A stretch of 64,000 bases of DNA from Solwaraspora sp. WMMD792 (GTDB lineage Bacteria > Actinomycetota > Actinomycetes > Mycobacteriales > Micromonosporaceae), in the NCBI RefSeq assembly GCF_029626105.1, contig NZ_JARUBH010000009.1, positions 4,402,001 to 4,466,000 of the forward strand, written 5' to 3'. The position numbers and the translations under genes were made by a program. Below, piece after piece: positions 1 through 64,000 of the stretch. A model generated the notes under the pieces. It had not been told where the DNA came from. It was given only the letters and a program-made list of their open reading frames with translations, and did no database searches. The stretch's first letter is position 1, and the number at the start of each line of letters is the position of its first letter.

Positions 1-2771
1 GCGGTACCGCCGGGCTGCTTGACCACGAAGCCGCCCTTGGCGCCGACCGGCACGATCACCGCGTTCTTCACCATCTGCGCCTTGACCAGGCCGAGCACCT
101 CGGTACGGAAGTCCTCCCGGCGGTCCGACCAGCGCAGCCCGCCCCGGGCGACCTCACCGAAGCGCAGGTGCACGCCCTCGAACCGGGGCGAGTAGACGAA
201 GATCTCGTACGCCGGCCGGGGCGCCGGCAGGTCCGGGACGGCCTGCGGGTCCAGCTTGATCGCCACGTACGGGACCGGGCGGCCGTCGGCGCCGCGCTGG
301 TAGAAGTTGGTCCGCAGGGTGGCCAGGATCAGCGTCAGGTAGCTGCGCAGGATCCGGTCCTGGTCGAGGCTGTCCACCTCGTCGAACTGGCGGCCGATCA
401 CGGCGACCAGCTCCTGCCCGCGCCGGCGGCGTCGCTCGTCGTCGACGTCGGGCCCCGGCGCGAACCGGGTTTCGAAGAGTTGGATCAGCAGCGCGGCGAT
501 CGCCGGGTAGGCGACGAAGGTGGACTCCATGTACTCCTGGGAGAAGACCGCGCCGGCCTGGCGCAGATACTTCGCGTACGCCCGCAGCACCACCACCTGC
601 CGCCAGGTCAGCCCGGCGCGCAGCACCAGCTCGTTGAGGCCGTCGATCTCCGCCTCACCGCGCCAGGCCGCCGAGAACGCGTTCTCCACGTGCGGCCGGA
701 CCTCGGCCATCGCCCGAGCGCCGACCGGCAGCCGCAGCCCGAAGTCGTACAGGTAGATCCGCTGGTCGACCCGGTCGATCTCGTACGGCCGTTCGTCGAT
801 CACCTGCACGCCGAGCGAGTGCAGTACCGGCAGCACGTCGGACAGCACCATCGGTTCGCCGTACCGGTAGACCTTGAACCGCACGTCACGCTCGTCGACC
901 CCGGTGCCGCCGGGCGGCCGGAACAGGTGCATCTCCAGCTGGCCGGGCTCCTCCAGCAGCTCCAGCTTGGCCAGGTCCTGGACCGCCTCGTACGCGGTGT
1001 GCTCCTCCTTGTACCCCTCCGGGTAGGCGTCGGCGTACCGCCGGTGCAGTGACTTGGCCGACTCGTCGCCCAGCTTGCGTTCCAGCACCAGCCGGAAGTC
1101 GTCCTCCCACAGCCGGGTGGCCTCGGCGAGCAGTTCGGCGAGCCGGTCCGGGTCCAGCTCGGCGGGCGGCGACGCCGGGTCGGTACGCACGATGAAGTGC
1201 ACCCGGGCCAGCATCGACTCGGTGACCCGGGTGGTGTAGTCGACGCCGACGCCGTTGAGCTCGCGCAGCAGGATCTGCTGCATCCGTAGCCGGTTGTGCG
1301 TGGTGAACCGGTCCCGGGGCAGGTAGATCAGGCAGGACAGGAACCGCCCGTACCCGTCGGAGCGCAGGAACAGCCGCAGCTGCCGGCGGCCGGCCATCCG
1401 CAGCACCCCGAGTACGGCGTGGTAGAGGTCGTCGGTGCGGATCTGGAACAGCTCGTCGCGCGGGTAGGTCTCCAGGATCTGCAGCAGGTCCTTGCCGGAG
1501 TGGCTGCGCGGGCTGAGCCCGGAGCGTTCCAGCACCTCGGCGACCTTGCGCCGGACCACCGGCAGCTCCTGCACGCTGGTCCGGTACGCGGCGGTGGAGA
1601 ACAGCCCGAGGAACCGGCGCTCGCCGACCACTGCCCCGGCCGAGTCGAAGACCTTGACGCCGACGTAGTCGAGGTAGGCGGCCCGGTGCACGGTGGCCCG
1701 CGAGTTGGCCTTGGTGATGATCAGCAGCCGCTGCTCCAGCGCCTTCGCCGCCGCCTGCGGGGTCATCGAGGTGAGCGGGCGCGGCCGGGTCTGGTCCTGG
1801 CGCAGGATGCCCAGCCCGGAACCGAGCACCGCTACCAGCGCCTTGTCCCCGTCCGCGCTGTCGACCAGCCGGTACTCCCGGTAGCCGAGAAAGGTGAAGT
1901 GGTCGTCGGCCAGCCAGCGCAGCAGCTCGACCGAGTCGGTGAGGTCCTTCTCCGGCACCGGCGGCGCGTCGGGTGATCCGGGCTCGGCCCGGTCGAGTTC
2001 GTCGGCCAGGGCCAGCGCCCGCTGCCGCATCCGGGGCCAGTCCTCCACCGCTTCCCGTACGTCGGTGAGGACCCGCTGCAGGTCGCGGCGCAGCCGGTCC
2101 AGGTCACCGGCGATCCGGATCGGGTCGATCTCGATCCGGATCCAGCTCTCCACCAGGTCGCCGTCGATCGCGTCGTCCGGCTCGACGTCGGCCGCCACCT
2201 CGGTGAGCTGGCCGAGTGGTTCGCGGCGGACCACCACCAGCGGGTGGACCAGCAGGTGGACGTCGAAGTGCCGTTCGGTGAGCAGCGCGGTCACCGAGTC
2301 GACCAGGAACGGCATGTCGTCAGTGACGATCTCGACGATCGTGTACGGCCGGCCGTCGCCGGGCGGGGTCAGCCGCAGCTTCAACTCGCCGGGCAGCCGG
2401 TGCCCGGCCAGCTCCCGGTGTGCCCGGGCGGCGTCGAGCATCTCCTGCGGGCGGCAGCCGACCAGCTCCTCGTCGGCGGCGAACCGCCAGAACCGGTCCA
2501 CCAGGGAGGCGGCGTCGTGGTCGGTGTCGGCCAGCGACACCGCCTGGGCGATCAGCCGCTCGGCGCTGGGCATCGGCTCGTCGTACCCGGTGTCGTCGGT
2601 GTCGTCGACCACGGCGGCCAGCGCCGACTCCGGCGGCGCGAACGTCTGGAGGTCGAACACCTCGTCCGGGTCCGGCTCGGACTGGCGGTGCGGGCCGGTG
2701 CTCTGCCGGCGACGCTGCCCGTCACCGCCCGAGGCCTGACGTTTCGACTTCGTGACCGGACGGCGGTTCAT
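1..2771 (-). CDS. NAD-specific glutamate dehydrogenase, large (180-kDa) class, N-terminal part
   Basis: This oxidatively deaminates glutamate to 2-oxoglutarate and ammonium with NAD, in the cytoplasm. About 923 residues are visible; the family is usually 1550-1650, so the C-terminal catalytic and regulatory part lies beyond the left edge. The family's N-terminal regulatory region reads through cleanly (IVTDDMPFLVDSVTALL, FTFLGYREYRL, RPHVENAFSAAWRGEAEIDGLN). The last residues seen, RGGLRWSDRREDFRTEVLGL then QMVKNAVIVPVGAKGGFV, are the start of the catalytic core, including the Lys-rich glutamate site. I chose ATG 2771 because GAGGGGAG (2781-2788) sits 9 bases upstream. It is transcribed divergently from the penicillin-binding protein. 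A hairpin-forming inverted repeat lies just before the ribosome site. The identification is firm; the exact start is less so. Confidence 0.93.
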   Translation of the reverse strand, partial: MNRRPVTKSKRQASGGDGQRRRQSTGPHRQSEPDPDEVFDLQTFAPPESALAAVVDDTDDTGYDEPMPSAERLIAQAVSLADTDHDAASLVDRFWRFAADEELVGCRPQEMLDAARAHRELAGHRLPGELKLRLTPPGDGRPYTIVEIVTDDMPFLVDSVTALLTERHFDVHLLVHPLVVVRREPLGQLTEVAADVEPDDAIDGDLVESWIRIEIDPIRIAGDLDRLRRDLQRVLTDVREAVEDWPRMRQRALALADELDRAEPGSPDAPPVPEKDLTDSVELLRWLADDHFTFLGYREYRLVDSADGDKALVAVLGSGLGILRQDQTRPRPLTSMTPQAAAKALEQRLLIITKANSRATVHRAAYLDYVGVKVFDSAGAVVGERRFLGLFSTAAYRTSVQELPVVRRKVAEVLERSGLSPRSHSGKDLLQILETYPRDELFQIRTDDLYHAVLGVLRMAGRRQLRLFLRSDGYGRFLSCLIYLPRDRFTTHNRLRMQQILLRELNGVGVDYTTRVTESMLARVHFIVRTDPASPPAELDPDRLAELLAEATRLWEDDFRLVLERKLGDESAKSLHRRYADAYPEGYKEEHTAYEAVQDLAKLELLEEPGQLEMHLFRPPGGTGVDERDVRFKVYRYGEPMVLSDVLPVLHSLGVQVIDERPYEIDRVDQRIYLYDFGLRLPVGARAMAEVRPHVENAFSAAWRGEAEIDGLNELVLRAGLTWRQVVVLRAYAKYLRQAGAVFSQEYMESTFVAYPAIAALLIQLFETRFAPGPDVDDERRRRRGQELVAVIGRQFDEVDSLDQDRILRSYLTLILATLRTNFYQRGADGRPVPYVAIKLDPQAVPDLPAPRPAYEIFVYSPRFEGVHLRFGEVARGGLRWSDRREDFRTEVLGLVKAQMVKNAVIVPVGAKGGFVVKQPGGT

Positions 2772-2790
2772 TGGCGCAGACTCCCCTCGG

Positions 2791-2808
2791 CCCCACCACG
2801 TTGTGGGG
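2791..2808. promoter_or_regulatory. Inverted repeat in the gdh leader
   Basis: CCCCAC (2791-2796) and GTGGGG (2803-2808) form a perfect 6-bp dyad with a 6-base spacer. It lies about 20 bases upstream of the glutamate dehydrogenase start and 3 bases from its ribosome site. It could be an operator or a leader hairpin affecting translation. I do not recognise it as the site of a known regulator. Confidence 0.35.
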
Positions 2809-3020
2809 TCAACCTCGGCCAAGCCTATTCCTCCCGGATCGTCGTTCCGACGGCACACCGGCACCCCGCCGTCGGCTTGGCGACACCGTCTGACCACGTC
2901 GGGTGACATGGTCTGGACGAAACGGGACAACGGTTCATCCGGTACCCCGGGGGACAGCGGTCCATGCGCGCACGTACTACCGTTCCGGTGTCCGCCATGC
3001 GTCCGGAAGGGGGCCGTCGC

Positions 3021-4946
3021 ATGCGCCGCAAGGCGACCGTCGCGACCGCGCTGCTACTCGCCGTCACCGCACTGACCAGCTGCTCCTCCGACGACGGGCC
3101 GGACGCCACGGTCTCGGCCTTCATCGACGGCTGGCACTCCGGTGACCTCACCGACATCGGCTTCATCACCCCGGCCGGCGAACGGGTGCCCGCCACTGAC
3201 GTCGCCGAGGAGCTGACCGCCCTCTCCGGGGACCTGAAGGACACGCCGCCGCAGCTGCGCCCGGACGGCGACGCCGAGGTGACCGAGGACATCGCGACCG
3301 CCACCATCGCCGTCGAATGGACGCTCCCCGGCGACGTCCGGTGGAGCTACCCGACGTCGGTCCGGCTACGCCGGGGTGCCGACGACGCCTGGCAGATCAT
3401 CTGGGAGCCGGCGATCGTCCACAAGCGGCTCGGCAGCGGCGACCGGCTGGCACTGAACCGGCTCGCCCCGCCCCGCGGCGCCATCCTCGACGGGGCCGGG
3501 CAGCCGATCGTCGCGCCGCGCCCGGTGGTGGTGGTCGGCGTACAGCCCAGCGAGGTCGACGACCCGGCCGCCCTGGCCGCCGAGCTCGACGCCGCGTTCC
3601 GGGCGATCCGACCGGCGATCAGCCCGCCGGTCGACGTCTCCGGGCTCGCGGACCGGCTCGACGCGGCGAAGCCGGACGCCTTCGTCGAGGTGGTCACCCT
3701 GCGCGAGGAGGCGTACGAACAGATCCGCGACCGCATCTACGAGCTGCCCGGTACCAAGTTCCGCCGGCAGGAGTGGGACCTGGCCCCCACCCGGGAGTTC
3801 GCCCGCGCGCTGCTCGGCACCGTCGACCCGGTGCAGCGGCAGGACATGGAGGCGCACCCCGGCCGGTACGAGGCCGGCGACCTGGTCGGCCACGGCGGCC
3901 TGCAGGGCGGGTACGAGGAGCGGCTACGCGGCGTACCCGGGTATTCGGTGCAGATCGTCGGGACCGCTCCGGACGGCAGCGTCTCCGGCGACGAGGTGGT
4001 GTTCCGCGCCGACGCCCGGCCGGGCGAGCCGTTGCGGACCACGTTGGACACGGTCGTGCAGACCGCCGCCGACGCCGCGCTGGCCGACGAGGAGCAGCGC
4101 GCCGCGCTGGTGGCGGTGCGGGTCAGCGACGGCGCGCTGGTCGCCGTCGCCAACGGCCCCGACGGTGGTACGGAGAACCTGGCGTTGACCGCACAGGTCC
4201 CGCCCGGCTCCACGTTCAAGATGGTCAGCGCGCTCGGCCTGCTCGAAGCCGGCGCGGTCGACCCGGACGCGCCGGTCGACTGCCCGAAGACGGCCACCGT
4301 CGACGGGCGCACGTTCACCAACTCCGACGGCTTCGAGCTGGGCCGGGTGCCGTTCCGGACCGCCTTCGCCAAGTCGTGCAACACCACTTTCGTCGAGCTG
4401 GCCCCGCAGTTGGAGGCGGACGGGCTGGCCGAGGCGGGCCGGCTGCTCGGGTTGGAAGGCGAGTGGCGGCTCGGCGTGTCGGCGTTCACCGGCGCGGTCT
4501 CCGCCGGTGGCCCGCCGGCGGAACGGGCCGCCGCCGCCTTCGGCCAGGGCACCACGCTGGTCAGCCCGGTGGCGATGGCCGGCGCCACCGCTGCGGTCGT
4601 CCGGGGGCAGTGGCGCCAGCCGACGCTCATCGTCGAGCCGACGCCGCCGTCGGCGGTGCCGGACGGTCCGCAGTTGGACCCGGCGGCGGTGCAGGCGCTG
4701 CGGACGATGATGCGTGAGGTGGTCACCGACGGCACCGGGCAGGCGTTGCGGGACGTGCCGGGCGAGCCGGTGCATGGCAAGACCGGCACGGCCGAGTACG
4801 ACGACGACCCGGCGAACACGCACGCCTGGTTCATCGGCTGGCAGGGCGACCTGGCCTTCGCCGTCTTCGTCGAGCAGGGCGGCTCCGGCTCCGGCCAGGC
4901 GGTCCCGATCGCCGAGCGGTTCCTACGTGGCCTCGCCACCGACTGA
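3021..4946 (+). CDS. Penicillin-binding protein, lipoprotein-anchored, with MecA_N/NTF2-like domain
   Basis: This is a peptidoglycan D,D-transpeptidase (class B PBP) of 641 residues. The start ATG 3021 has GGAAGGGGG (3005-3013) 7 bases upstream and gives a lipoprotein signal peptide (hydrophobic run, lipobox LTSC near residue 18), so it is probably anchored to the outer face of the membrane. Earlier in-frame ATGs (2964, 2997) would spoil the signal. Order of domains: an NTF2-like MecA_N domain (about 25-145), a PBP dimerisation domain, then the transpeptidase. The three catalytic motifs are intact: STFK with nucleophile Ser397 and Lys400, SCN at 452-454 and KTGT at 587-590. MecA_N proteins are often low-affinity PBPs, so intrinsic beta-lactam tolerance is possible, but this is inference. 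It is a monocistronic, divergent neighbour of gdh. Confidence 0.93.
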   Translation: MRRKATVATALLLAVTALTSCSSDDGPDATVSAFIDGWHSGDLTDIGFITPAGERVPATDVAEELTALSGDLKDTPPQLRPDGDAEVTEDIATATIAVEWTLPGDVRWSYPTSVRLRRGADDAWQIIWEPAIVHKRLGSGDRLALNRLAPPRGAILDGAGQPIVAPRPVVVVGVQPSEVDDPAALAAELDAAFRAIRPAISPPVDVSGLADRLDAAKPDAFVEVVTLREEAYEQIRDRIYELPGTKFRRQEWDLAPTREFARALLGTVDPVQRQDMEAHPGRYEAGDLVGHGGLQGGYEERLRGVPGYSVQIVGTAPDGSVSGDEVVFRADARPGEPLRTTLDTVVQTAADAALADEEQRAALVAVRVSDGALVAVANGPDGGTENLALTAQVPPGSTFKMVSALGLLEAGAVDPDAPVDCPKTATVDGRTFTNSDGFELGRVPFRTAFAKSCNTTFVELAPQLEADGLAEAGRLLGLEGEWRLGVSAFTGAVSAGGPPAERAAAAFGQGTTLVSPVAMAGATAAVVRGQWRQPTLIVEPTPPSAVPDGPQLDPAAVQALRTMMREVVTDGTGQALRDVPGEPVHGKTGTAEYDDDPANTHAWFIGWQGDLAFAVFVEQGGSGSGQAVPIAERFLRGLATD

Positions 4947-5048
4947 CCCAACCCACCGGGTACGATCCGGCCTTCAAACTGCTCCTGCCCGGCTCGTCGT
5001 ACGGCCGCTGACAGCCGCGCCGTCGGGCACTTCGCGAGTCGCGGCGGA

Positions 5049-5338
5049 TCAGTGCTTCCTGACCAGATTCTCGATGACGTCGGCCAGCTCGGAGATCGTT
5101 TGACGTCCGGCAAGCTCGATGGTGGCTCCACGTCTGAGAAGCGGCTCAACGGTCCGGACGTACTCGGCGATCTCCGCGTGCTGATCGGAAGTTCTTCCAT
5201 AGGGGTTCGTCCGACGAATCACTCGCTGGAGAAGAACCCCAGCGGCGCGCTGAGGACGACATGGTGAAAGCGGTCGTAGAAGCGGACCTGGGTGGTCTTC
5301 CCTGCGCCCGACGTGCCGGCCACCGGTACCCGCGCCAC
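5049..5338 (-). pseudogene. Broken P-loop ATPase/kinase remnant (frameshift plus internal deletion)
   Basis: Reading leftward from GTG 5338, one frame gives a Walker A loop (GTSGAGKTT), then at once YDRFHHVVLSAPLGFFSSE and a stop. Shifting frame near 5240 continues as LLQRVIRRTNPYGRTSDQH and runs to a stop at 5049-5051 through EPLLRRGATIELAG. In the family of small AAA/shikimate-kinase-like ATPases these pieces belong to one protein: P-loop first, then HVVLLSAP, then TNPYGR, then an ELD-type C-terminus. Here about 60-70 residues between the Walker A loop and HVVL are missing, and the D codon of the APLD-type motif has lost two bases. The gene is almost certainly dead. What the ancestor acted on cannot be told. 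Confidence 0.75.
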
Positions 5339-5377
5339 CTCCCCACGGTAGATGGTCGGGGCCTGGCGCTCCTAGCG

Positions 5378-7162
5378 TCATGACCAGGTCTTCTTCGTCT
5401 CGGTTGTGGTGAGGGCGTGGGTGCCGTCGGGGTGGAGGCGGATGGTGGCGGGCTGGCCGGGTTGGGTGGCGGCGTGGCGGCGTAGCTGGGTGATGCAGGT
5501 TGTGGTGTCGGGGAGGGTTCCGGCCGTCGCGGGCTGTTGTGGGACGGGTATCGGCGTGGCCGGGTTGGTGTGGATGGTGGCGCGCAGTGCGCCGTGCAGG
5601 TAGCGGTAGCAGAGTGCGACGGCTTCGGGCAGGCTGGCGCTGGTGGGGACGGGGTCGACGGCCAGGGGTGTGGTGGGGTCGACGACCCGGACGGACCAGG
5701 AGTGGCCTTGGGACAGTTCGGGTCGGCCGATGGTGTTGCGGTGGTCGATGACGGTGATGTCGAGGGCGAGGCCGAGGCCGCGGATCAGGGCGGCGACCTG
5801 GTCGGGGGTGGGGCCGGGCCAGCCGGTGGCGAGGACCATGATGCGGGCGCCGTCGTGGGTGGCGCCGACTTCACCGAGGTACGCGTCGAGCGGGTCGCCG
5901 CCGCCGTGGGGGACCTGGCTGACACCCAGGCGTAGGTGCTGGTCGATGCTGTGTTCGCCGTCGATGTCGGTCAGGTCGGTCGGCCGCACACCGAACTGTG
6001 CCGCGAGCGCCCCGATCTGGTAGTGCTCGGGCAGCTGCCACACGGTGGAGCCGGACAGCCGGTCGGCGGGTACGAGAGTCGGCGGCGGCTGGTCGCTGTC
6101 GGGTCGCCAGTTGCGGTGCACGGTCCGGCCACGCAGGTCGGTGACGGTCAGCACCGCGCCGCGCCGGACCCGCCGGGTGCCGTAACAGTCCAGGCAGAAC
6201 GGCGGATCGGGCCGGTCGGCGCACCGCGTGCAGGGGTGGGCGGGGATCGGCTCGCCCCAGTGTTTCGGCGCCGGCGGCTCCCAGCCACGCACGAATGTCC
6301 CGGGGGTGTCGGCGGGTCGCAGGCTGGTGTGCCACCAGTGCCGGTTACGCCAGATGGCCTGCCCGCCGCCGTGCTGCTCGGCGTCGGCGATCATGCGTCG
6401 TTCGACCTGGTCCAGGTCGTGGCCGCCGGGGTGCCCGTCCAACCCCACCGGCACCGGGCGCGCGGCCAACGCCTCGTCGGTGAGGTAGTGGGCGGGCAGC
6501 TGCGGGTTGGCGACGGTCAGGCCGGTCACCGCCCGTTCGGCGGGGATGGTGGCGAGCGCGGTCGGCAGGTCGGCGATCCACCGGTGCTGATAGTCGGGCA
6601 CCGCACCGCCGGCATGCTCGAACCGGACGTCCCAGCTCAGCCCACGCCCGATCGAGCTGGGCCGCACTTCGAGGACCAGGTCGACGTGCAACTGGTCGGC
6701 GAGCGCGCACAACCGGCCGAGCAGCCGGCCCGGGTCGCCGGGTGGCGGCGGCGCAGTGCTGCGGCCGATCAGCACCAGCCACGGCGTGGCGGGCCGCTCG
6801 GCGAGCGCCACCGCCTCCCACCGCAGCCGATCCCGCTCCGGAACGGTGGGCTGCCACTGCCGGGGCAGCGTCAACCCCGAAGACGGCAGCCGGCCCGGTT
6901 CGTCGGGGAAGTCCGGGTCACGCAACGTCGCGGCGGCCACCCCGGCACGCTGGGCGAGGTCCGTGACGATCGGCGCGTACGGCAACCACCACGTCCCACC
7001 CGGCGTCGGCAACGGCGTGAACGAGCCGGGCACCAGGCTGGTCGACGCCACCTGCCCGGTGTCGAGGTTCGCGACGGTGAACACCCGTTGCGCCCGCCGC
7101 CGCTCGGATCCATACCCGACGATGTGCAGTGAGCCGGCCGGCACCTTGTTGACGCCGTTCAC
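5378..7162 (-). CDS. Hypothetical protein with a four-cysteine zinc-ribbon motif
   Basis: A 594-residue protein that I do not recognise functionally. It starts at GTG 7162, overlapping the upstream DivIVA-domain gene by four bases (GTGA), so the two are probably translationally coupled. The only clear motif is a CxxC-x8-CxxC-Y-G element (Cys311, Cys314, Cys323, Cys326), resembling DnaJ-type or treble-clef zinc ribbons. The rest is a soluble, Pro-rich mixed sequence with no signal peptide or membrane span. The N-terminal part has a domain that mentions no known active site; residues 350-560 contain a region of alternating strands and helices. Its company (DivIVA domain, tiny genes, XRE/DUF397 pair, dead ATPase) suggests an accessory, lineage-specific role. 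Confidence 0.7.
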   Translation of the reverse strand: MNGVNKVPAGSLHIVGYGSERRRAQRVFTVANLDTGQVASTSLVPGSFTPLPTPGGTWWLPYAPIVTDLAQRAGVAAATLRDPDFPDEPGRLPSSGLTLPRQWQPTVPERDRLRWEAVALAERPATPWLVLIGRSTAPPPPGDPGRLLGRLCALADQLHVDLVLEVRPSSIGRGLSWDVRFEHAGGAVPDYQHRWIADLPTALATIPAERAVTGLTVANPQLPAHYLTDEALAARPVPVGLDGHPGGHDLDQVERRMIADAEQHGGGQAIWRNRHWWHTSLRPADTPGTFVRGWEPPAPKHWGEPIPAHPCTRCADRPDPPFCLDCYGTRRVRRGAVLTVTDLRGRTVHRNWRPDSDQPPPTLVPADRLSGSTVWQLPEHYQIGALAAQFGVRPTDLTDIDGEHSIDQHLRLGVSQVPHGGGDPLDAYLGEVGATHDGARIMVLATGWPGPTPDQVAALIRGLGLALDITVIDHRNTIGRPELSQGHSWSVRVVDPTTPLAVDPVPTSASLPEAVALCYRYLHGALRATIHTNPATPIPVPQQPATAGTLPDTTTCITQLRRHAATQPGQPATIRLHPDGTHALTTTETKKTWS

Positions 7163-7572
7163 GCCGCCACCCCCGCCCCGAACCGGTGGGTCTGCTCGAA
7201 CTGCTGCGACTGCCAGTCCCGCAACGCCTGCTTGACCCGCACGTTCTCCTCCCGGGTGGCGGTCAGTTCGGCGCGCAGCGCGGTCAACTCGTCGGCCACC
7301 AGGTGCAGAAACGCCCGCACCTCGACCGGGTCGCAGCCACGCCGGACACGGTCGCCGAACGCGCGGTCGCGGACCATGCCAGGGCTGATCGACGGCCGCA
7401 CCGGCCGCCCGTACAAGTGACCGGCGGTGTTCGGGGCGGGCCGCACCGGCCGGCGCTGACCGGCATCGGCGTCGGCCGGCCGCCGGTTGTGGCGGGCGAT
7501 CTCGGCGAGCAACCGCCGGTTACGCCGGCTCCGCACCGGAGCCCGCCGGAACAGGTCAAGGAACCTACGCAC
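7159..7572 (-). CDS. Small DivIVA-domain protein
   Basis: 137 residues. GTG 7572 is preferred because AAAGGTGG lies 8 bases before it; an earlier in-frame GTG (7584) would sit on top of that site. The N-terminus is very basic (about 45 residues, RRNRRLL and similar). Residues about 70-125 carry the DivIVA signature seen in actinomycete proteins: RDRAFGDRVRRGCDPVEVRAFL followed by a heptad coiled coil. DivIVA domains bind curved membrane and oligomerise. This short version lacks the long tail of Wag31/DivIVA, so it is more likely an adaptor than the polar organiser. It overlaps the 594-residue zinc-ribbon gene downstream, implying a joint function. Confidence 0.75.
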   Translation of the reverse strand: MRRFLDLFRRAPVRSRRNRRLLAEIARHNRRPADADAGQRRPVRPAPNTAGHLYGRPVRPSISPGMVRDRAFGDRVRRGCDPVEVRAFLHLVADELTALRAELTATREENVRVKQALRDWQSQQFEQTHRFGAGVAA

Positions 7573-7671
7573 AGCAGGAACCACCTTTCACACAGTCGAA
7601 AACCTTCAGAAGTACGGATGGAGAGCGCGCGGTTTCGCGTCGCAGTGGTGCCGCCGCCCCAGCAGGAAAGG

Positions 7672-7929
7672 TCAGTGATGTCGGCGTGGACGCGGTGCCC
7701 AGCGGAGACCATCTCGCTGGACGAAGATCTCCCGACGTTCACGGGCCTCGCCGTCGGCTGCCAACACATACCCGGTGAGCCACACCCAGCCGTCGTACGT
7801 CAGCTTTTTGTCTACTGTCGTCACCCGGAACCGGAAACCCCGCCCGGCCGCGAACTGCACACTCGCCCCGCCATCGATGATCAACTCGTCACCGGGCCGG
7901 GGATCGGCCGGTGAACGGTCGGCCGGCAC
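7672..7929 (-). CDS. Small hypothetical protein (85 residues)
   Basis: Starts at GTG 7929, one base after the stop of the small membrane protein upstream, so it is probably coupled. It has a Pro/Asp-rich start (PADRSPADPRPGDEL), a compact beta-rich core (residues about 17-65, with VQFAAGRGFRFRVTTVD and GWVWLTGYVL) and a basic, aromatic C-terminus ending RRHH. The core looks like a small OB or SH3-like barrel, but that is a guess. No catalytic motif is visible. Similar small proteins accompany actinomycete accessory elements, to my knowledge without an assigned function. Confidence 0.55.
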   Translation of the reverse strand: MPADRSPADPRPGDELIIDGGASVQFAAGRGFRFRVTTVDKKLTYDGWVWLTGYVLAADGEARERREIFVQRDGLRWAPRPRRHH

Positions 7930-7930
7930 G

Positions 7931-8059
7931 CTACCGATCGGCGGCGGGCACCGTCGTCCGACCGCAGTCGGGACACCACCGCGACTTGATCTTGAAGCTG
8001 AACAACCCGACGAAGAACCCGAGCAGGATTCCGGAAACCAGGGCACCAAGCGCCACCAT
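7931..8059 (-). CDS. Very small membrane protein with a CxxC motif (42 residues)
   Basis: ATG 8059 is preceded at 7 bases by GGAAGG. The product has one hydrophobic span (residues about 2-21, ALGALVSGILLGFFVGLF), then a short basic stretch (KIKSR) and WCPDCGRTT, a CxxC pair that could bind zinc with a partner or act as a redox dipeptide. The positive residues after the span predict a cytoplasmic C-terminus. It stops one base before the start of the 85-residue gene, so the two form a micro-operon. Short genes like this are easily missed; the ribosome site, codon use and coupling support it being real. Confidence 0.6.
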   Translation of the reverse strand: MVALGALVSGILLGFFVGLFSFKIKSRWCPDCGRTTVPAADR

Positions 8060-8415
8060 GATCAACCCTTCCGATTGGGCTGGGGATGGCCGGGCGGATC
8101 GTTACCGCGACCCGCCCGGTCACCTGGGATTTCAGCGAAACGCAGCGGGAAAACGATCAAGACACTCGCCGTTCCCCGCTACCCGGTAGCCGGCCAGTTG
8201 ATCAACCGTCCACGAAGGTCGTTCCGGCACAGAGTCAACCATCGATCACGCAAAACCGCAACATTCAATTTTTGACTTCATGGTTTTGCCATGTGGCCGG
8301 AGAGGTAGCCGCAGCGGGCGGCTACGCTCGATCAAGATCGTTCGGGTGCAGTGTTAAATTTTTGCCGGACGCGGTCGCCAGGGGTGGCAGCACGCACGGG
8401 AGGGAGGGCTCCACA
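8060..8415. promoter_or_regulatory. Divergent intergenic region with an AT-rich patch
   Basis: 356 bases between the leftward tiny gene and the rightward XRE gene. No coding pattern is convincing. Positions about 8225-8300 are unusually AT-rich for this window and include TTGACT (8273-8278) and the dyad CATGGttttgCCATG (8279-8293), a plausible promoter/operator for the XRE gene. No matching -10 at 17 bases was found, so this is only suggestive. The ribosome site for the XRE gene is GGGAGGG at 8402-8408. Confidence 0.35.
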
Positions 8416-9330
8416 GTGGCAGTCGACGGAGACGATGCCGGCGCGGCCGTGGCTCGTCAGCGCCTGGCGCTGATGCTGCAGAACCTGCGCAAACAGGCAC
8501 GGAACAAGGACGGGACCCCGATCACGATCGAGCAGGCCGCGCAGCACATGGAGCGCGCCCGTCCCACCGCCCACCGGATCATCAACGGCCTGCCCGGCGT
8601 ACGGGTCAAGGACCACGACGTGAAGTCCCTGGCCGAGTTGTTCGGCGCGGACGATGAGACCACGGCAACGATGCTGGCGTTGGCAGCAGCCACCAGGGTC
8701 AAGGGCTGGTTCTCACGATTCCGCGACGTGCTCCCACCCGGCTTCGACATGTACATCGGCCTGGAGGCCGCAGCTCAATCGGTATGGGCCTACGAGGGCG
8801 AGCGCGTCCACGGACTCCTGCAGACCGAGGAATACGCGCGGGAGATCCTTCGGATCTCGGCTTCCGACGGCCCGAAAGCCGCAGATGCCGAGTTCGAGCG
8901 TCGCGTCGCTGTCAGGATGCGCCGGCAGGAGATCCTGACAAGATCAGACAATCCCGTCGACTTCACCGTCGTGCTCGGCGAGGCCGTGCTGCACCGCACC
9001 ATCGGTGGACCAGCTGTGATGGCCCGCCAACTGCAGCAGATCAATGAGCGGGGTGCCCTGTCGAACGTCTCCGTCCGGGTCGTGCCGTTCAGCCTCGGTG
9101 CGCACTACGGCATCGACACGGGGCCGTTCGCGGTCATAACGTTCCCGGAGCAAGGCGGGCCGGCAACGGCCTACATGGACAACTTCACCGGCCACCTCCT
9201 GACCCATAAACCATCCGACATCGTCCGATTCGAGGCCGCCGCGGCAGCCATCAACCGCTCCGCCTTGAACGAAACCGCATCCAGGAACCTGATCAACCAG
9301 AGAGCGAAGGAGCTATCCAGTGCCCAGTAG
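8416..9330 (+). CDS. XRE-family transcriptional regulator with DUF5753 domain
   Basis: 304 residues, starting at GTG 8416 with a GGGAGGGAGGG ribosome site. A Cro/CI-type helix-turn-helix occupies residues about 10-60 (IEQAAQHMERARPTAHRIINGLPG). DUF5753 fills about 100-290, with the family's YEGERVHGLLQTEEYAR and the C-terminal GPFAVITFPE. These are WhiJ-like regulators of actinomycetes, often forming a functional pair with a small acidic DUF397 protein that modulates DNA binding. Here the DUF397 gene overlaps the 3' end by 11 bases. The third member of classic whiJ loci, an AbaA-OrfA/RsbW-like ATPase, is not present next to it. Confidence 0.92.
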   Translation: MAVDGDDAGAAVARQRLALMLQNLRKQARNKDGTPITIEQAAQHMERARPTAHRIINGLPGVRVKDHDVKSLAELFGADDETTATMLALAAATRVKGWFSRFRDVLPPGFDMYIGLEAAAQSVWAYEGERVHGLLQTEEYAREILRISASDGPKAADAEFERRVAVRMRRQEILTRSDNPVDFTVVLGEAVLHRTIGGPAVMARQLQQINERGALSNVSVRVVPFSLGAHYGIDTGPFAVITFPEQGGPATAYMDNFTGHLLTHKPSDIVRFEAAAAAINRSALNETASRNLINQRAKELSSAQ

Positions 9331-9541
9331 TCGTGACGCGCTCTCCCCAGAGGTCCTGGCCACAGCGAAGTACCGCAAGTCAACGCGTTCGGACAGCACA
9401 GGTTCGTGCGTCGAGGTCGCCACCAACGTCCCCGCCACAGTCCTCGTACGCGACAGCAAAGACCCCGCCGGCCCGGCACTCACCTTCTCCCCCGCCGGCT
9501 GGACGTCCTTCCTCTCCACCCTCACCCCCGACACCCACTGA
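9320..9541 (+). CDS. DUF397 small protein
   Basis: 73 residues. GTG 9320 lies inside the end of the XRE gene (11-base overlap), so translation is coupled. The DUF397 pattern is clear: KYRKSTRSDSTGSCVEVA, then VLVRDSKDPAGPALTFSPAGWTSFL. Known relatives (including BldB-like proteins and AbaA-type partners) work with the adjacent XRE-DUF5753 protein, probably by binding it. It has no enzymatic motif. It is cytoplasmic. Confidence 0.9.
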   Translation: MPSSRDALSPEVLATAKYRKSTRSDSTGSCVEVATNVPATVLVRDSKDPAGPALTFSPAGWTSFLSTLTPDTH

Positions 9542-9552
9542 CCGACTAGCAC

Positions 9553-9792
9553 GTGGGTCCGAGCGTCACCGCCGAGCAGCTTGCCGAGGCCCTACCCGCC
9601 AAGCTGCTCCGCGCACACCGGGTCCAGATCCTCGATCGCCGAGCCGACGACCGTCCAGCTCGCAAGCGTCATCCATGAGCGGCTGGCCACGGATAGCAGG
9701 CTACCGAACTACCGCCGCATGCCTTCACCGATATCCGGCGGGACCCGCAGGCTGCTCTGTTCGTCTCGGTGCGCGAGTCAGACGTCCGGTAG
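9553..9792 (+). other. Possible decayed ORF between DUF397 and arginase genes
   Basis: A 41-codon frame from GTG 9553 (TAEQLAEALPAKLLRAHRVQ) ends at 9678. A second frame then reads LASVIHERLATDSRLP, and a third reads PHAFTDIRRDPQAALFVSVR before a stop at 9790-9792. Each piece has protein-like composition, and they join end to end in different frames, as expected of a gene with two frameshifts. I cannot name the ancestor. It may be chance in GC-rich DNA. Confidence 0.25.
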
Positions 9793-9808
9793 GCAGCCGC
9801 GTCTCAGC

Positions 9809-10990
9809 TCAGGTGTCAGTGGCGGGCGGCGCCGGCGGTTGTTGCGCTAACGGCCCGGGAGATTCAGCATCAGGTGGTCGCGGAGACGGCGTCTGCCGCC
9901 GTAGCCGTCCGGGCTTGGCCGCCCCACCATTTGGTGCGCTCCGATCCGCAACCGTCAAGGTCACCGCTGGAGGCGGCACCGCCGGCCGCAGCCCGGCAAC
10001 CGCCGGTGCCTCCTGATCGGCAGGGGCGGCAACAGTCGAATCGGCTGCCGGTGACGGTGCCTCCTCAACCGGAACGCGGTCGGCGTGCACCGGTCGCAGC
10101 CCGGCCACCAGGGTCGAGACGATGTCGGCGGCGTAGCTGCCGTCCGGGTCGTAGTCGGGGTCGAACACGGTCAATTCGACGCCGAGGCAGTGCGGGGTGT
10201 CGACCAGGTCCGCGAGCAGCAGCTCCAGCTCGGCGAAGGCGATGCCGCCCGGGTCCGGCGCGTCGACCGCCGGCATCACCGCAGGGTCGAGCACGTCCAC
10301 ATCGACATGCACCCAGTAGCCGGCGCAGTCGGCCAGCTGGTCACGGGCCCACTGGGCGCTGCGCGCCGCCCCCTCCGCACGCAGCTCGGGCACCGGTCGG
10401 GTGACGATCCCGGCCGCCTGCAGATCCAGCCGGTACTCGTCCTGGGCCCGGATGCCGAGCACCACGACGTCGATGTCACGGAAGTACGGCCGGCGGCCCT
10501 CGATCCCCGCCAGGTCCGGCTGGCCCCGGCCGGTGACCAGGGCCAGCCCTTCGCCGGCTGCCGCACCGACGTACGAGGCGTTGCCGGGATGCCGGAAGTC
10601 GGAGTGCCCGTCGACGTAGACCAGGCCGATCCGCCCACCGACCGCCTCGCCGAGCCGGTGCATGGCGAGCGCCCCGCCGAGCAGGATCGAGCAGTCACCG
10701 CCCAGCACCACCGGGAACTCTCCGGCGTCGATGACGGCACCGATCCGCCCGGCGAGGGCGATCGTGTACGCCGAGATCGACCCGGCGTGGCAGACCCCGT
10801 CTCCGGGTCGCCAGTCCGCCGGGTCGTACCGGGGCGGGGTCAGGCACCCGGCGTCGCGGGCGCCGAGCCGACCCACCAGCTGATGGTCCCGCAGTGCGCC
10901 GGGCGCTTTCGCGCAGCCCGGCACCGACGTCCCGGTCGGCGGTCGCAGACCGAGGTTCGACGGTGCGTCCAGTACGGCGATCCGGCGCAT
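9809..10990 (-). CDS. Arginase/agmatinase-family (ureohydrolase) enzyme
   Basis: 393 residues; a cytoplasmic binuclear-manganese hydrolase acting on a guanidino or formimino substrate that cannot be specified. Metal motifs are GGDCS (97-101), DGHSD (127-131) and DVDVLDP (230-236). The usual first metal-binding His of GGDHS is Cys100 here, a change that may tune metal affinity. Residues 1-305 are the catalytic fold. About 88 Pro/Ala-rich residues follow, probably disordered and unusual for the family. It lies 9 bases downstream of the thioredoxin-TPR gene and ends the leftward run from the ABC ATPase. Confidence 0.85.
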   Translation of the reverse strand: MRRIAVLDAPSNLGLRPPTGTSVPGCAKAPGALRDHQLVGRLGARDAGCLTPPRYDPADWRPGDGVCHAGSISAYTIALAGRIGAVIDAGEFPVVLGGDCSILLGGALAMHRLGEAVGGRIGLVYVDGHSDFRHPGNASYVGAAAGEGLALVTGRGQPDLAGIEGRRPYFRDIDVVVLGIRAQDEYRLDLQAAGIVTRPVPELRAEGAARSAQWARDQLADCAGYWVHVDVDVLDPAVMPAVDAPDPGGIAFAELELLLADLVDTPHCLGVELTVFDPDYDPDGSYAADIVSTLVAGLRPVHADRVPVEEAPSPAADSTVAAPADQEAPAVAGLRPAVPPPAVTLTVADRSAPNGGAAKPGRLRRQTPSPRPPDAESPGPLAQQPPAPPATDT

Positions 10991-10999
10991 CGGCGGGGC

Positions 11000-11920
11000 T
11001 CAGAACAGTGCGCTGGCCAGCGCCCGGCGGGCCCTGGTCACCGCCGGGTCGTCCGGACCGGCCATGGTGAACAGCGACACCAGGTGTTTGCGGACGGTCT
11101 CCCGGTCGTCACCGGCGCTGCGCCGGACCAGGTCGATCAACCGCTGGTACGCCTGCTCCGCCTGACCGCCGAGCACCTCCACGTCGGCGGCGAGCAGTTG
11201 AGCCGGTACGTCGTCCGGTGCCGACGCCGCCGCGTCGAGCGCAGCTGCCGGCTGCACCCCCTGCACCCGGCGGGCCAGGGCGACCTGGGCCAGCCCGGCC
11301 TCGGCGGCGGTGTCCGCCGGCGCCTCGTTGAGGATCTTCCGGTAGGCCTGCTCCGCGGCGTCCAGGTCGCCCATCATCAGCGCCTCGTCGGCGGCGTTGA
11401 GCAGCGGATTCTCCGGCTCCTCGACGGTGACGCCGCCAGCCTTGAGCACAGCGCCGATCCACTGCCGCAGCTGGGCCTCCGGCACCACTCCGGCGAACGC
11501 GTCAACCGGCTGGCCGCCGACGACGGCGTACACCATGGGAATGCTCTGCACCCGGAACATCTGCGCCAGGCGCTGGTTGCTGTCCACGTCGATCTTGGCC
11601 AGCGTCCAGGCGCCACCGCCCTCGGCCGCGAGTCGCTCCAGCAGCGGCGACAGTTGCTTGCAGGGCTCGCACCACTCGGCCCAGAAGTCGATGACCACCG
11701 GTGTGGTCATCGACCGTTCGAGAACCTCGGTCTGGAAGGTCGCCTCGGTGACGTCGATGACAGCACCGGCTGCCGCCGGTGCGCCGGCCGCCGGGCCGCC
11801 ACCGGCCCGGGTCGGGGTCCCGTCCGGCCGGTTCCCGCCGGCCGGCGCTGCGCTGCGCAGCGAGCTGAGGTCTACCGCGCCGCGAGTGAAAATCGACGGG
11901 GTGGTACGTGGGTCGCTCAT
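11000..11920 (-). CDS. Thioredoxin-TPR protein (YbbN/CnoX-like)
   Basis: 306 residues. An N-terminal Pro/Gly/Ala-rich extension (1-52) precedes a thioredoxin fold with active site WCEPC at 83-87 (Glu in place of the usual Gly), then TPR-like helices (about 165-300). This is the architecture of YbbN/CnoX proteins, chaperone-like holdases that also make mixed disulfides with clients. ATG 11920 is 6 bases from the permease stop. Ribosome site is weak, so coupling to the permease is likely. A thioredoxin gene near icmA is also, as I recall, seen in Streptomyces coelicolor. Confidence 0.88.
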   Translation of the reverse strand: MSDPRTTPSIFTRGAVDLSSLRSAAPAGGNRPDGTPTRAGGGPAAGAPAAAGAVIDVTEATFQTEVLERSMTTPVVIDFWAEWCEPCKQLSPLLERLAAEGGGAWTLAKIDVDSNQRLAQMFRVQSIPMVYAVVGGQPVDAFAGVVPEAQLRQWIGAVLKAGGVTVEEPENPLLNAADEALMMGDLDAAEQAYRKILNEAPADTAAEAGLAQVALARRVQGVQPAAALDAAASAPDDVPAQLLAADVEVLGGQAEQAYQRLIDLVRRSAGDDRETVRKHLVSLFTMAGPDDPAVTRARRALASALF

Positions 11921-11926
11921 GGTTAC

Positions 11927-14900
11927 CTAGTCTCGCACGCGCAGGGCGCGTCCCAACGCCAGCGCCACCGCCCCGAACAGCAGCATGACGCCGATCACGG
12001 GGAGCAGCACGGCGACCGGCCGGGGCCAGCGCACCGGGGCCAGCGGGACCGCCTCCTCGACGGCGACCGGCAGGTAGCTGCCGCTCAGCCACCAGGCGAG
12101 CAGCGCACCGGCGAGCCCGGTCGCCGCGGCCAGCAGCACTGCGGGCAGACCGCTCCAGCGCAGCGAGCCGGCCGCCGACCGGGACGGCAGTCCCTGGGTC
12201 CGCAACGCGGTCAGGTCCTCGGCACGACGGCGCCGTTCGACCATGGCCAGCAGCACCATCCCGGAGCCGGCGAGGATCACCGCCAGGGCGGCGGCGAGCA
12301 GGTGGAACCAGATCGCCAGGGCCGGTGCCTGCCGGTCCAACCCGGCCCGGATCTGCTCCGGGGTGAACTCGCCGGTAACGGTGAGCCCGGCCGCGTCCAA
12401 CTGCTCGGCGATGTCCGCCGGTGCCCGCGGACCGAGCCAGACCTGGGCCGTTTCGAGCCCGGTCTTCTCGGGCACCGCCCGTACGGCGTACTCCATGTCG
12501 ACCAGGAAGCCCTGGTCGCCCAACGCCGGCAGCGCCGGGACCGGGTCGACCTCGGACGTCAGCTGCGCACCGGTGGGCAGCAGCGCCGTGGTCGGGTTCA
12601 GCCCGGGCGGCCGGTCGTCGGCCAGGGCGGTCACCGCGGGCAGCGGGTACGGCGTGTCGGCCGGCAGCGCCCACGGGTCGGGGGCGGCCCCACCGGCGAG
12701 CAGTCGCAGCCCGTCCGGCCCGGCCTCGGACGGGCCACCGGACGGATCACGCCAGCGCTGCTCGTCGGTGAGCTCCGCCGGCCCGAGTAGCCGCTCCCCG
12801 TTGACGGAGAGGTCGGTGAGGGTCACCTCACGGACCCGTGGATCGGTCTCGGTGTCCGGGTCGACCGCACCGGCGGTGCCCGGTTCGAGCCGGACGGACA
12901 GCCCGGCGAGCTGGCATCCGTCGGCGCACTCGACCGGAATCCGGTAGGTGTGCCGTCCCAGCCGGGCGAACGTGGCCTCGGCCGCCGCGCCGCCCGGCGG
13001 CGACCGCAGGTGGACGGTGAACCGCACATCGTCGGCCGGACCGGTGCTCTGCGGGTCGGGCTGATCCGGATCCGCCGACGGGCCGGGCTGCTCCGGGGCG
13101 GCGTCGACGACGACCAGGTCCACCGAGATCTCCGTCCCGTTGACGGTGATCGGCGCGGTGGCGGCCGGTCGGCGCAGCGCCTCAACGACGTCAGCGGGGC
13201 CGGCCGGGCCGAACTCGGGTCGCCAGCGGGCGGTCGCCGCCAGCGCCGACGTGTCGGCGAGCAGCGCCGGGGCGTCCGCGTCGGTGTCGGCGAAGCCGAC
13301 CGCCATCGCGTACTCGCCGGTCGGGTCGACCGACCGTACGGCCGTCAGCAGCGTGCCGGCGTCGACGGGCAGCAGGGTCAGCACCCGGTCCGCGCCGCTG
13401 CGCACCTCGGCCAGCGCCGCCCGTGATTGGCGGGCCACGTCGAACGCGCTGGCCGCGTAGCCGGTCAGCACCACGGTGACGGTGAGCAGGGTGAACAGCC
13501 GTTGGCTGGCCGGCTGCCGGGCCAGGTGCAGCAGCCCCAGCGCCGGGCCGAGCCGGCCCCGACGCAGCGCGACCGCGCCGAGCCGGCCGGTCAGCGGCGC
13601 CACCACCCGCGCCGCCAGCAACGCCACCGTGACCCCGATCAACGCCGGCACCAGCAGCGACACGCCGATCAGCTGGCTGTCGAACAGCCGCAGCTGCACC
13701 ACGGCGACCACGGTCAGGGCCACCATCACCGTCTCCGCCAGCAACGAGGTCCAGAGACGGGACCGGGCCGGCACCCGGCGCAGCAGCTCGACGACCGGGC
13801 TGGCCAGCTCCCGGCGCTGGGCGGCCAGCACGGCGAGGAGCGCACCGACGAACGTGGCGCAGCCGGCCAGCACCGTCGCGCCCGAGGTGACCGGGGCGAA
13901 CCGGCCCTCCTCCAGGCGCAGGCCGGCGAGCAGCCCGACGGCGACCGAGCCGAGCAGGTAGCCGACCGGCGCGCCGAGGGCGATGGCGGCCGCTGGCTCA
14001 CCGGCGGCCAGCGTCCACCGGGTCCGCCGGGGGATCCCGCGCAGCGCGATCAGGCCCAGCTCGGTACGGCGGGCCACGGTACCGGCGGCGACCGCGACGA
14101 AGACGACGAACAGGCAGAGGATCACCAGCGGGACGGCCGCGACCGGCACCACCTGCCGGGTCAGCGCCTGGGCCGACGAGATCCGCTCCAGCAGCGGTCC
14201 GACGTCGTCGGACAAGTAGACGTACCCGGCGCCGTCGGCGCGAACCTGCTCGGCGAGCCGGGCCAACTGCTCGCTGAGGCCCGCCAGCCGGTCCGGTCCC
14301 AACGCGTCGGCCTCGGCCAGCGCGTCCACACCCCGGTAGTCGCTGCGCCGGTCCATGGCGTCGACAACGTACCGGCTGGTGAATACCGGTTCGCGGTAGG
14401 CGTCCAGGGCGCCGGGTACGAAGTACGGCGTCCGGCCCCAGTAGAGCGCGTCCGGGTCCACCGGTTCGTAGACACCCACGACGGTGATTTCGGCCGGCGC
14501 CCCGCCCGGGCGGTAGATGCGCTGCGGCGGGACGTACTCGGCCCAGGTGATGGTGACCGGGGTGCCCAGGGCCAGGTCCAGTCGCCGGGCCGTGTCCGCC
14601 CCGATCACGACTTCGTTCGGCGACATCAGACAACGCCCGGCGACCATCCGCAGGTTGGCGCAGACGTCCTCGCGGAAGACCAGGTAGGAGATGTCGGTGG
14701 CGACGGGTTCCAGCCCGAGCATCGGCATCTGTACGGTGTAGACGGTGCGGAAGCCGGGCAGGTCGAGCACGGCGCCGGTGACCGCCAGGAGGCCGGCTTC
14801 CTCCCCGGGTAACACGTCGGGGATGGACAGGCTGACCGTGCGGTCGCCGCGGTCGGCCGCGTCGAGCTCCGCCGCCACGACGGCCCGGTCGGCGGCGGCC

Positions 14901-15010
14901 AGGTACGCCGGGCCGGTCACCGCGGCGGCGGTGGCGAACGCGCTCAGCAGGAAGACGACCAGCGCCTGCCCGCGCCGGGCGGCGAGCATCGACAGCAGCA
15001 GCGGGATCAT
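11927..15010 (-). CDS. ABC transporter permease, FtsX-like (second of pair)
   Basis: 1027 residues. ATG 15010 overlaps the stop of the upstream permease (ATGA). The layout is an N-terminal membrane span (RRGQALVVFLLSAFATAAAV), a large extracellular domain, three FtsX-type spans around 330-480, a second extracellular domain, and a last FtsX block near 900-1020 (IWFHLLAAALAVILAGSGMV). This doubled FtsX/MacB-like topology is typical of actinomycete permeases that do not pump small solutes but transmit force to, or extract, envelope lipids or proteins. The substrate is unknown. An open frame extends further upstream but would cover the other permease, so I rejected that longer start. Confidence 0.88.
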   Translation of the reverse strand: MIPLLLSMLAARRGQALVVFLLSAFATAAAVTGPAYLAAADRAVVAAELDAADRGDRTVSLSIPDVLPGEEAGLLAVTGAVLDLPGFRTVYTVQMPMLGLEPVATDISYLVFREDVCANLRMVAGRCLMSPNEVVIGADTARRLDLALGTPVTITWAEYVPPQRIYRPGGAPAEITVVGVYEPVDPDALYWGRTPYFVPGALDAYREPVFTSRYVVDAMDRRSDYRGVDALAEADALGPDRLAGLSEQLARLAEQVRADGAGYVYLSDDVGPLLERISSAQALTRQVVPVAAVPLVILCLFVVFVAVAAGTVARRTELGLIALRGIPRRTRWTLAAGEPAAAIALGAPVGYLLGSVAVGLLAGLRLEEGRFAPVTSGATVLAGCATFVGALLAVLAAQRRELASPVVELLRRVPARSRLWTSLLAETVMVALTVVAVVQLRLFDSQLIGVSLLVPALIGVTVALLAARVVAPLTGRLGAVALRRGRLGPALGLLHLARQPASQRLFTLLTVTVVLTGYAASAFDVARQSRAALAEVRSGADRVLTLLPVDAGTLLTAVRSVDPTGEYAMAVGFADTDADAPALLADTSALAATARWRPEFGPAGPADVVEALRRPAATAPITVNGTEISVDLVVVDAAPEQPGPSADPDQPDPQSTGPADDVRFTVHLRSPPGGAAAEATFARLGRHTYRIPVECADGCQLAGLSVRLEPGTAGAVDPDTETDPRVREVTLTDLSVNGERLLGPAELTDEQRWRDPSGGPSEAGPDGLRLLAGGAAPDPWALPADTPYPLPAVTALADDRPPGLNPTTALLPTGAQLTSEVDPVPALPALGDQGFLVDMEYAVRAVPEKTGLETAQVWLGPRAPADIAEQLDAAGLTVTGEFTPEQIRAGLDRQAPALAIWFHLLAAALAVILAGSGMVLLAMVERRRRAEDLTALRTQGLPSRSAAGSLRWSGLPAVLLAAATGLAGALLAWWLSGSYLPVAVEEAVPLAPVRWPRPVAVLLPVIGVMLLFGAVALALGRALRVRD

Positions 15011-18000
15011 TCGACGTCTCCGTCCCGGTCGCCGGCCGTGGGCGGGTTCGGACCGGCCGGCGGACCGACCCGGGAACCGGCCGGCGGACCGACCCGGGAA
15101 CCGGCCGGCGGACCGACCCGCAAGTCGACGGCCCGGACCAGCCGGGCACCGGCGAACGCGGCCGCCGCACCGAGCACCCCTGCCGCCACGAGCACGCTGA
15201 CCAGCAACGGGACGGCCTGCGGACCGATCCGCAGCGGCAGTGCGGCCCAGTTGTCGACGAAGATCGGCATCGTCTGCCGGATCGGCAGCTGGGCGAGCAC
15301 GGTGGCCACCAGGCCGACGACCACCGCGAGCGTCACGGCGACGGCGTACCCGCCGTAGGCGATCCGGGTGACGGCGCGGGCCGGTAGCCCCTGCGCCCGC
15401 AGAGCGGCCAACTCGGCGGCCCGGTCGTCGCGTTCCACGGCGGCGACCACCGCCAGCGCCCCGGCCGCCAGCAGCAGCCCGATCAGTCCGGCGGCCAGCT
15501 GGAACCGCAGCGCCGATGGCGGACCCTGGCGACCGAGCTGCTCGATCACCGCCGCCCGGGAATCGGTGCTGATGATGGTCAACCCTTCGGCGGCGAGCCG
15601 GTCGGTCAGGTCCCCGGGCGCGTCGGGGGCGAGCCAGACCTGCGGCACGTCGCCGGAACCGGCTCCGTCGGCCAGCCGGTCGGCCCGTTCCAGGTCGACC
15701 AGGTACCCGCGCTGGCGGGCCTGCGGCAACGCGGCGGCCACCGACACGTACCGCACCGGCAGTTCGGCACCGCCGAACACGGCGAGCCGGGGCTCGCCCG
15801 GGACGTCCGGGGCGAGCTCCGGCCCGGAGCGCACCACCGGCACCGGCACCGGCGCGTCGATCGGATGGATCCGGGTGGACCGCTCCCGGTACACCCCGCC
15901 CGGTGGCGGGGTGATGAGGGTGACGCCGTCCGGCCCGGCGCTGATCCGGGGGCCGAGGGCACCACCGGAGACCGCGCCACGCCAGTTTCCGATGTCGCCG
16001 AGGTACGCCGCGTCCAGCCGGGGTGTGGTGGCACCGGCCAGATCGTGCAGGGTGATCGTGAGATCGGGTTCGGCCAGCACCGGTACGCCGTTCCAGGCCG
16101 GTTGGACCAGTTCGAGTGACGCCAGCCGGCAGCCGTCCGGGCCGCATCCGGTCACGGTGGCGGGGTGCTCGGCACGATCGGTGCCGAGCGGGCCGAACAC
16201 CACCTGCACCGGGTCTCCGGCCGGGTCGACCAGGTGCGCGACGACGCTCACCGGCACCTCGTCCGGCCCGGCGGCGGTCAGGACCAGGGGTCCGTCGCCG
16301 ACCCGGACCTCGCTGACCGGCGGGGTGAGCGCGGCGGCGACGTCGGCGGCTGCTTGGCCGTAGCCGGGATGCCAGGCGGCGACCTGGGCGAACCGGGAGG
16401 CGTCGACGGCGAGCACGTACTGGGCCGACCCGGGATTGTTGCCGACCACCGCCATCGCGTACCGGCCGGACGGGTCGGCGGTGCGGACCGCGGCCAGCAG
16501 GTGGGCCCGGCTGCGGGCCTGCACGGTGAGCACCTGGTCGGCACCGGTGGCGTGGGTGGCCCGGACGGCCCGCGCGGAGACCGATTCGGTCCAGCTGCCG
16601 ATCGCGGTGCCGAGCAGTGCCACCCCGACGGTGAGCAGGGCGACCAGCCGCGCGGTCCCCGGCCGGCGGGCCAGGTGCAACGCGGCCAGCGCGGCGGGCA
16701 GCCGACCGGCGCGCAGCAGGGCCGCCGCGGCCCGGCCGGCCACCGGGGTGACCGCCCGGCCGGCGATCAGCGCGATTGCCAGGGCCAGCAACGCCGGGGC
16801 GAGCAGCACCAGAGCACCGGCCTCGTCCGGCTCAGCCGCGCCGACGTACGCCTGGTAGAGCCCGGCCCCGGCGACGGCCACCGCGATCAGGTCGACGACA
16901 TCGGCCCGCCAGCCGCGCTGCCGGGCCGGCACGTGCCGGAGCAGATCCACCACTCCGGCACGGGCGTTGCGCAGGTCGGCGGCGATCGCGGCGACCAGCG
17001 CGCCGGCGACGGCGGTGCCGGTCGCGGCGAGGGCTAGCCGGGCGGCGGAGCCGACCTGCTCCGGGTCCGGGCCGGCACCGGCGAGCAGCCGGGCGGCCGC
17101 CAGGCCGGCGGCGGCACCGAACAGCGCGCCGACGATCATCGGCAGCCCGCTCTGGCCCACCGTGAGCAGCCACACCCGCCACCGGGCACCGCCGCGCAGT
17201 TTGACCAGTCCCAGGTCAGGGCGGCGGTGTTCGGCGGTGTGTCGGACGGCGAAGAACAGGGCGAACCAGGACAGCAGCAGCAGTTGCCCGGCGGCGACGG
17301 CGACACCGAGCTCGACCAGTTGGCGGTGGCGGGCGATCTGGTCCACCAGGATCGCCGCGTCGGTGCGGACCTGCCAACGGCCGACGACGCCACCACCGTC
17401 GGAACGACGGACCTCGGTGGCCAGGTCGACTCCGGCGAGGTAGGCGGCGGCCGGCAGCACCAGGTGGTGGGCGGCGAAGAGGTTGTCCGCCGGTACGGCG
17501 GCCAGCGTGCCGGCGGTGGCGAAGACCGGGTCACCGTTGTCGGCGTCGGTACCGCCGCCGCCGAGGTCGTCGAACGCCCAGTACGGCTCGCCCGGATCGG
17601 TCACCTGGTAGGTCCCGGTGACGGTGAGGAGCACCGGTGCGCTGCGGCTCGCCCGATGGGTGACCTGGTCGCCGACCCCGACGCCGAGCCGTTCGGCGCT
17701 GCGTGCGCTGAGCAACGCCTCGCCGGGGCGCTGCGGGCAGGTGCCGGTGACGGTCAGGTGTTCGCAGACCTGCTCCCGGTGCGTCAGGTTGGCGGCCAGC
17801 GCGGCCTGGCCGCTGGCGACGGTCCCGGTGCTCCACACCGAACTGCTCGCCGCCGAGCCCGGGTAGCCGATCCGCTCGGCGCCGGCGTCCCGGGCCCGGT
17901 CGACCAGGTCGGCGCCGGTGGCGTCGAGTTCGGTGCGGTCTCCGGCGGCCGGGTCGACCTGCTGGTCGGCGGCGACTTCGGCGGCGGTGGCGGCGACCCG

Positions 18001-18189
18001 GCCGGTGGCGCGGGCGGCCAGCAGGTTGGGGCCGGCCGCGTCGACCGCGGCCTCGGCGACGGTACGGGTGGTCGCCGCCGCGTACCAGGGGGCGGCGGTG
18101 GTGGCGGTGACCGCGAGTGCGGTGAGCACCAGCAGGGCGACGGCCTGGCCGGCCCGGGCCCGGACCGCGCCGACGAGCAGTGCGAACAC
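15007..18189 (-). CDS. ABC transporter permease, FtsX-like (first of pair)
   Basis: 1060 residues, starting at GTG 18189 directly after the ATPase stop. It has the same doubled FtsX plan as its partner: an N-terminal span (VALLVLTALAVTATTAAPWYAA), extracellular domain, FtsX spans at about 290-480, a second extracellular domain and C-terminal spans (about 900-1040). The two permeases are distant paralogues and most likely form a heterodimer with the ATPase encoded upstream. The C-terminal tail carries a 24-bp tandem repeat encoding RVGPPAGS units. Role inferred: envelope-directed MacB/LolCDE-like mechanotransmission. Substrate not determinable. Confidence 0.88.
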   Translation of the reverse strand: MFALLVGAVRARAGQAVALLVLTALAVTATTAAPWYAAATTRTVAEAAVDAAGPNLLAARATGRVAATAAEVAADQQVDPAAGDRTELDATGADLVDRARDAGAERIGYPGSAASSSVWSTGTVASGQAALAANLTHREQVCEHLTVTGTCPQRPGEALLSARSAERLGVGVGDQVTHRASRSAPVLLTVTGTYQVTDPGEPYWAFDDLGGGGTDADNGDPVFATAGTLAAVPADNLFAAHHLVLPAAAYLAGVDLATEVRRSDGGGVVGRWQVRTDAAILVDQIARHRQLVELGVAVAAGQLLLLSWFALFFAVRHTAEHRRPDLGLVKLRGGARWRVWLLTVGQSGLPMIVGALFGAAAGLAAARLLAGAGPDPEQVGSAARLALAATGTAVAGALVAAIAADLRNARAGVVDLLRHVPARQRGWRADVVDLIAVAVAGAGLYQAYVGAAEPDEAGALVLLAPALLALAIALIAGRAVTPVAGRAAAALLRAGRLPAALAALHLARRPGTARLVALLTVGVALLGTAIGSWTESVSARAVRATHATGADQVLTVQARSRAHLLAAVRTADPSGRYAMAVVGNNPGSAQYVLAVDASRFAQVAAWHPGYGQAAADVAAALTPPVSEVRVGDGPLVLTAAGPDEVPVSVVAHLVDPAGDPVQVVFGPLGTDRAEHPATVTGCGPDGCRLASLELVQPAWNGVPVLAEPDLTITLHDLAGATTPRLDAAYLGDIGNWRGAVSGGALGPRISAGPDGVTLITPPPGGVYRERSTRIHPIDAPVPVPVVRSGPELAPDVPGEPRLAVFGGAELPVRYVSVAAALPQARQRGYLVDLERADRLADGAGSGDVPQVWLAPDAPGDLTDRLAAEGLTIISTDSRAAVIEQLGRQGPPSALRFQLAAGLIGLLLAAGALAVVAAVERDDRAAELAALRAQGLPARAVTRIAYGGYAVAVTLAVVVGLVATVLAQLPIRQTMPIFVDNWAALPLRIGPQAVPLLVSVLVAAGVLGAAAAFAGARLVRAVDLRVGPPAGSRVGPPAGSRVGPPAGPNPPTAGDRDGDVE
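15052..15120. repeat. 24-bp tandem repeat in permease C-terminus
   Basis: Three copies (15052-15075, 15076-15099, 15100-15120, the last truncated) of a 24-bp unit, encoding GPPAGSRV repeats near the end of the first permease. The repeat is in frame, so copy-number change would alter only tail length. Confidence 0.85.
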
Positions 18190-19065
18190 TCAGACTCCTG
18201 TGCCGTCGACGCCGTCGGGCAGCAGACCGGGCGGGGCGGACCCGCCCACGACCAGGGTGACCGCGCCGTCGGCCTGGGCCACCCGCAGCAGGGTGCCGGG
18301 TGGGAAGTCGCCGAGCACCTCGGGCGGCAGCTGCACCGTACCGTCGCCGGCCACCACCGCGAAGTCCTCACCGTCGCGGCCCTCGGCGCCGACCCGGCCG
18401 TCCCGGATGGTCACCGCCCGACCGAGCCGGGCACCAACCTGCGCGTCGTGGGTCACCACCACGATCGTGGTCTCCCGTTCCCGGTTGATCGTCTCCAGCG
18501 CGTCGAGCACTTCGTCGCGGCCGCGGGTGTCGAGTTGACTGGTCGGTTCGTCGACCAGCAGCAGGCCGGGCGAGGCGGCGACGCCGACGGCGAGCGCGGC
18601 CCGCTGCCGGGCGCCCGGCGTCAGCTCGGCGAGCCGGTCATTGCCGCGGCCGGGCAACCCGACCAGGTCGAGGATGCGGTCCGGGTCGTCCAGGTCGATG
18701 CCGGCGGTGGCGGCGGCCCGCCGCTGGGCCAGCCAGACGTTGCGGCGCAACGTCGCGTACGGCAGCAGGTTGCGGGCGGCACCCTGCAGCACCACGCCGA
18801 TCTGGGTGCCCCGCAACCGGGCGACCTCCCGGTCGGAGAGTTTGCCCAGGTCGTAGCTGCCGACGCTGACCCGGCCGGCGGACGGGCGCATCAGTCCGGC
18901 GAGCAGCGCCACCAGGGTCGATTTGCCGGAGCCGGACGGGCCGACCAGGGCGAGCATCTCCCCGGGGTTGATCCGCAGGTCGACGCCGGAGAGCGCGACC
19001 ACGTCGCCGGCCTCGCCCCGGTAGATCTGCACCACCCGTCGGCAGCTCACCGCAAGTCCCGTCAC
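18190..19065 (-). CDS. ABC transporter ATP-binding protein of the FtsX-permease system
   Basis: 291 residues; GTG 19065 is chosen because homology begins there (VSCRRVVQIYRGEAGDVVAL) and a GGTAGG lies upstream. Walker A GPSGSGKST is at 42-50, and Walker B LLLVDEPTSQLD follows. The signature motif is degenerate: LTPGARQR where LSGGQ is usual. About 70 residues after the NBD form an extra C-terminal beta domain. It heads the leftward run ATPase, permease, permease, thioredoxin, arginase, each abutting or overlapping the next, so it is probably one transcript. Confidence 0.9.
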   Translation of the reverse strand: MTGLAVSCRRVVQIYRGEAGDVVALSGVDLRINPGEMLALVGPSGSGKSTLVALLAGLMRPSAGRVSVGSYDLGKLSDREVARLRGTQIGVVLQGAARNLLPYATLRRNVWLAQRRAAATAGIDLDDPDRILDLVGLPGRGNDRLAELTPGARQRAALAVGVAASPGLLLVDEPTSQLDTRGRDEVLDALETINRERETTIVVVTHDAQVGARLGRAVTIRDGRVGAEGRDGEDFAVVAGDGTVQLPPEVLGDFPPGTLLRVAQADGAVTLVVGGSAPPGLLPDGVDGTGV

Positions 19066-19157
19066 GGCGTACTGCCTACCATGAATCCCCTGGATCCGCT
19101 GCCCCCGGTTGGCGGATGACAGTGGGCCCGCCCAGGTCAGGAGCACGCGGGGCGGGA

Positions 19158-20846
19158 TCAGAAGCGGGCCGGCTCGCGGTAGACGCCCCATTCGGCGCGC
19201 AGCGCGTCGCAGATCTCGCCGAGGGTCGCCTCGGCGCGGACCGCATCGAGCATCGCCGGCACCATGTTGTCGCTGCCCCGGGCTGCGGTGACCAGGTCGT
19301 CGAGGCAGCGGCGGACCAGCGCGTCGTCCCGGTCGGACTTGCGGGCGGCCAGCAGCCGGCGCTGCTCGACCTCCACCTCGTGGGAGATTCGCAGGATCTC
19401 CAGCTCCTTGGCGACCGTACCGGTGTGGCAGTTGACGCCGACGATCTTCTTCCGGCCGTCCTCCACCGCCTGCTGGTACGCGAACGCCGCCTCGGCGATC
19501 TGCCCGGTGAACCAGCCGTCCTCGATGCCGCGCAGGATGCCGGAGGTCATCGGCCCGATCGGGTGCGGGCCGTCGCCGCCGAGCTGGCGGATGCGGGCGA
19601 AGATCTCCTCCGCCTCGGCCTCGATCCGGTCGGTGAGCGCCTCGACGTACCATGCACCGCCGAGCGGGTCGGCGACGTTGGCCACCCCGGTCTCGTCCAT
19701 CAGCACCTGCTGGGTACGCAACGCGATCTCCGCAGACTCGTCGGTGGGCAGTGCCAGGGTCTCGTCGAGGGCGTTGGTGTGCAGCGAGTTGGTGCCGCCG
19801 AGCACCGCCGCGAGCGCTTCGACCGCCGTACGTACCACGTTGTTGACCGGTTGCTGCGCGGTCAGTGACACCCCGGCGGTCTGGGTGTGGAACCGTAGCC
19901 AGAGGGCCCGCTCGTCGGTGGCGCCGTACTCGTCGCGCAGCCAGCGGGCCCAGATCCGCCGGGCGGCGCGGAACTTCGCGATCTCCTCGAAGAAGTCGAC
20001 GTGCGCGTCGAAGAAGAAACTCAGGCCGGGGGCGAACCGGTTGACGTCCAGTCCGCGGGAGAGCCCCAGCTCGACGTAGCCGAAGCCGTCGGCGAGGGTG
20101 TACGCCAGCTCCTGCGCGGCGGTGGAGCCGGCCTCCCGGATGTGGTATCCGGAGACCGACAGCGGCTTGTAGCGCGGGATCCGCTGCGCGCAGAACTCCA
20201 TCAGGTCGCCGATCAGCCGCAGGTGCGGCTCGGGGCCGAATAGCCACTCCTTCTGGGCGATGTACTCCTTGAAGATGTCGGTCTGCAGGGTGCCGTCCAG
20301 GGTGGCCAGGTCGGCGCCCTGGCGTTCGGCGGCGACCAGGTACATGCAGAACACCGGCACCGCCGGCCCGGAAATGGTCATCGAGGTGGTGACCGCCGCC
20401 AGGTCGATGCCGTCGAAGAGCACGTCCATGTCGGCGGCCGAGTCGATCGCCACCCCGCAGTGGCCGACCTCGCCGAGCGACTGCGGGTCGTCGGAGTCGC
20501 GGCCCATCAGCGTCGGCATGTCGAACGCCACTGACAGTCCGCCGCCGCCGGCACCGAGAATCATCTTGTACCGCTCGTTGGTCTGCCGGGCGTTGCCGAA
20601 GCCGGCGAACTGCCGAATGGTCCAGGTCCGCCCCCGGTAGCCGGTCGGATACAACCCCCGGGTGTACGGGTACTCGCCCGGCCAGCCGATCCGCTCGAAG
20701 CCCGGGTGGTCGGCGCCGTCGGGCGGACCGTAGACCGGGTCCACCGTCGTGCCGGACAGGGTGGTGAAGTCCGCGTCGCGTTTCTTCGCGGCGTCGTAGC
20801 GGGCCTGCCAGCGGGCACGACCGGCGGCGATCTGTTCGGCGTCCAT
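19158..20846 (-). CDS. icmA: Isobutyryl-CoA mutase, large (substrate-binding) subunit
   Basis: 562 residues, ATG 20846 with GAGGAGG upstream. It is an adenosylcobalamin-dependent acyl-CoA mutase TIM-barrel subunit without the C-terminal B12 domain. Substrate specificity can be read from two residues: methylmalonyl-CoA mutase has Tyr and Arg at the sites numbered 89 and 207 in Propionibacterium. Here they are Phe80 (WTIRQF) and Gln198 (KEYIAQ), exactly the residues and numbers known for IcmA. The enzyme should therefore interconvert isobutyryl-CoA and n-butyryl-CoA, linking valine breakdown to butyrate units. The small cobalamin-binding subunit (icmB) is not in the window. An operator-like palindrome lies 44 bases upstream of the start. 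Confidence 0.9.
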   Translation of the reverse strand: MDAEQIAAGRARWQARYDAAKKRDADFTTLSGTTVDPVYGPPDGADHPGFERIGWPGEYPYTRGLYPTGYRGRTWTIRQFAGFGNARQTNERYKMILGAGGGGLSVAFDMPTLMGRDSDDPQSLGEVGHCGVAIDSAADMDVLFDGIDLAAVTTSMTISGPAVPVFCMYLVAAERQGADLATLDGTLQTDIFKEYIAQKEWLFGPEPHLRLIGDLMEFCAQRIPRYKPLSVSGYHIREAGSTAAQELAYTLADGFGYVELGLSRGLDVNRFAPGLSFFFDAHVDFFEEIAKFRAARRIWARWLRDEYGATDERALWLRFHTQTAGVSLTAQQPVNNVVRTAVEALAAVLGGTNSLHTNALDETLALPTDESAEIALRTQQVLMDETGVANVADPLGGAWYVEALTDRIEAEAEEIFARIRQLGGDGPHPIGPMTSGILRGIEDGWFTGQIAEAAFAYQQAVEDGRKKIVGVNCHTGTVAKELEILRISHEVEVEQRRLLAARKSDRDDALVRRCLDDLVTAARGSDNMVPAMLDAVRAEATLGEICDALRAEWGVYREPARF

Positions 20847-20889
20847 CGGGGCCTCCTCGGGTCCGGGCGGATCCGAGTCTAGAACCCGT

Positions 20890-20907
20890 ACTGAACGATC
20901 GCTAAGC
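20890..20907. promoter_or_regulatory. TetR-type operator candidate upstream of icmA
   Basis: ACTGAACGATCGCTAAGC matches the perfect palindrome ACTGAACGATCGTTCAGT at 15 of 18 positions. It lies in the 92-bp proS-icmA gap. A sister site with the same ACTnAACGAT half occurs at 27881-27898 in front of the thiolase and epimerase genes. Shape and size fit a TetR-family operator; the regulator is not in the window. Confidence 0.6.
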
Positions 20908-20938
20908 CCACTGGCTGAGATCGTCGCCGGATGCCACC

Positions 20939-22651
20939 TCAGCCGGCCGGCCGCAGCCGCCGCCGCCGCCGGAGATGGTCGACCACCTCGTCCACCGGCA
21001 CCCGCACCGTCTCCCCGGTGGCCCGGTCGGTCACCTCGACCACGCCCTCGGCCAGCGACCGCTTTCCGACAGTGACCCGCAACGGAATGCCGACCAGCTC
21101 GACGTCGCGGAACTTGACCCCGGCCCGCTCCGCTCGGTCGTCGATCACCACGTCCACCCGCTCGTCGCGCAGCCACTGGTAGATCCGCTCGCCGGTTTCG
21201 GCCACCGGACCATCGTCGACCTGGGCGACGACCACAGCCACCTCGAACGGGGCGACCGCCGCCGGCCAGACGATGCCCTTGGCGTCGTGGTGGCTCTCCA
21301 CGATCGCCGCCATCGCCCGCTCCACCCCGATCCCGTAGCTGCCCATCACCACCGGAATCCGGTTGCCGGCCGGGTCGAGCACCGACGCGTCCAGCGCCTC
21401 GCTGTAGCGCTGGCCGAGCTTGAAGATGTGCCCGACCTCGATCGCCCGGCGTACCCGCAGCGGCCCCCCGCACGTCACGCACGGCTGGCCGGCGGCCACC
21501 TCGCGCAGGTCGGCCCAGGCGCCGACGGCGACGTCCCGGTCGACGTCGACGCCACGCAGATGGACGCCGTCGACGTTGGCGCCGGTGAACATGTCCCGCC
21601 GGCCGCGCAACGCCTCGTCGGCGATCACCGGCAGACCCGTCACCCCGACCGCGCCCAGGCTGCCCGGGGCCGCGCCCAGCGCCGCCCGGATCTCGTCGGC
21701 GGCTGCCGCCCGAAGCTGTGCCGCGCCGGTGGCGTCGGCCAGCTTCTGCTCGTTGAGCGGATGGTCGCCGCGCAGCAGCACCAGGGTGAGCTGGCCGTCG
21801 AGCACGTACACCAGGGTCTTGATCTGCCGGTCGGCCGGCGCGGCGAAGCGCACCGCGAGGTCGTCGATGGTCCGTACGCCCGGGGTGTCGAACGGCTGCG
21901 GGGCGGCGGACCCGGCGGCGTCCGTCGATGGATCGAGCCGCGAGGTCGCCTTCTCCAGGTTCGCCGCGTAGCCGCAGGCCGGGCAGTCGACCACCTGGTC
22001 CTCGCCGGTCGGCGCCGGACACATGAACTCGACCGACGCCGACCCGCCCATCGCGCCGCTGGACGCCTGCACCGCCACCGCCGGGATACCCAGGCGGTCG
22101 AAGATCCGCCGGTACGCGTCGTGATGCAGGTCGAAGGACCGGTCCAGCCCGGCCCGGTCCAGGTCGAAGCTGTACGAGTCCTTCATGGTGAACTCACGGG
22201 TGCGCATCAGCCCGGCCTTGGGCCGCGGCTCGTCCCGGAACTTGGTCTGGAACTGGTACCACAGCTGCGGCAGCTCCCGGTAGGAGTTCAGCTCCCGGGC
22301 AAGGGTCGTGAACACCTCCTCGTGGGTCATGCCCAACGCCAGGTCAGCGCCCCTGCGGTCACGCAGCCGGAACATCTCCTCACCCATCGAGTCCCACCGG
22401 CCGGTCCGACGCCAGATCTCCGCCGGATGCAACGCGGGCAGGCTGAACTCCTGGGCTCCGATCCGCGCCATCTCGTCGCGGATCACCTCGATCACCTTCG
22501 CCCGTACCCGCACCGCCAGCGGCAGCAGCGAGTAGTGGCCGGCCATCAGCTGCCGCAGGTAGCCGGCCCGCAGCAGCAGCCGGTGGCTCGGCGCGTCGGC
22601 CTCCGCCGGGTCCGCACGCAACGTAGGCACGTGTAGTCGGGACCAGCGCAT
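20939..22651 (-). CDS. proS: Prolyl-tRNA synthetase, bacterial type
   Basis: 570 residues; charges tRNA-Pro in the cytoplasm. Class II core with motif 2 (FRDEPRPKAGLMRTREFTMKDSYSF, residues about 135-160), the bacterial YbaK-like editing insertion between motifs 2 and 3 (about 220-380, starting after CPACGYAANLEKA), motif 3 near GSYGIGVERAM, and the anticodon-binding domain at the C-terminus. ATG 22651. It is the first gene of the leftward stretch before icmA, with a 92-bp gap. The window does not show whether it is the only proS of the genome. Confidence 0.97.
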   Translation of the reverse strand: MRWSRLHVPTLRADPAEADAPSHRLLLRAGYLRQLMAGHYSLLPLAVRVRAKVIEVIRDEMARIGAQEFSLPALHPAEIWRRTGRWDSMGEEMFRLRDRRGADLALGMTHEEVFTTLARELNSYRELPQLWYQFQTKFRDEPRPKAGLMRTREFTMKDSYSFDLDRAGLDRSFDLHHDAYRRIFDRLGIPAVAVQASSGAMGGSASVEFMCPAPTGEDQVVDCPACGYAANLEKATSRLDPSTDAAGSAAPQPFDTPGVRTIDDLAVRFAAPADRQIKTLVYVLDGQLTLVLLRGDHPLNEQKLADATGAAQLRAAAADEIRAALGAAPGSLGAVGVTGLPVIADEALRGRRDMFTGANVDGVHLRGVDVDRDVAVGAWADLREVAAGQPCVTCGGPLRVRRAIEVGHIFKLGQRYSEALDASVLDPAGNRIPVVMGSYGIGVERAMAAIVESHHDAKGIVWPAAVAPFEVAVVVAQVDDGPVAETGERIYQWLRDERVDVVIDDRAERAGVKFRDVELVGIPLRVTVGKRSLAEGVVEVTDRATGETVRVPVDEVVDHLRRRRRLRPAG

Positions 22652-22807
22652 GGTCGCTCTTCCTCACTTCAGGCGGCGGCGTTCAGCAACGACACAGGGT
22701 AAACCGGGTTGGGTTCCAGGAGCGCGGTGCTGGCCGGTCAGGTCCCCGACGACAACGTCTCCTACCGGGCGTACCGGTGCGCCCGGCCCGGTCGTCCTGG
22801 CCGGCCT

Positions 22808-23749
22808 ATGCTCGACGGCGTGGACTTGCGGATCTTCACCGAACCCCAGCAGGGTGCCAGCTACCAGCAGCTTCTCGCGGTGGCCAGATGCGCCGAAGAC
22901 GCCGGATACGATGCGTTCTTCCGGTCCGACCACTATCTGGCGATGGGCGACAGCGACGGGCTGCCCGGCCCCACCGACGCCTGGACGACCCTCGCCGGGC
23001 TGGCCCGGGACACCAGCCGGATCCGGCTCGGCACCCTGATGACCGCCGCAACCTTCCGCTATCCCGGCCCGCTGGCGATCACCGTCGCGCAGGTCGACGA
23101 GATGAGCGGCGGGCGGGTCGAGTTCGGCATCGGGGCCGGCTGGTTCGCCGCCGAGCACACCGCGTACGCGGTCCCGTTCCCGCCGCTGGCCGAGCGGTTC
23201 GACCGGCTCGACGAGCAGCTGGCGGTCATCACCGGCCTGTGGGAGACCCCGGTCGGCGACACCTTCGACTTCCAGGGCAAGTACTACCAGGTCACCGACT
23301 CGCCGGCGCTGCCCAAGCCGGTGCAGCGGCCCCGGCCGCCGGTACTGCTGGGTGGGAAGGGCCGCAAGCGGACCCCGCAGCTGACCGCCCGCTACGCCGA
23401 CGAGTTCAACGTGCCGTTCGAGGGCCTCACCGAGTCGGCGCGGCTGTTCCAGCAGGTCCGGGCGGCCTGCGTCGAGACCGGCCGCGATCCGGACGGCCTG
23501 CGGCTGTCCAACGCGCTGGTGCTGTGCTGCGGTCGCGACGACGCCGAGGTGGCGCGCCGGGCGGCGGTCATCGGCCGGGAGCCGGACGAGCTGCGCGCGA
23601 ACGGCCTGGCCGGCACGCCGGCCGAGGTGGTGGACAAGATCGGCCGGTACGCCGAGATCGGCGCCCAACGGATCTACCTGCAGGTACTCGACCTGGCCGA
23701 CCTCGACCACATCGAACTCGTCGCCGCGGAGGTGGCACCGCAGTTGTGA
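22808..23749 (+). CDS. LLM-class F420-dependent oxidoreductase
   Basis: 313 residues with a luciferase-like TIM barrel (FRSDHYLAMG near 35, GTLMTAATFRYPGPLAI near 80, GRVEFGIGAGWFAAEH near 105, WETPVGDTFDFQGKYY near 150). This subgroup (TIGR03560-like F420-dependent family) reduces or oxidises unknown substrates with coenzyme F420. The ATG at 22808 was taken; a GTG 12 bases downstream is equally possible, and neither has a good ribosome site. It diverges from proS across 156 bp. No substrate can be inferred from neighbours. Confidence 0.88.
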   Translation: MLDGVDLRIFTEPQQGASYQQLLAVARCAEDAGYDAFFRSDHYLAMGDSDGLPGPTDAWTTLAGLARDTSRIRLGTLMTAATFRYPGPLAITVAQVDEMSGGRVEFGIGAGWFAAEHTAYAVPFPPLAERFDRLDEQLAVITGLWETPVGDTFDFQGKYYQVTDSPALPKPVQRPRPPVLLGGKGRKRTPQLTARYADEFNVPFEGLTESARLFQQVRAACVETGRDPDGLRLSNALVLCCGRDDAEVARRAAVIGREPDELRANGLAGTPAEVVDKIGRYAEIGAQRIYLQVLDLADLDHIELVAAEVAPQL

Positions 23750-23768
23750 CCCGCTGCTGGGCCGGCCG

Positions 23769-24674
23769 GTGTCGGAATGCCGGCCGTGTCGGCTTGGCGG
23801 CTGCCGCAGCCGGCATCTGGGTCGCTCCGGGCTGCGCCGACGTATCGATCGTGGGCAGTGGCGGCGGATCTGCACCGGAATCGTGTCCACCAGCAACGGG
23901 CCGCTGACTGCCGAGCAGACGCTCTGGGTGGCCGTGCTGTTGGCCGGTCCGACGGCGCTGCTGAGTGGGCTCACCGCAGCCCGTGAGGGAGGGCTGCGCT
24001 TCGCGGGCGGCGCGGGCCCGATCCAGATACTGGTCGACGGTGACCGGCAGTACCCGGATCTGCGTCGTCGGCTTCCCCTCGACATGCCGGCCGTGCTGGT
24101 CCGGCGGACCACGGTGATGCCCGAGGAACATCGCCAGGTGGGTCGCCCGATGCGTACCAGCATGGCGCGGTCGCTGGTCGATGCCGCCGGACGGGCCCGC
24201 TCCGACGACGAGGCGCAGGCGATCATCGCCGCCGGATGCCAGCAACGCCGGGTCGTTCCGGCGGAAATCCTCGCCGCCCTACGCTGGCTGCCCCGGGTCC
24301 GGCGACGCCGGCTGATCGCCGCTGCGGCAGCCGACGCCAATGGTGGGGCGACCGCGCTGTCCGAGATCGATTTTGTCCGGCTCTGCCGGCGGCACCGACT
24401 GCCGCCACCGGACCTGCAACAGCGGCGCAAGGACCGGGCCGGACGGGTGCGATACCTCGACGCATACTGGCGTCGGTGGCGACTGCACGTGGAGATCGAC
24501 GGAGCACACCACATGGACGTACGCGAGTGGGCGGCGGACATGCGGCGGCAGAACGACGTGTGGATCGCTGGCGACCGAATTCTCCGTTTCCCGGCCTATC
24601 TGATCCGGGTACGCCCAGCCGAAATCGTCGACCAGTTGAGCGCAGCGCTCCGGGCGGCGGGTTGGCCGGGCTGA
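23769..24674 (+). CDS. DUF559-family protein (Vsr/PD-(D/E)XK endonuclease-like fold)
   Basis: 301 residues from GTG 23769; the true start could be a little later. The N-terminal half is a winged-helix-like AbiEi-type region (GQWRRICTGIVSTSNGPLT). The C-terminal half (about 200-300) has DUF559 elements: SEIDFVRLCRRHRLP, then HVEIDGAHH and GDRILRFPAYLIR, matching the E...E-x-D acidic pattern of the Vsr-like nuclease fold. Such proteins are common in actinomycetes, often in many copies, and their function is not known. It follows the LLM gene by 19 bases and is convergent with the ABC ATPase. Confidence 0.75.
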   Translation: MSECRPCRLGGCRSRHLGRSGLRRRIDRGQWRRICTGIVSTSNGPLTAEQTLWVAVLLAGPTALLSGLTAAREGGLRFAGGAGPIQILVDGDRQYPDLRRRLPLDMPAVLVRRTTVMPEEHRQVGRPMRTSMARSLVDAAGRARSDDEAQAIIAAGCQQRRVVPAEILAALRWLPRVRRRRLIAAAAADANGGATALSEIDFVRLCRRHRLPPPDLQQRRKDRAGRVRYLDAYWRRWRLHVEIDGAHHMDVREWAADMRRQNDVWIAGDRILRFPAYLIRVRPAEIVDQLSAALRAAGWPG

Positions 24675-24702
24675 ACCGGCCCGCGCTGCCCGAGTGCGCC
24701 GC

Positions 24703-24749
24703 GATCTAGAAGAATCATGGTCGATATACCGGCCAGATCCTTCTAGATC
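24703..24749. terminator. Inverted repeat between convergent genes
   Basis: GATCTAGAAG (24703-24712) and CTTCTAGATC (24740-24749) are perfect 10-bp arms, extendable to 13 of 14 pairs. The dyad separates the convergent DUF559 and ABC ATPase genes and includes the TAG stop of the latter (24743-24745). It probably acts as a bidirectional terminator or transcript end; there is no T-run. Confidence 0.55.
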
Positions 24750-25435
24750 ACTTGTCGGTCGGGCCACTGCCGGGTCAGTTCGGCCCGGCCGTCGAGCAGG
24801 TGCAGCTCGGCGTCGCAGGCGGCAGCTGCCTCCGAGTCGTGGGTAGCGAAGACGACGGCTGCACCCCGGTCAGCCTCGGCCCGTAGTAGGTCGAGGACCA
24901 GCTGCCGGTTGGCCGCGTCCAGCTCGCTGGTCACCTCGTCGGCGAGCAGCACGTCACCGCGCAGCGCCAGCGCCCGGGCCAGCGCGGTCCGCTGCTGCTG
25001 GCCGCCGGAGAGCTCCTCGACGAGTTGGTCGGTCTGACCGGCGAGGCCGAGCCGGTCGAGTGCCGCCGCGCCGGCCCGCCGCGCTTCCGCCGGGCTCATC
25101 CCGACGGCGATCAGCGCCACCTGCAGGTTCTCCCCTGCGGTCAGTACGGCGGCGAGGCCGTTGTCCTGTGGGACCAGCACGACCTTGCGGTCCACGGCGT
25201 GGTCGCGGTCGCGCAGCGGTTCACCGCCGAGCGAGACGGTTCCGCCGATCGGCCGCAGCAGGCCGGCCATCGCCGACAGCAGGGTCGTCTTGCCCGCACC
25301 GGACGGCCCGGTGACCGCCAGCAGGTGACCGGGTCGCACGGTCAGCGTCACGTCACGCAGCACCGGCTCGGCACCGAGGTAGCCGACGGTGGCAGCCGCG
25401 AGCTCGATGATCGGCAGATCGACGGTGGTAGGCAC
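24743..25435 (-). CDS. ABC transporter ATP-binding protein, lone
   Basis: 230 residues from GTG 25435. All NBD motifs are present: Walker A GPSGAGKT (43-50), Q-loop VPQDNG, signature LSGGQQQR, Walker B LLADEVTSELD (Val for the usual Pro) and switch His in FATHDSE. Length and sequence fit the LolD/MacB/FtsE branch that works with FtsX-like permeases. No permease is adjacent, so it may serve a partner elsewhere or act on its own. The stop codon lies inside a hairpin shared with the convergent DUF559 gene. Confidence 0.88.
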   Translation of the reverse strand: MPTTVDLPIIELAAATVGYLGAEPVLRDVTLTVRPGHLLAVTGPSGAGKTTLLSAMAGLLRPIGGTVSLGGEPLRDRDHAVDRKVVLVPQDNGLAAVLTAGENLQVALIAVGMSPAEARRAGAAALDRLGLAGQTDQLVEELSGGQQQRTALARALALRGDVLLADEVTSELDAANRQLVLDLLRAEADRGAAVVFATHDSEAAAACDAELHLLDGRAELTRQWPDRQVI

Positions 25436-25564
25436 CCGCCGACCCTAGCGGACCTAGCATCGGCGCGCCGACCGCGCGTACGGGAGCAGCCTGATCGGCA
25501 CGGTACGGAAACACGGGGTGGAGAGCGGGAGCAGCACAGGTCAGCGCGGTGCCGGAAACAGCCA

Positions 25565-25655
25565 GGTCAGCGCGGTGTCGGGGTGGGCCCGGTCAGCTCG
25601 GTGTCGGGGTGGGCCCGGTCAGCGCGGTGTCGGGGTGGGCCCGGTCAGCTCGGTG
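25565..25655. repeat. 26-bp tandem repeat spanning the meaB stop codon
   Basis: Three full copies (25565-25590, 25591-25616, 25617-25642) and a partial fourth of a 26-bp unit beginning GGTCAGCKCGGTGTCGGGG. The third copy contains the last codons and stop of meaB (tail GPTPTPR). Because 26 is not a multiple of three, copy-number change at the gene end would alter the C-terminus. Confidence 0.85.
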
Positions 25656-26602
25656 AGCAACCGATCGGCGGCGGCGTACGGGTCGAGCCGGCCGGCGAGC
25701 ACCTCGACGGCGAGTTCGGCGGGCAGCGTACCGCCGCGCAGCGAGCTGATCCGCCCGCGCAGCGTGCCGATCGCGATCGCCTCGACCTCGGCGGCGACCC
25801 GCCGGGCCCGACGGGCGGTGAGCTCGCCCCGGCCGGCCAGCCAGTCGCGGTGGCGTTCGATCGCGGCCACCAGATCGTCGAGACCGTCGCCGTGGGCGGC
25901 CACGGTCCGCAGCACTGGCGGACGCCAGCCGCCCGGGGCGGTGGCGGTCAGCGCGAGCATGCCCTTCAGGTCCCGTACGGTGCCGTCGGCGCCGTCCCGG
26001 TCGGCCTTGTTGACCACGAAGACGTCGGCGATCTCCAGGATGCCGGCCTTCACCGCCTGCACGGCGTCGCCCATGCCGGGGGCGAGCAGCACCACCGTGG
26101 TGTCGGCCAGCCCGGCCACCTCGACCTCGGCCTGCCCGACGCCGACCGTCTCGATCAGCACCACGTCGCAGCCGACGCCGTCGAGGACCCGCACCGCCGC
26201 CGGGGTCGCCGACGACAGCCCGCCGAGGTGGCCCCGGCTGGACATCGAGCGGATGTACACGCCCGGGTCGGTGGCGTGGTCCTGCATCCGTACCCGGTCG
26301 CCGAGGATCGCCCCGCCGGTAAACGGGCTGGACGGATCGACGGCGAGGACGCCGACCCGCAGGTTCCGGCCGCGCAGCACCCGGACCAGCTCGCTGGTGG
26401 TGGTCGACTTGCCGACGCCGGGAGCGCCGGTCAGCCCGACGACCAGGGCGTGCCCGGTGTGCCCGGCGAGTTCGGCGGCGATCTGCGGCAGCTGCGGCCC
26501 GCCGGACTCGACCAGCGTGATCAGCCGCGCCACGGACCGGGCGTCGCCGGCGCGGGCCCGCCGGACGAGATCCGGTACGTCGCGGGAGCCGCCCCTGCTC
26601 AC
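25619..26602 (-). CDS. meaB: MeaB, GTPase chaperone of B12-dependent acyl-CoA mutase
   Basis: 327 residues; GTG 26602 starts the conserved region (DVPDLVRRARAGDARSVARLITLVE). MeaB binds acyl-CoA mutases and uses GTP to gate cofactor loading and eject damaged cobalamin. Walker A GAPGVGKST is at 59-67. Switch and base motifs follow (DPSSPFTGGAILGDR, ETVGVGQ, NKAD). The C-terminal dimerisation helices are complete, with a short GPTPTPR tail written by a tandem repeat. It is 44 bases downstream of the thiolase and probably cotranscribed. Likely clients are IcmA (this window) and methylmalonyl-CoA mutase elsewhere. Confidence 0.96.
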   Translation of the reverse strand: MSRGGSRDVPDLVRRARAGDARSVARLITLVESGGPQLPQIAAELAGHTGHALVVGLTGAPGVGKSTTTSELVRVLRGRNLRVGVLAVDPSSPFTGGAILGDRVRMQDHATDPGVYIRSMSSRGHLGGLSSATPAAVRVLDGVGCDVVLIETVGVGQAEVEVAGLADTTVVLLAPGMGDAVQAVKAGILEIADVFVVNKADRDGADGTVRDLKGMLALTATAPGGWRPPVLRTVAAHGDGLDDLVAAIERHRDWLAGRGELTARRARRVAAEVEAIAIGTLRGRISSLRGGTLPAELAVEVLAGRLDPYAAADRLLTELTGPTPTPR

Positions 26603-26646
26603 CTGGCGGTCAGCGCCCGCAGTCGCCCCGCGGTCAGCGCCCGCAG

Positions 26647-27834
26647 TCACTTCGCGGTCGGCACCCGCAGGATCAGGGCGTCGCCCTGCCCGCCGCCACC
26701 GCAGAGCGCGGCGGCGCCGGTCCCGCCGCCACGCCGACGCAGCTCCAGCGCGAGGGTCAGCGCCAGCCGGGCGCCGGACATGCCGATCGGGTGACCGAGA
26801 GCGATCGCGCCGCCGTTGACGTTCACGATGCCTGGATCGACGTCGAGGTCCCGGGTCGACTGGACGCCGACGGCGGCGAACGCCTCGTTGATCTCGATCA
26901 GGTCGAGATCGGCGACAGTCATCCCGGCCTTGCCGAGGGCGTGCCGGATGGCGTTGGACGGCTGGGAGTGCAGCGAGTTGTCCGGGCCGGCGACGTTGCC
27001 GTGCGCACCGATCTCGGCGATCCAGTCGAGGCCGAGCGCCTCGGCCCGGGACCGGCGCATCACCACCACGGCGCACGCGCCGTCCGAGATCGGTGACGAA
27101 CTACCGGCGGTGATGGTGCCGTCCGGGGTGAAGGCGGGACGGAGCCGGGCCAGCGTCTCGACGGTGGTGTCCGGCCGGATTCCCTCGTCGTTGAGCAGCC
27201 GGACCGGGTCGCCCTTGCGCTGCGGCACCTCGATCGGGGTGATCTCCTCGGCGAAGACGCCGTTCTTCTGAGCTACAGCGGCCCGCTGGTGGCTGGTGGC
27301 GGCGAAGGCGTCCTGCTCGGCCCGGCTGATGCCGAGCCGGGTGCCGTGCCGCTCGGTCGACTCGCCCATCGCGCAGCAGTCGAACACGTCGGTCAGCCCG
27401 TCCAGGGCCATGTGGTCGGCGACCACCACGTCGCCGTACTTGTAGCCGGCGCGCTGGCCGCGCAGCAGATGCGGCGCGTTGGTCATCGACTCCATCCCGC
27501 CGGCCACCACGACGTCGAACTCACCGGCCCGGATCAACTGGTCGGCGAGCGCGATCGCGTCGAGACCGGAAAGGCAGACCTTGTTGATGGTGAGCGCGGG
27601 TACGCTCATCGGGATACCGGCGCCGACCGCGGCCTGCCGTGCCGGCATCTGGCCGGTGCCGGCCTGTAGCACCTGGCCCATGATGACGTACTGCACCTGA
27701 CCGGGGTTGACGCCGCCGCGACCGAGGGCGGCGGAGATCGCGGTCGAGCCGAGGGCGGTGGCCGGGAAGTCCTTCAGGTTGCCGAGCAACCGGCCCATCG
27801 GGGTGCGTGCGCCGCTGACGATCACCGAGGTCAT
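26647..27834 (-). CDS. Acetyl-CoA C-acetyltransferase (thiolase)
   Basis: 395 residues, ATG 27834. A biosynthetic/degradative type II thiolase making or cleaving acetoacetyl-CoA. Nucleophile Cys87 (NKVCLSG), the catalytic His in [16 protein letters not shown] and the second Cys in CGGGGQGDA are all present. It sits divergent from the epimerase and upstream of meaB. The same order (epimerase, thiolase, meaB) is known in Streptomyces, where this region feeds methylmalonyl-CoA and short-chain acyl-CoA metabolism. An operator-like palindrome lies 47 bases upstream of the start and probably controls both directions. Confidence 0.95.
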
Positions 27835-27880
27835 GGATTCCGCCTCCGCACAGTGGGACAAGGCCGGGGTGCCGGCGACA

Positions 27881-27898
27881 ACTTAACGATGGTTCGGT
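27881..27898. promoter_or_regulatory. TetR-type operator candidate between thiolase and epimerase
   Basis: ACTTAACGATGGTTCGGT matches the palindrome ACTGAACGATCGTTCAGT at 15 of 18 positions and shares the half-site ACTnAACGAT with the icmA site at 20890-20907. It is 47 bases from the thiolase start and 12 bases from the epimerase start, so a bound repressor could block both promoters. Confidence 0.6.
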
Positions 27899-27910
27899 CA
27901 GACTATCGCC

Positions 27911-28396
27911 ATGACGGAAGAAGCTCCCGCCGAGGCCGCTGCGGACTATGTCACAGACATCGGCCTGCTGAAGATCGATCATGTCGGGATCGCGGTGGCG
28001 GATCTGGACACCGCGCTCGATTTCTACACCCGGACCTTCGGCATGCGCTGCGTACACCTGGAAGTCAATCACGCCCAAGGGGTACGCGAGGCCATGCTCG
28101 CCGTCGGGCCGGTGCCCGACGGTGGTCAGGTGCAGCTACTCGCCCCGTTGTCTCCCGAGTCGACCATCGCCAAATTCCTGGACCGCAACGGCCCCGGGAT
28201 GCAGCAGTTGGCGTACACGGTGGTGGACATCGACGCGGCGTGCGCCGCGCTGCGCGAGCGCGGACTACGACTGCTCTACGACGCACCCCGGCCGGGCACC
28301 GCCGGTTCGCGGATCAACTTCGTGCACCCGAAGGACGCCGGCGGCGTCCTGGTCGAGTTGGTCCAGCCGGCGGCGGCCCCGGCCCAGCCGGCCTGA
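27911..28396 (+). CDS. mce: Methylmalonyl-CoA epimerase
   Basis: 161 residues. A vicinal-oxygen-chelate enzyme that interconverts (R)- and (S)-methylmalonyl-CoA using a divalent metal. Visible family elements: LKIDHVGIAVADLDTALDFY with the first metal His near residue 25, GMQQLAYTVVDIDAACAAL with Gln/His-type ligand region, SRINFVHPKDAGGVLVELVQ with the catalytic Glu near the end. The first 18 residues (Glu/Ala-rich) precede the fold. It is divergent from the thiolase and followed by a tandem-repeat region. Its place between thiolase/meaB and the coiled-coil genes matches the order around scy and filP in Streptomyces. Confidence 0.93.
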   Translation: MTEEAPAEAAADYVTDIGLLKIDHVGIAVADLDTALDFYTRTFGMRCVHLEVNHAQGVREAMLAVGPVPDGGQVQLLAPLSPESTIAKFLDRNGPGMQQLAYTVVDIDAACAALRERGLRLLYDAPRPGTAGSRINFVHPKDAGGVLVELVQPAAAPAQPA

Positions 28397-28500
28397 GCCA
28401 CGGACCGGCCCGGTCCCCTGGGCCACGGACCGGGCCGGTCGGCCCTGGGCCACGGACCGGGCCGGTCGGCCCTGGGCCACGGACCGGCCCGGTCGTCCCG
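28397..28500. repeat. Four tandem palindromic iterons after mce
   Basis: Units at 28397-28421, 28422-28448, 28449-28475 and 28476-28500 (25, 27, 27, 25 bp). Each begins GCCACGGACCGG and holds a 13-bp palindrome (GACCGGGCCGGTC or GACCGGCCCGGTC). They start one base after the mce stop. They may serve as a strong multi-hairpin terminator or a protein-binding array. Confidence 0.85.
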
Positions 28501-28945
28501 ACTGGCCGGCCAGTTCCCGGTCCGCTGATGCCGATCGACGGACCGGAACTGGTCGGTCGGGAATGCCGAAAGGAAGCGGGCCGGACAGCTTCACCGGTTT
28601 TCAGGTACGGCGTCCCGGCGGCGGGCCACCCGGCGTGACACCGGCGGCGGAACGGTTCGCCGGCGGGCGGCCCGTAGGCCGGGCATGACCCCACCCGACG
28701 TTGCCGGCGTCGCCCGGAAACACCCAGAGAAACCGCTCTGAGCTGCGCAGACGTCGCCCTGGCCGGGCTCCGGACGGGGCGCACAGCGATGACCCGACCA
28801 CCCGAAAGACTTCGTTGCGTACGCACGCGCCTACAATTCGTATACCGATCGCCGGTCGGCCGAGAAAAGATGACCATGTCGGCTATCGTGGTGACGGGCA
28901 GTTCGCTCTTGCGAAACACCCAGGTACGTCTGCCACTATGTCTCA
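28501..28945. other. Non-coding stretch upstream of the coiled-coil gene
   Basis: 445 bases with no convincing reading frame. The right part (about 28800-28920) is less GC-rich and probably carries the promoter of the coiled-coil gene; TACAAT at about 28831-28836 resembles a -10 box, but no good -35 partner at 16-18 bases was found. The left part continues GC-rich sequence after the iterons. Confidence 0.35.
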
Positions 28946-30196
28946 ATGCCCCAGCAGCAGTCCTCCCTTGCGTTCTTCGATAACGCCAGCGCTCCGCACG
29001 ACTTCACCGTCGTGCTTCGTGGCTACGACCGCAACCAGGTGGATGACCACCTGCAGCGGCTGGTAGCCGCCCTCACCCAGTCGGAGCAGGCTCGAGCTGA
29101 GGCCGAGCAGCGGATGAACGACGCGCAGCGCCGGCTCCGCCAAGCCGAGCAGCGGCTCAACGCGGTCGAACAGAAGCTCACCGACACCAACAAGCAGCTC
29201 GAGGAGAACAACCGGCCCACCCTCTCCGGCCTGGGGACCCGGGTGGAGCAGATCCTCCGGCTCGCCGAGGAACAGGCCAACGACCACCGCGGTGAGGCCA
29301 AGCGGGAGTCCGAGGGCATCCTCTCCGCGGCCCGGCTGGAGGCCCGGGAGATCACCGACAAGGCGCGGGCCGAGGCCGCCGCGATGAAGGCCGGGGCCGA
29401 GCGGGAGGCGGGCAGCGTCCGGACCGCAGCCGAGCGGGAGGCGGCCGAGGTCCGGGTGCAGGCCCGCCGCGAGGCGGACACGCTACGGGCCGACGCGGAC
29501 CGGGAAACCAAGCAGCTGCGCGCGGTCACCGCACACGAGGTCGCCGAGCTGAAGTCGACCGTGGAGCGTGAGGTCGCCACTCTGCGGGCCACCGCGGAGC
29601 GGGAGATCACCCAGCTGCGGGCCAAGGCGGCCCGGGAGGCCGAGGAGAAGCGGGCCGAGGCCACCAAGTTGCTCACCGACGCCCGCGACAAGCGGGACAA
29701 GGATCTGCAGGCGCTGGAGCTGCAGCTGGCCGAGCGCCGGGAGAAGGCCGAGCGGGAAGAGTCGGAACGGCACGCTGCCCAGGTCGCGCAGACCCAGCGG
29801 ATGGTCGCCGAGGCCGAAGGGCGCGCCCGGGCCGCCGAAGACCGGGCAAAGGAGATCGAGCAGCGCGCCGAGGCACGCCGGATCGAGTCCGAGCGGTCCG
29901 CCCAGGAGACCGTGGACAAGGCGAAGTCGCTGGCGGACAAGACCCTCAGCGAGGCGCGCAGCGAAGCCAACCGGCTGCTCACCGAGGCCCGGACCGAGGC
30001 CGAGCTGACCACCCAGGCCGCTCGCCGCGAGGTCGAGGACCTGAACCGGCAGAAGGACGCGGTCACCTCGCAGCTGGGCCAGATGCTCTCCGGCCTGGCC
30101 GGGATCGTTCCCGGCGTGCCGCAGGGCGGCGCGGACAGCGGCAAGGCCAAGGCCGACGACAGCGCCGAGCCGGTCAACGCCAAGTCGGCGAGCTGA
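28946..30196 (+). CDS. DivIVA-like coiled-coil protein (Scy/FilP-type scaffold candidate)
   Basis: 416 residues. Residues about 15-45 (HDFTVVLRGYDRNQVDDHLQRLVAAL) are a DivIVA-type N-terminal domain. Residues 45-375 are an almost unbroken Ala/Glu/Arg coiled coil (EREAAEVRVQARREADTLRA and similar). The C-terminal 40 are low complexity. No signal or membrane segment, so it is a cytoplasmic filament or scaffold protein. It follows mce, as scy does in Streptomyces, but is much shorter than Scy (about 1300). I infer a role in polar growth or hyphal cytoskeleton. ATG 28946 lacks a strong ribosome site. Confidence 0.8.
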   Translation: MPQQQSSLAFFDNASAPHDFTVVLRGYDRNQVDDHLQRLVAALTQSEQARAEAEQRMNDAQRRLRQAEQRLNAVEQKLTDTNKQLEENNRPTLSGLGTRVEQILRLAEEQANDHRGEAKRESEGILSAARLEAREITDKARAEAAAMKAGAEREAGSVRTAAEREAAEVRVQARREADTLRADADRETKQLRAVTAHEVAELKSTVEREVATLRATAEREITQLRAKAAREAEEKRAEATKLLTDARDKRDKDLQALELQLAERREKAEREESERHAAQVAQTQRMVAEAEGRARAAEDRAKEIEQRAEARRIESERSAQETVDKAKSLADKTLSEARSEANRLLTEARTEAELTTQAARREVEDLNRQKDAVTSQLGQMLSGLAGIVPGVPQGGADSGKAKADDSAEPVNAKSAS

Positions 30197-30246
30197 CCAC
30201 CCGGTGCCGCACCGCTGCGGTGCACTGACCACCTGAACCACACCGA

Positions 30247-30282
30247 CGAAGGGCCGCGCCGTACCACCGGCGTGGCCCTTCG
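30247..30282 (+). terminator. Hairpin terminator after the first coiled-coil gene
   Basis: Arms 30247-30261 and 30268-30282 (CGAAGGGCCGCGCCG against CGGCGTGGCCCTTCG) pair at 14 of 15 positions with a 6-base loop, 50 bases after the stop. There is no T-run, as is common in high-GC actinomycetes. It probably ends transcription of the 416-residue gene. Confidence 0.65.
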
Positions 30283-30479
30283 CGTTCGGTGCCCGGTCCC
30301 CTGCTGTACGTGTCCCTGTCAGCCTGCCGCCCGGGGGCGACGCGCCTGGTCACCGCCGGTGTTGCGGCATACCCGCTGAGCGAATGGTTCACACCTGGCA
30401 AATCATCCGAAGTGACGCGCGTCCTGTCAGGAGCATGGGTATCGCCCCGCAACAGGGCGTTGCGTGTGAGGATGGAGCC

Positions 30480-32396
30480 ATGGCGCAAGGCGAAGAACTC
30501 TTCAACCTTGACGGGGACTCCGGGTCCGGGCCCAGCTTCGAGCTGGCGCTGCGGGGGTACGACAAACGTCAGGTCGACCGTTACATCGCCCGTACCGAGA
30601 ACGAGCTGGCCACGCTCGGCGCGGAGCGGGAACAGATCTACGTGCAGATGCACACCCTGGCCGCGCAGATCGAGCAGCTCCAGGCGGATCTGACCGAGGC
30701 CCGGCGGGAGACCAGCTTCCTGGACCAGGTGTCGTTCCGGCACCTCGGCCCCCGGGTCGAGCAGATCCTCGGACTCGCCGAGGACCAGGCCGAAGAGATC
30801 CGGTTCAACGCCGCCGAGGAGATCGACGCCCGCCGCGCCGAGGCCGAGCAGGTGCTCGCCGACGCCCGGCAGCAGGCCGACACCGCGATGCGCGACTTCG
30901 AGTTGGCGCTCTCCGCCCGCCGCGCCGAGGAGGACCGCGCCAACGCCGCCCGCCGCGCCGAGGCCGAGGCGACCGTGACCAGCGCCCGCGAGGAGTCGGA
31001 CAACCTGCGGGCTGCGGCCGAGGCGGCGCTGGTAGCCGCCCGGGAGGAGGCCGACCAGCTCATCGCCACCGCCCAGCAGCAGGCCGACGACGCACTGCAC
31101 GCAGCGCGGCGCGAGGCCGACGACACCATCAAGGCCGCGCAGCGGGAAGCCAGGCAGACCGTCACCACCGCCCAGGAGCAGGCCAGCAACGCGGTCAGCA
31201 CCGCCCAGGAGACCGCCGACCGGACCCTGGCCGACGCCCAGGCCGAGGCCGAACGGCTGGTCACCCAGGCCCGGATGGACGCCAGCCGGATGGTCACCAC
31301 TGCCCAGGAAGAGGCAACCAACCTGCGCGAGGCCGCCGAGGCGGCGGTCGCCGCCGCCCGGCAGGACGCCGAACGGATTCGCACCGAGGGCGAGGCCGCC
31401 GCCGAGTCGGCCCGTCGGGAGGCCGCTCAGGCCGTCGAGCAGGCCACCGAGTACGTCACCCGGACCCACGCCGAGACTGACGCGTTCGTCGCGCAGACCC
31501 GCGCCGAGCTGGACCAGGAGCTCACCGCCCGACGTGACCAGGTCGAGCAGGAGGTGACCGCGCTGCGCAGTACCGCCGAAGCGGAGGTCGCCGAGTTGCG
31601 CGACGGCGTACAGCAGGAGGTCGACCGGCGCCGCGCAACGATGGAGCAGGAGATCGGCGAGTTGCGGGCCGCCGCCGAGCAGGAGGTGGAGCAGTGGCGC
31701 GACACCACCCAGGAGATCATCGCGAACCAGCGCGGTGAGGCCGAGGAGTACGCCACCCACATCCGCTCCCGGGCCGAGGAGCAGGCGGTGACCATCCGCC
31801 AGCAGGCCGAGGAGTACGCGTTGAGCACCCGGGGCAGCGCCGACGAGCACGCCGCCAGCGTTCGGCGCCTCTCCGAGGAGCACGCCGCGATCGCCCAGCG
31901 TCAGCTGGCCAGCAGTCAGCAGCAGGTGGCGTCCGCCCAGCGTGAGGTCGTCTCCGCCGGTCAGCAGCTCACCGAGGTACTGCAGGAGGTCGCCGAGGCG
32001 CAGCAGGCCCTCGCTGACCTGCGGCACCAGATGGTGCTCACCCGGCAGGAATCCGACGAGGCACGGCGCACGCTCAGTGCGGTCCAGGCCGAGCTGGCCA
32101 CCGAACAGCAACGGCTCGCCGGGATGCGGGAACCAGAGCCGGCGGCGCAGGAATTGGCGCGGGAACCAGAGCCGGCGGCGCAGGAGCTGGCACAGGAACC
32201 AGAGCCGGCGGAGCCGCAGCCCGAGACGGCCGCGCAGCAGGCCGAGCCGACAACGACGACTGTGCAGGCCCCGGAGGAGGCGTCGGAGGAGACCCTGCCG
32301 GTCGACGCGGTCCCGACCGAGGCGGTGTCGGTCGATCAGACCGCCGAGAAGGTCGCCGCGGGCGCGTCCGAGCGCAAGCGCCGTACCCACGCCTGA
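30480..32396 (+). CDS. Second DivIVA-like coiled-coil protein (FilP/Scy-type scaffold candidate)
   Basis: 638 residues; ATG 30480 with GGAG 5 bases before it. N-terminal DivIVA-type domain FELALRGYDKRQVDRYIARTENEL (residues about 20-45), then a very long coiled coil to about 545. It contains regular AxxEAxxxxxxA repeats, then an acidic Pro/Glu tail with three EPEPA-QELA repeats (39-bp unit, about 32130-32215) and a basic end (RKRRTHA). Paralogue of the preceding protein, sharing the domain plan. Position after the mce-adjacent coiled-coil gene parallels filP in Streptomyces. Role inferred: scaffold of the polar growth machinery. It is likely transcribed from its own promoter, since a hairpin precedes it. 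Confidence 0.82.
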   Translation: MAQGEELFNLDGDSGSGPSFELALRGYDKRQVDRYIARTENELATLGAEREQIYVQMHTLAAQIEQLQADLTEARRETSFLDQVSFRHLGPRVEQILGLAEDQAEEIRFNAAEEIDARRAEAEQVLADARQQADTAMRDFELALSARRAEEDRANAARRAEAEATVTSAREESDNLRAAAEAALVAAREEADQLIATAQQQADDALHAARREADDTIKAAQREARQTVTTAQEQASNAVSTAQETADRTLADAQAEAERLVTQARMDASRMVTTAQEEATNLREAAEAAVAAARQDAERIRTEGEAAAESARREAAQAVEQATEYVTRTHAETDAFVAQTRAELDQELTARRDQVEQEVTALRSTAEAEVAELRDGVQQEVDRRRATMEQEIGELRAAAEQEVEQWRDTTQEIIANQRGEAEEYATHIRSRAEEQAVTIRQQAEEYALSTRGSADEHAASVRRLSEEHAAIAQRQLASSQQQVASAQREVVSAGQQLTEVLQEVAEAQQALADLRHQMVLTRQESDEARRTLSAVQAELATEQQRLAGMREPEPAAQELAREPEPAAQELAQEPEPAEPQPETAAQQAEPTTTTVQAPEEASEETLPVDAVPTEAVSVDQTAEKVAAGASERKRRTHA

Positions 32397-32456
32397 CCCG
32401 GCGGCCGGCCCTCGGACCGCCGATGATCCTGCCGTACGGACGTGGGGTGGCCGGGC

Positions 32457-33131
32457 TCACTCCTCGGTGAGCTGCCCGTCGCGCTCGACGTGGCGCTGCC
32501 CGGTGCGGGGGCAGACGTACCGGCCGTCGCCGTCCGCGACCAGCGGTACGCCGGCCCGGCCGACCCAGCCGACCCGTCGCGCCGGTACCCCGACGACCAG
32601 CGCGAAGTCCGGTACGTCGCGGGTGACCACGGCACCGGCGGCGACCGTCGCCCAGCGGCCGATCCGCACCGGGGCGACGCAGACCGCCCGGGCACCGATC
32701 GCCGCGCCGGTGCCGATGGTGACACCGACCGCGGTCCAGTCGTCGCCGGTCTTCAGCCGCCCGTCCGGGGTGACCGCCCGGGGGTACTCGTCGTTGGTCA
32801 GCACCGCCGCCGGCCCGATGAACACTCCGTCGTCGAGTTGCGCCGGCTCGTAGACGAGGGCGTGGTTCTGCAGTTTCACGTTGTCGCCGAGCCGGACCCC
32901 CGGACCGACGTACGCCCCCCGGCCGATGATGCAGTTGCGGCCGACCGACGCGTCCTCGCGGACCTGGGCCAGGTGCCAGACACGGGTGCCGGCACCGATA
33001 CTCGCCGTGTCGGCCACGTCGGCGGAGCCGGCGACGGTAGCGGCGGCGGTGGCGGAGCCGGCGGTGGCGGTGGCGGTGGCGGCGGAGCCGGTGGTGGCGG
33101 TGGCGTCCGGGCGCGCTGCGGTTGCACTCAT
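32457..33131 (-). CDS. Sugar N-acetyltransferase, left-handed beta-helix (WbpD/WlbB-like)
   Basis: 224 residues, ATG 33131 with GGGAGGA upstream. Residues 1-35 are Ala/Thr-rich, encoded by a (GGTGGC)n-like repeat. The rest is a hexapeptide-repeat beta-helix: GAGTRVWHLAQVREDASVGRNC, GRGAYVGPGVRLGDNVKLQN, FIGPAAVLTNDEYPRA. This pattern is that of acetyltransferases acting on 3-amino sugars (WbpD, WlbB). It ends with a short Cys/His tail (GRYVCPRTGQRHVERDGQ). It is divergent from the Gfo/Idh-headed operon. Together with the dehydrogenase and the second DegT aminotransferase it suggests a 3-acetamido sugar. Exact substrate is inference. Confidence 0.85.
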   Translation of the reverse strand: MSATAARPDATATTGSAATATATAGSATAAATVAGSADVADTASIGAGTRVWHLAQVREDASVGRNCIIGRGAYVGPGVRLGDNVKLQNHALVYEPAQLDDGVFIGPAAVLTNDEYPRAVTPDGRLKTGDDWTAVGVTIGTGAAIGARAVCVAPVRIGRWATVAAGAVVTRDVPDFALVVGVPARRVGWVGRAGVPLVADGDGRYVCPRTGQRHVERDGQLTEE

Positions 33132-33508
33132 AAGCCGTGATCCTCCCTGGTCACCGGCAGTGTGTCAGAGCTGCCGGAGGTGCGGCGCACACGGTAGGGG
33201 GTAACCGGTGCCACCGATGTCGGGAAACCGACCCTGTGCTGCGAAGCGGCCGACTCTCCGGCTGGAAGGAACCGACCATCCGGGCCGGCACTGGCCGACA
33301 GGTGGACCCGGGCCAACGAAGGTACCTCCTGACCGCGCGGTTGTGCCGGGTTTACGTCACAGTGCTGGCGTCGGCGTGGCAACGCTCGGTAGCTTCCCGA
33401 ACGGACCCTCTCCGCCGGGCCCACCGGTGGGCCGCGCCCATCCGGCGGTGGCCCGGGTCGGCCCGGCTCCGCCCGGGTCAGCATGCCCCCCCGACGAAAT
33501 GGACATCC
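33132..33508. promoter_or_regulatory. Divergent promoter region of the polysaccharide locus
   Basis: 377 bases between the leftward acetyltransferase and the rightward operon. No gene is supported. It must carry both promoters. I see no confident sigma-70 boxes; GGTAACCGGTGCCACC (33197-33212) has a GGTAACCGGT partial dyad. Confidence 0.5.
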
Positions 33509-34582
33509 GTGACTCATCCGCCTGCCATGCCGGACGAGCCCATCGGCGTAGCCGTCATCGGCGCCGGCTACTGGGGCCCCAACCTGGTCCGCAACTTCAT
33601 GTCCAGCCCGGCGTTCCGGCTGCGCTGGCTCTGTGACCTCGATCTCGGTCGGGCCCGCACGGTGCTCGGCGACTACTCGACGGTCGGTGCGACCGACGAC
33701 CTGGCCCGGGTGCTCGCCGACGACTCGGTGCGTGCCGTGGCGATCGCCACGCCGGCCGGCACCCACCTCGAGGTCGCCCTCGCCGCGCTGCGCGCCGGCA
33801 AGCACGTGCTGGTCGAGAAGCCGCTCGCCGCCAACCACGCCGACGGGACGCGGTTGGTCGCCGAGGCCGAGCAGCGCGGCCTGACCCTGATGTGCGACCA
33901 CACCTACTGCTACACCCCGGCGGTGCTGCGGATCCGGGAAATGCTGCACTCCGGCGAGCTGGGCGAGCTGCACTACCTCGACTCGGTACGGATCAACCTG
34001 GGCCTGGTGCAGCGCGACATCGACGTCGTCTGGGACCTCGCCCCACACGACCTGTCCATTCTCGACTTCGTGCTGCCGCCGGGGGTACGGCCGGTGGCGG
34101 TCGCGGCGCACGGCGCCGACGGCATCGGCGCCGGCCGGGCCTGCGTGGCGTACCTCACCCTGCGGCTGAGCAGCGGCGCGATCGCCCACGTGCACGTCAA
34201 CTGGCTGTCCCCGGTCAAGATCCGTACGACGATCATCGGCGGGTCGAAGCGGACCCTGGTCTGGGACGATCTCAACCCGGGCCAGCGACTCGCCCTGTTC
34301 GACCGGGGCGTCGACGTCGCCACCTCCGACGAACTCGGCACCGAGGCCCGCCGGGACATGCTGGTGTCGTACCGCTCCGGCGACATGGTCGCCCCGGCGC
34401 TGACCGAGCGGGAGGCGCTGCGCACCATGGTCGACGAATACGCCCGCGCCATCCGTACCGGCACCCCGGCGCTGACCGACGGCCGCTCCGGCCTGCGGGT
34501 GCTGGCCATCCTGGAAGCCGCCACCCGCAGCCTGGCCGCCGGCGGCACGATGATCCCGCTGGACGAGGAGCCCGCCGCATGA
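33509..34582 (+). CDS. Gfo/Idh/MocA-family sugar dehydrogenase (WbpB/WlbA-like candidate)
   Basis: 357 residues from GTG 33509; the ATG at 33527 is an alternative and neither has a strong ribosome site. NAD-binding Rossmann motif GAGYWG (17-22), catalytic-Lys motif VLVEKPLAANHAD (near 110), and the C-terminal beta-sheet domain with DLAPHDLSILDF. The GYWGPNLVRNF form is the type often found in polysaccharide loci, where the enzyme oxidises C3 of a nucleotide sugar for later transamination. First gene of an eight-gene rightward operon, overlapping the next by four bases (ATGA). Confidence 0.88.
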   Translation: MTHPPAMPDEPIGVAVIGAGYWGPNLVRNFMSSPAFRLRWLCDLDLGRARTVLGDYSTVGATDDLARVLADDSVRAVAIATPAGTHLEVALAALRAGKHVLVEKPLAANHADGTRLVAEAEQRGLTLMCDHTYCYTPAVLRIREMLHSGELGELHYLDSVRINLGLVQRDIDVVWDLAPHDLSILDFVLPPGVRPVAVAAHGADGIGAGRACVAYLTLRLSSGAIAHVHVNWLSPVKIRTTIIGGSKRTLVWDDLNPGQRLALFDRGVDVATSDELGTEARRDMLVSYRSGDMVAPALTEREALRTMVDEYARAIRTGTPALTDGRSGLRVLAILEAATRSLAAGGTMIPLDEEPAA

Positions 34583-35634
34583 CCGTCCCAGCCACTGCCG
34601 GGTCCACTCCCGGTGCCGCTCCCGCCGTCGACCTGGCCAACTCCACCGTCCTGGTCACCGGCGGCGCCGGCTTCATCGGCTCGCACCTGACCGAACATCT
34701 CGTCTCGCTCGGCGCGCAGGTCGTCGTGCTGGACAACTTCCGCAACGGCACCCGGGAGAATCTGACGTTCCCCGGTGCCGAGTCGGTCCGGGTGATCGAG
34801 GGCGACATCTGCGACCCGCAGACCTGCCGTGACGCGATGGCCGGGGTCGACGTGGTGTTCCACCTGGCCTGCCTCGGGGTACGCCACTCGCTGCACAGCC
34901 CGGTGGAGAACCACCAGGTCAACGCGCTCGGCACACTCAACGTGCTGGAGGCGGCGCGGGCCGCGCAGGTGTCCCGGCTGCTGTACGTGTCGACCTCGGA
35001 GATCTACGGCCGGGCCCTGGAGTTCCCGATCACCGAGCAGACCACCCCCTGGCCGCTGACCGTCTACGGCAGCAGCAAGCTCGCCGGTGAGCACTACGCC
35101 CGCTCGTACCTGGAGTGCTGGGGGCTGCCGGTGGTCTGCGTCCGGCCGTTCAACAACTACGGGCCACGGTCGCACTTCGAAGGTGACTCCGGCGAGGTGA
35201 TCCCCCGGTTCATCCTGCGGGCACTGGCCGGGCAGCCGCCGGTGGTCTTCGGCGACGGCAGCGTCACCCGCGACTTCCTGTACGTGAAGGACTGCGTCGA
35301 GACGCTGGCCCGGGTCGCCGAGTCCACCGAGCTGGTCGGCGAGGTGGTCAACCTCGGGTACGGCGAGGAGCTGACCATCGGCCTGCTGGCCCGCACGGTG
35401 CTGGAGGCGGTCGGCCGACCCGACCTGCAACCGGTGTTCGAGCCGCCGCGCCCGGCCGACGTCCCCCGGCTCTGGGTGGACACCTCCAGACTCCGCAAGA
35501 CGGTCGACTTCGCCCCCCGGGTGTCGTTGGCCGAAGGCATCGGCCACACCCTCGAGTACTTCCAGCGGTTGCTGCGCGAGCAGCCCGGTGCGCTGGAGCG
35601 GATGCAGACCAGGAACTGGAGCCAGCCGGCATGA
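34579..35634 (+). CDS. NAD-dependent sugar-nucleotide epimerase/dehydratase (extended SDR)
   Basis: 351 residues, ATG 34579 inside the preceding stop. Cofactor motif TGGAGFIG (27-34) and catalytic Tyr163-x3-Lys167 (YGSSK), with the serine partner in VSTSEIYG. PFNNYGPRSHFEGDSGEVIPRF is typical of the GDP-mannose 4,6-dehydratase/UDP-glucuronate epimerase branch. It probably prepares a 4-keto or C4-epimerised nucleotide sugar for one of the aminotransferases downstream. The precise reaction cannot be read from sequence. Confidence 0.9.
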   Translation: MTVPATAGSTPGAAPAVDLANSTVLVTGGAGFIGSHLTEHLVSLGAQVVVLDNFRNGTRENLTFPGAESVRVIEGDICDPQTCRDAMAGVDVVFHLACLGVRHSLHSPVENHQVNALGTLNVLEAARAAQVSRLLYVSTSEIYGRALEFPITEQTTPWPLTVYGSSKLAGEHYARSYLECWGLPVVCVRPFNNYGPRSHFEGDSGEVIPRFILRALAGQPPVVFGDGSVTRDFLYVKDCVETLARVAESTELVGEVVNLGYGEELTIGLLARTVLEAVGRPDLQPVFEPPRPADVPRLWVDTSRLRKTVDFAPRVSLAEGIGHTLEYFQRLLREQPGALERMQTRNWSQPA

Positions 35635-36779
35635 GCGAAACCAGTCCGCGCCGCATCCAGGTGATGCTGCCGATGCTCGGCGAGGAGGAGGAGCAGGCCG
35701 CCGCTGCGGCGATCCGCTCCGGCTGGGTGGCCCAGGGCCCTCGGGTGGCGCAGTTCGAACGCGAGTTCGCCGCCGTCGTCGGCGCCGACCACGGGGTGGC
35801 GGTCAGCTCCTGCACCACCGCGCTGCACCTGGCGCTGGTGCTGCACGGCGTCGGCCCCGGCGACGAGGTCGTCGTGCCGTCGCTGTCGTTCATCGCCACC
35901 GCGAACGCGGTCCGGCACGCCGGTGCCGAGCCGGTCTTCGCCGACGTCGACCTGGCCACCGGCAACCTGACCGTCGAGACGATCGAGGCGGTACGCACCC
36001 CGCGTACCCGGGCGGTGATCGCGGTCCACCAGGGCGGGGTGCCGTTCGACACGGCCGCGCTGCGTACGGCGGCCGCCGGCTGGGGCCTGCCGCTGATCGA
36101 GGACGGTGCCTGCGCGGCCGGTTCCCGCGCGTACGGCCAGCCGGTGGGTGCCGGGGCGACGGTCTCCGCCTGGTCGTTCCACCCGCGTAAGGTGATCACC
36201 ACCGGCGAGGGCGGCATGCTGACCCTGGCCGACGCCGACGGTGCGGCCCGGCTGCGCCGGCTGCGCGAACACGGCATGAACGTCTCCGCCGCCGACCGGC
36301 ACGCCAGCGCCCAGCCGGTGCTGGAGGCGTACCTGGAGCCGGCGTTCAACTACCGGATGACCGACATCCAGGCGGCGGTCGGCCTGGTCCAGGTCGGTCG
36401 GCTGCCCGGCCTGGTCGCCGGCCGGCGGGCCCTCGCCGCCCGCTACCACCAGCTGCTCGCCGGCATCGACGGCCTGGTGCCGGTGGTCGATCCGGCGTAC
36501 GGCGAGACCAACTTCCAGTCGTTCTGGGTACGGGTCGATCCGGAGTTCGGCGTCGGCCGCGACGACGTGCTCACCGGGCTGTCCGACGCCGGGGTGTCGG
36601 CCCGGCGCGGCATCATGGCCGCCCACCTGGAGCCGGCGTACGCCCACGTCACCCCGGCCCCGCTGCCGGTGACCGAGCGGCTGACCCGGGATTCGCTGAT
36701 CCTGCCGCTGCACCACGCGCTCACCGAGGCCGACCAGGACCACATCGTCGCGGTGCTGCGCAAACTGGCCGGCCGATGA
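35631..36779 (+). CDS. DegT/DnrJ/EryC1/StrS aminotransferase (first; PglE/ArnB-like)
   Basis: 382 residues, overlapping both neighbours by four bases. PLP-dependent sugar aminotransferase: PLP Lys187 (FHPRKVITTGEGG), an Asp partner in LIEDGACAAGS (Ala where many have His) and the substrate Arg region VRVDPEF. Resembles perosamine/4-amino-sugar synthases that transaminate a 4-keto sugar with glutamate. The adjacent NeuD/PglD-type acyltransferase supports a 4-amino sugar product, then N-acylation. Assignment within the family is inference. Confidence 0.9.
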   Translation: MSETSPRRIQVMLPMLGEEEEQAAAAAIRSGWVAQGPRVAQFEREFAAVVGADHGVAVSSCTTALHLALVLHGVGPGDEVVVPSLSFIATANAVRHAGAEPVFADVDLATGNLTVETIEAVRTPRTRAVIAVHQGGVPFDTAALRTAAAGWGLPLIEDGACAAGSRAYGQPVGAGATVSAWSFHPRKVITTGEGGMLTLADADGAARLRRLREHGMNVSAADRHASAQPVLEAYLEPAFNYRMTDIQAAVGLVQVGRLPGLVAGRRALAARYHQLLAGIDGLVPVVDPAYGETNFQSFWVRVDPEFGVGRDDVLTGLSDAGVSARRGIMAAHLEPAYAHVTPAPLPVTERLTRDSLILPLHHALTEADQDHIVAVLRKLAGR

Positions 36780-37531
36780 GGGACCTGCTGATCGTCGGGG
36801 CCGGCGGTTTCGCCCGGGAGACCGCCGCCGCTGTCGCGGCGGTCAACGCGGCGGCACCGACCTGGCGGCTGCGCGGTTTCCTCGACGACGATCCGGCGTT
36901 GCACGGCACCCGGCGGGTCGGCGTACCGGTGATCGGCGGCACCGACCTGGTCGCCGAGCTGACCGACGCGGCCGTGCTGGTCTGCGTCGGCAACCCGCGT
37001 AACTACCGGTCCCGGCAGCGGCTGGTCGAGCGGTTCGGCCTGCCCCCGCAGCGGTACGCCACCATCGTGCACCCGGCCGCCCGGATCGGTGCCGGCTGCA
37101 CCGTCGGGCCGGGCAGCGTGCTGCTGGCCGGGGTGGACCTGACCGCCGAGGTGGCCGTCGGTGCGCACGTCGCGGTGATGCCGCAGGTGGTGCTGACCCA
37201 CGACAACGTGATCGGGTCGTACGCCACGATCGCCTCCGGGGTGCGTCTCGGCGGCGGGGTGCGGCTCGGCGACGGCGTCTACGTCGGTGCCGGCGCGCTG
37301 CTGCGCGACGGGATCACCGTCGGTGCCTGGTCGCAGCTGGGCATGGGCTCGGTGGTGCTACGTGACGTACCCGCCGGCGAGGTGTGGGTCGGCGCGCCGG
37401 CCCGGTTCCTGCGCCGCGCCGACGCCCCGGCCAACGCCCCGGCCAACGCACCGGTTGACGGCCCGGCCGACGCCCCGGCCGGTCACCCCGCCGATCGAAC
37501 GAACGAGTCGCAGTTGAGGAGTCACGCGTGA
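36776..37531 (+). CDS. NeuD/PglD-type sugar acyltransferase
   Basis: 251 residues. N-terminal Rossmann-like sugar-binding domain (LLIVGAGGFARETAA, 4-18; FLDDD near 35) and a C-terminal left-handed beta-helix (HPAARIGAGCTVGPGSVLLAG onward), as in PglD. His within MPQVVLTHDNVIG fits the catalytic base. The last 45 residues are an Ala/Pro/Asp repeat tail, probably disordered. It overlaps the first aminotransferase and the second one, so the three are translationally coupled. Likely acetylates the amine made by the first aminotransferase. Confidence 0.9.
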   Translation: MRDLLIVGAGGFARETAAAVAAVNAAAPTWRLRGFLDDDPALHGTRRVGVPVIGGTDLVAELTDAAVLVCVGNPRNYRSRQRLVERFGLPPQRYATIVHPAARIGAGCTVGPGSVLLAGVDLTAEVAVGAHVAVMPQVVLTHDNVIGSYATIASGVRLGGGVRLGDGVYVGAGALLRDGITVGAWSQLGMGSVVLRDVPAGEVWVGAPARFLRRADAPANAPANAPVDGPADAPAGHPADRTNESQLRSHA

Positions 37532-38658
37532 GCAGCATCCCCCTCGTCGACCTGGCCGCCGCCCACACCGAGGTGGCCGAGGAGGTCGACGCCGGTTTCA
37601 AGCGGGTCCTCGCCGGCACCGCGTTCATCGGCGGCGCCGAGGTGGCCGCCTTCGAGACCGAGTACGCCGCGTTCAGCGGCGTGCCGCACTGTGTCGGGGT
37701 GGCCAACGGCACCGACGCCCTGGAGCTGGCCCTGCGGGCGGTCGGGGTCGGCCCGGGCAGCGAGGTGATCCTGCCGGCCAACACGTTCATCGCCACCGCC
37801 GAGGCGGTCGCCCGGGCCGGCGCCCGGGTGGTGCTGGTCGACTGCGACCCGGCGACGTACCTGATCGACGTGGACGCGGCACTGGCCGCGGTCACCCCGG
37901 CCACCCGGGCGATCGCCCCGGTGCACCTGTACGGTCAGCTCGCCGAGGTGGACCGGCTGCGCGCCGGGCTCGCCAGCTTGTCCGCCACGGGGCAGGAGAT
38001 CGCGATCGTCGAGGACGCCGCGCAGTGCCAGGGGGCGACCCGGCACGGCCGGGGTGCCGGTGCCGACGGGATCGCCGCCACCAGCTTCTACCCGGGCAAG
38101 AACCTCGGCGCGTACGGCGACGCCGGCGCGGTGGTCACCGCCGACGCCCAGCTCGCCGCTGACGTCCGGCGGATGTCGGCGCACGGCAGCGTCCGCAAGT
38201 ACGTGCACGAGGTGGTCGGCTTCAACAGCCGCCTCGACGGGCTGCAGGCGGTGGTGCTGCGGGCCAAGCTGGCCCGGCTGGCCGACTGGAACGACCGACG
38301 GCGCGCCATCGCGGCCCGCTACCACGAGCTGCTGGCCGGCCTCGACGTGGTCCGGCCGGTGACGCTGGACGGCAACGTGCACGTCTGGCACATCTACTGT
38401 GTCCGGGTGCCCGGCGGAGCGGCCCGGCGGGACGCCGTGCTGGCCGCGTTGAACGCGGCCGGGATCGGCGCCGGCATCCACTACCCGGTGCCGGTGCACC
38501 TGACCCCGGCCTTCGCCGACCTCGGCTACCCGGCCGGGTCGTTCCCGCAGGCCGAGTCGACCGCGCCGGAGCTGCTGTCGCTGCCGATCTACCCGCAGCT
38601 GACCACCGGGCAGCAGGACCGGGTCGTCGAGGTGCTGGCCGCCGCGCTGGCGGGCTGA
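37528..38658 (+). CDS. DegT/DnrJ/EryC1/StrS aminotransferase (second; WbpE/QdtB-like)
   Basis: 376 residues, ATGA-type overlap with the acyltransferase (GTG start). PLP Lys191 (SFYPGKNLGAYGDAG), EDAAQCQGA with Asp and Gln, and VHLYGQLAEVD are the signs of 3-amino-sugar aminotransferases (WbpE, QdtB, DesV-type). Its natural partners would be the Gfo/Idh dehydrogenase (making a 3-keto sugar) and the divergent WbpD-like acetyltransferase. The locus therefore has two separate aminotransferase-acyltransferase pairs, suggesting either two amino sugars or one diamino sugar. Confidence 0.9.
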   Translation: MSSIPLVDLAAAHTEVAEEVDAGFKRVLAGTAFIGGAEVAAFETEYAAFSGVPHCVGVANGTDALELALRAVGVGPGSEVILPANTFIATAEAVARAGARVVLVDCDPATYLIDVDAALAAVTPATRAIAPVHLYGQLAEVDRLRAGLASLSATGQEIAIVEDAAQCQGATRHGRGAGADGIAATSFYPGKNLGAYGDAGAVVTADAQLAADVRRMSAHGSVRKYVHEVVGFNSRLDGLQAVVLRAKLARLADWNDRRRAIAARYHELLAGLDVVRPVTLDGNVHVWHIYCVRVPGGAARRDAVLAALNAAGIGAGIHYPVPVHLTPAFADLGYPAGSFPQAESTAPELLSLPIYPQLTTGQQDRVVEVLAAALAG

Positions 38659-38672
38659 CCGGAAAGTCCACC

Positions 38673-39950
38673 GTGTATGTCACCCTGCGCGACCGGCCCG
38701 ACGCGAACCCGGGCGCCCCGGGCCGGGCCGTCGGCCGGCGGGTGTCCGGCACCGTGCTGCTGCTCGGCACGGTCAGCCTGCTCACCGACGTCTCCTCGGA
38801 GATGGTCGCCTCGGTGCTGCCGCTGTACCTGACCGCCGTGGTCGGGCTCAGCCCGGTGGCGTACGGCTTCGTGGACGGCGTCTACCAGGGGGTCAGCGCG
38901 CTGGTCCGGATCGCCGGCGGGTACGCCGGGGACCGTGGTGGGCACCCGAAGTGGGTGGCGGTGGTCGGCTACGGGGCGTCGGCGCTGAGCCGGATCGCCA
39001 TGTTGCCGGCGCAGGGGTTCGCCGCGATCACCACGGTGATCACCACCGACCGGCTCGGCAAGGGGCTGCGCACCGCGCCCCGGGACGCGTTGATCGCCGC
39101 CTCGTCGGACCCGGCGATGCTGGGCCGGGCGTTCGGCGTGCACCGGGCGTTGGACACCTTCGGCGCCGCGCTCGGGCCGCTGGTGGCGTTCGCCCTGCTC
39201 GCCGCAGTCCCGGGCAGCTACGACTCGGTGTTCCTGGTGTCGTTCGCGTTCGCGGTGGTCGGCGTGGCGGTGCTGGTGCTGTTCGTGCCGAACCTGTCGA
39301 CCACGGTGGGCGCGGTGCGCTTCGGCGTACGGCGGATGGTGGCCGAGGTGACCGGGGCCCGGCTGCGCCGGCCGCTGCTCGCCGCCGGCCTGCTCGGCCT
39401 GTCGACCGTCGGCGACGGGTTCCTCTACCTGACGTTGCAGGACCGCGACGACTTCGCCGCGTTGTACTTCCCGCTGCTGTTCGTCGGCACCAACGTGGCG
39501 TACCTGCTGTTGGCGGTGCCGATGGGCCGGCTGGCCGACCGGGTCGGCCGGGCGAAGGTGATGGTCGCCGGGCACGGCGCGCTGCTCGTCTGCTACCTGC
39601 TGGCCGCCGCGCCGGCCGGCCGCGTCGGGTTGACCGTCGCGGTGCTGCTGCTGCTCGGCGTCTTCTACGCCGCCACCGACGGGGTACTGCCGGCGCTGAT
39701 CGCCCGGTTGGTGCCGGCCCCGGCCCGGGGCAGTGGGATCGCCGCCGCGCAGACGGTGGTGGTGCTGAGCCGGTTCGTCTCGTCGATCGCGTTCGGTCTG
39801 CTGTGGTCGGTGACCGGTCCGGCCGGTGCGGCGCTGGTCTTCGCGGCGGTCCTGGCCGGCGGCATCCCGGTGGCCTGGTGGCTGCTGCGTGGCGTGGACC
39901 GCGCTCCGGCGGCCGGCGACGCCGTCGTACCGGCGGGTGAGGGGTCCTGA
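38673..39950 (+). CDS. MFS transporter
   Basis: 425 residues from GTG 38673 (GGAAAG upstream). About twelve membrane spans in two blocks with MFS loop motifs (GGYAGDRGGHPKW between spans 2 and 3; MGRLADRVGRAKVMV between 8 and 9). It is 14 bases after the second aminotransferase and overlaps the next gene by one base. Why an MFS exporter/importer is embedded in this sugar operon is unclear; it may export a small glycoside or import a precursor. No substrate motif. Confidence 0.88.
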   Translation: MYVTLRDRPDANPGAPGRAVGRRVSGTVLLLGTVSLLTDVSSEMVASVLPLYLTAVVGLSPVAYGFVDGVYQGVSALVRIAGGYAGDRGGHPKWVAVVGYGASALSRIAMLPAQGFAAITTVITTDRLGKGLRTAPRDALIAASSDPAMLGRAFGVHRALDTFGAALGPLVAFALLAAVPGSYDSVFLVSFAFAVVGVAVLVLFVPNLSTTVGAVRFGVRRMVAEVTGARLRRPLLAAGLLGLSTVGDGFLYLTLQDRDDFAALYFPLLFVGTNVAYLLLAVPMGRLADRVGRAKVMVAGHGALLVCYLLAAAPAGRVGLTVAVLLLLGVFYAATDGVLPALIARLVPAPARGSGIAAAQTVVVLSRFVSSIAFGLLWSVTGPAGAALVFAAVLAGGIPVAWWLLRGVDRAPAAGDAVVPAGEGS

Positions 39951-40969
39951 TGGGGCTGCGGGTCCGGCTGACGGTCCTCATCGCGATCGTGCTGCTGGTG
40001 ACGTTCGGCGCCGGCGGGTACGTGTGGCAGGTGCGGCAGTCGCAGGCCCGGGTGCAGGCCGACGCCAGCCCGGTGCCGGTGCGGGCCGACCTGGCGGCGG
40101 TCCGCGCCGAGGCGCACCTGGTGTTCCGCTCCACCGCACTCGGCACCGGCTACGGCGAGGTCGCGATGACGCCGCTGTCCGATCCGGACGGGCCGCGGGC
40201 GTTGACCGGGGCGAGCTGCGAGCGGGTGTACGCGACCGACTCGCAGACTCTCTGCCTGTCCGCCGAGCGTGGGCTGCTCACCGTGTACCGGGCGCGGCTG
40301 CTGGACGCGGGGTTCGAGCCGAGGCTGGACCTGCCGTTGACCGGGATCCCGTCCCGGGCACGGTTGTCCCGCGACGGTACGCTGGCCGCGACCACATCCT
40401 TTGTGGCCGGCGACTCCTACGCCAACCCGGGCGAGTTCTCCACCCGTACGGTGATCAGCCGCACCGACGGTGAGGTGGTCGGCGACATCGAACAGTTCCC
40501 GCTCTACGTCGACGGCGAGCCGGTCACCGCGGTCGACAAGAACCTGTGGGGGGTCACCTTCGCCGACGACGACCGGTTCTACGCCACCGCCGCGTCGGGC
40601 GGCCGGACCTGGCTGGTCGAGGGAAGCATCGGCGAGCGCCGGATGGACGCGCTGCGGGAGGACGCCGAATGCCCGTCGTTGTCCCCGGACCGGACCCGGG
40701 TGGTGTTCAAGAAGCGCGGCGACCTGCCGCCCGGCCAGTGGCGGTTGGCCGTATACGACCTGGCCACCGGCGCCGAGACCATGCTGGCCGAGACCCGCAG
40801 CGTCGACGACCAGGTCGAGTGGCTCGACGACGGGAACGTCGTCTACGGGCTGCCCCGGGACGCGGACGGCGGCGCGGCGACCAGTGACGTGTGGCAGGTC
40901 CCGGCGGACGGTTCGGGCGCACCGCAGGTACTGGTGCACGATGCCTGGTCACCGGCGGTGGTCCGGTGA
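39950..40969 (+). CDS. Membrane-anchored beta-propeller (TolB/PD40-like) protein
   Basis: 339 residues, start overlapping the MFS stop by one base. One N-terminal transmembrane anchor (residues about 5-24, RLTVLIAIVLLVTFGAGGYVW), then an extracellular domain with blades of PD40/TolB type (SPDRTRVVFKKRGDL, DDQVEWLDDGNVVYGLP, SRDGTLAATTSF). Three Cys outside the membrane may form one disulfide. No enzyme motif. As a surface beta-propeller in a polysaccharide operon it may bind glycan or other assembly proteins. The role is inference. Confidence 0.75.
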   Translation: MGLRVRLTVLIAIVLLVTFGAGGYVWQVRQSQARVQADASPVPVRADLAAVRAEAHLVFRSTALGTGYGEVAMTPLSDPDGPRALTGASCERVYATDSQTLCLSAERGLLTVYRARLLDAGFEPRLDLPLTGIPSRARLSRDGTLAATTSFVAGDSYANPGEFSTRTVISRTDGEVVGDIEQFPLYVDGEPVTAVDKNLWGVTFADDDRFYATAASGGRTWLVEGSIGERRMDALREDAECPSLSPDRTRVVFKKRGDLPPGQWRLAVYDLATGAETMLAETRSVDDQVEWLDDGNVVYGLPRDADGGAATSDVWQVPADGSGAPQVLVHDAWSPAVVR

Positions 40970-40988
40970 CCCGACGAAGGAGATCATC

Positions 40989-41855
40989 TTGACGGAGCTT
41001 GCCGTGGTCACCCCGAGCTTCGGCCCGGATTTCGAGTTGTGCGCCGCGTTGCACCGCTCGGTGCTGGCCCACTCCCCCGCCTCGGTGCGGCATCACATCA
41101 TCGTGCCCCGGGCGGACCTGCCCCGCTTCGGGGCGCTGCGGGGTGACCGCACGGTGCTGCACGACGAGGCCGAGTTCCTGCCGTCGTCGGTCCGGTCGCT
41201 GCCGGGGACGAAATACTCGGTGAACCTGCGCCGGCCGTTCCCGCCGCTACGCGGCTGGATCCTGCAGCAGGTGATCAAGTTGTCGGCGGCGGCCCGGATC
41301 CCGGCGGACGTCGTGGTGCTGGTCGACTCGGACATCGAGTTCGTCCGGCCGTTCTCCGCAGCGACCTTCCGGCGCGACGACGTCGTACGGTTCTACCGCC
41401 AGCCGGACGAGGTCGACCAGCGGCTGCCCCGACATGTCCGGTGGCACGAGGTGGCCCGCGCGTTGCTGGGGTTGCCGGCGCAGCCGCCACCGTACCCGGA
41501 CTACGTCTCGTCCCTGCTGGCCTGGGATCCGGTGATCGTCCGGGGGTTGTTGCAGCGGATCGAGTCGGTCACCGGGCGGCGGTGGGCCGATGTCGTCGGG
41601 GCACAGCTGCACTTCTCCGAGTGGACGCTGTACGGCGTCTACGTCGACGAGGTGCTCGGCGGTCAGGCCGCGACCGGGTTCGCCACCACCGACAGCCGGT
41701 GCCACGCGTACTGGGAGGAGGTGCCGCTCGACGAGTCGTCGGTGGCCCGTTTCGTCGCCGGGATCGGCCCGGACGACGTGGCCGTGATGATCTCGGCGAA
41801 GTCGCGGACGCCGCTGGAGCTGCGCCGCGCGGCGATCACCGCGCTCACCGGCTGA
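40989..41855 (+). CDS. DUF6492-type glycosyltransferase
   Basis: 288 residues. I chose TTG 40989 because GAAGGAG lies 6-7 bases before it and the frame begins LTELAVVTPSFGPDFE (the GT-A-like first strand). VLVDSDIEFVRPF holds a DxD (Asp-Ser-Asp) for metal and nucleotide sugar. The family has few characterised members. It closes the eight-gene operon, 19 bases after the beta-propeller gene, and ends just before the convergent GH-like gene. Confidence 0.8.
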   Translation: MTELAVVTPSFGPDFELCAALHRSVLAHSPASVRHHIIVPRADLPRFGALRGDRTVLHDEAEFLPSSVRSLPGTKYSVNLRRPFPPLRGWILQQVIKLSAAARIPADVVVLVDSDIEFVRPFSAATFRRDDVVRFYRQPDEVDQRLPRHVRWHEVARALLGLPAQPPPYPDYVSSLLAWDPVIVRGLLQRIESVTGRRWADVVGAQLHFSEWTLYGVYVDEVLGGQAATGFATTDSRCHAYWEEVPLDESSVARFVAGIGPDDVAVMISAKSRTPLELRRAAITALTG

Positions 41856-41863
41856 GCGAGCGG

Positions 41864-43264
41864 TCAGTACGCGCCGCAGCTGGAGCCGCCGTCGACCCGG
41901 TAGACGTGCACGGCGTTGCCGTCGATGAACGAGTCGGTGAACTGGCCGTCGTCGGCGAGCAGGGTGCGGTCCTCGTCGAGCACGGTGATCCGGGCGTCAC
42001 CGACGCACGGCAGTTGGAACGTCGCCTCGGCGACGCTGCCGCCGGCCGAGCTGGCGAGCAGGTAGAAGTGGCCGTCGTACCACTTGGTGGCCAGGTCGAC
42101 TCCGGTGGAGACGCTGGCCACCCCGTCGGCGTACGGGGCGTTGAGCACCGGCGCGAGCCGGGTGATCCGGTCGTTGACCCCAGCCACGGCCGACCGCACC
42201 GGCGCGTAGCAGGGTTCCCGCAGGGCGTGCTGGCTCTGGCAGGGGCCGCTGAAGCTGTGGTTGAAGTAGACGATGCCCCGGGCGCCGTGGATGATGCTGC
42301 TCCAGACCGCCGCGACGACCTGCTCCGGGGCGATCGTCGGGTAGTGCTCCTCGTTGAACGGACGCCCGACCTCGACGAAGCTCCAGACCGGTCGGCTGCC
42401 GGGCGGCGAGACCAGGGACCGGACCCGGTCGACGGTACGGCCGTAGTTCGCGGCCCGGTGGCACAGCTCGGCGGGCAGCCGCTCGGCTCCGTCGACGGTG
42501 GTGAGCTGGTCGGGGTCGAAGAACCGGCCGCCTTCGCTGTGCCCGCAGATGCCACGGTCGGTGAACCAGTAGGTGTCGACCGACACGATGTCGGCGAACT
42601 CGTTGACGAAGCGGGCGGCATCGGCGTCGCTCTGCCAGAACGCTACGCCCTTGCCGTAGTTGACCATCCGCAGCCGCTGGTCGTCCGGCAGCCGGTCGAG
42701 GATGTCACGCTGCACGGTGTAGCCGCACTCGCCGTCGGCCGGTTGGCAGATGTCGCCCTGCCCCGGGAAGTTGCCGGTCCAGGGGTCGTCGCCGGGCCCG
42801 GCCCACATGTCGGCCTCGTCGGAGATCAGCCAGCCGCCGGTCTCGTCACCGTGTTCGCCGATCGGGCTGGTGATCGTGTGCATCCCGGCGGCCCGGACCA
42901 GGTCGAGGTTGGTGGTGCCGGTCAGCTCGACGTAGGTGTTGAGGCCGATCTCGGCGTCCTTGGCGGTGTCGGCGGGGTCGGTGACGCTTTCCAGCCAGAC
43001 GCCGATCGGGAAGAACTCGGGACCGGTGGGCAGTGACGGGGAGAAGCGGTCGTAGAAGTCCGGGCCGCCGTCGACCGGGCGCAGCGTCGCACCGGCGCCA
43101 CCCGCGGTGGCGACCGTACCGGGGGCGATCCCGGCGGCGACCGGACCGCGGACGGTGCCACCGATCGCCCACGCTGTACCGGCGACGACGAGCGCGCCGA
43201 CGACGAGGCTGGCGATCAGGATCCAGCGCCCGCGCGGGCGGCGGGGTCCGGTAGCGACGACCAT
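41864..43264 (-). CDS. Exported GH-like protein of the polysaccharide locus
   Basis: 466 residues; ATG 43264 with GAAAGG upstream. A membrane anchor or uncleaved signal (about 14-35) is followed by a TIM-barrel-like domain with conserved acidic blocks: FFPIGVW (84-90), GLNTYVELT, DEADMW (149-154), NYGKGVAFWQSD, FVEVGRPF (Glu298) and YFNHSFSG. The paired acid positions (DE, then Glu298) resemble acid/base and nucleophile of clan GH-A, though I cannot assign a family. Its C-terminus is a beta-sandwich (about 400-466). It is a paralogue of the C-terminal half of the 56529-58640 gene. Likely acts on glycan outside the membrane. Confidence 0.72.
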   Translation of the reverse strand: MVVATGPRRPRGRWILIASLVVGALVVAGTAWAIGGTVRGPVAAGIAPGTVATAGGAGATLRPVDGGPDFYDRFSPSLPTGPEFFPIGVWLESVTDPADTAKDAEIGLNTYVELTGTTNLDLVRAAGMHTITSPIGEHGDETGGWLISDEADMWAGPGDDPWTGNFPGQGDICQPADGECGYTVQRDILDRLPDDQRLRMVNYGKGVAFWQSDADAARFVNEFADIVSVDTYWFTDRGICGHSEGGRFFDPDQLTTVDGAERLPAELCHRAANYGRTVDRVRSLVSPPGSRPVWSFVEVGRPFNEEHYPTIAPEQVVAAVWSSIIHGARGIVYFNHSFSGPCQSQHALREPCYAPVRSAVAGVNDRITRLAPVLNAPYADGVASVSTGVDLATKWYDGHFYLLASSAGGSVAEATFQLPCVGDARITVLDEDRTLLADDGQFTDSFIDGNAVHVYRVDGGSSCGAY

Positions 43265-43501
43265 GGACGACCTTTCGAACGGTACCTGCCAGCACCGAGG
43301 GCGGCGCCGACCAGCAGTAGTCGGACAACCACCCTGAGCGGAACATCCGATGCTAACAACAGCCGGCGTCGACGACTGCCCGCTTTGTCCACTACAGTCC
43401 GTGTTCGGTGGCCACCTGTCCGGCAACCGACAGTAGTCGAAGCGGTGGTGGCGGCCGGGTACGATCACGCCGGTACCCGACCCCCGCTGCGGAGTTCTCA
43501 C

Positions 43502-44575
43502 GTGATCAACCGTCTCGCGGACCAGGCCAAGGGCCTGGTCCGGTCCCGCCTTACGGCGGCAGAGCTCAACCGGCGGCAGGTCCCGACCTTCCGGACCACC
43601 GACGTACGGACCGGCACACCGACCGTCTACTACCTCGCGCCGGACAACCCGCGGCCCAGCGGCGGGGTACGGGTCATCTATCGCCATGTCGACCTGCTCA
43701 ACGACATAGGCATCCGGGCGTACGTCATGCACAAGGACCCGGCCTTCCGCTGCACCTGGTTCACCAACCAGACACCCGTCGTCGCAGCCACGAACGCCAC
43801 CCTCGGCCCGACCGACATCCTCGTCGTCCCCGAGTGGTACGGACCCGGGCTGAGCGCGATCCCGCGCGGGCCACGCCTCGTGGTGTTCAACCAACGGGCG
43901 TACGACACCTTCGACCACATCCCGTACCCGGATACCCGCCCCGGTGCGCCCTACGCCGACCTGCCCGGGATGACCGCGCTGCTGGCCGTCTCGCACGACA
44001 ACGTCGAACTGCTCAGCCACGCCTTCCCGGACATCCCGGTCCGGTTGACCCGCAACGTGGTCGACCCCGACGTGTTCGCTTTCGGCAGCTGGCCCCGGCG
44101 ACGGCACATCGCGTACGTCGGGCACCGGCGGGCCGACGAACGCGACCAGTTGCTGCACATCCTGCGGTCCCGCCGGGTGCTGGACGGCTGGGAGGTCACC
44201 CGGATAGCCGGACGCACCGAGGAACAGACCGCGGAGATCATGCGCGACTGCGCCGTATTCCTGAGCTTCAGCGACCGGGAGGGGTTCGGCATGCCGCCGG
44301 CCGAGGCGATGTCCTGCGGCGCGTACGTGGTCGGCTACCCCGGCCTGGCCGGCCGCGAGTTCTTCGACCCGGCCCACTGTGCGCCGGTACCCGACGGTGA
44401 CCTGCTGGCCTTCGCCCGCGCCGTCGAGCAGACCTGCGCCGCCTGGGCCAGTGAGCCGGAAACCCTGGCCAAGCGGGCGGCGGCCGCCTCGGCGGCGATT
44501 CGCGACCGTTACACCGTCGCCGGCCTGCGCGACGACCTGACCGCCTTCTACCGCCCGCTGCTGACCCCCGGCTGA
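43502..44575 (+). CDS. Glycosyltransferase, family 4-like (GT-B)
   Basis: 357 residues from GTG 43502. GT-B elements: SGGVRVIYRHVDLLNDIG near 55 (first domain) and the C-terminal donor site CAVFLSFSDREGFGMPPAEAMSCGAYVVGY with the E-x7-E pair. The family transfers sugars with retention from nucleotide donors. The first 30 residues are Arg/Gln-rich. It stands alone between the convergent GH-like gene and the GT2, with a GT-rich promoter region of about 235 bases upstream shared with the GH-like gene. Confidence 0.88.
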   Translation: MINRLADQAKGLVRSRLTAAELNRRQVPTFRTTDVRTGTPTVYYLAPDNPRPSGGVRVIYRHVDLLNDIGIRAYVMHKDPAFRCTWFTNQTPVVAATNATLGPTDILVVPEWYGPGLSAIPRGPRLVVFNQRAYDTFDHIPYPDTRPGAPYADLPGMTALLAVSHDNVELLSHAFPDIPVRLTRNVVDPDVFAFGSWPRRRHIAYVGHRRADERDQLLHILRSRRVLDGWEVTRIAGRTEEQTAEIMRDCAVFLSFSDREGFGMPPAEAMSCGAYVVGYPGLAGREFFDPAHCAPVPDGDLLAFARAVEQTCAAWASEPETLAKRAAAASAAIRDRYTVAGLRDDLTAFYRPLLTPG

Positions 44576-44653
44576 CCGGCCCGCACGGCCCGCCCCGCCG
44601 ATCCCCCGCCGGTCCCCCGCCCGGCGCCGGGGCCGCACCGGCCCGCACGGTCG

Positions 44654-45769
44654 TCAGATGCCGTGCCGGGTCCAGGTGCGGTAACGGGCGTCGTTGCGCA
44701 GTCGACGCTGCACCACGCTGGCGGCGAAGCCCGGCATCAGCGGGGCGAACCGTGGACCGACCGCCCGGCGCCGCTGCAGCCCGGCCCAGTGCGGCAACTG
44801 CTCCGCGGCCGGATACGTCTCCCGGGCGAACTCCACGTACCACTCGACCGGCTCGCGGTCGGTCAGCCGCCGGTCGTAGGCGTGACAGGCCGATTCGAGA
44901 GCCTCGGTGGCCAACGCCCGACGGGCCAGGTCGTGCAGCTCCCGGGCCCGGGGCAAGCTGCCACCGGGACCGTCGAACAGCACGTCGAAGGCGGTCCGCC
45001 GCTCGATCAGGTCGGTCCGCCGGCCGGACGCGGCGGTGACGCTGACGCTGGCCGCGTGTTCCCGGTGCCAGGCCTGGTCGACGCCGTCGACGTGACCGAC
45101 ATCGGAAACCGCCGCCACCCGCATCCAGGCCTCCATGTCGCAGGCGTAGCGCATCCGGCTGTCCCACGGGCCGACCTCGGCGTAGACGCTGGCCCGGACC
45201 ACCGCCTCGGGAGTGGTGATGCAGTTGACGCCCAACCGGCACCGCTGCGCGATCCAGTCCTCGCCGGACCAGATCGTCCAACCGGTGACCTCGGACCGGA
45301 ACTCGGTCGGCACCGCCCCGTGGAAGTGCACCGGATGGCCGTACACCAGACCGACCTCGGGGAACTCGTCGAACAGCCGCATCGCGCGGGTCAGCGCCCC
45401 CGGGGTCAGCAGGTCGTCCGCGTCGAGCCGGACGACGAACTCCCCCGTCGCCACCGCCAACCCGTCGTTGAACGCCACGCAGGGCCCGTGGTTGGTCTCG
45501 TTGTGCACCACGACCAGCCGAGGTTCGTCGGCCCGGAGGGTGGTCAGCACCTGCCGGGTGTCGTCGGTGGAGCAGTCGTCCACGACGACCACCTCGACCT
45601 CGACGCCCTGCTGGGAGAGCGCGCTGCCGATGCTCGACGGCAGGAACCGCCCGTAGTTGTAGCTCGGGATGATCACCGACACCCGTGGCGTACGGGCCGG
45701 ATCACCGGCCGGGACCGGTGCCGGCACCCGGGTGCGGGGCAGCAGCGCGCGGCGGGCTGGCAGAGACAC
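44654..45769 (-). CDS. Glycosyltransferase family 2
   Basis: 371 residues. GTG 45769 is used because AAAGAGG lies 6 bases before it; GTG 45775 would overlap that site. GT-A fold starting VSVIIPSYNYGRFLPSSI, with VVVDDCSTDD (first Asp pair) and RLDADDLL (the DxD). The C-terminal 150 residues (AWHREHAASVSV etc.) belong to the usual acceptor region. Leftward, about 11 bases after the flippase stop, so probably cotranscribed with flippase and GT4. Confidence 0.9.
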   Translation of the reverse strand: MSLPARRALLPRTRVPAPVPAGDPARTPRVSVIIPSYNYGRFLPSSIGSALSQQGVEVEVVVVDDCSTDDTRQVLTTLRADEPRLVVVHNETNHGPCVAFNDGLAVATGEFVVRLDADDLLTPGALTRAMRLFDEFPEVGLVYGHPVHFHGAVPTEFRSEVTGWTIWSGEDWIAQRCRLGVNCITTPEAVVRASVYAEVGPWDSRMRYACDMEAWMRVAAVSDVGHVDGVDQAWHREHAASVSVTAASGRRTDLIERRTAFDVLFDGPGGSLPRARELHDLARRALATEALESACHAYDRRLTDREPVEWYVEFARETYPAAEQLPHWAGLQRRRAVGPRFAPLMPGFAASVVQRRLRNDARYRTWTRHGI

Positions 45770-45780
45770 GGACACCTCTT

Positions 45781-47358
45781 TCAGGGTCGGACCGCCGTGG
45801 CGAGCGGCGTCGTCGGGGCAGGCGGCACCGGCGGGGGCGGACCGGTGGCCGGGCCGCCGTCACTCGATCCACGGTCGTCTGGCTCGCCGCCGCCCGGCTG
45901 GTCGGCCACCTGGTCGGCGACCTGGCCGGCCGCCTTGAGGTCCCGCAGCCGGCGCCGCAGCCAGGGCAGCAACGGCCCGGCGAACGCCACGGTCATCACG
46001 GCACCGCCGGCCAGCAACTGCCACAGCGTGCCCGGCACGGTACGCACCACCAGCAGGCCGAGCGCCACCGCAGGCACCGCCACGGCCAGCGGCAGCACCA
46101 GCGCGCCGGCCAACGCCCGCAGCCGGACCCCGTGCCGACGCAGCGCGAACGCGTACATCGGCAGGATGATCAGCGCGCAGACCAGCGCATGCCCGAACCC
46201 GGCACCGACCAGGCCGTACCAGCGCACGCCGAAGATCACTGCGGGGAAGAGCGCGACCAGCCAGACCACCTGGGCGACGAACAACGCCCGGCTCGCGCCG
46301 ACCGCGATGAGGTAGGTCGCCACCAGGTCGAACAGCACTCGGAACGCCCCGAAGAAGGCCAGACCGGCCAACGCGTCGGCCGCCATCGACCAGCGTTGGC
46401 CGTACAGCAACGGCACCACGACACTGGCCAACCCGGACAGCAGTACGCCGACGAGCAGCGCGACGGTCCAGGTCAACGCGGCGGCCGAGACGAATCCGGC
46501 GGCCTTACGCCGGGGGTCGGTCACGGTGGCGAAGGCCGGCAGCGCCACCGCCCGGATCGCCACCCCGAGGGCGCTCATCGGCCACGTGGAGATGTTGAAC
46601 GCCAGGGTGTAGAGGCCGAGCATCACCGTTCCGGCGGTGGCGCCGACGGTCAGGTGACCGACGTTCATCACCACCCAGGACAGTACGTTGGCGCCGGCCA
46701 ATGGCACGCCGAACCGGATCAGGCTGTGGGCCACCGCCGAGTCGAACCCGAACGTCGGCCGGGACCGGGTCAGCACGAACTGCAGTACGGTCACCATCGA
46801 CTGGGCGACCACCCGGGAGATCGCCAGCGACATCGCCCCGAACCCGAGCAGCACCAGGGCGACCGTGACCGTGGTGCTCACCACCAGGCTGGCACCGTCG
46901 AGGCCGAGCTGGGCCCGTTGCCGGAACTCCCGCTGCATGACCGCGTACGGCACCACCGACAGGCCGCTGAGCACCAGGGTCAACGACATCACCTGCACCA
47001 CCGGGGTGGCCTGCGGGCTGTCCATCGCCGCCGACACCGGCCCGGCGGCCAGCGACATCGCACCGGCCAGGCCCAGGCTGGTCAGCAACGAGATGGTGGT
47101 GACGGTGCCGGCGCGGCCCTGCACCCCGTGCCGGATGATGTCCGCGCTCATCCCGAGGTCGGCCAGGGACATCACGATGGTCTGCACGGTCAGGGCGACC
47201 GCGAAGACACCGAACTCCTCCGGCGCGAGCAGCCGGGCCAGCAGGACGCCGACGCCGAGGCTGCCGATCCGCAGGGCGATGCTGTTCAGGGTGCTCCACG
47301 CGAGGGCGCGCTTGACCCGGGCACCGAGCGGGGCCGGTGCGGCTGCGTCAGCTGTCAC
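45781..47358 (-). CDS. Polysaccharide flippase (Wzx/PST-MATE family)
   Basis: 525 residues from GTG 47358 with GGGAG upstream. About fourteen hydrophobic spans, the first at ALAWSTLNSIALRIGSLGVGVLLARLL with the family's LLAPEEFGVFAVALT motif. It flips undecaprenyl-linked repeat units to the outer face. The tail (about 480-525) is Pro/Gly-rich and charged. It overlaps the upstream GT4 by 11 bases. With the polymerase at 53613-54983 and the chain-length protein at 55003-56223 it completes a Wzx/Wzy/Wzz set. Confidence 0.92.
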   Translation of the reverse strand: MTADAAAPAPLGARVKRALAWSTLNSIALRIGSLGVGVLLARLLAPEEFGVFAVALTVQTIVMSLADLGMSADIIRHGVQGRAGTVTTISLLTSLGLAGAMSLAAGPVSAAMDSPQATPVVQVMSLTLVLSGLSVVPYAVMQREFRQRAQLGLDGASLVVSTTVTVALVLLGFGAMSLAISRVVAQSMVTVLQFVLTRSRPTFGFDSAVAHSLIRFGVPLAGANVLSWVVMNVGHLTVGATAGTVMLGLYTLAFNISTWPMSALGVAIRAVALPAFATVTDPRRKAAGFVSAAALTWTVALLVGVLLSGLASVVVPLLYGQRWSMAADALAGLAFFGAFRVLFDLVATYLIAVGASRALFVAQVVWLVALFPAVIFGVRWYGLVGAGFGHALVCALIILPMYAFALRRHGVRLRALAGALVLPLAVAVPAVALGLLVVRTVPGTLWQLLAGGAVMTVAFAGPLLPWLRRRLRDLKAAGQVADQVADQPGGGEPDDRGSSDGGPATGPPPPVPPAPTTPLATAVRP

Positions 47359-48562
47359 TACCGCTCCCGGCCGCGGTCCGCCCGGCGGCGAACCGCTGTC
47401 GGGCCAGACTCGCCTTGAAGTTGAGCAGATGGGCGGTCGGATGGGCCATGGCTCCGGCCCGGCGCGGCAGGTTCAGCCGTTGCTCCACGGCGCGGGCGTA
47501 GATGTCCGTCTGCCGCCGGCCGGCGGCCTGCAGACTGAACCGCTCGACGACGGTACGGCGGCCGAACTCGCCCAGCTCGGTCCGCTGCCGCGGGTCGGTG
47601 GTGCCGAGTTCGGTGAGCGCGGCGGCGACCCGGCCGGTGCCGTCGGTGCCGTCGCCGAGACCGTAGAACCCCTGGTCGAGAAAGACCGGCAGGGTCTGCG
47701 GGGTGAGCGGTAGCCAGAACCCCTGCTCGCCCTGCACGACGACCGGCTTGGCGAAGGCCATTGCCCGCAACGCCGACGACCCCATGCCGATGACGATGTC
47801 GGCGGCGGCGTACGCGTCGTGCGGGTCGAGCATCGCGCCGGTGAGGGTGACCACCTCTGCGCCCCGCTCGGCGTTGGCCTTGTCGGCCGCCTGCTGGATC
47901 TCGGCGCGGGCCTCGCCGTCGCCGACGATCAGCAGCCGCATCCGCAGCGCCGGGTCGATGCCGATCATCGCCCGGGTCGCGGCGAGCAGTCCTTCGAGTT
48001 TGAGTGCCGCCGCCAACCGGGACACCGACACCACGGCGATCTCGTCGGCGGCGATGCCGAGGGCACGCCGGGCCGGCCCGGGATCGGTGACCGGGGCGTT
48101 GGCGTCGGTGTCGATGGGCGGTTCGATGACGTGCACCTCGGTCCGGTGCGGGCGTTCCTGGGCGGCGATCTGCTCGGTGCCGACGATCAGCGGCAGGTGC
48201 CGGGGCACCCAGGCCGGGACCTCCATGGAGAGCACGGTGACCACGAGCGGCACCCCCTGGCGCAGGTACGCGCCGTAGGCTGCCTCCAGGCTGGGTGCCC
48301 ACTCGTAGGCGTGCACCAGGTCGATGCGGCGGTGCCGGACGACGTCGGCGATGGCGGCGACGTTGCGCGGTGACGGCGCCTCGCCCTTCGGCGGTGCCTG
48401 GACGAACTCCAGGCCCCACTCGTCGACCATGCTCCGCAGCTCGCCGTCCGGACCGTAGATGATCACCTCGTGCCCGAGCCCGGCCACTGTCGCCGCGATC
48501 TCGATGGCGTTGATCTGGCTCCCGCCGATCTCCATCGTGTGCAGGCAAGTGAGGATACGCAC
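47348..48562 (-). CDS. Glycosyltransferase family 4
   Basis: 404 residues. N-terminal TCLHTMEIGGSQINAIEIAATVAGLGHEV is the GT4 acceptor-domain start; C-terminal donor site VSVSRLAAALKLEGLLAA and AYAAADIVIGMGSSALRAMAFAKPVVV are clear GT-B signatures, though the usual ExxxxxxxE is GxxSSxxRAMA-like. Starts at ATG 48562, soon after a strong hairpin. AAAGGGAC upstream is its ribosome site. It begins the leftward GT4-flippase-GT2 group. Confidence 0.88.
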   Translation of the reverse strand: MRILTCLHTMEIGGSQINAIEIAATVAGLGHEVIIYGPDGELRSMVDEWGLEFVQAPPKGEAPSPRNVAAIADVVRHRRIDLVHAYEWAPSLEAAYGAYLRQGVPLVVTVLSMEVPAWVPRHLPLIVGTEQIAAQERPHRTEVHVIEPPIDTDANAPVTDPGPARRALGIAADEIAVVSVSRLAAALKLEGLLAATRAMIGIDPALRMRLLIVGDGEARAEIQQAADKANAERGAEVVTLTGAMLDPHDAYAAADIVIGMGSSALRAMAFAKPVVVQGEQGFWLPLTPQTLPVFLDQGFYGLGDGTDGTGRVAAALTELGTTDPRQRTELGEFGRRTVVERFSLQAAGRRQTDIYARAVEQRLNLPRRAGAMAHPTAHLLNFKASLARQRFAAGRTAAGSGSDS

Positions 48563-48575
48563 CTAGTGTCCCTTT

Positions 48576-48626
48576 CAGTCGCGGCGAAGCCGCCCTGCCG
48601 ATGATTCAACGGCTTCGCCGCGACTG
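48576..48626 (-). terminator. Perfect 17-bp inverted repeat between DUF4082 protein and GT4
   Basis: CAGTCGCGGCGAAGCCG (48576-48592) and its exact complement CGGCTTCGCCGCGACTG (48610-48626) flank a 17-base loop. It begins 3 bases after the stop of the 1568-residue gene and ends 13 bases before the GT4 start. Probably a terminator or attenuator separating a long exported-protein transcript from the GT4 group. Confidence 0.7.
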
Positions 48627-48629
48627 CCC

Positions 48630-51600
48630 TCAAGAGTTAGGCGTGAACACGACATCTACCCAGTAGTTGTGGTTGACCGAGTGGCCGGGGAACACCCAGC
48701 CGTACGGGTCGTAGTGGTAGACGCCCCCGCCGACCAGCACGTGCAGCGGCGCCCGGTCCAGTTCGGTCTCGGCGAACTGGTTGGCCGTCACCGCGTACTG
48801 GCCGACCGATGTGTGGTATGAGGCCACATAGGTGGTGTTCGCGAGAATGGGCACCGGCTGGTCGAAGGTGACCGTCTGCCAGCCGGACTCCGTTTCGTCG
48901 GTGAACACCGCCGTGGCCAGCCGGACACCGTCCGCCGTCCAGAGCGAGCCACGGTGCGTGCCGGTGTTGGCCGGCCCCTTGTAGAACCGGACGCCGGTGA
49001 CCTGGCCGGCGACGTCGGCGCGGAACCGCACCCCCACCTCGACCGCGTCCTGGTCGGCCCAGTTCACCGCGGCGGGCACGTCCTGCGGGCCGAAGATGCT
49101 GACCGGCGGCGCCGACGGTTCGGTGGGGCTCGGGGTCGGCTCGGGGCTCGGCGACGGCGACCCGGTCGGGGTCGGCGACCCGGTCGGACTCGGCGCGGTC
49201 GACGGCGACGGCGACGTGCCGGGAGTCGGCGACGGGCTGGTGGTCGGCGTCGGGTCGGGGTCGGCGTCGCCGGCACCGGGGACGTAGAGCGGGTCGACCC
49301 AGTAGTTCGCCGAGTTGTACGTCCCGGTGGGGAACCCACCGCCCGAGCCGTACCGGTAGACCCCGTTGTCCCCCGCCGGGGCGCTCAACTGACCACGGCT
49401 GTAGCCGGAGCCGAAGAAACCGCCATCGAACGCGTAGTTACCGTTCGGCGCATAATATGACAACACGTACGTCGTACCCGCCGACACCGCCACCGGCGCA
49501 GCGAACGCCGCCGACTGCCAACCCGTACCGCCACCCTCCGGGAACGTCACCTCCGCCAGCGGCGCACCACCACCGACCGGCCACAACCGGCCGACCTGAC
49601 TACCGGTGTTCCCAGGCCCACGGTAGAACCGCATCCCGACCACCTCACCGTCCACCGACGGGGTGAACTTGACGCCCACCTCCACCGGGTCGCTCTCGCC
49701 GACCGAGGACTGCTGCGGAACCGCGTCCGGCTCGAACAGGGTCACCACCTCGTCGCCGTAGGTCGTGGTGAACGACCAGGTGTACGGCTGCGCCATCGTC
49801 GTCCCGTCGCTGCTGGCCCGTACCGATGCGGTGTAGGTGTGCAGCGATCGCAGCGGGGTGTCCGGGGTGAACGTGGCGAGTCGGGTCGCGCCGTCGTAGG
49901 CGACCGCGCCGGCGACCGGCTCGGCCGCCGCGTCGACCAGCTGGAACTCCAGCGACGACTCGTCGATGTCGGTGTCGAAGAGCGCGGAGGCCACCGCCTC
50001 GGCCGCCACGCCGGTCGCCCCGGGCGTCGGTACGGTCGCGGTGACCGCCGGTCCGCTCTCGTCCGGCCGGCCGGACGGCGACGGGGAGGGCGACGGGGAC
50101 GAGAGCGTACCGGTCGGCAGGAAGTACGGGTCGATCCAGTAGTTCGCCGAACCGTACGTGTCGGTCGGGAATCCGCCCCCGGAGCCGTACTGGTAGACAC
50201 CGTTGTCACCGGCCGGCGCACTCAACGGACCCCGCACGTACTCCGAATCGAAGAACCCGACATCGAACGCGTAGTTACCGTTCGGCGCATAATATGACAA
50301 CACGTACGTCGTACCCGCCGACACCGCCACCGGCGCAGCGAACGCCGCCGACTGCCAACCCGTACCGCCACCCTCCGGGAACGTCACCTCCGCCAGCGGC
50401 GCACCACCACCGACCGGCCACAACCGGCCGACCTGACTACCGGTGTTCCCAGGCCCACGGTAGAACCGCATCCCGACCACCTCACCGTCCACCGACGGGG
50501 TGAACTTGACGCCCACCTCCACCGGCAGGCTCTCGCCGGACGCGGTGGTCTGCGGGGTGGCCCCGGTCTCGAACAGGGTCACCACCTGATCGGAGAAGGT
50601 CGAGGTGAACGACCACGAGTACGGCGCATTCATCGGCACGTCGGCCTCGTCGCGCGCGGTCACCGTCGCGGTGTAGGCGGTCTGCTCGGTCAGCGGCACC
50701 GCCGGGGTGAAGGTAGCCCGCCGGGCCGCACCGTCGTAACTGACGGCGCCCGGCACCGGCTCGTCGGCCGGGCCGACCAGTGTGAAGTCGATGGTGGTCT
50801 CGTCGACCGGCTTGCTGAACACGATCGACGGGGTCACGTCCGCCGGCACGTTCGCCGCGTCCGCGATCGGCACCGTCGACGACACCGTGGGCGGCGCGTC
50901 GTCGGCGGTCACGAAGGTCACGTCGGCGTAGTAGTTGGTTGAACCCCACGAGTTGTTCGGGAAGCCGGGCCCGTCCTCCCGGTAGACGCCGTTGCCCACC
51001 GTGCCTTCGGTAGCGGGCGCCAGCAGCGGACCCGAGACGTGGTCGGCCAGGAAGTAGCCGCCGTCGCTGGCGTACCGCCCTTCCGGCGCGAAGTAGGAGA
51101 CCACGTAGCTGGTGCCGGCGGAGACCGGGACCGGGGTCGGCAGGCTCACCTGCTGCCAGCCGGTCTCGGTCTCGTCGGTGAACACCGCCGTGGCCAGCAC
51201 CGAACCGCCGTTGGTCCAGAGCGTGCCGCGATGCTCGCCACCGTTGCCCTCGCCCTTGTAGAAGCGCAGGCCGGTGATCAGACCGTCGATCTGGGGGGTG
51301 AACCGCACGCCGACCTCGACCGCCGGCTGGGTGCTCAGTGGCTCGCCGTCCGCTCTACCGTTGTCGGTCTCGACGAACGCCGGGGTGTCCGGCACCGCCT
51401 GGCCGAACAGCGAGTACGGCCCGGAGACCGACAGGGCGACCGGATCGGACGGGGCACCGAGGTTGCCGCTGTCGTCTACTGCCCGCGCCAGCACCACCTG
51501 GGTGGCGATGTCGGTGGGCAGGAACTCGTACGTCCAGGTATGTGTGCCGGTGGTGGCCGGGTGCCAGGTGCCGCCGCCGTCGGTGGAGACCTCGACGCCG

Positions 51601-53336
51601 GCGACCAGCCCGCCGCCGGCGTCGGAGGCGGTGCCGGTGACCGTGACCGGCGCGCCGTGGGCCACGGAGCTGCCGTCGGTCGGTCCGGTGATCGTCGCGG
51701 TGGGTGCCAGCACGTCGGCGGACTGGCTGGTCACCACGATGCCGCTCATCGGCGTGGTCGGCGCCGCGCCCATGTCAGCGAAGAGGTTGACCGTGGCCTG
51801 CTGGATCGCGTCGTCGGCGGGCGCACCCGAGCCACCGTCGTGGTAGGCGTCGAGCCCCCACGCCCACTGGATGGTGCCGGCCCCGAAGACCAACGCACCG
51901 CTCGGTGCCCGGTACATGGTCATGTGGTGGGTGGTGTCCCCCGGCTTGTTCTCCGGGCCGTAACCGACCAGGTATTCAGGGGTATGGCCGGTGGTGGTGG
52001 AGAGCCGGAAGGTGCCGGCCGGTCGGAAGCCGTTGTCCAGGTCCTCGTTGGACTCGTAGCCGACGGTGTGCGGCGCCAGAGTGGCGGTCTGGCCCGGAGC
52101 CAGCTCGGCCACGCCGGTGTGCCGCCAGAACCGCAGCCTGCCCTGCTCGGCGGGGACCTGCATGGCCAGGTCGGTGTTGTTGGCCATGTAGAGGTTGCCG
52201 ACCAGCGCGTTCTCCGGCTCGCGCACCTCGCCGGTCGGGAAGCGTGGGTCACGCCACACGCCGGTCCACTCGTCCGACGGGTCGATCCGCGCGTTGTTCC
52301 AGGTCTCCTTGTAGCAGACCAGGGTGCGGTACGGCGTACCGTCACCGTCGACGCTGTCCTCCCAGCGGACCTTCCAGTAGACCTCGTTGCCGGTGAAGAA
52401 CGCCAGGTGCACTCCTGCGTCGCGGGCCGCCTCGACGTTGGCCCGCTGCTGCGGGGACCAGTACTCGTCGTGCCCGACGGAGACGTACACCCCGTGGTTG
52501 AGCAGCAGTTCACCGCGGACGTCCGCGTCGAGCCCGCTGATGTAGCTGACGTCGTATCCGTTGCGCTCCAGGAAGCGGATCATCGGATACTCGTTGGCGA
52601 AGAGGAAGTCGCGCCCCTGCTGAGCGCCGCGGGTGGCGAACGGCCGGTTGTAGCTCAGCTTGTAGGCGCGGTACGCCGGACCTTCGCCCCAGTAGAAGTC
52701 CGCTCCGCCGTAGCGGTTGTACGCCTGCCAGGTGGTGTCGGAGGTCTGGAACACCAGCTGCGAGGTGCTGGTGTCGTCTCGCACGATGAACGGGATATGG
52801 CTGTCACCGCCGGTGTCCGAGCGGATGAGTCGGGCGATGTAGACCCCGGAGACGGCGTCGGCCGGCACGTCCCAGGTAGCGCCGACCTGCCAGGTACCGC
52901 AGTCGAAGATCTGGTTGTCGGTGGCGCGCACGCAGTCCGCGTCGGTGTTGGCCGCCAACGGCAGGCTCGGGGTCAGCGTGGCCCACTCCCGTGCGCCGTC
53001 GCCGCCGTACCAGCCGAGCCGGTAGACCTTGATCGTGTACGCGGACGCCTCGGTGCGCACCTTGAAGCCGATTTGTTCCCCTACGTTCACGCTTATCGAG
53101 GTCGCAAAGCCCTGGATCGTGGGATCGCCGACACCGGAAATGTCCCACACCGAACTCGGCGTTCCCGACTTGCTGTTCTCACAGGCAATCACGTTGACCG
53201 GAGGTGCGCACGGATCAGTGGATGCGGATGCCGCTGGCATCGCGATCATCAGGGTCGCCATCATGACGATGGCGGTCGCGACGGCGGCGAAGTGCCGACT
53301 GCCACGATCAACAAATCTAAATACGCCCGCCCTCAC
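48630..53336 (-). CDS. Giant secreted protein: DMF-beta-like domain, Ig-like domains and four DUF4082 modules
   Basis: 1568 residues; GTG 53336 with AAGGGAC 6 bases upstream. Signal peptide 1-39 (cleavage near ASAS-TD). Then an N,N-dimethylformamidase beta-subunit-like domain (about 62-525; VGHDEYWSPQQR, FFTGNEVYWKVRWE, THHMTMYRAPSGALVFGAGTIQWAWGLD), an Ig-like domain (539-638) and DUF4082 modules at about 640-810, 920-1074, 1199-1352 and 1409-1568. Big_5-type domains (812-918, 1096-1195) and Pro/Ser/Thr linkers separate them. DUF4082 is a carbohydrate-binding-like beta-sandwich by family annotation. Modules 2 and 3 share a 265-bp identical stretch. Likely cell-surface or secreted glycan-associated protein. 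Enzyme function of the first domain is unproven. Confidence 0.82.
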   Translation of the reverse strand: MRAGVFRFVDRGSRHFAAVATAIVMMATLMIAMPAASASTDPCAPPVNVIACENSKSGTPSSVWDISGVGDPTIQGFATSISVNVGEQIGFKVRTEASAYTIKVYRLGWYGGDGAREWATLTPSLPLAANTDADCVRATDNQIFDCGTWQVGATWDVPADAVSGVYIARLIRSDTGGDSHIPFIVRDDTSTSQLVFQTSDTTWQAYNRYGGADFYWGEGPAYRAYKLSYNRPFATRGAQQGRDFLFANEYPMIRFLERNGYDVSYISGLDADVRGELLLNHGVYVSVGHDEYWSPQQRANVEAARDAGVHLAFFTGNEVYWKVRWEDSVDGDGTPYRTLVCYKETWNNARIDPSDEWTGVWRDPRFPTGEVREPENALVGNLYMANNTDLAMQVPAEQGRLRFWRHTGVAELAPGQTATLAPHTVGYESNEDLDNGFRPAGTFRLSTTTGHTPEYLVGYGPENKPGDTTHHMTMYRAPSGALVFGAGTIQWAWGLDAYHDGGSGAPADDAIQQATVNLFADMGAAPTTPMSGIVVTSQSADVLAPTATITGPTDGSSVAHGAPVTVTGTASDAGGGLVAGVEVSTDGGGTWHPATTGTHTWTYEFLPTDIATQVVLARAVDDSGNLGAPSDPVALSVSGPYSLFGQAVPDTPAFVETDNGRADGEPLSTQPAVEVGVRFTPQIDGLITGLRFYKGEGNGGEHRGTLWTNGGSVLATAVFTDETETGWQQVSLPTPVPVSAGTSYVVSYFAPEGRYASDGGYFLADHVSGPLLAPATEGTVGNGVYREDGPGFPNNSWGSTNYYADVTFVTADDAPPTVSSTVPIADAANVPADVTPSIVFSKPVDETTIDFTLVGPADEPVPGAVSYDGAARRATFTPAVPLTEQTAYTATVTARDEADVPMNAPYSWSFTSTFSDQVVTLFETGATPQTTASGESLPVEVGVKFTPSVDGEVVGMRFYRGPGNTGSQVGRLWPVGGGAPLAEVTFPEGGGTGWQSAAFAAPVAVSAGTTYVLSYYAPNGNYAFDVGFFDSEYVRGPLSAPAGDNGVYQYGSGGGFPTDTYGSANYWIDPYFLPTGTLSSPSPSPSPSGRPDESGPAVTATVPTPGATGVAAEAVASALFDTDIDESSLEFQLVDAAAEPVAGAVAYDGATRLATFTPDTPLRSLHTYTASVRASSDGTTMAQPYTWSFTTTYGDEVVTLFEPDAVPQQSSVGESDPVEVGVKFTPSVDGEVVGMRFYRGPGNTGSQVGRLWPVGGGAPLAEVTFPEGGGTGWQSAAFAAPVAVSAGTTYVLSYYAPNGNYAFDGGFFGSGYSRGQLSAPAGDNGVYRYGSGGGFPTGTYNSANYWVDPLYVPGAGDADPDPTPTTSPSPTPGTSPSPSTAPSPTGSPTPTGSPSPSPEPTPSPTEPSAPPVSIFGPQDVPAAVNWADQDAVEVGVRFRADVAGQVTGVRFYKGPANTGTHRGSLWTADGVRLATAVFTDETESGWQTVTFDQPVPILANTTYVASYHTSVGQYAVTANQFAETELDRAPLHVLVGGGVYHYDPYGWVFPGHSVNHNYWVDVVFTPNS
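49424..49688. repeat. 265-bp perfect direct repeat, copy 1 (DUF4082 module 3)
   Basis: Identical base for base to 50261-50525, 837 bp away, inside one gene (about residues 1216-1304 of the giant protein). Flanking DUF4082 sequence differs, so the identity points to recent duplication or gene conversion. Confidence 0.95.
50261..50525. repeat. 265-bp perfect direct repeat, copy 2 (DUF4082 module 2)
   Basis: Second copy of the repeat at 49424-49688 (about residues 937-1025 of the giant protein). Recombination between copies would delete 837 bp, or 279 codons, in frame: one DUF4082 module plus one Big_5 module. Confidence 0.95.
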
Positions 53337-53612
53337 CGAATGTCCCTTCAGGAGCCAGCCCGACGCGATACCGCGTGCCTCCCCCAGCTACGCAGCGCCG
53401 ACGCTACCAGCGTGAGTCAAGCTCACAACCGGGCATGTATCTGACCCTTGACGCGACCCGGACAGCCCGCCCATCGCCCATTCGGACAACTGGCCCCAGG
53501 CAATGCGTAATGATCTGCATTCACACGGTTAATCGATAGACAATCATTGAGGTGCCGGATCGACGACCGACGGCGGTTGACCCACCCTCGGGCGCGGGTG
53601 CCGGTGCCGTCG
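53337..53612. promoter_or_regulatory. Upstream region of the giant DUF4082 gene
   Basis: 276 bases between the polymerase stop and the giant gene. The stretch 53500-53560 is AT-rich for this window and probably holds the promoter. No specific boxes could be assigned with confidence. Confidence 0.4.
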
Positions 53613-54983
53613 CTACGAACCGAACCACCGAGGGGTCGACGTGCGCACCTTGAGCGCCGGGTGGCTGAGTCGCCACACCGCACCACACATACCCACCATG
53701 AGTGACATCGCCGTGGCGTAGGTGCTGAAGCTCAGTGAATCGAAGGTGAAGCCTGCCGCGATCGCCACCAGCTGCACCGCGACGAGGATGGAACAGAGGT
53801 GCCGGTCACGCTCCGACGTCGACCTGCGCCGGGCGAGCAGCGTGACCACGATCGCGGTGACGTGCAGTGCGGCGAGCACCGCGACGCCGACCACGCCGTT
53901 GGTCAGGGCGAAGGCGAGCCACTGGTTGTCGAGGTACTGGTACTGCGGGGACACCCAGGTCCCGGTCCCCCGACCGAACCACGGTCGCTGGCTGAAGTAG
54001 TAGCCGACCATCTCGTACCGCTCGGTCCGCGAGGTGATACTCGGGTCCGTGCTCGCCCCAAGGAACATGTTGGTGATCGTGGTGACGAGTGACGGCTTCA
54101 CCACCGCCATTCCGGCGAACATGACCAGACCCAGCGCCATCATGTTGTAGCGCATCCGCCACGCCCAGGTGGGCATCAGGACGAGCAGCACGATCGCCAA
54201 CGCCACGAATCCGGTCCGGGACATCGTCGCCGGGATCGCCGCCGCGATGAGCAATGCCAGGAATGCGAACATCTGCCGCTGCCGGGAAGTGGCCGAAAAA
54301 CGTGCAAAGTGGATCGCGAACGGCAGCGCCATCGCCATCAACAGACTGAACTCGATGTAGTGGAAGGTTGTGCTGGGCACCCGTACGCCGCCGCCACGGA
54401 TTTCCAGGCCGACGACCCACCCTTTCATCTGCAAACCGGGCACCCGCATGTACTGGGTCAGATCAAAGTACAGAAACGCCTGAATCAGCCCGACCACGGC
54501 GACAAAGGCACAGCAGTAGACAAACACCCGCAGTACGCCGTCGAGACGGTCCCAGTTGGGCATGCCGTCGGCGGTCAACAGGATCACCCCGGAGATCGCC
54601 GCTGCGGTCAGCATCCAGCGGTCCGCCGAGTTCGCCTCCATCACCGTCAGCCCGCGGAGGAACCCGATGGCGTACGACAGCAGCATCGACAACAGGAAAG
54701 CCAGGATCGCCCACCGCAGCGGCTGCGGGCCGGTGAGCACCAACCGGGAGTTGAGCCGGGCGGTCATCCACCAGAACCACATCAGAATCGCCACAACCAG
54801 CGCCGGACGCCCCAGGTCGGTCATTCCAGGCAGAATCAGGTGCGACGGGATCAGCGTCAGCAGGCAGACCATGAGCGACAACATGACTGGTGCGTCGATC
54901 CTGGTCAGCCGGCGCCGGGTGATATAAGTGCGCTCGGCGATCCACGCTGGTTCGAGGTCTGCCGGGTGCACCCCGGATGACAT
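53613..54983 (-). CDS. Polysaccharide polymerase, O-antigen ligase/Wzy family
   Basis: 456 residues from ATG 54983, 19 bases after the Wzz-type gene. About eleven hydrophobic spans with the large periplasmic loop typical of Wzy/WaaL proteins; the loop before the last spans contains RTERYEMVGYYFSQRPWFGRGTGTWVSPQYQYLDNQWLAFALTNGVVG, with the family's GxGxG and D-N-x-x-L pattern. It polymerises lipid-linked repeat units outside the membrane or ligates glycan to an acceptor. In a Gram-positive context polymerisation is likelier. Cotranscribed with the upstream chain-length gene. Confidence 0.88.
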   Translation of the reverse strand: MSSGVHPADLEPAWIAERTYITRRRLTRIDAPVMLSLMVCLLTLIPSHLILPGMTDLGRPALVVAILMWFWWMTARLNSRLVLTGPQPLRWAILAFLLSMLLSYAIGFLRGLTVMEANSADRWMLTAAAISGVILLTADGMPNWDRLDGVLRVFVYCCAFVAVVGLIQAFLYFDLTQYMRVPGLQMKGWVVGLEIRGGGVRVPSTTFHYIEFSLLMAMALPFAIHFARFSATSRQRQMFAFLALLIAAAIPATMSRTGFVALAIVLLVLMPTWAWRMRYNMMALGLVMFAGMAVVKPSLVTTITNMFLGASTDPSITSRTERYEMVGYYFSQRPWFGRGTGTWVSPQYQYLDNQWLAFALTNGVVGVAVLAALHVTAIVVTLLARRRSTSERDRHLCSILVAVQLVAIAAGFTFDSLSFSTYATAMSLMVGMCGAVWRLSHPALKVRTSTPRWFGS

Positions 54984-55002
54984 CACCGGGTCCTGGCCTC
55001 GG

Positions 55003-56223
55003 TCATCGTGCCTGGCTGCCGTTCTTGGACGTCTCCGGCGGCGTCCACTGCTCACGGCCGGCTCCGGCCTTGGGCAGGATTATCGTCGCGTCGTCGCGGA
55101 CCGCGCGAATCACCGCGGTCTCGTCGTTGGCCGACGGCGCGGCCGGCTGGTGGGGGGCCGACTGCGACGTGCCGGGCTGCGGCGTGCCGGGCGACGGTGT
55201 GCCGGGCTGCGGCGTGGCCGGCTTCGATCCGGCGCGCTCCTCGCCTGCCCCGTCGGCCCGGTCGTCGACCGCGCGGAAGGTCAACGAACCGTTGCCGACC
55301 AACCCGCCGACCGGTACCTGGCCGCCGGCCAGTCCGCTACCGGCCACCGGTGCCTCGCCCGGTGCAGACCCGGCACCCTGGCGCTCCTCCGGACGGTTCT
55401 CCCGCCGGCCTTCCTGACGCCCCTGCGAGGCGTTGCCGGAGCTGTAGACACCGCCGGGCTTGCTCGCGCCGTCGCGGTCGCTCGCCCTCGGGCGCGGGAC
55501 CGGTTGCGGGCGCGACACCGACCGGGTCTGATCGACCCGCCCGGCCATCGGCGGGATGGCGATCGTCTCATCGGTGCCAGCGGTGACCGGCACACCGGCC
55601 GCGGGTCGCGGCCGGCGGCGCCGCAGCAGACCGTCGATACCGATGGTGAGCGCCGCGCTGAGCAGGACGCCGACCCCGGCGACCGCGATCATCGCCCGGT
55701 TGACCTTGGAGTTGGCCTCCTGGATGTTGTCGCCCCGGTCGAGACGGCGAGCGGTGATGAAGCTCTCCTCGCTCGCGCCGTAGTCGGCCTGCAGCCCGAC
55801 CACGCTCGCCTCCAACCGGCGGACGACCTCCTCGGTCGTCTCGGTGGCCTGGTCCTCGGACTCGCCGACCACCTCGATCGTCATGATCGGCTGCTGGTTG
55901 TCGAGGGTGATCGCGACGTTCTCGCTGAGGCCGGCGGCGTCCAGTTGCTTGAGCACGGCCTGGTCCTGCACGGTGAGGGCAGCGGCCCGGCTCAGCGATC
56001 CCAGTCCCAGCTCCAACCAGGGGTTACGGGGCGTAACCGGGGCATCCTCGTCCGGGGCGGTGTTGGCCGCGGTGGGCGGGATCAGTTGAACATAGGATGT
56101 CGCGATATAGTCCGGTTCGACGCTCATCCGGGTCCATCCGGCAGCCGCTACCGAGATGAGCAGCAGCGGCGTCGCGACGTACCAGCGCCGGAACAGCAGT
56201 TTGGTGAGATCCCAAAAGTCCAC
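55003..56223 (-). CDS. Wzz/chain-length determinant protein with long Pro-rich tail
   Basis: 406 residues; GTG 56223 with GGAAGGA upstream. Two membrane spans frame the extracellular domain: about 13-30 (FRRWYVATPLLLISVAAAG) and about 176-198 (MIAVAGVGVLLSAALTIGI). The extracellular part is short (about 145 residues), with a coiled-coil-like segment. After the second span comes a 200-residue cytoplasmic tail, rich in Pro, Gly, Arg and including PGTPSPGTPQPGTS repeats. No Walker motifs are present, so this is not a fused BY-kinase. It should set chain length with the polymerase, which follows it by 19 bases. Confidence 0.82.
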   Translation of the reverse strand: MDFWDLTKLLFRRWYVATPLLLISVAAAGWTRMSVEPDYIATSYVQLIPPTAANTAPDEDAPVTPRNPWLELGLGSLSRAAALTVQDQAVLKQLDAAGLSENVAITLDNQQPIMTIEVVGESEDQATETTEEVVRRLEASVVGLQADYGASEESFITARRLDRGDNIQEANSKVNRAMIAVAGVGVLLSAALTIGIDGLLRRRRPRPAAGVPVTAGTDETIAIPPMAGRVDQTRSVSRPQPVPRPRASDRDGASKPGGVYSSGNASQGRQEGRRENRPEERQGAGSAPGEAPVAGSGLAGGQVPVGGLVGNGSLTFRAVDDRADGAGEERAGSKPATPQPGTPSPGTPQPGTSQSAPHQPAAPSANDETAVIRAVRDDATIILPKAGAGREQWTPPETSKNGSQAR

Positions 56224-56528
56224 TGCTGTCCTTCCATTGGGTGGCGAGGTCGGGGCGCTCGTCTTCCATCGTATGGCCAGCCGAGAAGCATGAAGGTACG
56301 GCGTGGCACGTCGAGCCCTCCGCCGGGTTCAGTGTCCGGCCGGGCGCGGCACCTCCGCAAGCCTCCGACCGCCGTCCCATCCCGGACATATGTCCTGTTA
56401 CGCCGCACCGAACGACCGAGCCGCGCCCTGAGTCGCCAACACGACAGCGCCGACTCGGCCGTCAGGGGGACCGACCAATGGGCCGGGTGGACGCCCTGCA
56501 GCGTCCACCCGGCCCGTCGGATCGAACC
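56224..56528. other. Intergenic region with strong hairpin
   Basis: 305 bases between the GH-like fusion (stop at 56529) and the Wzz-type gene. It holds the hairpin at 56480-56515 and, near 56227-56233, the ribosome site of the Wzz-type gene. I see no gene in it. Confidence 0.6.
56480..56515 (-). terminator. Hairpin terminator after DUF4082-GH fusion gene
   Basis: Perfect 14-bp arms GGGCCGGGTGGACG (56480-56493) and CGTCCACCCGGCCC (56502-56515) with an 8-base loop, 14 bases downstream of the stop codon of the fusion gene on the minus strand. A strong stem without T-run, typical of this GC-rich genome. Confidence 0.8.
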
Positions 56529-58640
56529 TTACGGCGTGATCTTGTAGATGTGGTACGTGTGTTCCTTCGCGAAGGTGTCCCGGATCGCACCACCGCTGAT
56601 CGGCACCGAGCGATTTTCGAACAGCACCTCGGCGGTGTCACCGGTCACGCCGGGCGGCAGCGCCAGCGAGTGGCCGCCGGTCGGGGTGTCCTTGCCGAGC
56701 ATCGCGAAGACGTAGAACGAGCCGTCGTGGGCCTTGAGCATCGTGTCCAGCCCGTTGTTGAACTCCCACTCGTACGACTGGGTGTTCAGCACCGGCGCCA
56801 GGCTGGTGATGCGCTTGTTCACCTCGGCAACGGCCGGCCGGACCGCGTCACCGCACCGCTCCCGCAGCACGTGCTGGGAGATGCACGACCCGCCGAAGTT
56901 GTGGTTGAAGTACTGGATGCCCCGCGCCTCGTTGATCACCGAGTTCATCACCGCACCGGTGATCTGCTCACCGGTGATGGTCGGTGCCCAGTCCTCGGTG
57001 AACGGGTGCCCCACCTCGACGAAGGCCCACACCGGCTGCCGCTTGCCGTCCATCGCGTCGAGTTCACGCATCCGCTGCATGGTCAGCCCGTAGTTGGCCG
57101 CCCGCCGGCAGTTGTCCTTGTTCACGCCGTACGTCGGGCCTTCCGCCGGGGCGGTGCAGACGTGCGGGTCGGTGTACCAGTAGATGTCGTTGGAGACCAC
57201 CGAGCTGAAGCCGTTGACGAACTTGCCGGCGTCGGAGTCGGACTGCCAGAACATCACGCCCTTGCCGTAGTTGGCGTAGCGCAACCCACGGTCACCGGAC
57301 GGAACGGTGCCTGACTCCTTCTTCATCACGTCCAGTCCGCAGCCGTCCCGGCTTGACGTGCAGATCGGGCCCTGGCCGGGGTAGTTTCCGGTCCACGTAC
57401 CGTTGCCCGGCCCGCCCCACATGTCCGCTTCGTCACCGATCACCCAGCCGACGCTCTCGTTGCCCCGGTCGCTGAACGGCTGCGGGATGAAGGCGTACAT
57501 GTCGTTGCGCCTGATCAGTGCGACATCCGACTGATCGGTCAGCATGACGTAGGTGTTGAGGCCGGCCGCCTTGTCCCGGTCGATGTCCTGCTGGGTGTAC
57601 ACACCCTCGTACCAGACGCCGATCGGGAAGAACGACGGATCGGTCCAGCCGGAGGCACGGGCCTGCGGGAAGTTCGCGTAGTACGCGGGGCCACCCTCCC
57701 ACGGCACCCGGGGCAGGTCGAGCACGGCGGGCGTACCGCCGGTCGGCGAGGCCGACGGGCTGGCCGACGGCGTAGCAGTCGGACTGGCCGACGGCGACAG
57801 CGACGGCGACGGCTCAGCGGAGGCCGTCGGCGACGGCGTCGGTTCCGGCTGTTGCGACCCGGTCGGCTCGAAGGCGAGATCGACCCAGTAGTTGCTGGCC
57901 TTCCAGGTCTGGCGGGGGAAACCACCCGATCCGTAGGCGTAGACGCCGGCGGTGCCGTCGGCCCGCAGCGGACCGGCGGACACCGGTCGTTCGAAGTAGC
58001 GCTGGGTGGCCCGGTACCGGCTGGTGTGGTACGAGGCGATGTACACCTCGCCCGCCTCGACCTCGACCGGCTCGGGCAGCGCGACGTGCTGCCACCCGGA
58101 GCGGGACTCCCGTTTCGGTACGGCGCTCGCCAGTCGCTTGCCGTCGGCGGACCACAGGTTGACCCGGTGTCCGCCGCGGTCGCCCTTGGCCTTGAGGAAC
58201 CGCACCGCGGTGACCAGTCCGTCGCGGTCGGCGGTGAAGCGCACACCGAGCTCCACCGGCCGGGTGTCCGGGTCGACCGGCACCCGGGACACGTCCGCCT
58301 CGGCGAACAGCGTGTAGCCGTCGACCTGTTCCCCGGCGACCGAGGCGGTGACCACCGTGGCGGTGGCGAGGAAGCTGAACACCACCGCGCCGATCATCAT
58401 CAGCCGGCCGCGCCGACCGGTCGGACGACGCAGCAACCGCCGCCGACCCCGCCCCGACCCGGCTACGCTCGCGTGCCGACCGGCCGGGCCCGGCCCATGG
58501 TCAGCGACGGGACGTGGCGACGGGCGACCGGCCCGACGGGCACGCGGCGACCCGGGTAAACCGGGCGAACTTGCCGTAAACGATCCCGGGAACGGATCGT
58601 CCCGCCCCCCGTCCGGCTCGAAAGAATCCTTGCTCACCAC
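56529..58640 (-). CDS. Membrane-anchored DUF4082-GH-like fusion protein
   Basis: 703 residues using GTG 58640, which has AGAGGT 9 bases upstream; an earlier start at 58706 is possible. A charged cytoplasmic leader (1-80) precedes one membrane span (about 81-101). Outside are one DUF4082 module (about 108-260), a Ser/Pro/Ala linker (265-300) and a GH-like domain (about 310-700). The last is paralogous to the 466-residue protein: GVWYEG (341-346), DEADMW (403-408), NYGKGVMFWQSD, FVEVGHPF (Glu542), YFNHNFGG. It links the two module types in one gene and suggests extracellular binding and processing of the same glycan. No catalytic activity has been shown by sequence alone. Confidence 0.8.
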   Translation of the reverse strand: MVSKDSFEPDGGRDDPFPGSFTASSPGLPGSPRARRAGRPSPRPVADHGPGPAGRHASVAGSGRGRRRLLRRPTGRRGRLMMIGAVVFSFLATATVVTASVAGEQVDGYTLFAEADVSRVPVDPDTRPVELGVRFTADRDGLVTAVRFLKAKGDRGGHRVNLWSADGKRLASAVPKRESRSGWQHVALPEPVEVEAGEVYIASYHTSRYRATQRYFERPVSAGPLRADGTAGVYAYGSGGFPRQTWKASNYWVDLAFEPTGSQQPEPTPSPTASAEPSPSLSPSASPTATPSASPSASPTGGTPAVLDLPRVPWEGGPAYYANFPQARASGWTDPSFFPIGVWYEGVYTQQDIDRDKAAGLNTYVMLTDQSDVALIRRNDMYAFIPQPFSDRGNESVGWVIGDEADMWGGPGNGTWTGNYPGQGPICTSSRDGCGLDVMKKESGTVPSGDRGLRYANYGKGVMFWQSDSDAGKFVNGFSSVVSNDIYWYTDPHVCTAPAEGPTYGVNKDNCRRAANYGLTMQRMRELDAMDGKRQPVWAFVEVGHPFTEDWAPTITGEQITGAVMNSVINEARGIQYFNHNFGGSCISQHVLRERCGDAVRPAVAEVNKRITSLAPVLNTQSYEWEFNNGLDTMLKAHDGSFYVFAMLGKDTPTGGHSLALPPGVTGDTAEVLFENRSVPISGGAIRDTFAKEHTYHIYKITP

Positions 58641-58895
58641 GAGATGTACACCTCTCGGGACATGGTCCGTTGTCGGTACTACGTTCGGTGGATCTCCCCC
58701 AGGCACTCCCCGTCCCGACCGATCGCAGCGCGCTACGCCGCCCCATCGGGACCGAGGCTGACGTTAACCCAGGCCACGAACCTTCCCAAGGAACTTAATG
58801 CTCTCTTATGGCAAGCCGGCACGGCCCTGAGCTCACCCGCAGCCGACGTGAATGGTGAAATTCACTCACCTCGAACATCGACAGATCGAGATCGT

Positions 58896-59819
58896 TTACC
58901 TGCCGCTCGGGCCGGCTCCGGAGGCGTCGACCGCCGAATGTGGATCAGCGGCACCACCGGTCGGCACAGCGGCAGCGGTCCGCCCCCAACCGGAGCGCAC
59001 GCTCCAACCAGGAGAACGCCGCCTTAACTCTGCAGCAACGGTGATCGCCACATAACAGAACGCGGCCGGAACAAGATGTGGCGCCGTGAGTACGACCCGC
59101 CGCAACCAGGACCACGGACGGGAACCGGGCACCGGATCGAGCGCCAACTCGGCGCCCCGCGGATCCGTTCGGACGAACTCCCAGAACTCTGCGTTACCGG
59201 CCCGAGACCTGGCCACTCGTCGGACCAACTCACCCGTGCGCCGCGGTGCCACCACCCGTACGGGCAGGTCAACGTCCCGCTTTTCGTCGGCTCTGACCAC
59301 CGCGTCGAGAAACATGTCGTCGGCGATAATGTCCGGAAAATTGGTGAATCGCGCCCGAGCGGCGGCGGAGATCGCGATCAACCCACGGCCGAAGAGGCGG
59401 CCGCTGAATATCGGCAACCGCGCATTGATCGCGTAGTAGGCCCGGACCGGCCAGGTACTCGCCGAGGTGTCGATCACCGGTCGCGGCGCCGCCGCCTCCA
59501 CGCCGGGTTCGGCGATCACGGCGGCCAGCGCGCGTAGAAGTTCCACCGATACCGCGATGTCCGCGTCCAGATAGATCCGGACGTCTCCCCCGGCGATCTC
59601 GTCGGCGGCGTTGAGCGCGGCGATTTTCGACGGCGTGGTGATCTCCAGCACCCGGGCGCCGCAGGACCGGGCGACCGCCGCCGTCCGGTCGGTGCAGCCG
59701 TTGGCGGCCACGATGATCTCGACGTCCGGCCCGAAGGACGGCGATTCGGTCATTGCACGCAAGACCGGGCCGATCCCTTCTTCTTCGTTGAAGGCCGGCA
59801 TGATGACGGTAATCTGCAC
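58896..59819 (-). CDS. Glycosyltransferase family 2
   Basis: 307 residues, taking GTG 59819 with GGAAG 10 bases upstream; GTG 59825 and an earlier GTG are alternatives. VQITVIMPAFNEEEGIGPVL begins the GT-A fold, DADIAVSVELL carries the DxD-like metal motif, and NFPDIIADDMFLDAVV is the acceptor loop with ADD. The final 50 residues (VPAAFCYVAITVAAELRR) contain one hydrophobic stretch, possibly membrane-associated. Divergent from the WecG gene across about 110 bp. Confidence 0.85.
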   Translation of the reverse strand: MQITVIMPAFNEEEGIGPVLRAMTESPSFGPDVEIIVAANGCTDRTAAVARSCGARVLEITTPSKIAALNAADEIAGGDVRIYLDADIAVSVELLRALAAVIAEPGVEAAAPRPVIDTSASTWPVRAYYAINARLPIFSGRLFGRGLIAISAAARARFTNFPDIIADDMFLDAVVRADEKRDVDLPVRVVAPRRTGELVRRVARSRAGNAEFWEFVRTDPRGAELALDPVPGSRPWSWLRRVVLTAPHLVPAAFCYVAITVAAELRRRSPGWSVRSGWGRTAAAVPTGGAADPHSAVDASGAGPSGR

Positions 59820-59930
59820 AACCACGATGCTTCCATTCACGGACGATGCGACAACCAGTCGAATGGGCAACCTCACTATCGCCTAGCTGACACCGATTGG
59901 CCCATCCGGTGGACCACTACGCCGAGTACG

Positions 59931-60869
59931 GTGCAGCTTGTGCCTCGTGACCAGTACCCCGTTACCGCAAATAGGCATCGGATCACTCTAAGCAATGTCG
60001 CTTTTGATCCTGTTCGGGAAGAAGACGTCATCAGCCACGTCGTCGCCGCGCTGGACGCCGGAACCGGCGGCCAGATCATCACCCCAAATGTGGACATTCT
60101 GCGCCGCGCCAGCCGCGAAGAGGAGTGCTACAAACACATAGAGTCATCGACTCTGGTGGTCGCGGACGGTGCGCCGCTGATCTGGGCCAGCCGGATCGGC
60201 GGTGACCCGCTGCCGGCCCGGGTCCCCGGATCCGACCTGATCTGGAGCCTGTCCCGGGCGCTCGGCGAGCAGCGCCGGTCGGTCTACCTGCTCGGTGGCG
60301 AGCCAGGCACGGCGGTGCAGGCCGCCGCCGTACTCCGCCGCGAGTTTCCCCAGCTCACCATCGCCGGCCAGCTCAGCCCGCCGTTCGGGTTCGACCGGTC
60401 CGAGGAGCAGCTCACCCAGATCTGCGCCGAGGTGGCCGCCGCCCGACCAGACCTGATCTTCGTCGGGCTCGGCTTCCCCAAACAGGAACGACTCATCGCC
60501 CGGCTCCGGCCGATGCTGCCGAACACCTGGTTCATGGGTTGCGGAGCGGCGATCGGCTTCGTCGCCGGGGTACACCGTCGGGCCCCCCGGTGGATGCAGC
60601 GCACCGGGTTGGAGTGGATGCACCGGCTGCTCCGCGAGCCGCACCGGCTCACCCGCCGCTACCTGCTGCACGACGTACCGTTCGCGCTGCAGTTGCTCGG
60701 CGGCAGCGTCCGAACCCGGTTGCGGCGCGGCGACCAGGCGACGAACACCGGCAGCGTGCCGGCGCTCCCGCCGACCCGGCACATCCCGGCCCCCCGGGGC
60801 AGTCAGGACAGCCAGGACAACCGGGACGCCAACCGTCCCGACCCGGTCGGCTCCGGGAACCGCCCGTGA
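59931..60869 (+). CDS. WecG/TagA/CpsF-family glycosyltransferase
   Basis: 312 residues from GTG 59931. WecG/TagA domain about 20-210: QIITPNVDILRRA, VVADGAPLIWASRIGGDPLPARVPGSDL with the catalytic Asp/Thr-region, SVYLLGGEPGTA, DLIFVGLGFPKQERL and MGCGAAIGFVAGVHRRAPRWMQRTGLEW. This family adds the second sugar (ManNAcA or ManNAc-like) to the undecaprenyl-linked GlcNAc primer. The last 60 residues are low complexity. The next gene overlaps by four bases (GTGA), making a two-gene operon. Confidence 0.92.
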   Translation: MQLVPRDQYPVTANRHRITLSNVAFDPVREEDVISHVVAALDAGTGGQIITPNVDILRRASREEECYKHIESSTLVVADGAPLIWASRIGGDPLPARVPGSDLIWSLSRALGEQRRSVYLLGGEPGTAVQAAAVLRREFPQLTIAGQLSPPFGFDRSEEQLTQICAEVAAARPDLIFVGLGFPKQERLIARLRPMLPNTWFMGCGAAIGFVAGVHRRAPRWMQRTGLEWMHRLLREPHRLTRRYLLHDVPFALQLLGGSVRTRLRRGDQATNTGSVPALPPTRHIPAPRGSQDSQDNRDANRPDPVGSGNRP

Positions 60870-61840
60870 GCCGCCCCGACGTCTCGGTCGTCATCGTCTC
60901 GTACAACACGAGCCAGCTGATCGTGCGCTGCCTGACCGAGCTGTACGCGAGCCTGACCCCGGACGTCACAGCGGAGGTGGTGGTGGTCGACAACGCCTCC
61001 ACCGACGGCTCCGCCGACACCATCGCCGACCGGTTCCCGCAGGTCCGCCTGGTACGGCTGACGGAAAACGTCGGTTTCGGCCGAGGCATCAACCGTGGGG
61101 CGGCGGTCAGCACCGGGCGCTACCTGCTCTGTCTCAACCCGGACACGGTTCCGGTCGGCCATCCGGTCACCGAACTGGTCACCTTCGCCGACCGGCACCC
61201 CGGTCACGGCCTGTACACCGGACGCACCCTGCACCCCGACGGCACCGACGACAACTACTCCTGCTGGGGCATGCCCACGGTGTGGAGCATCTTCGGCTTC
61301 GCCAGCGGGCTGTCGACCGCGTTCCGCGGCCGGGCCTGGGCGGATCCGGAGGCGCTGCCCGGCTACGACCGCAAGTCGGTACGCGAGGTGCCGGCTTTGT
61401 CCGGCTGCATGCTGCTCATCGAGCGGGACCTGTTCGGCCGACTCGGCGGCTTCGACCCGCAGTACTTCCTCTACAGCGAGGACATCGACCTCAGCACCCG
61501 GGCCCGGGCGCTGGGTGCCCGCCCGGTGCTGACCCCGACCGCTCAGGTGGTGCACCTGGTCGGTGCCTCGTCCAGCTCCGAGGGGCAACGGATCCGGATC
61601 CTGCGCGGCAAGGCCACCTACGTCCGGCGGCACTGGTCGCCGCTGCGGGCCTGGACCGCCGTCCGGCTGCTGGTCGCCGGGGTCGGCCTACGGGCGGTGG
61701 GCAAGACGCTGCTCGGCCGGGACCGGTCCCGGGGCGTCGACTGGATCGAGGTCTGGCGTTCCCGCCGCGACTGGGCGGCCGGCTACCCGCCGGTCGAGGA
61801 GGATCGGCCGACCACCGAACGACTCGAACCGGCCGGCTGA
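60866..61840 (+). CDS. Glycosyltransferase family 2 (rhamnosyltransferase-like)
   Basis: 324 residues, GTG 60866 inside the WecG stop. GT-A fold VSVVIVSYNTSQLIVRCL, VVDNASTDGS, NVGFGRGINRG and LCLNPDTV (the D-x-D counterpart NPD) place it with GT2 rhamnosyl/N-acetylglucosaminyl transferases of the RfbF/WbbL type; YFLYSEDIDLSTRARALG is the characteristic catalytic ED loop. The C-terminal helices (LRGKATYVRRHW) complete the fold. Likely adds a further sugar to the lipid-linked unit started by the WecG-type enzyme. Confidence 0.92.
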   Translation: MSRPDVSVVIVSYNTSQLIVRCLTELYASLTPDVTAEVVVVDNASTDGSADTIADRFPQVRLVRLTENVGFGRGINRGAAVSTGRYLLCLNPDTVPVGHPVTELVTFADRHPGHGLYTGRTLHPDGTDDNYSCWGMPTVWSIFGFASGLSTAFRGRAWADPEALPGYDRKSVREVPALSGCMLLIERDLFGRLGGFDPQYFLYSEDIDLSTRARALGARPVLTPTAQVVHLVGASSSSEGQRIRILRGKATYVRRHWSPLRAWTAVRLLVAGVGLRAVGKTLLGRDRSRGVDWIEVWRSRRDWAAGYPPVEEDRPTTERLEPAG

Positions 61841-61858
61841 CCGCCACCGACATCACAT

Positions 61859-61877
61859 CCCACGGTCACGTCGTGGG
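61859..61877. terminator. Short hairpin between convergent genes
   Basis: CCCACG (61859-61864) and CGTGGG (61872-61877) make a 6-bp stem with a 7-base loop in the 55-bp gap between the convergent GT2 and hydrolase genes. Modest, but well placed as a bidirectional terminator. Confidence 0.4.
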
Positions 61878-61895
61878 TGGGCCACACCCGTGCGG

Positions 61896-62711
61896 TCACC
61901 CGTCGTCGGCCTGCCGCTGCGGCGGTCCGGCGACCGGGACGTCGGCGAACGCCGCCACCGTCCGGTCGGCGTACGCGTTGGCGTCGCCGTACTCCATCGG
62001 GCCGTCCCAGCTGGTCGGCAGCGGCACCGTGACCTGCGGCGCCACCCGGCGGACCACCTCGTCGAGCACCCGCTCCACCTGGCCGACCCAGAGATGGCGG
62101 GCTCCTGCGACCCCGACCACCTCCGCCTGACCGACCACGGCGAACCGCCGGGTCGCCTCGTCCGGCCGCAGGTAGTCGTCCAGCTCCGGGACCAGCGCGG
62201 TGAGTGGCTTGCCGGACGCCGACCAGGTGGCCAGGTCGGCGTCGGTGGCGAAGCGCAGCGGCGGCGACAGCAGGATCGCGCCCTCGACCGCCGGGTCGCA
62301 GCCGTAGCGCAGCGCCAGGTCGGTGCCGAACGACCAGCCGAGCAGCCAGATCCGGGGCAGCTCGGCGAACTCGGCGTACTCGATCGCCGCCGCGACGTCG
62401 AACCGCTCTCCCTCAGCGGAGTCGAAGCTGCCGCCGCTGGTGCCGCGCTCGCTGCTGGTGCCCCGAGTGTTGAACCGGAGCACGGCCACGTCGGCCAGCG
62501 CCGGCAGCCGCCAGGCGGCCTTGCGGAACACGTGGCTGTCCATCATCCCGCCGTGGGTGGGCAGCGGATGCAGGCAGACCAGCGTGGCGACCGGCGGACG
62601 ATCGGCTGGTAACGCCAGCTCACCGACGAGGGTGAGCCCGTCGGCGGTGTGCAGCTCGATGTCGCGGCGCTCGGCGGGCAGGATCGACATGGACCGGATC
62701 GGCTCGCTCAC
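61896..62711 (-). CDS. Alpha/beta hydrolase
   Basis: 271 residues from GTG 62711; ATG 62690 is an alternative start. Nucleophile elbow GWSFGT with Ser127, oxyanion region CLHPLPTHGG and catalytic His probably in GARHLWVG (near 209). The family includes esterases and peptidases; the CLHPLPTHGGMMDSHVF element is like the Xaa-Pro/dienelactone-hydrolase-like branch of actinomycetes. Substrate unknown. Cytoplasmic. Followed by a gap before the Cys/His-rich gene, same strand. Confidence 0.85.
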   Translation of the reverse strand: MSEPIRSMSILPAERRDIELHTADGLTLVGELALPADRPPVATLVCLHPLPTHGGMMDSHVFRKAAWRLPALADVAVLRFNTRGTSSERGTSGGSFDSAEGERFDVAAAIEYAEFAELPRIWLLGWSFGTDLALRYGCDPAVEGAILLSPPLRFATDADLATWSASGKPLTALVPELDDYLRPDEATRRFAVVGQAEVVGVAGARHLWVGQVERVLDEVVRRVAPQVTVPLPTSWDGPMEYGDANAYADRTVAAFADVPVAGPPQRQADDG

Positions 62712-62774
62712 CCGGCCAGTCTCGCACTGCCCTGACCAGCCGGCCCGTCGGGGATCAGCCGTACCCGTCGGGGA

Positions 62775-63134
62775 TCAGCCGTAGCGGGGCGCGGAGCGGG
62801 ACCGCTCGACCGCCGGCCGCCGCTGCTCGCGGGCCCGCCAGCAGCCGGAGTGCCAGTGCCGCCGGTCGGTCAGGTCGCCCCGGCCGTCCGCCGGCCAGGC
62901 GACCACGTGCGGCACACCCGGCCGGATCTCCTGCACACACCCCGGGCAACGGTACGTCTTGGTCGCCGCCGGACCGGGCACCGACCGCACCATCCAGTCG
63001 CCGTCGCTGAACGACTGCACGGCGGCGACGCCCCGGCGCACCCGCTCCGGGTCGACCGGCTCGGGCTGGCCGGGATCGCCGTGGCCGGCGCGACCGGCGG
63101 ACCGGCGGGTCGGACGGTTGCGGCGCGGACTCAT
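62775..63134 (-). CDS. Small Cys/His-rich hypothetical protein
   Basis: 119 residues from ATG 63134. The N-terminal 30 residues are basic (RRNRPTRRSAGRAGHG). The core has TYRCPGCVQEIRPGVPHVVAW and HWHSGCW, forming a CxxC...H...HxxC pattern that could bind zinc. The C-terminus is again basic. Conserved proteins of this kind (often labelled ATP/GTP-binding) lie next to 3-hydroxyacyl-CoA dehydrogenases in actinomycetes, but no function is known. It follows the dehydrogenase by 35 bases. Confidence 0.75.
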   Translation of the reverse strand: MSPRRNRPTRRSAGRAGHGDPGQPEPVDPERVRRGVAAVQSFSDGDWMVRSVPGPAATKTYRCPGCVQEIRPGVPHVVAWPADGRGDLTDRRHWHSGCWRAREQRRPAVERSRSAPRYG

Positions 63135-63169
63135 GATCGCAAGGGTACGTCGCCGCTGTGGCACCCTGC

Positions 63170-64000
63170 TCAGCCGGCGTGGTCGCGGAAACCGCCCCCG
63201 GTGCGCCGGCCGAGCCGACCGGCGGTCACCAGGTTGCGCAGCAGTGGGGCGGGTGCCAGACCGGGCTCGGGCAGCTCCCGGTGGATGGCGGTCTGGACGG
63301 CCAGCGCCACGTCCAGGCCGACGGTGTCGAGCAGCTCGAACGGCCCGGCGGGATAGCCACAGCCGAGTTTCATCGCCGCGTCGATGTCGTCCGCCGTCGA
63401 ATAGTTGCTCTCCAGCATCCGGACCGCGTCGTTGAGGTACGGCAACAGCAACGCGTCGGCGATGAAGCCGGCGCGGTCGCCGCAGGTCACCGCGGTCCTA
63501 CCGAGTGCCGCGCAGAGTTGGTGCGCGGCCCGCACCGCAGTCGGCGAGGTCCGGACGGTACGCACCACCTCGACCAGGCGGGCCTGCGCCGCCGGACCGC
63601 CCACGAAGTGCAGCCCGACCACGTCGGCTGGCCGGCCGGTGGCCATCGCCACGTCGATCACCGGTGCCGTCGACGGGCCGGCCACCACCACCAGGTCGAC
63701 GGCGGCCAGGTCACGCACGGCCTGGTCACGCACGGCCTGGTCACGCACGGCCTGGTCACCGGGGCCGGCCGCTGGGACGCCACCGGGGTCGGCCACCGCG
63801 ACGACGTCGACTCCGGCGGCGGTGAGGAACTCGGCGACGTCGGTCGCGACCGTGCCGGACCCGACCACCCCGACCGTACGCGGTGCCGGCTCACCGGCCT
63901 CGGCGCCGGCCACCGGGGTGAGGTCGTCCGGGGCGAGCCGCGACGAGCCCGGTGCCTGGTAGGTGTAGAAGCCCTGGCCGGACTTGCGGCCGAGCAGCCC
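63170..64000 (-). CDS. 3-hydroxyacyl-CoA dehydrogenase, tandem type, C-terminal part
   Basis: About 277 residues are visible, frame open to the right edge. The last-coded segment of domain 1 (GLLGRKSGQGFYTYQ) is followed at about 63915 by a second complete set: Rossmann motif TVGVVGSGTVATDVAEF, then ADVVGLHFVGGPAAQARLVEVV, and the C-terminal helical domain FIADALLLPYLNDAVRMLE, KLGCGYPAGPFELLDTVGLD and RLGRRTGGGF. So two 3HCDH units are fused. In domain 2 the usual GxGxxG is GSGTVA and the catalytic His-Phe pair sits as LHFVGG, so it may be a weakened paralogue. Cytoplasmic; beta-oxidation or butyryl-CoA-type reduction. A 15-bp tandem repeat encodes DQAVRDQAVRD inside it. Confidence 0.88.
   Translation of the reverse strand, partial: GLLGRKSGQGFYTYQAPGSSRLAPDDLTPVAGAEAGEPAPRTVGVVGSGTVATDVAEFLTAAGVDVVAVADPGGVPAAGPGDQAVRDQAVRDQAVRDLAAVDLVVVAGPSTAPVIDVAMATGRPADVVGLHFVGGPAAQARLVEVVRTVRTSPTAVRAAHQLCAALGRTAVTCGDRAGFIADALLLPYLNDAVRMLESNYSTADDIDAAMKLGCGYPAGPFELLDTVGLDVALAVQTAIHRELPEPGLAPAPLLRNLVTAGRLGRRTGGGFRDHAG
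63711..63759. repeat. 15-bp tandem repeat inside 3-hydroxyacyl-CoA dehydrogenase
   Basis: Unit CCTGGTCACGCACGG at 63721-63735 and 63736-63750, with partial copies on both sides, encoding (DQAVR)n in a surface loop of the second NAD domain. In frame, so length-variable only. Confidence 0.85.

Follow-up and report, generated by a model that had tools for sequence, protein, structure and literature searches.

Exported glycosidase-like, DUF4082 and dimethylformamidase-like proteins of a Micromonosporaceae Wzx/Wzy locus probably act on the polysaccharide of their own locus

Most known glycosidases encoded in exopolysaccharide (EPS) loci come from Gram-negative biofilm systems. In the available portions of the papers on PgaB (GH153) and PelA, the EPS locus comes with a glycosidase directed at the polymer of that same locus; in PgaB, this glycosidase is paired with a deacetylase domain (PMC5933820, PMC9894940). 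Since 2025, one case from the sporangium of Actinoplanes has been added: according to the available part of that report, GimA and GimB of Actinoplanes missouriensis degrade the sporangium-matrix polysaccharide, which is attributed to the adjacent Wzx/Wzy-type imp cluster, and they cut it at different positions (PMC12691653). The same part of the report describes Micromonospora as lacking Gim homologues (PMC12691653). In the locus analyzed here, a pair of glycosidase-like proteins is accompanied by a third, multidomain protein. The genes present and their order, the domain composition, the predicted folds, the invariance of catalytic-type residues and the recurrent linkage to Wzy across actinomycetes were computed directly. 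From these we infer, with a probability of about 0.68, that the three proteins form a dedicated extracellular set acting on the polysaccharide of the surrounding Wzx/Wzy locus, a set which would bind, cut and trim the cell's own matrix.

The window (the whole stretch of DNA analyzed, 64 kb) contains a Wzx/Wzy locus in which a flippase, a polymerase, a chain-length protein and glycosyltransferases occur together. Three open reading frames of 466, 1568 and 703 residues, all on the reverse strand, were found as described in the original prediction: the GH-like protein GHa (466 aa, 41864..43264), a protein of 1568 aa (48630..53336) and the DUF4082-GH fusion GHb (703 aa, 56529..58640). GHa and the 1568-aa protein are probably exported, with N-terminal hydrophobic segments at residues 15-33 and 16-34, respectively, and GHb (segment at 80-98) is probably exported or membrane-anchored; the 703-aa start of GHb is nested in a 725-aa frame, and the sequence is kept from about there in the same-genus loci L019, L020 and L023. 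The predicted interleaving with polysaccharide genes is supported by Pfam: between GHa and the 1568-aa protein lie a GT4-like glycosyltransferase (396 aa, 43385..44575, forward strand; Glyco_trans_1_4), a GT2 glycosyltransferase (373 aa, 44654..45775, reverse), a Wzx-type flippase (525 aa, 45781..47358, reverse; Polysacc_synt_3, PF13440, E 3.9e-52) and a GT4 glycosyltransferase (404 aa, 47348..48562, reverse), and between the 1568-aa protein and GHb lie the Wzy polymerase/ligase (480 aa, 53613..55055, reverse; Wzy_C, PF04932, E 9.1e-15) and a Wzz-like chain-length protein (406 aa, 55003..56223, reverse). The Wzz-like protein had no match in a Pfam search on its own and was recognized through its homologue alignment, 5 of the 13 members of which matched Wzz (PF02706, best 4e-7). 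Beyond GHb follow a GT2 glycosyltransferase (Pfam; 326 aa, 58896..59876, reverse) and a glycosyltransferase of the WecG/TagA/CpsF family (59931..60869, forward; PF03808, E 4.5e-58), with homologues in 46 and 69 of 80 GH loci, respectively. A hexapeptide acyltransferase, a Gfo/Idh/MocA dehydrogenase, two DegT aminotransferases and a PglD-like acetyltransferase (32457..38658, no single strand assigned) presumably supply the precursor of an N-acylated amino sugar. The trio and the Wzy, Wzx, Wzz and GT2 genes occur in the same order in three same-genus loci and in genome G020; in locus L107, two glycosyltransferase genes had no match.

The original prediction held that the three proteins share domains pairwise, which was borne out for two of the pairs: GHa and GHb have the GH-like domain in common (shuffle z 141), including the DEADMW, NYGKG and FVEVG blocks, and GHb and the 1568-aa protein share DUF4082 (z 47), but nothing was detectable between GHa and the 1568-aa protein (z < 1). 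The GH-like domain had no convincing sequence-family match in Pfam, NCBIfam or PDB. The GH5 model (PF00150) matched neither GHa nor GHb at E <= 0.1, nor 13 family members at E <= 1, and the sole GH name among these members was GH42 (1/13, Pfam 0.067), in a list where unrelated families score alike. The structure of the domain, modeled with a pLDDT of 88.9, is a (beta/alpha)8 barrel with its eight strands in barrel order, followed by a C-terminal beta-sandwich. The Foldseek matches listed from the PDB all fall among glycoside hydrolases and related sugar enzymes (best E 3.5e-10), with fucosidases, BT_1012/GH140, GH5 and GH30 near the top and alpha-amylases among them. Fucosidases and alpha-amylases belong to clans other than GH-A and TM-scores are only about 0.3-0.5, so that the fold search by itself does not single out GH-A. 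The GH140/GH5-type clan GH-A enzymes (5MSY/3KZS, 4QFU), which with the fucosidases are among the best neighbors, also combine a barrel with a beta-sandwich, but they have only 12-14% identity to the GH-like domain, TM-scores of at most about 0.5 and no sequence-profile match.

The expected acidic pair was located in the barrel. In the model, candidate carboxylates lie after strand 4 (Glu150 of GHa, 42815..42817, reverse strand; proposed acid/base) and at the end of strand 7 (Glu298, 42371..42373, reverse; proposed nucleophile), a placement as in the retaining glycosidases of clan GH-A; the equivalents in GHb are Glu404 (57429..57431, reverse) and Glu542 (57015..57017, reverse). Glu150 and the preceding Asp149 are invariant in 110 of 110 aligned rows (105 different sequences), and Glu298 in all 109 rows with a letter at that position. 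Clan GH-A enzymes usually have Asn directly before the acid/base Glu, but this family has Asp in all 110 rows. In a quick tree, which has several long branches, GHa and GHb fall into different supported clades, the latter with copies from Actinoplanes, Micromonospora, Nonomuraea and Amycolatopsis, and a recent local duplication was rejected on this basis. Within this clan GH-A-like family, which Pfam does not contain, GHa and GHb would be paralogues of ancient origin, and they would cut the polysaccharide by a retaining two-glutamate mechanism (Glu150/Glu298 and Glu404/Glu542), probably at two different linkages, which would set chain length or free polymer and cells in growth, sporulation or dispersal. 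Long open frames upstream of the GH gene in seven relatives gave only DUF4082 in Pfam (2/7); the remaining ones may be high-GC open frames. A family name sought in plasmid annotation led to one match, an Arthrobacter plasmid without annotation.

The linkage to polysaccharide genes, the second check on the original prediction, recurs in other genomes. We compared 80 GH loci; among the 66 with full flanks, 63 have a Wzy homologue near the GH gene (median distance 2.5 kb). For 16 genomes, hand-picked among those whose loci were known beforehand to contain Wzy, a single Wzy match was obtained per genome, and the listed positions place it about 10 kb or less from a GH gene in every case (20 GH matches altogether, of which one, in G151, is on a different contig). 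A class sample chosen independently of this question had GH in 5 of 296 genomes, all five with Wzy within 10 kb; one of the five is the window's own genome, and another, G220, has positions identical to those of G161, a genome already encountered. Of the 24 GH genes in the window's own family, 22 are no more than 20 kb from Wzy; a Wzy homologue is present in 16/16 genomes with GH versus 63/134 others. Three Arthrobacter loci (L034 and L035 with full flanks, and the shorter L042) have GH but no Wzy match, and such copies outside recognizable EPS loci would suit enzymes that scavenge nutrients from foreign polysaccharides and sit in EPS loci by chance or co-transfer. This explanation is highly improbable in view of the Wzy linkage (63/66, and 5/5 in the class sample, own genome included), of the gene order conserved in the relatives read, and of the ten Arthrobacter neighbors scanned, among which Pfam named no sugar-uptake or catabolism gene; one of the ten is an ABC ATPase of no assigned substrate. 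The neighbors are peptidase, dioxygenase, amino-acid permease, histidine kinase, ABC ATPase, lipid kinase and PhzF-type genes and one gene without a match, a set untypical for polysaccharide loci. That the orphan copies form catabolic loci, for which sugar-uptake genes were expected, was not supported by these ten genes.

DUF4082 occurs once in GHb (57864..58298, reverse) and four times in the 1568-aa protein (50910..51329, 50118..50561, 49281..49724 and 48639..49085, all reverse). Copy 4, at the last of these positions, was modeled as a beta-sandwich (pLDDT 95.9). Its best structural matches are PHR domains (E 2e-5) and phage baseplate or fibre proteins, and the first sugar-binding module, CBM35, comes at rank 9 (E 3e-3); the DUF4082 sandwiches may tether the proteins to the cell's own polysaccharide. 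In the class sample, DUF4082 lies within 25 kb of Wzy in 30 of the 37 genomes with listed DUF4082 places (places among the matches listed, entered by hand, as also for the DMFA2 counts below). All 14 of the GH-less loci fetched carry DUF4082 joined to a beta-helix-like domain, and no such domain was found in GH loci (0/80 and 0/12). It seems that relatives swap the GH for a differently shaped, beta-helix-like enzyme on DUF4082. This bears on whether GHa and GHb could instead act as transglycosylases or as attachment enzymes, linking the completed polymer to the cell surface or to DUF4082 proteins or anchoring it there: such activities occur among clan GH-A retaining folds, the N-terminal hydrophobic segments of both could be uncleaved anchors, and in 63 of the 66 full-flank loci the GH gene sits among synthesis genes. 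Most known beta-helix enzymes are lyases, hydrolases and epimerases, so that the effector of the GH-less loci fits cutting better than joining, and we consider the joining enzymes distinctly unlikely.

Pfam assigned DMFA2_C, Big_7, two Big_5 and the four DUF4082 domains to the 1568-aa protein, the first and the last of these in agreement with the original prediction. Its DMFA2_C domain (51843..53036, reverse; PF20254, 349.6 bits against a Pfam cut-off of 27) is by sequence homologous to N-acetyl-beta-phenylalanine acylase and dimethylformamidase (DMFase), with PDB profile matches to 8huy (6.6e-12) and 6lvb (5e-5). DMFase has a 2-Tyr-1-Glu iron site with a catalytic His and requires a small partner subunit for activity, according to the available part of its description (PMC7686228). 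Tyr440, His519 and Glu521 of DMFase align with Tyr215, His289 and Glu291 of the 1568-aa protein; Y399 lies outside the 6lvb HMM alignment, and its counterpart, the second Tyr, is likely Tyr206 by way of 8huy. The metal-type residues (His, Glu and one Tyr) are invariant in 15/15. DUF4082 repeats and Ig-like domains resemble a surface or adhesin protein, and the GH-like and DMFA2 domains might then lack catalysis and serve the matrix as a polymer-binding scaffold or as adhesin parts; mere binding would require neither these invariant residues nor two glutamates invariant in both paralogue clades, which makes this very unlikely.

Where a DUF4082 is listed no more than 4 kb from a DMFA2_C gene, that gene lies within 20 kb of Wzy in 34 of 41 cases, versus 0 of 79 where none is listed. 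DMFA2 is present within the flanks of only 18 of the 80 GH loci, so that the full trio is not general. In these 80 loci, DMFA2 showed no association with DegT, PglD, hexapeptide or MocA genes (Fisher p 0.4-1.0, shared ancestry ignored); gene-content support for de-N-acylation is thus confined to the 64-kb window, and this line of support was dropped. Homology weakly suggests that DMFA2_C could be a metal-dependent amidase stripping N-acyl groups off the same polymer, the least certain step, which we put forward tentatively. If true, a DMFase-fold enzyme would represent a class of polysaccharide deacylases unlike the NodB type, known from PgaB and PelA. That actinomycete Wzx/Wzy loci generally carry a modular matrix-editing kit, with a DUF4082 grip, a depolymerase fold suited to the locus (either the GH-A-like barrel absent from Pfam or a beta-helix enzyme) and a de-N-acylating metal amidase of the DMFase fold, is a speculative extension and rather unlikely.

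Taken as a set for processing the cell's own matrix, the glycosidase-like family absent from Pfam, DUF4082 and the DMFase-type domain would extend such processing to several actinomycete families, connect each locus with the cutting fold it uses, suggest a testable function for DUF4082 and for many proteins without a name, and offer a possible source of enzymes dispersing actinobacterial matrices. DMFase and N-acetyl-(R)-beta-phenylalanine acylase (6LVB, 8HUY) have the homologous domain, with His-x-Glu and one Tyr of the metal site in common, but they are catabolic amidases and to our knowledge lack DUF4082, whereas the 1568-aa protein is probably exported, bears repeats and is tied to EPS loci. 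The deacetylase fold of PgaB and PelA differs from DMFA2_C, and we know of no Wzx/Wzy pathway in these systems. They are Gram-negative, and the available portions of the papers do not mention DUF4082 (PMC5933820, PMC9894940). The open-access literature searched held no described system with the present combination, as the original prediction had supposed; the close functional precedent is GimA/GimB with imp, where, in the available part of the report, there are likewise two paralogous secreted glycosidases from the Micromonosporaceae and gimB adjoins the Wzx/Wzy-type cluster (PMC12691653). As described there, the Gim enzymes belong to GH5 (IPR001547) and have a galactose-binding-like domain at the C-terminus, a description that sets them apart from GHa and GHb, which have no GH5 model match; the Wzy candidate of imp is the Alg6/Alg8-like ImpE (PMC12691653), as opposed to PF04932 here, and the present locus adds the DUF4082 and DMFA2 proteins. 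The best reading, by analogy, is that the trio works like GimA/GimB, PelA and PgaB but is built from other families.

The three open reading frames of the trio were found on the minus strand with the positions and lengths given in the original prediction: a GH-like protein of 466 residues (GHa, 41864-43264), a DMFA2/DUF4082 protein of 1568 residues (48630-53336), and a DUF4082-GH fusion of 703 residues (GHb, 56529-58640). Pfam assigned DMFA2_C, Big_7, two Big_5 and four DUF4082 domains to the 1568-residue protein and one DUF4082 to GHb; GHa and the C-terminal half of GHb had no Pfam match, and neither GHa nor GHb had one in NCBIfam. GHa and GHb are 46% identical across their common domain, and the proposal that the three proteins share domains pairwise held for two of the three pairs and failed for the third. 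Each protein has a single N-terminal hydrophobic segment, from which we infer that the trio is probably exported.

The trio is interleaved with genes for a Wzx-type flippase, a Wzy_C polymerase and three glycosyltransferases (GT), as identified by Pfam. The protein labelled Wzz in the original prediction had no family match itself, and 5 of the 13 members of its homologue alignment matched PF02706. Upstream are genes for a hexapeptide acyltransferase, a Gfo/Idh/MocA dehydrogenase, two DegT aminotransferases and a PglD-like acetyltransferase, which together typically yield N-acylated amino sugars. Two coiled-coil-like proteins are encoded just upstream of these sugar-precursor genes (28946-32396), one DivIVA-like and the other (670 aa) apolipoprotein-like, both matches being below the cut-off. 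A 339-aa protein (N-terminal hydrophobic segment, no Pfam match) and a DUF6492 protein (39950-41855) accompany the locus in several relatives of the same family. The region 12000-18200 is very GC-rich (about 75-76%) with raised AT skew, and holds open frames of 1406 and 1060 aa.

In an AlphaFold2 model of the GH domain, made from a 13-row alignment (pLDDT 88.9, pTM 0.91), eight strands are arranged in barrel order, with a beta-sandwich after them. Glu150 of GHa (Glu105 in the model) lies immediately after strand 4, and Glu298 (Glu253 in the model) at the end of strand 7. In an alignment of 110 rows, 105 of them different, Asp149 and Glu150 are invariant (110/110), Glu298 is present in 109/109 rows, and cysteines 173, 180, 240, 268, 342 and 352 are each conserved in at least 95%, as would fit a disulfide-bonded exported protein. 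Fucosidases, BT_1012 (GH140), and GH5 and GH30 enzymes stood near the top of a Foldseek search of the PDB (best E 3.5e-10), with alpha-amylases lower in the list and TM values of only about 0.3-0.5; a profile search of PDB sequences gave no convincing match to the domain (best E 0.27). GH42 was matched weakly by one of 13 members (E 0.067), at a level that unrelated names in the same list also reached. We read the domain as a putative retaining glycosidase or transglycosylase whose family has no entry in Pfam or NCBIfam.

The GH family (E <= 0.001) was found in 16 of 150 evenly drawn genomes of Micromonosporaceae, the window's own family, with two copies in all 7 genomes of the same genus (the window's own included) and in one other, G020. 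Among 12 relatives' loci read for synteny, the whole set is present in the same order in L105 and L106 (same genus) and in L108 (the locus of G020); L107 (same genus) has the set without matches to two of the GT genes, and the remaining loci have parts of it in common with the window. Named bacterial genomes were scanned for the family as well, and of the 133 relatives found the best 80 loci were retained, all from Actinomycetota except L099, a MAG labelled Sphingopyxis whose GH gene reflects either transfer or mis-binning. DUF4082-GH fusions account for 14 of 84 named GH copies (Micromonosporaceae, a Rhodococcus-type clade and a Microbacterium).

The GH gene is closely linked to the polymerase (Wzy homologues at E <= 1e-6). 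A homologue of the window's Wzy is present in 63 of the 66 GH loci of at least 20 kb, at a median distance of 2.5 kb. The exceptions are L025, with Wzy about 19 kb from GH, L034 and L035, together with the shorter L042; the scanned neighbours of GH in L034, L035 and L042 are, as far as Pfam names go, unrelated to polysaccharides. In 16 genomes chosen among the Wzy-positive loci, the single Wzy match lay, by the listed positions, within about 10 kb of a GH gene in every case. The own-family and class samples were not selected for Wzy: in the former, 22 of 24 GH genes have Wzy within 20 kb (the contigs that carry the remaining two are 23 and 15 kb long), and Wzy occurs in 16/16 genomes with GH against 63/134 without it (p 2e-5, ignoring shared ancestry); in the latter, GH occurs in 5 of 296 genomes, with Wzy within 10 kb in all five (these include the window's own genome and G220, whose positions are the same as those of the already counted G161). 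All 80 loci taken together, Wzy was found in 70, GT2_326 in 46, DUF4082 in 26 and DMFA2 in 18. The most constant transferase was the WecG/TagA/CpsF-type GT (window 59931-60869; 69/80, against 51/80 for Wzx), which may define an early repeat step.

DUF4082 was detected in 38 of 150 own-family genomes and in 45 of 296 class-sample genomes; in the latter sample, Wzy accompanies it in 38/45, against 26/251 genomes without DUF4082, and in 30 of the 37 genomes with listed DUF4082 places, Wzy lies no more than 25 kb from one of them. The domain was modelled as a beta-sandwich (pLDDT 95.9, 37-row alignment). Among PDB structures it comes nearest to PHR domains (E 2e-5), with phage baseplate and fibre proteins next; because CBM35 ranks behind these (rank 9, E 3e-3), sugar binding is suggested mainly by genomic place. 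Two further DUF4082 places, scoring identically, lie on small contigs in the window's own genome (G000:C4:1190-1594 and G000:C8:30204-30608) and are possibly a repeated element. We found no functional study of DUF4082 in the open literature, the only mentions found there being in two tables: a Methylococcus secretome table with a DUF4082 entry, and an Actinoplanes SE50/110 table of genes that a sigma factor upregulates, where a DUF4082 gene with a flippase and a GT2 gene close by belongs to a cluster labelled NRPS.

In class-sample genomes that lack GH, DUF4082 genes of 500-800 residues lie within 25 kb of Wzy in at least 16 genomes among the matches listed. We examined 14 of these 16 loci (L117-L130; G308 and G356 were left out), and in all 14 DUF4082 is followed, mostly after a Pro/Thr/Ser-rich linker, by the same kind of C-terminal domain (16 ORFs with this make-up, e.g., L118:1888-3582; three genes in tandem at L121:174-5035). 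Pfam Beta_helix matched 3 of 10 scanned C-terminal domains, one over the cut-off (E 1.5e-10), and the others were assigned as beta-helix-like by alignment with these three. The profile of this domain matched nothing in the 80 named GH loci and nothing in the 12 own-family loci with GH (five are in both sets). Of the 19 own-family genomes with DMFA2 and DUF4082 near Wzy and no GH, 12 were tested: their loci held no GH family member, and a beta-helix protein was encoded as separate ORFs in nine (eight strong, one at E 1e-8) and absent from three, i.e., 9/12 GH-less against 0/12 GH loci (p 3e-4, ignoring shared ancestry). The fusions and the mutual exclusion therefore point to one putative grip domain, DUF4082, carried on either of two candidate cutting folds, one taking the place of the other in EPS loci. 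This swap is the strongest argument that GH may depolymerise the local polymer, although lineage effects could contribute.

DMFA2_C occurs at 120 places in 74 of 150 own-family genomes. Where DUF4082 lies within 4 kb, 34 of 41 places are within 20 kb of Wzy, against 0 of the other 79 (among the DUF4082 matches listed; a few of the 79 may have a weak DUF4082 copy nearby). In the PDB, the DMFA2 profile matched N-acetyl-(R)-beta-phenylalanine acylase (8huy, E 6.6e-12) as well as dimethylformamidase (DMFase; 6lvb, 5e-5). The GSHPEY/GHDEY alignment equates His289, Glu291 and Tyr215, invariant in 15/15, with DMFase His519, Glu521 and Tyr440; Tyr399 falls beyond the 6lvb alignment, and Tyr206, also invariant, probably corresponds to it, judging by 8huy. 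The iron of DMFase is bound by Y399, Y440 and E521, and H519 matters for catalysis (PMC7686228). DMFA2 showed no association with DegT/PglD-type genes, so an amino-sugar substrate is unsupported by gene content.

The predicted role of the trio on the polysaccharide of the locus is supported by gene content, Wzy linkage, predicted folds and invariant residues: DUF4082 would bind the polymer, GHa and GHb would cut it, and DMFA2 would trim N-acyl groups. In Actinoplanes missouriensis, two GH5 paralogues, GimA and GimB, dissolve the sporangium matrix, one of them being encoded beside a Wzx/Wzy-type cluster, and they are reported to act at two linkages (PMC12691653). Because GHa and GHb are ancient paralogues, comparison with GimA and GimB suggests that they, too, may cut two linkages. 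The window's set would work in like manner, but its GH domain has no GH5 match, the Wzy is of another type, and DUF4082 and DMFA2 are added. PgaB and PelA are Gram-negative analogues (PMC5933820, PMC9894940), and PgaB likewise pairs a deacetylase with a glycosidase. What is novel in the window's set is the swapping of modules, together with the DMFase-type domain.
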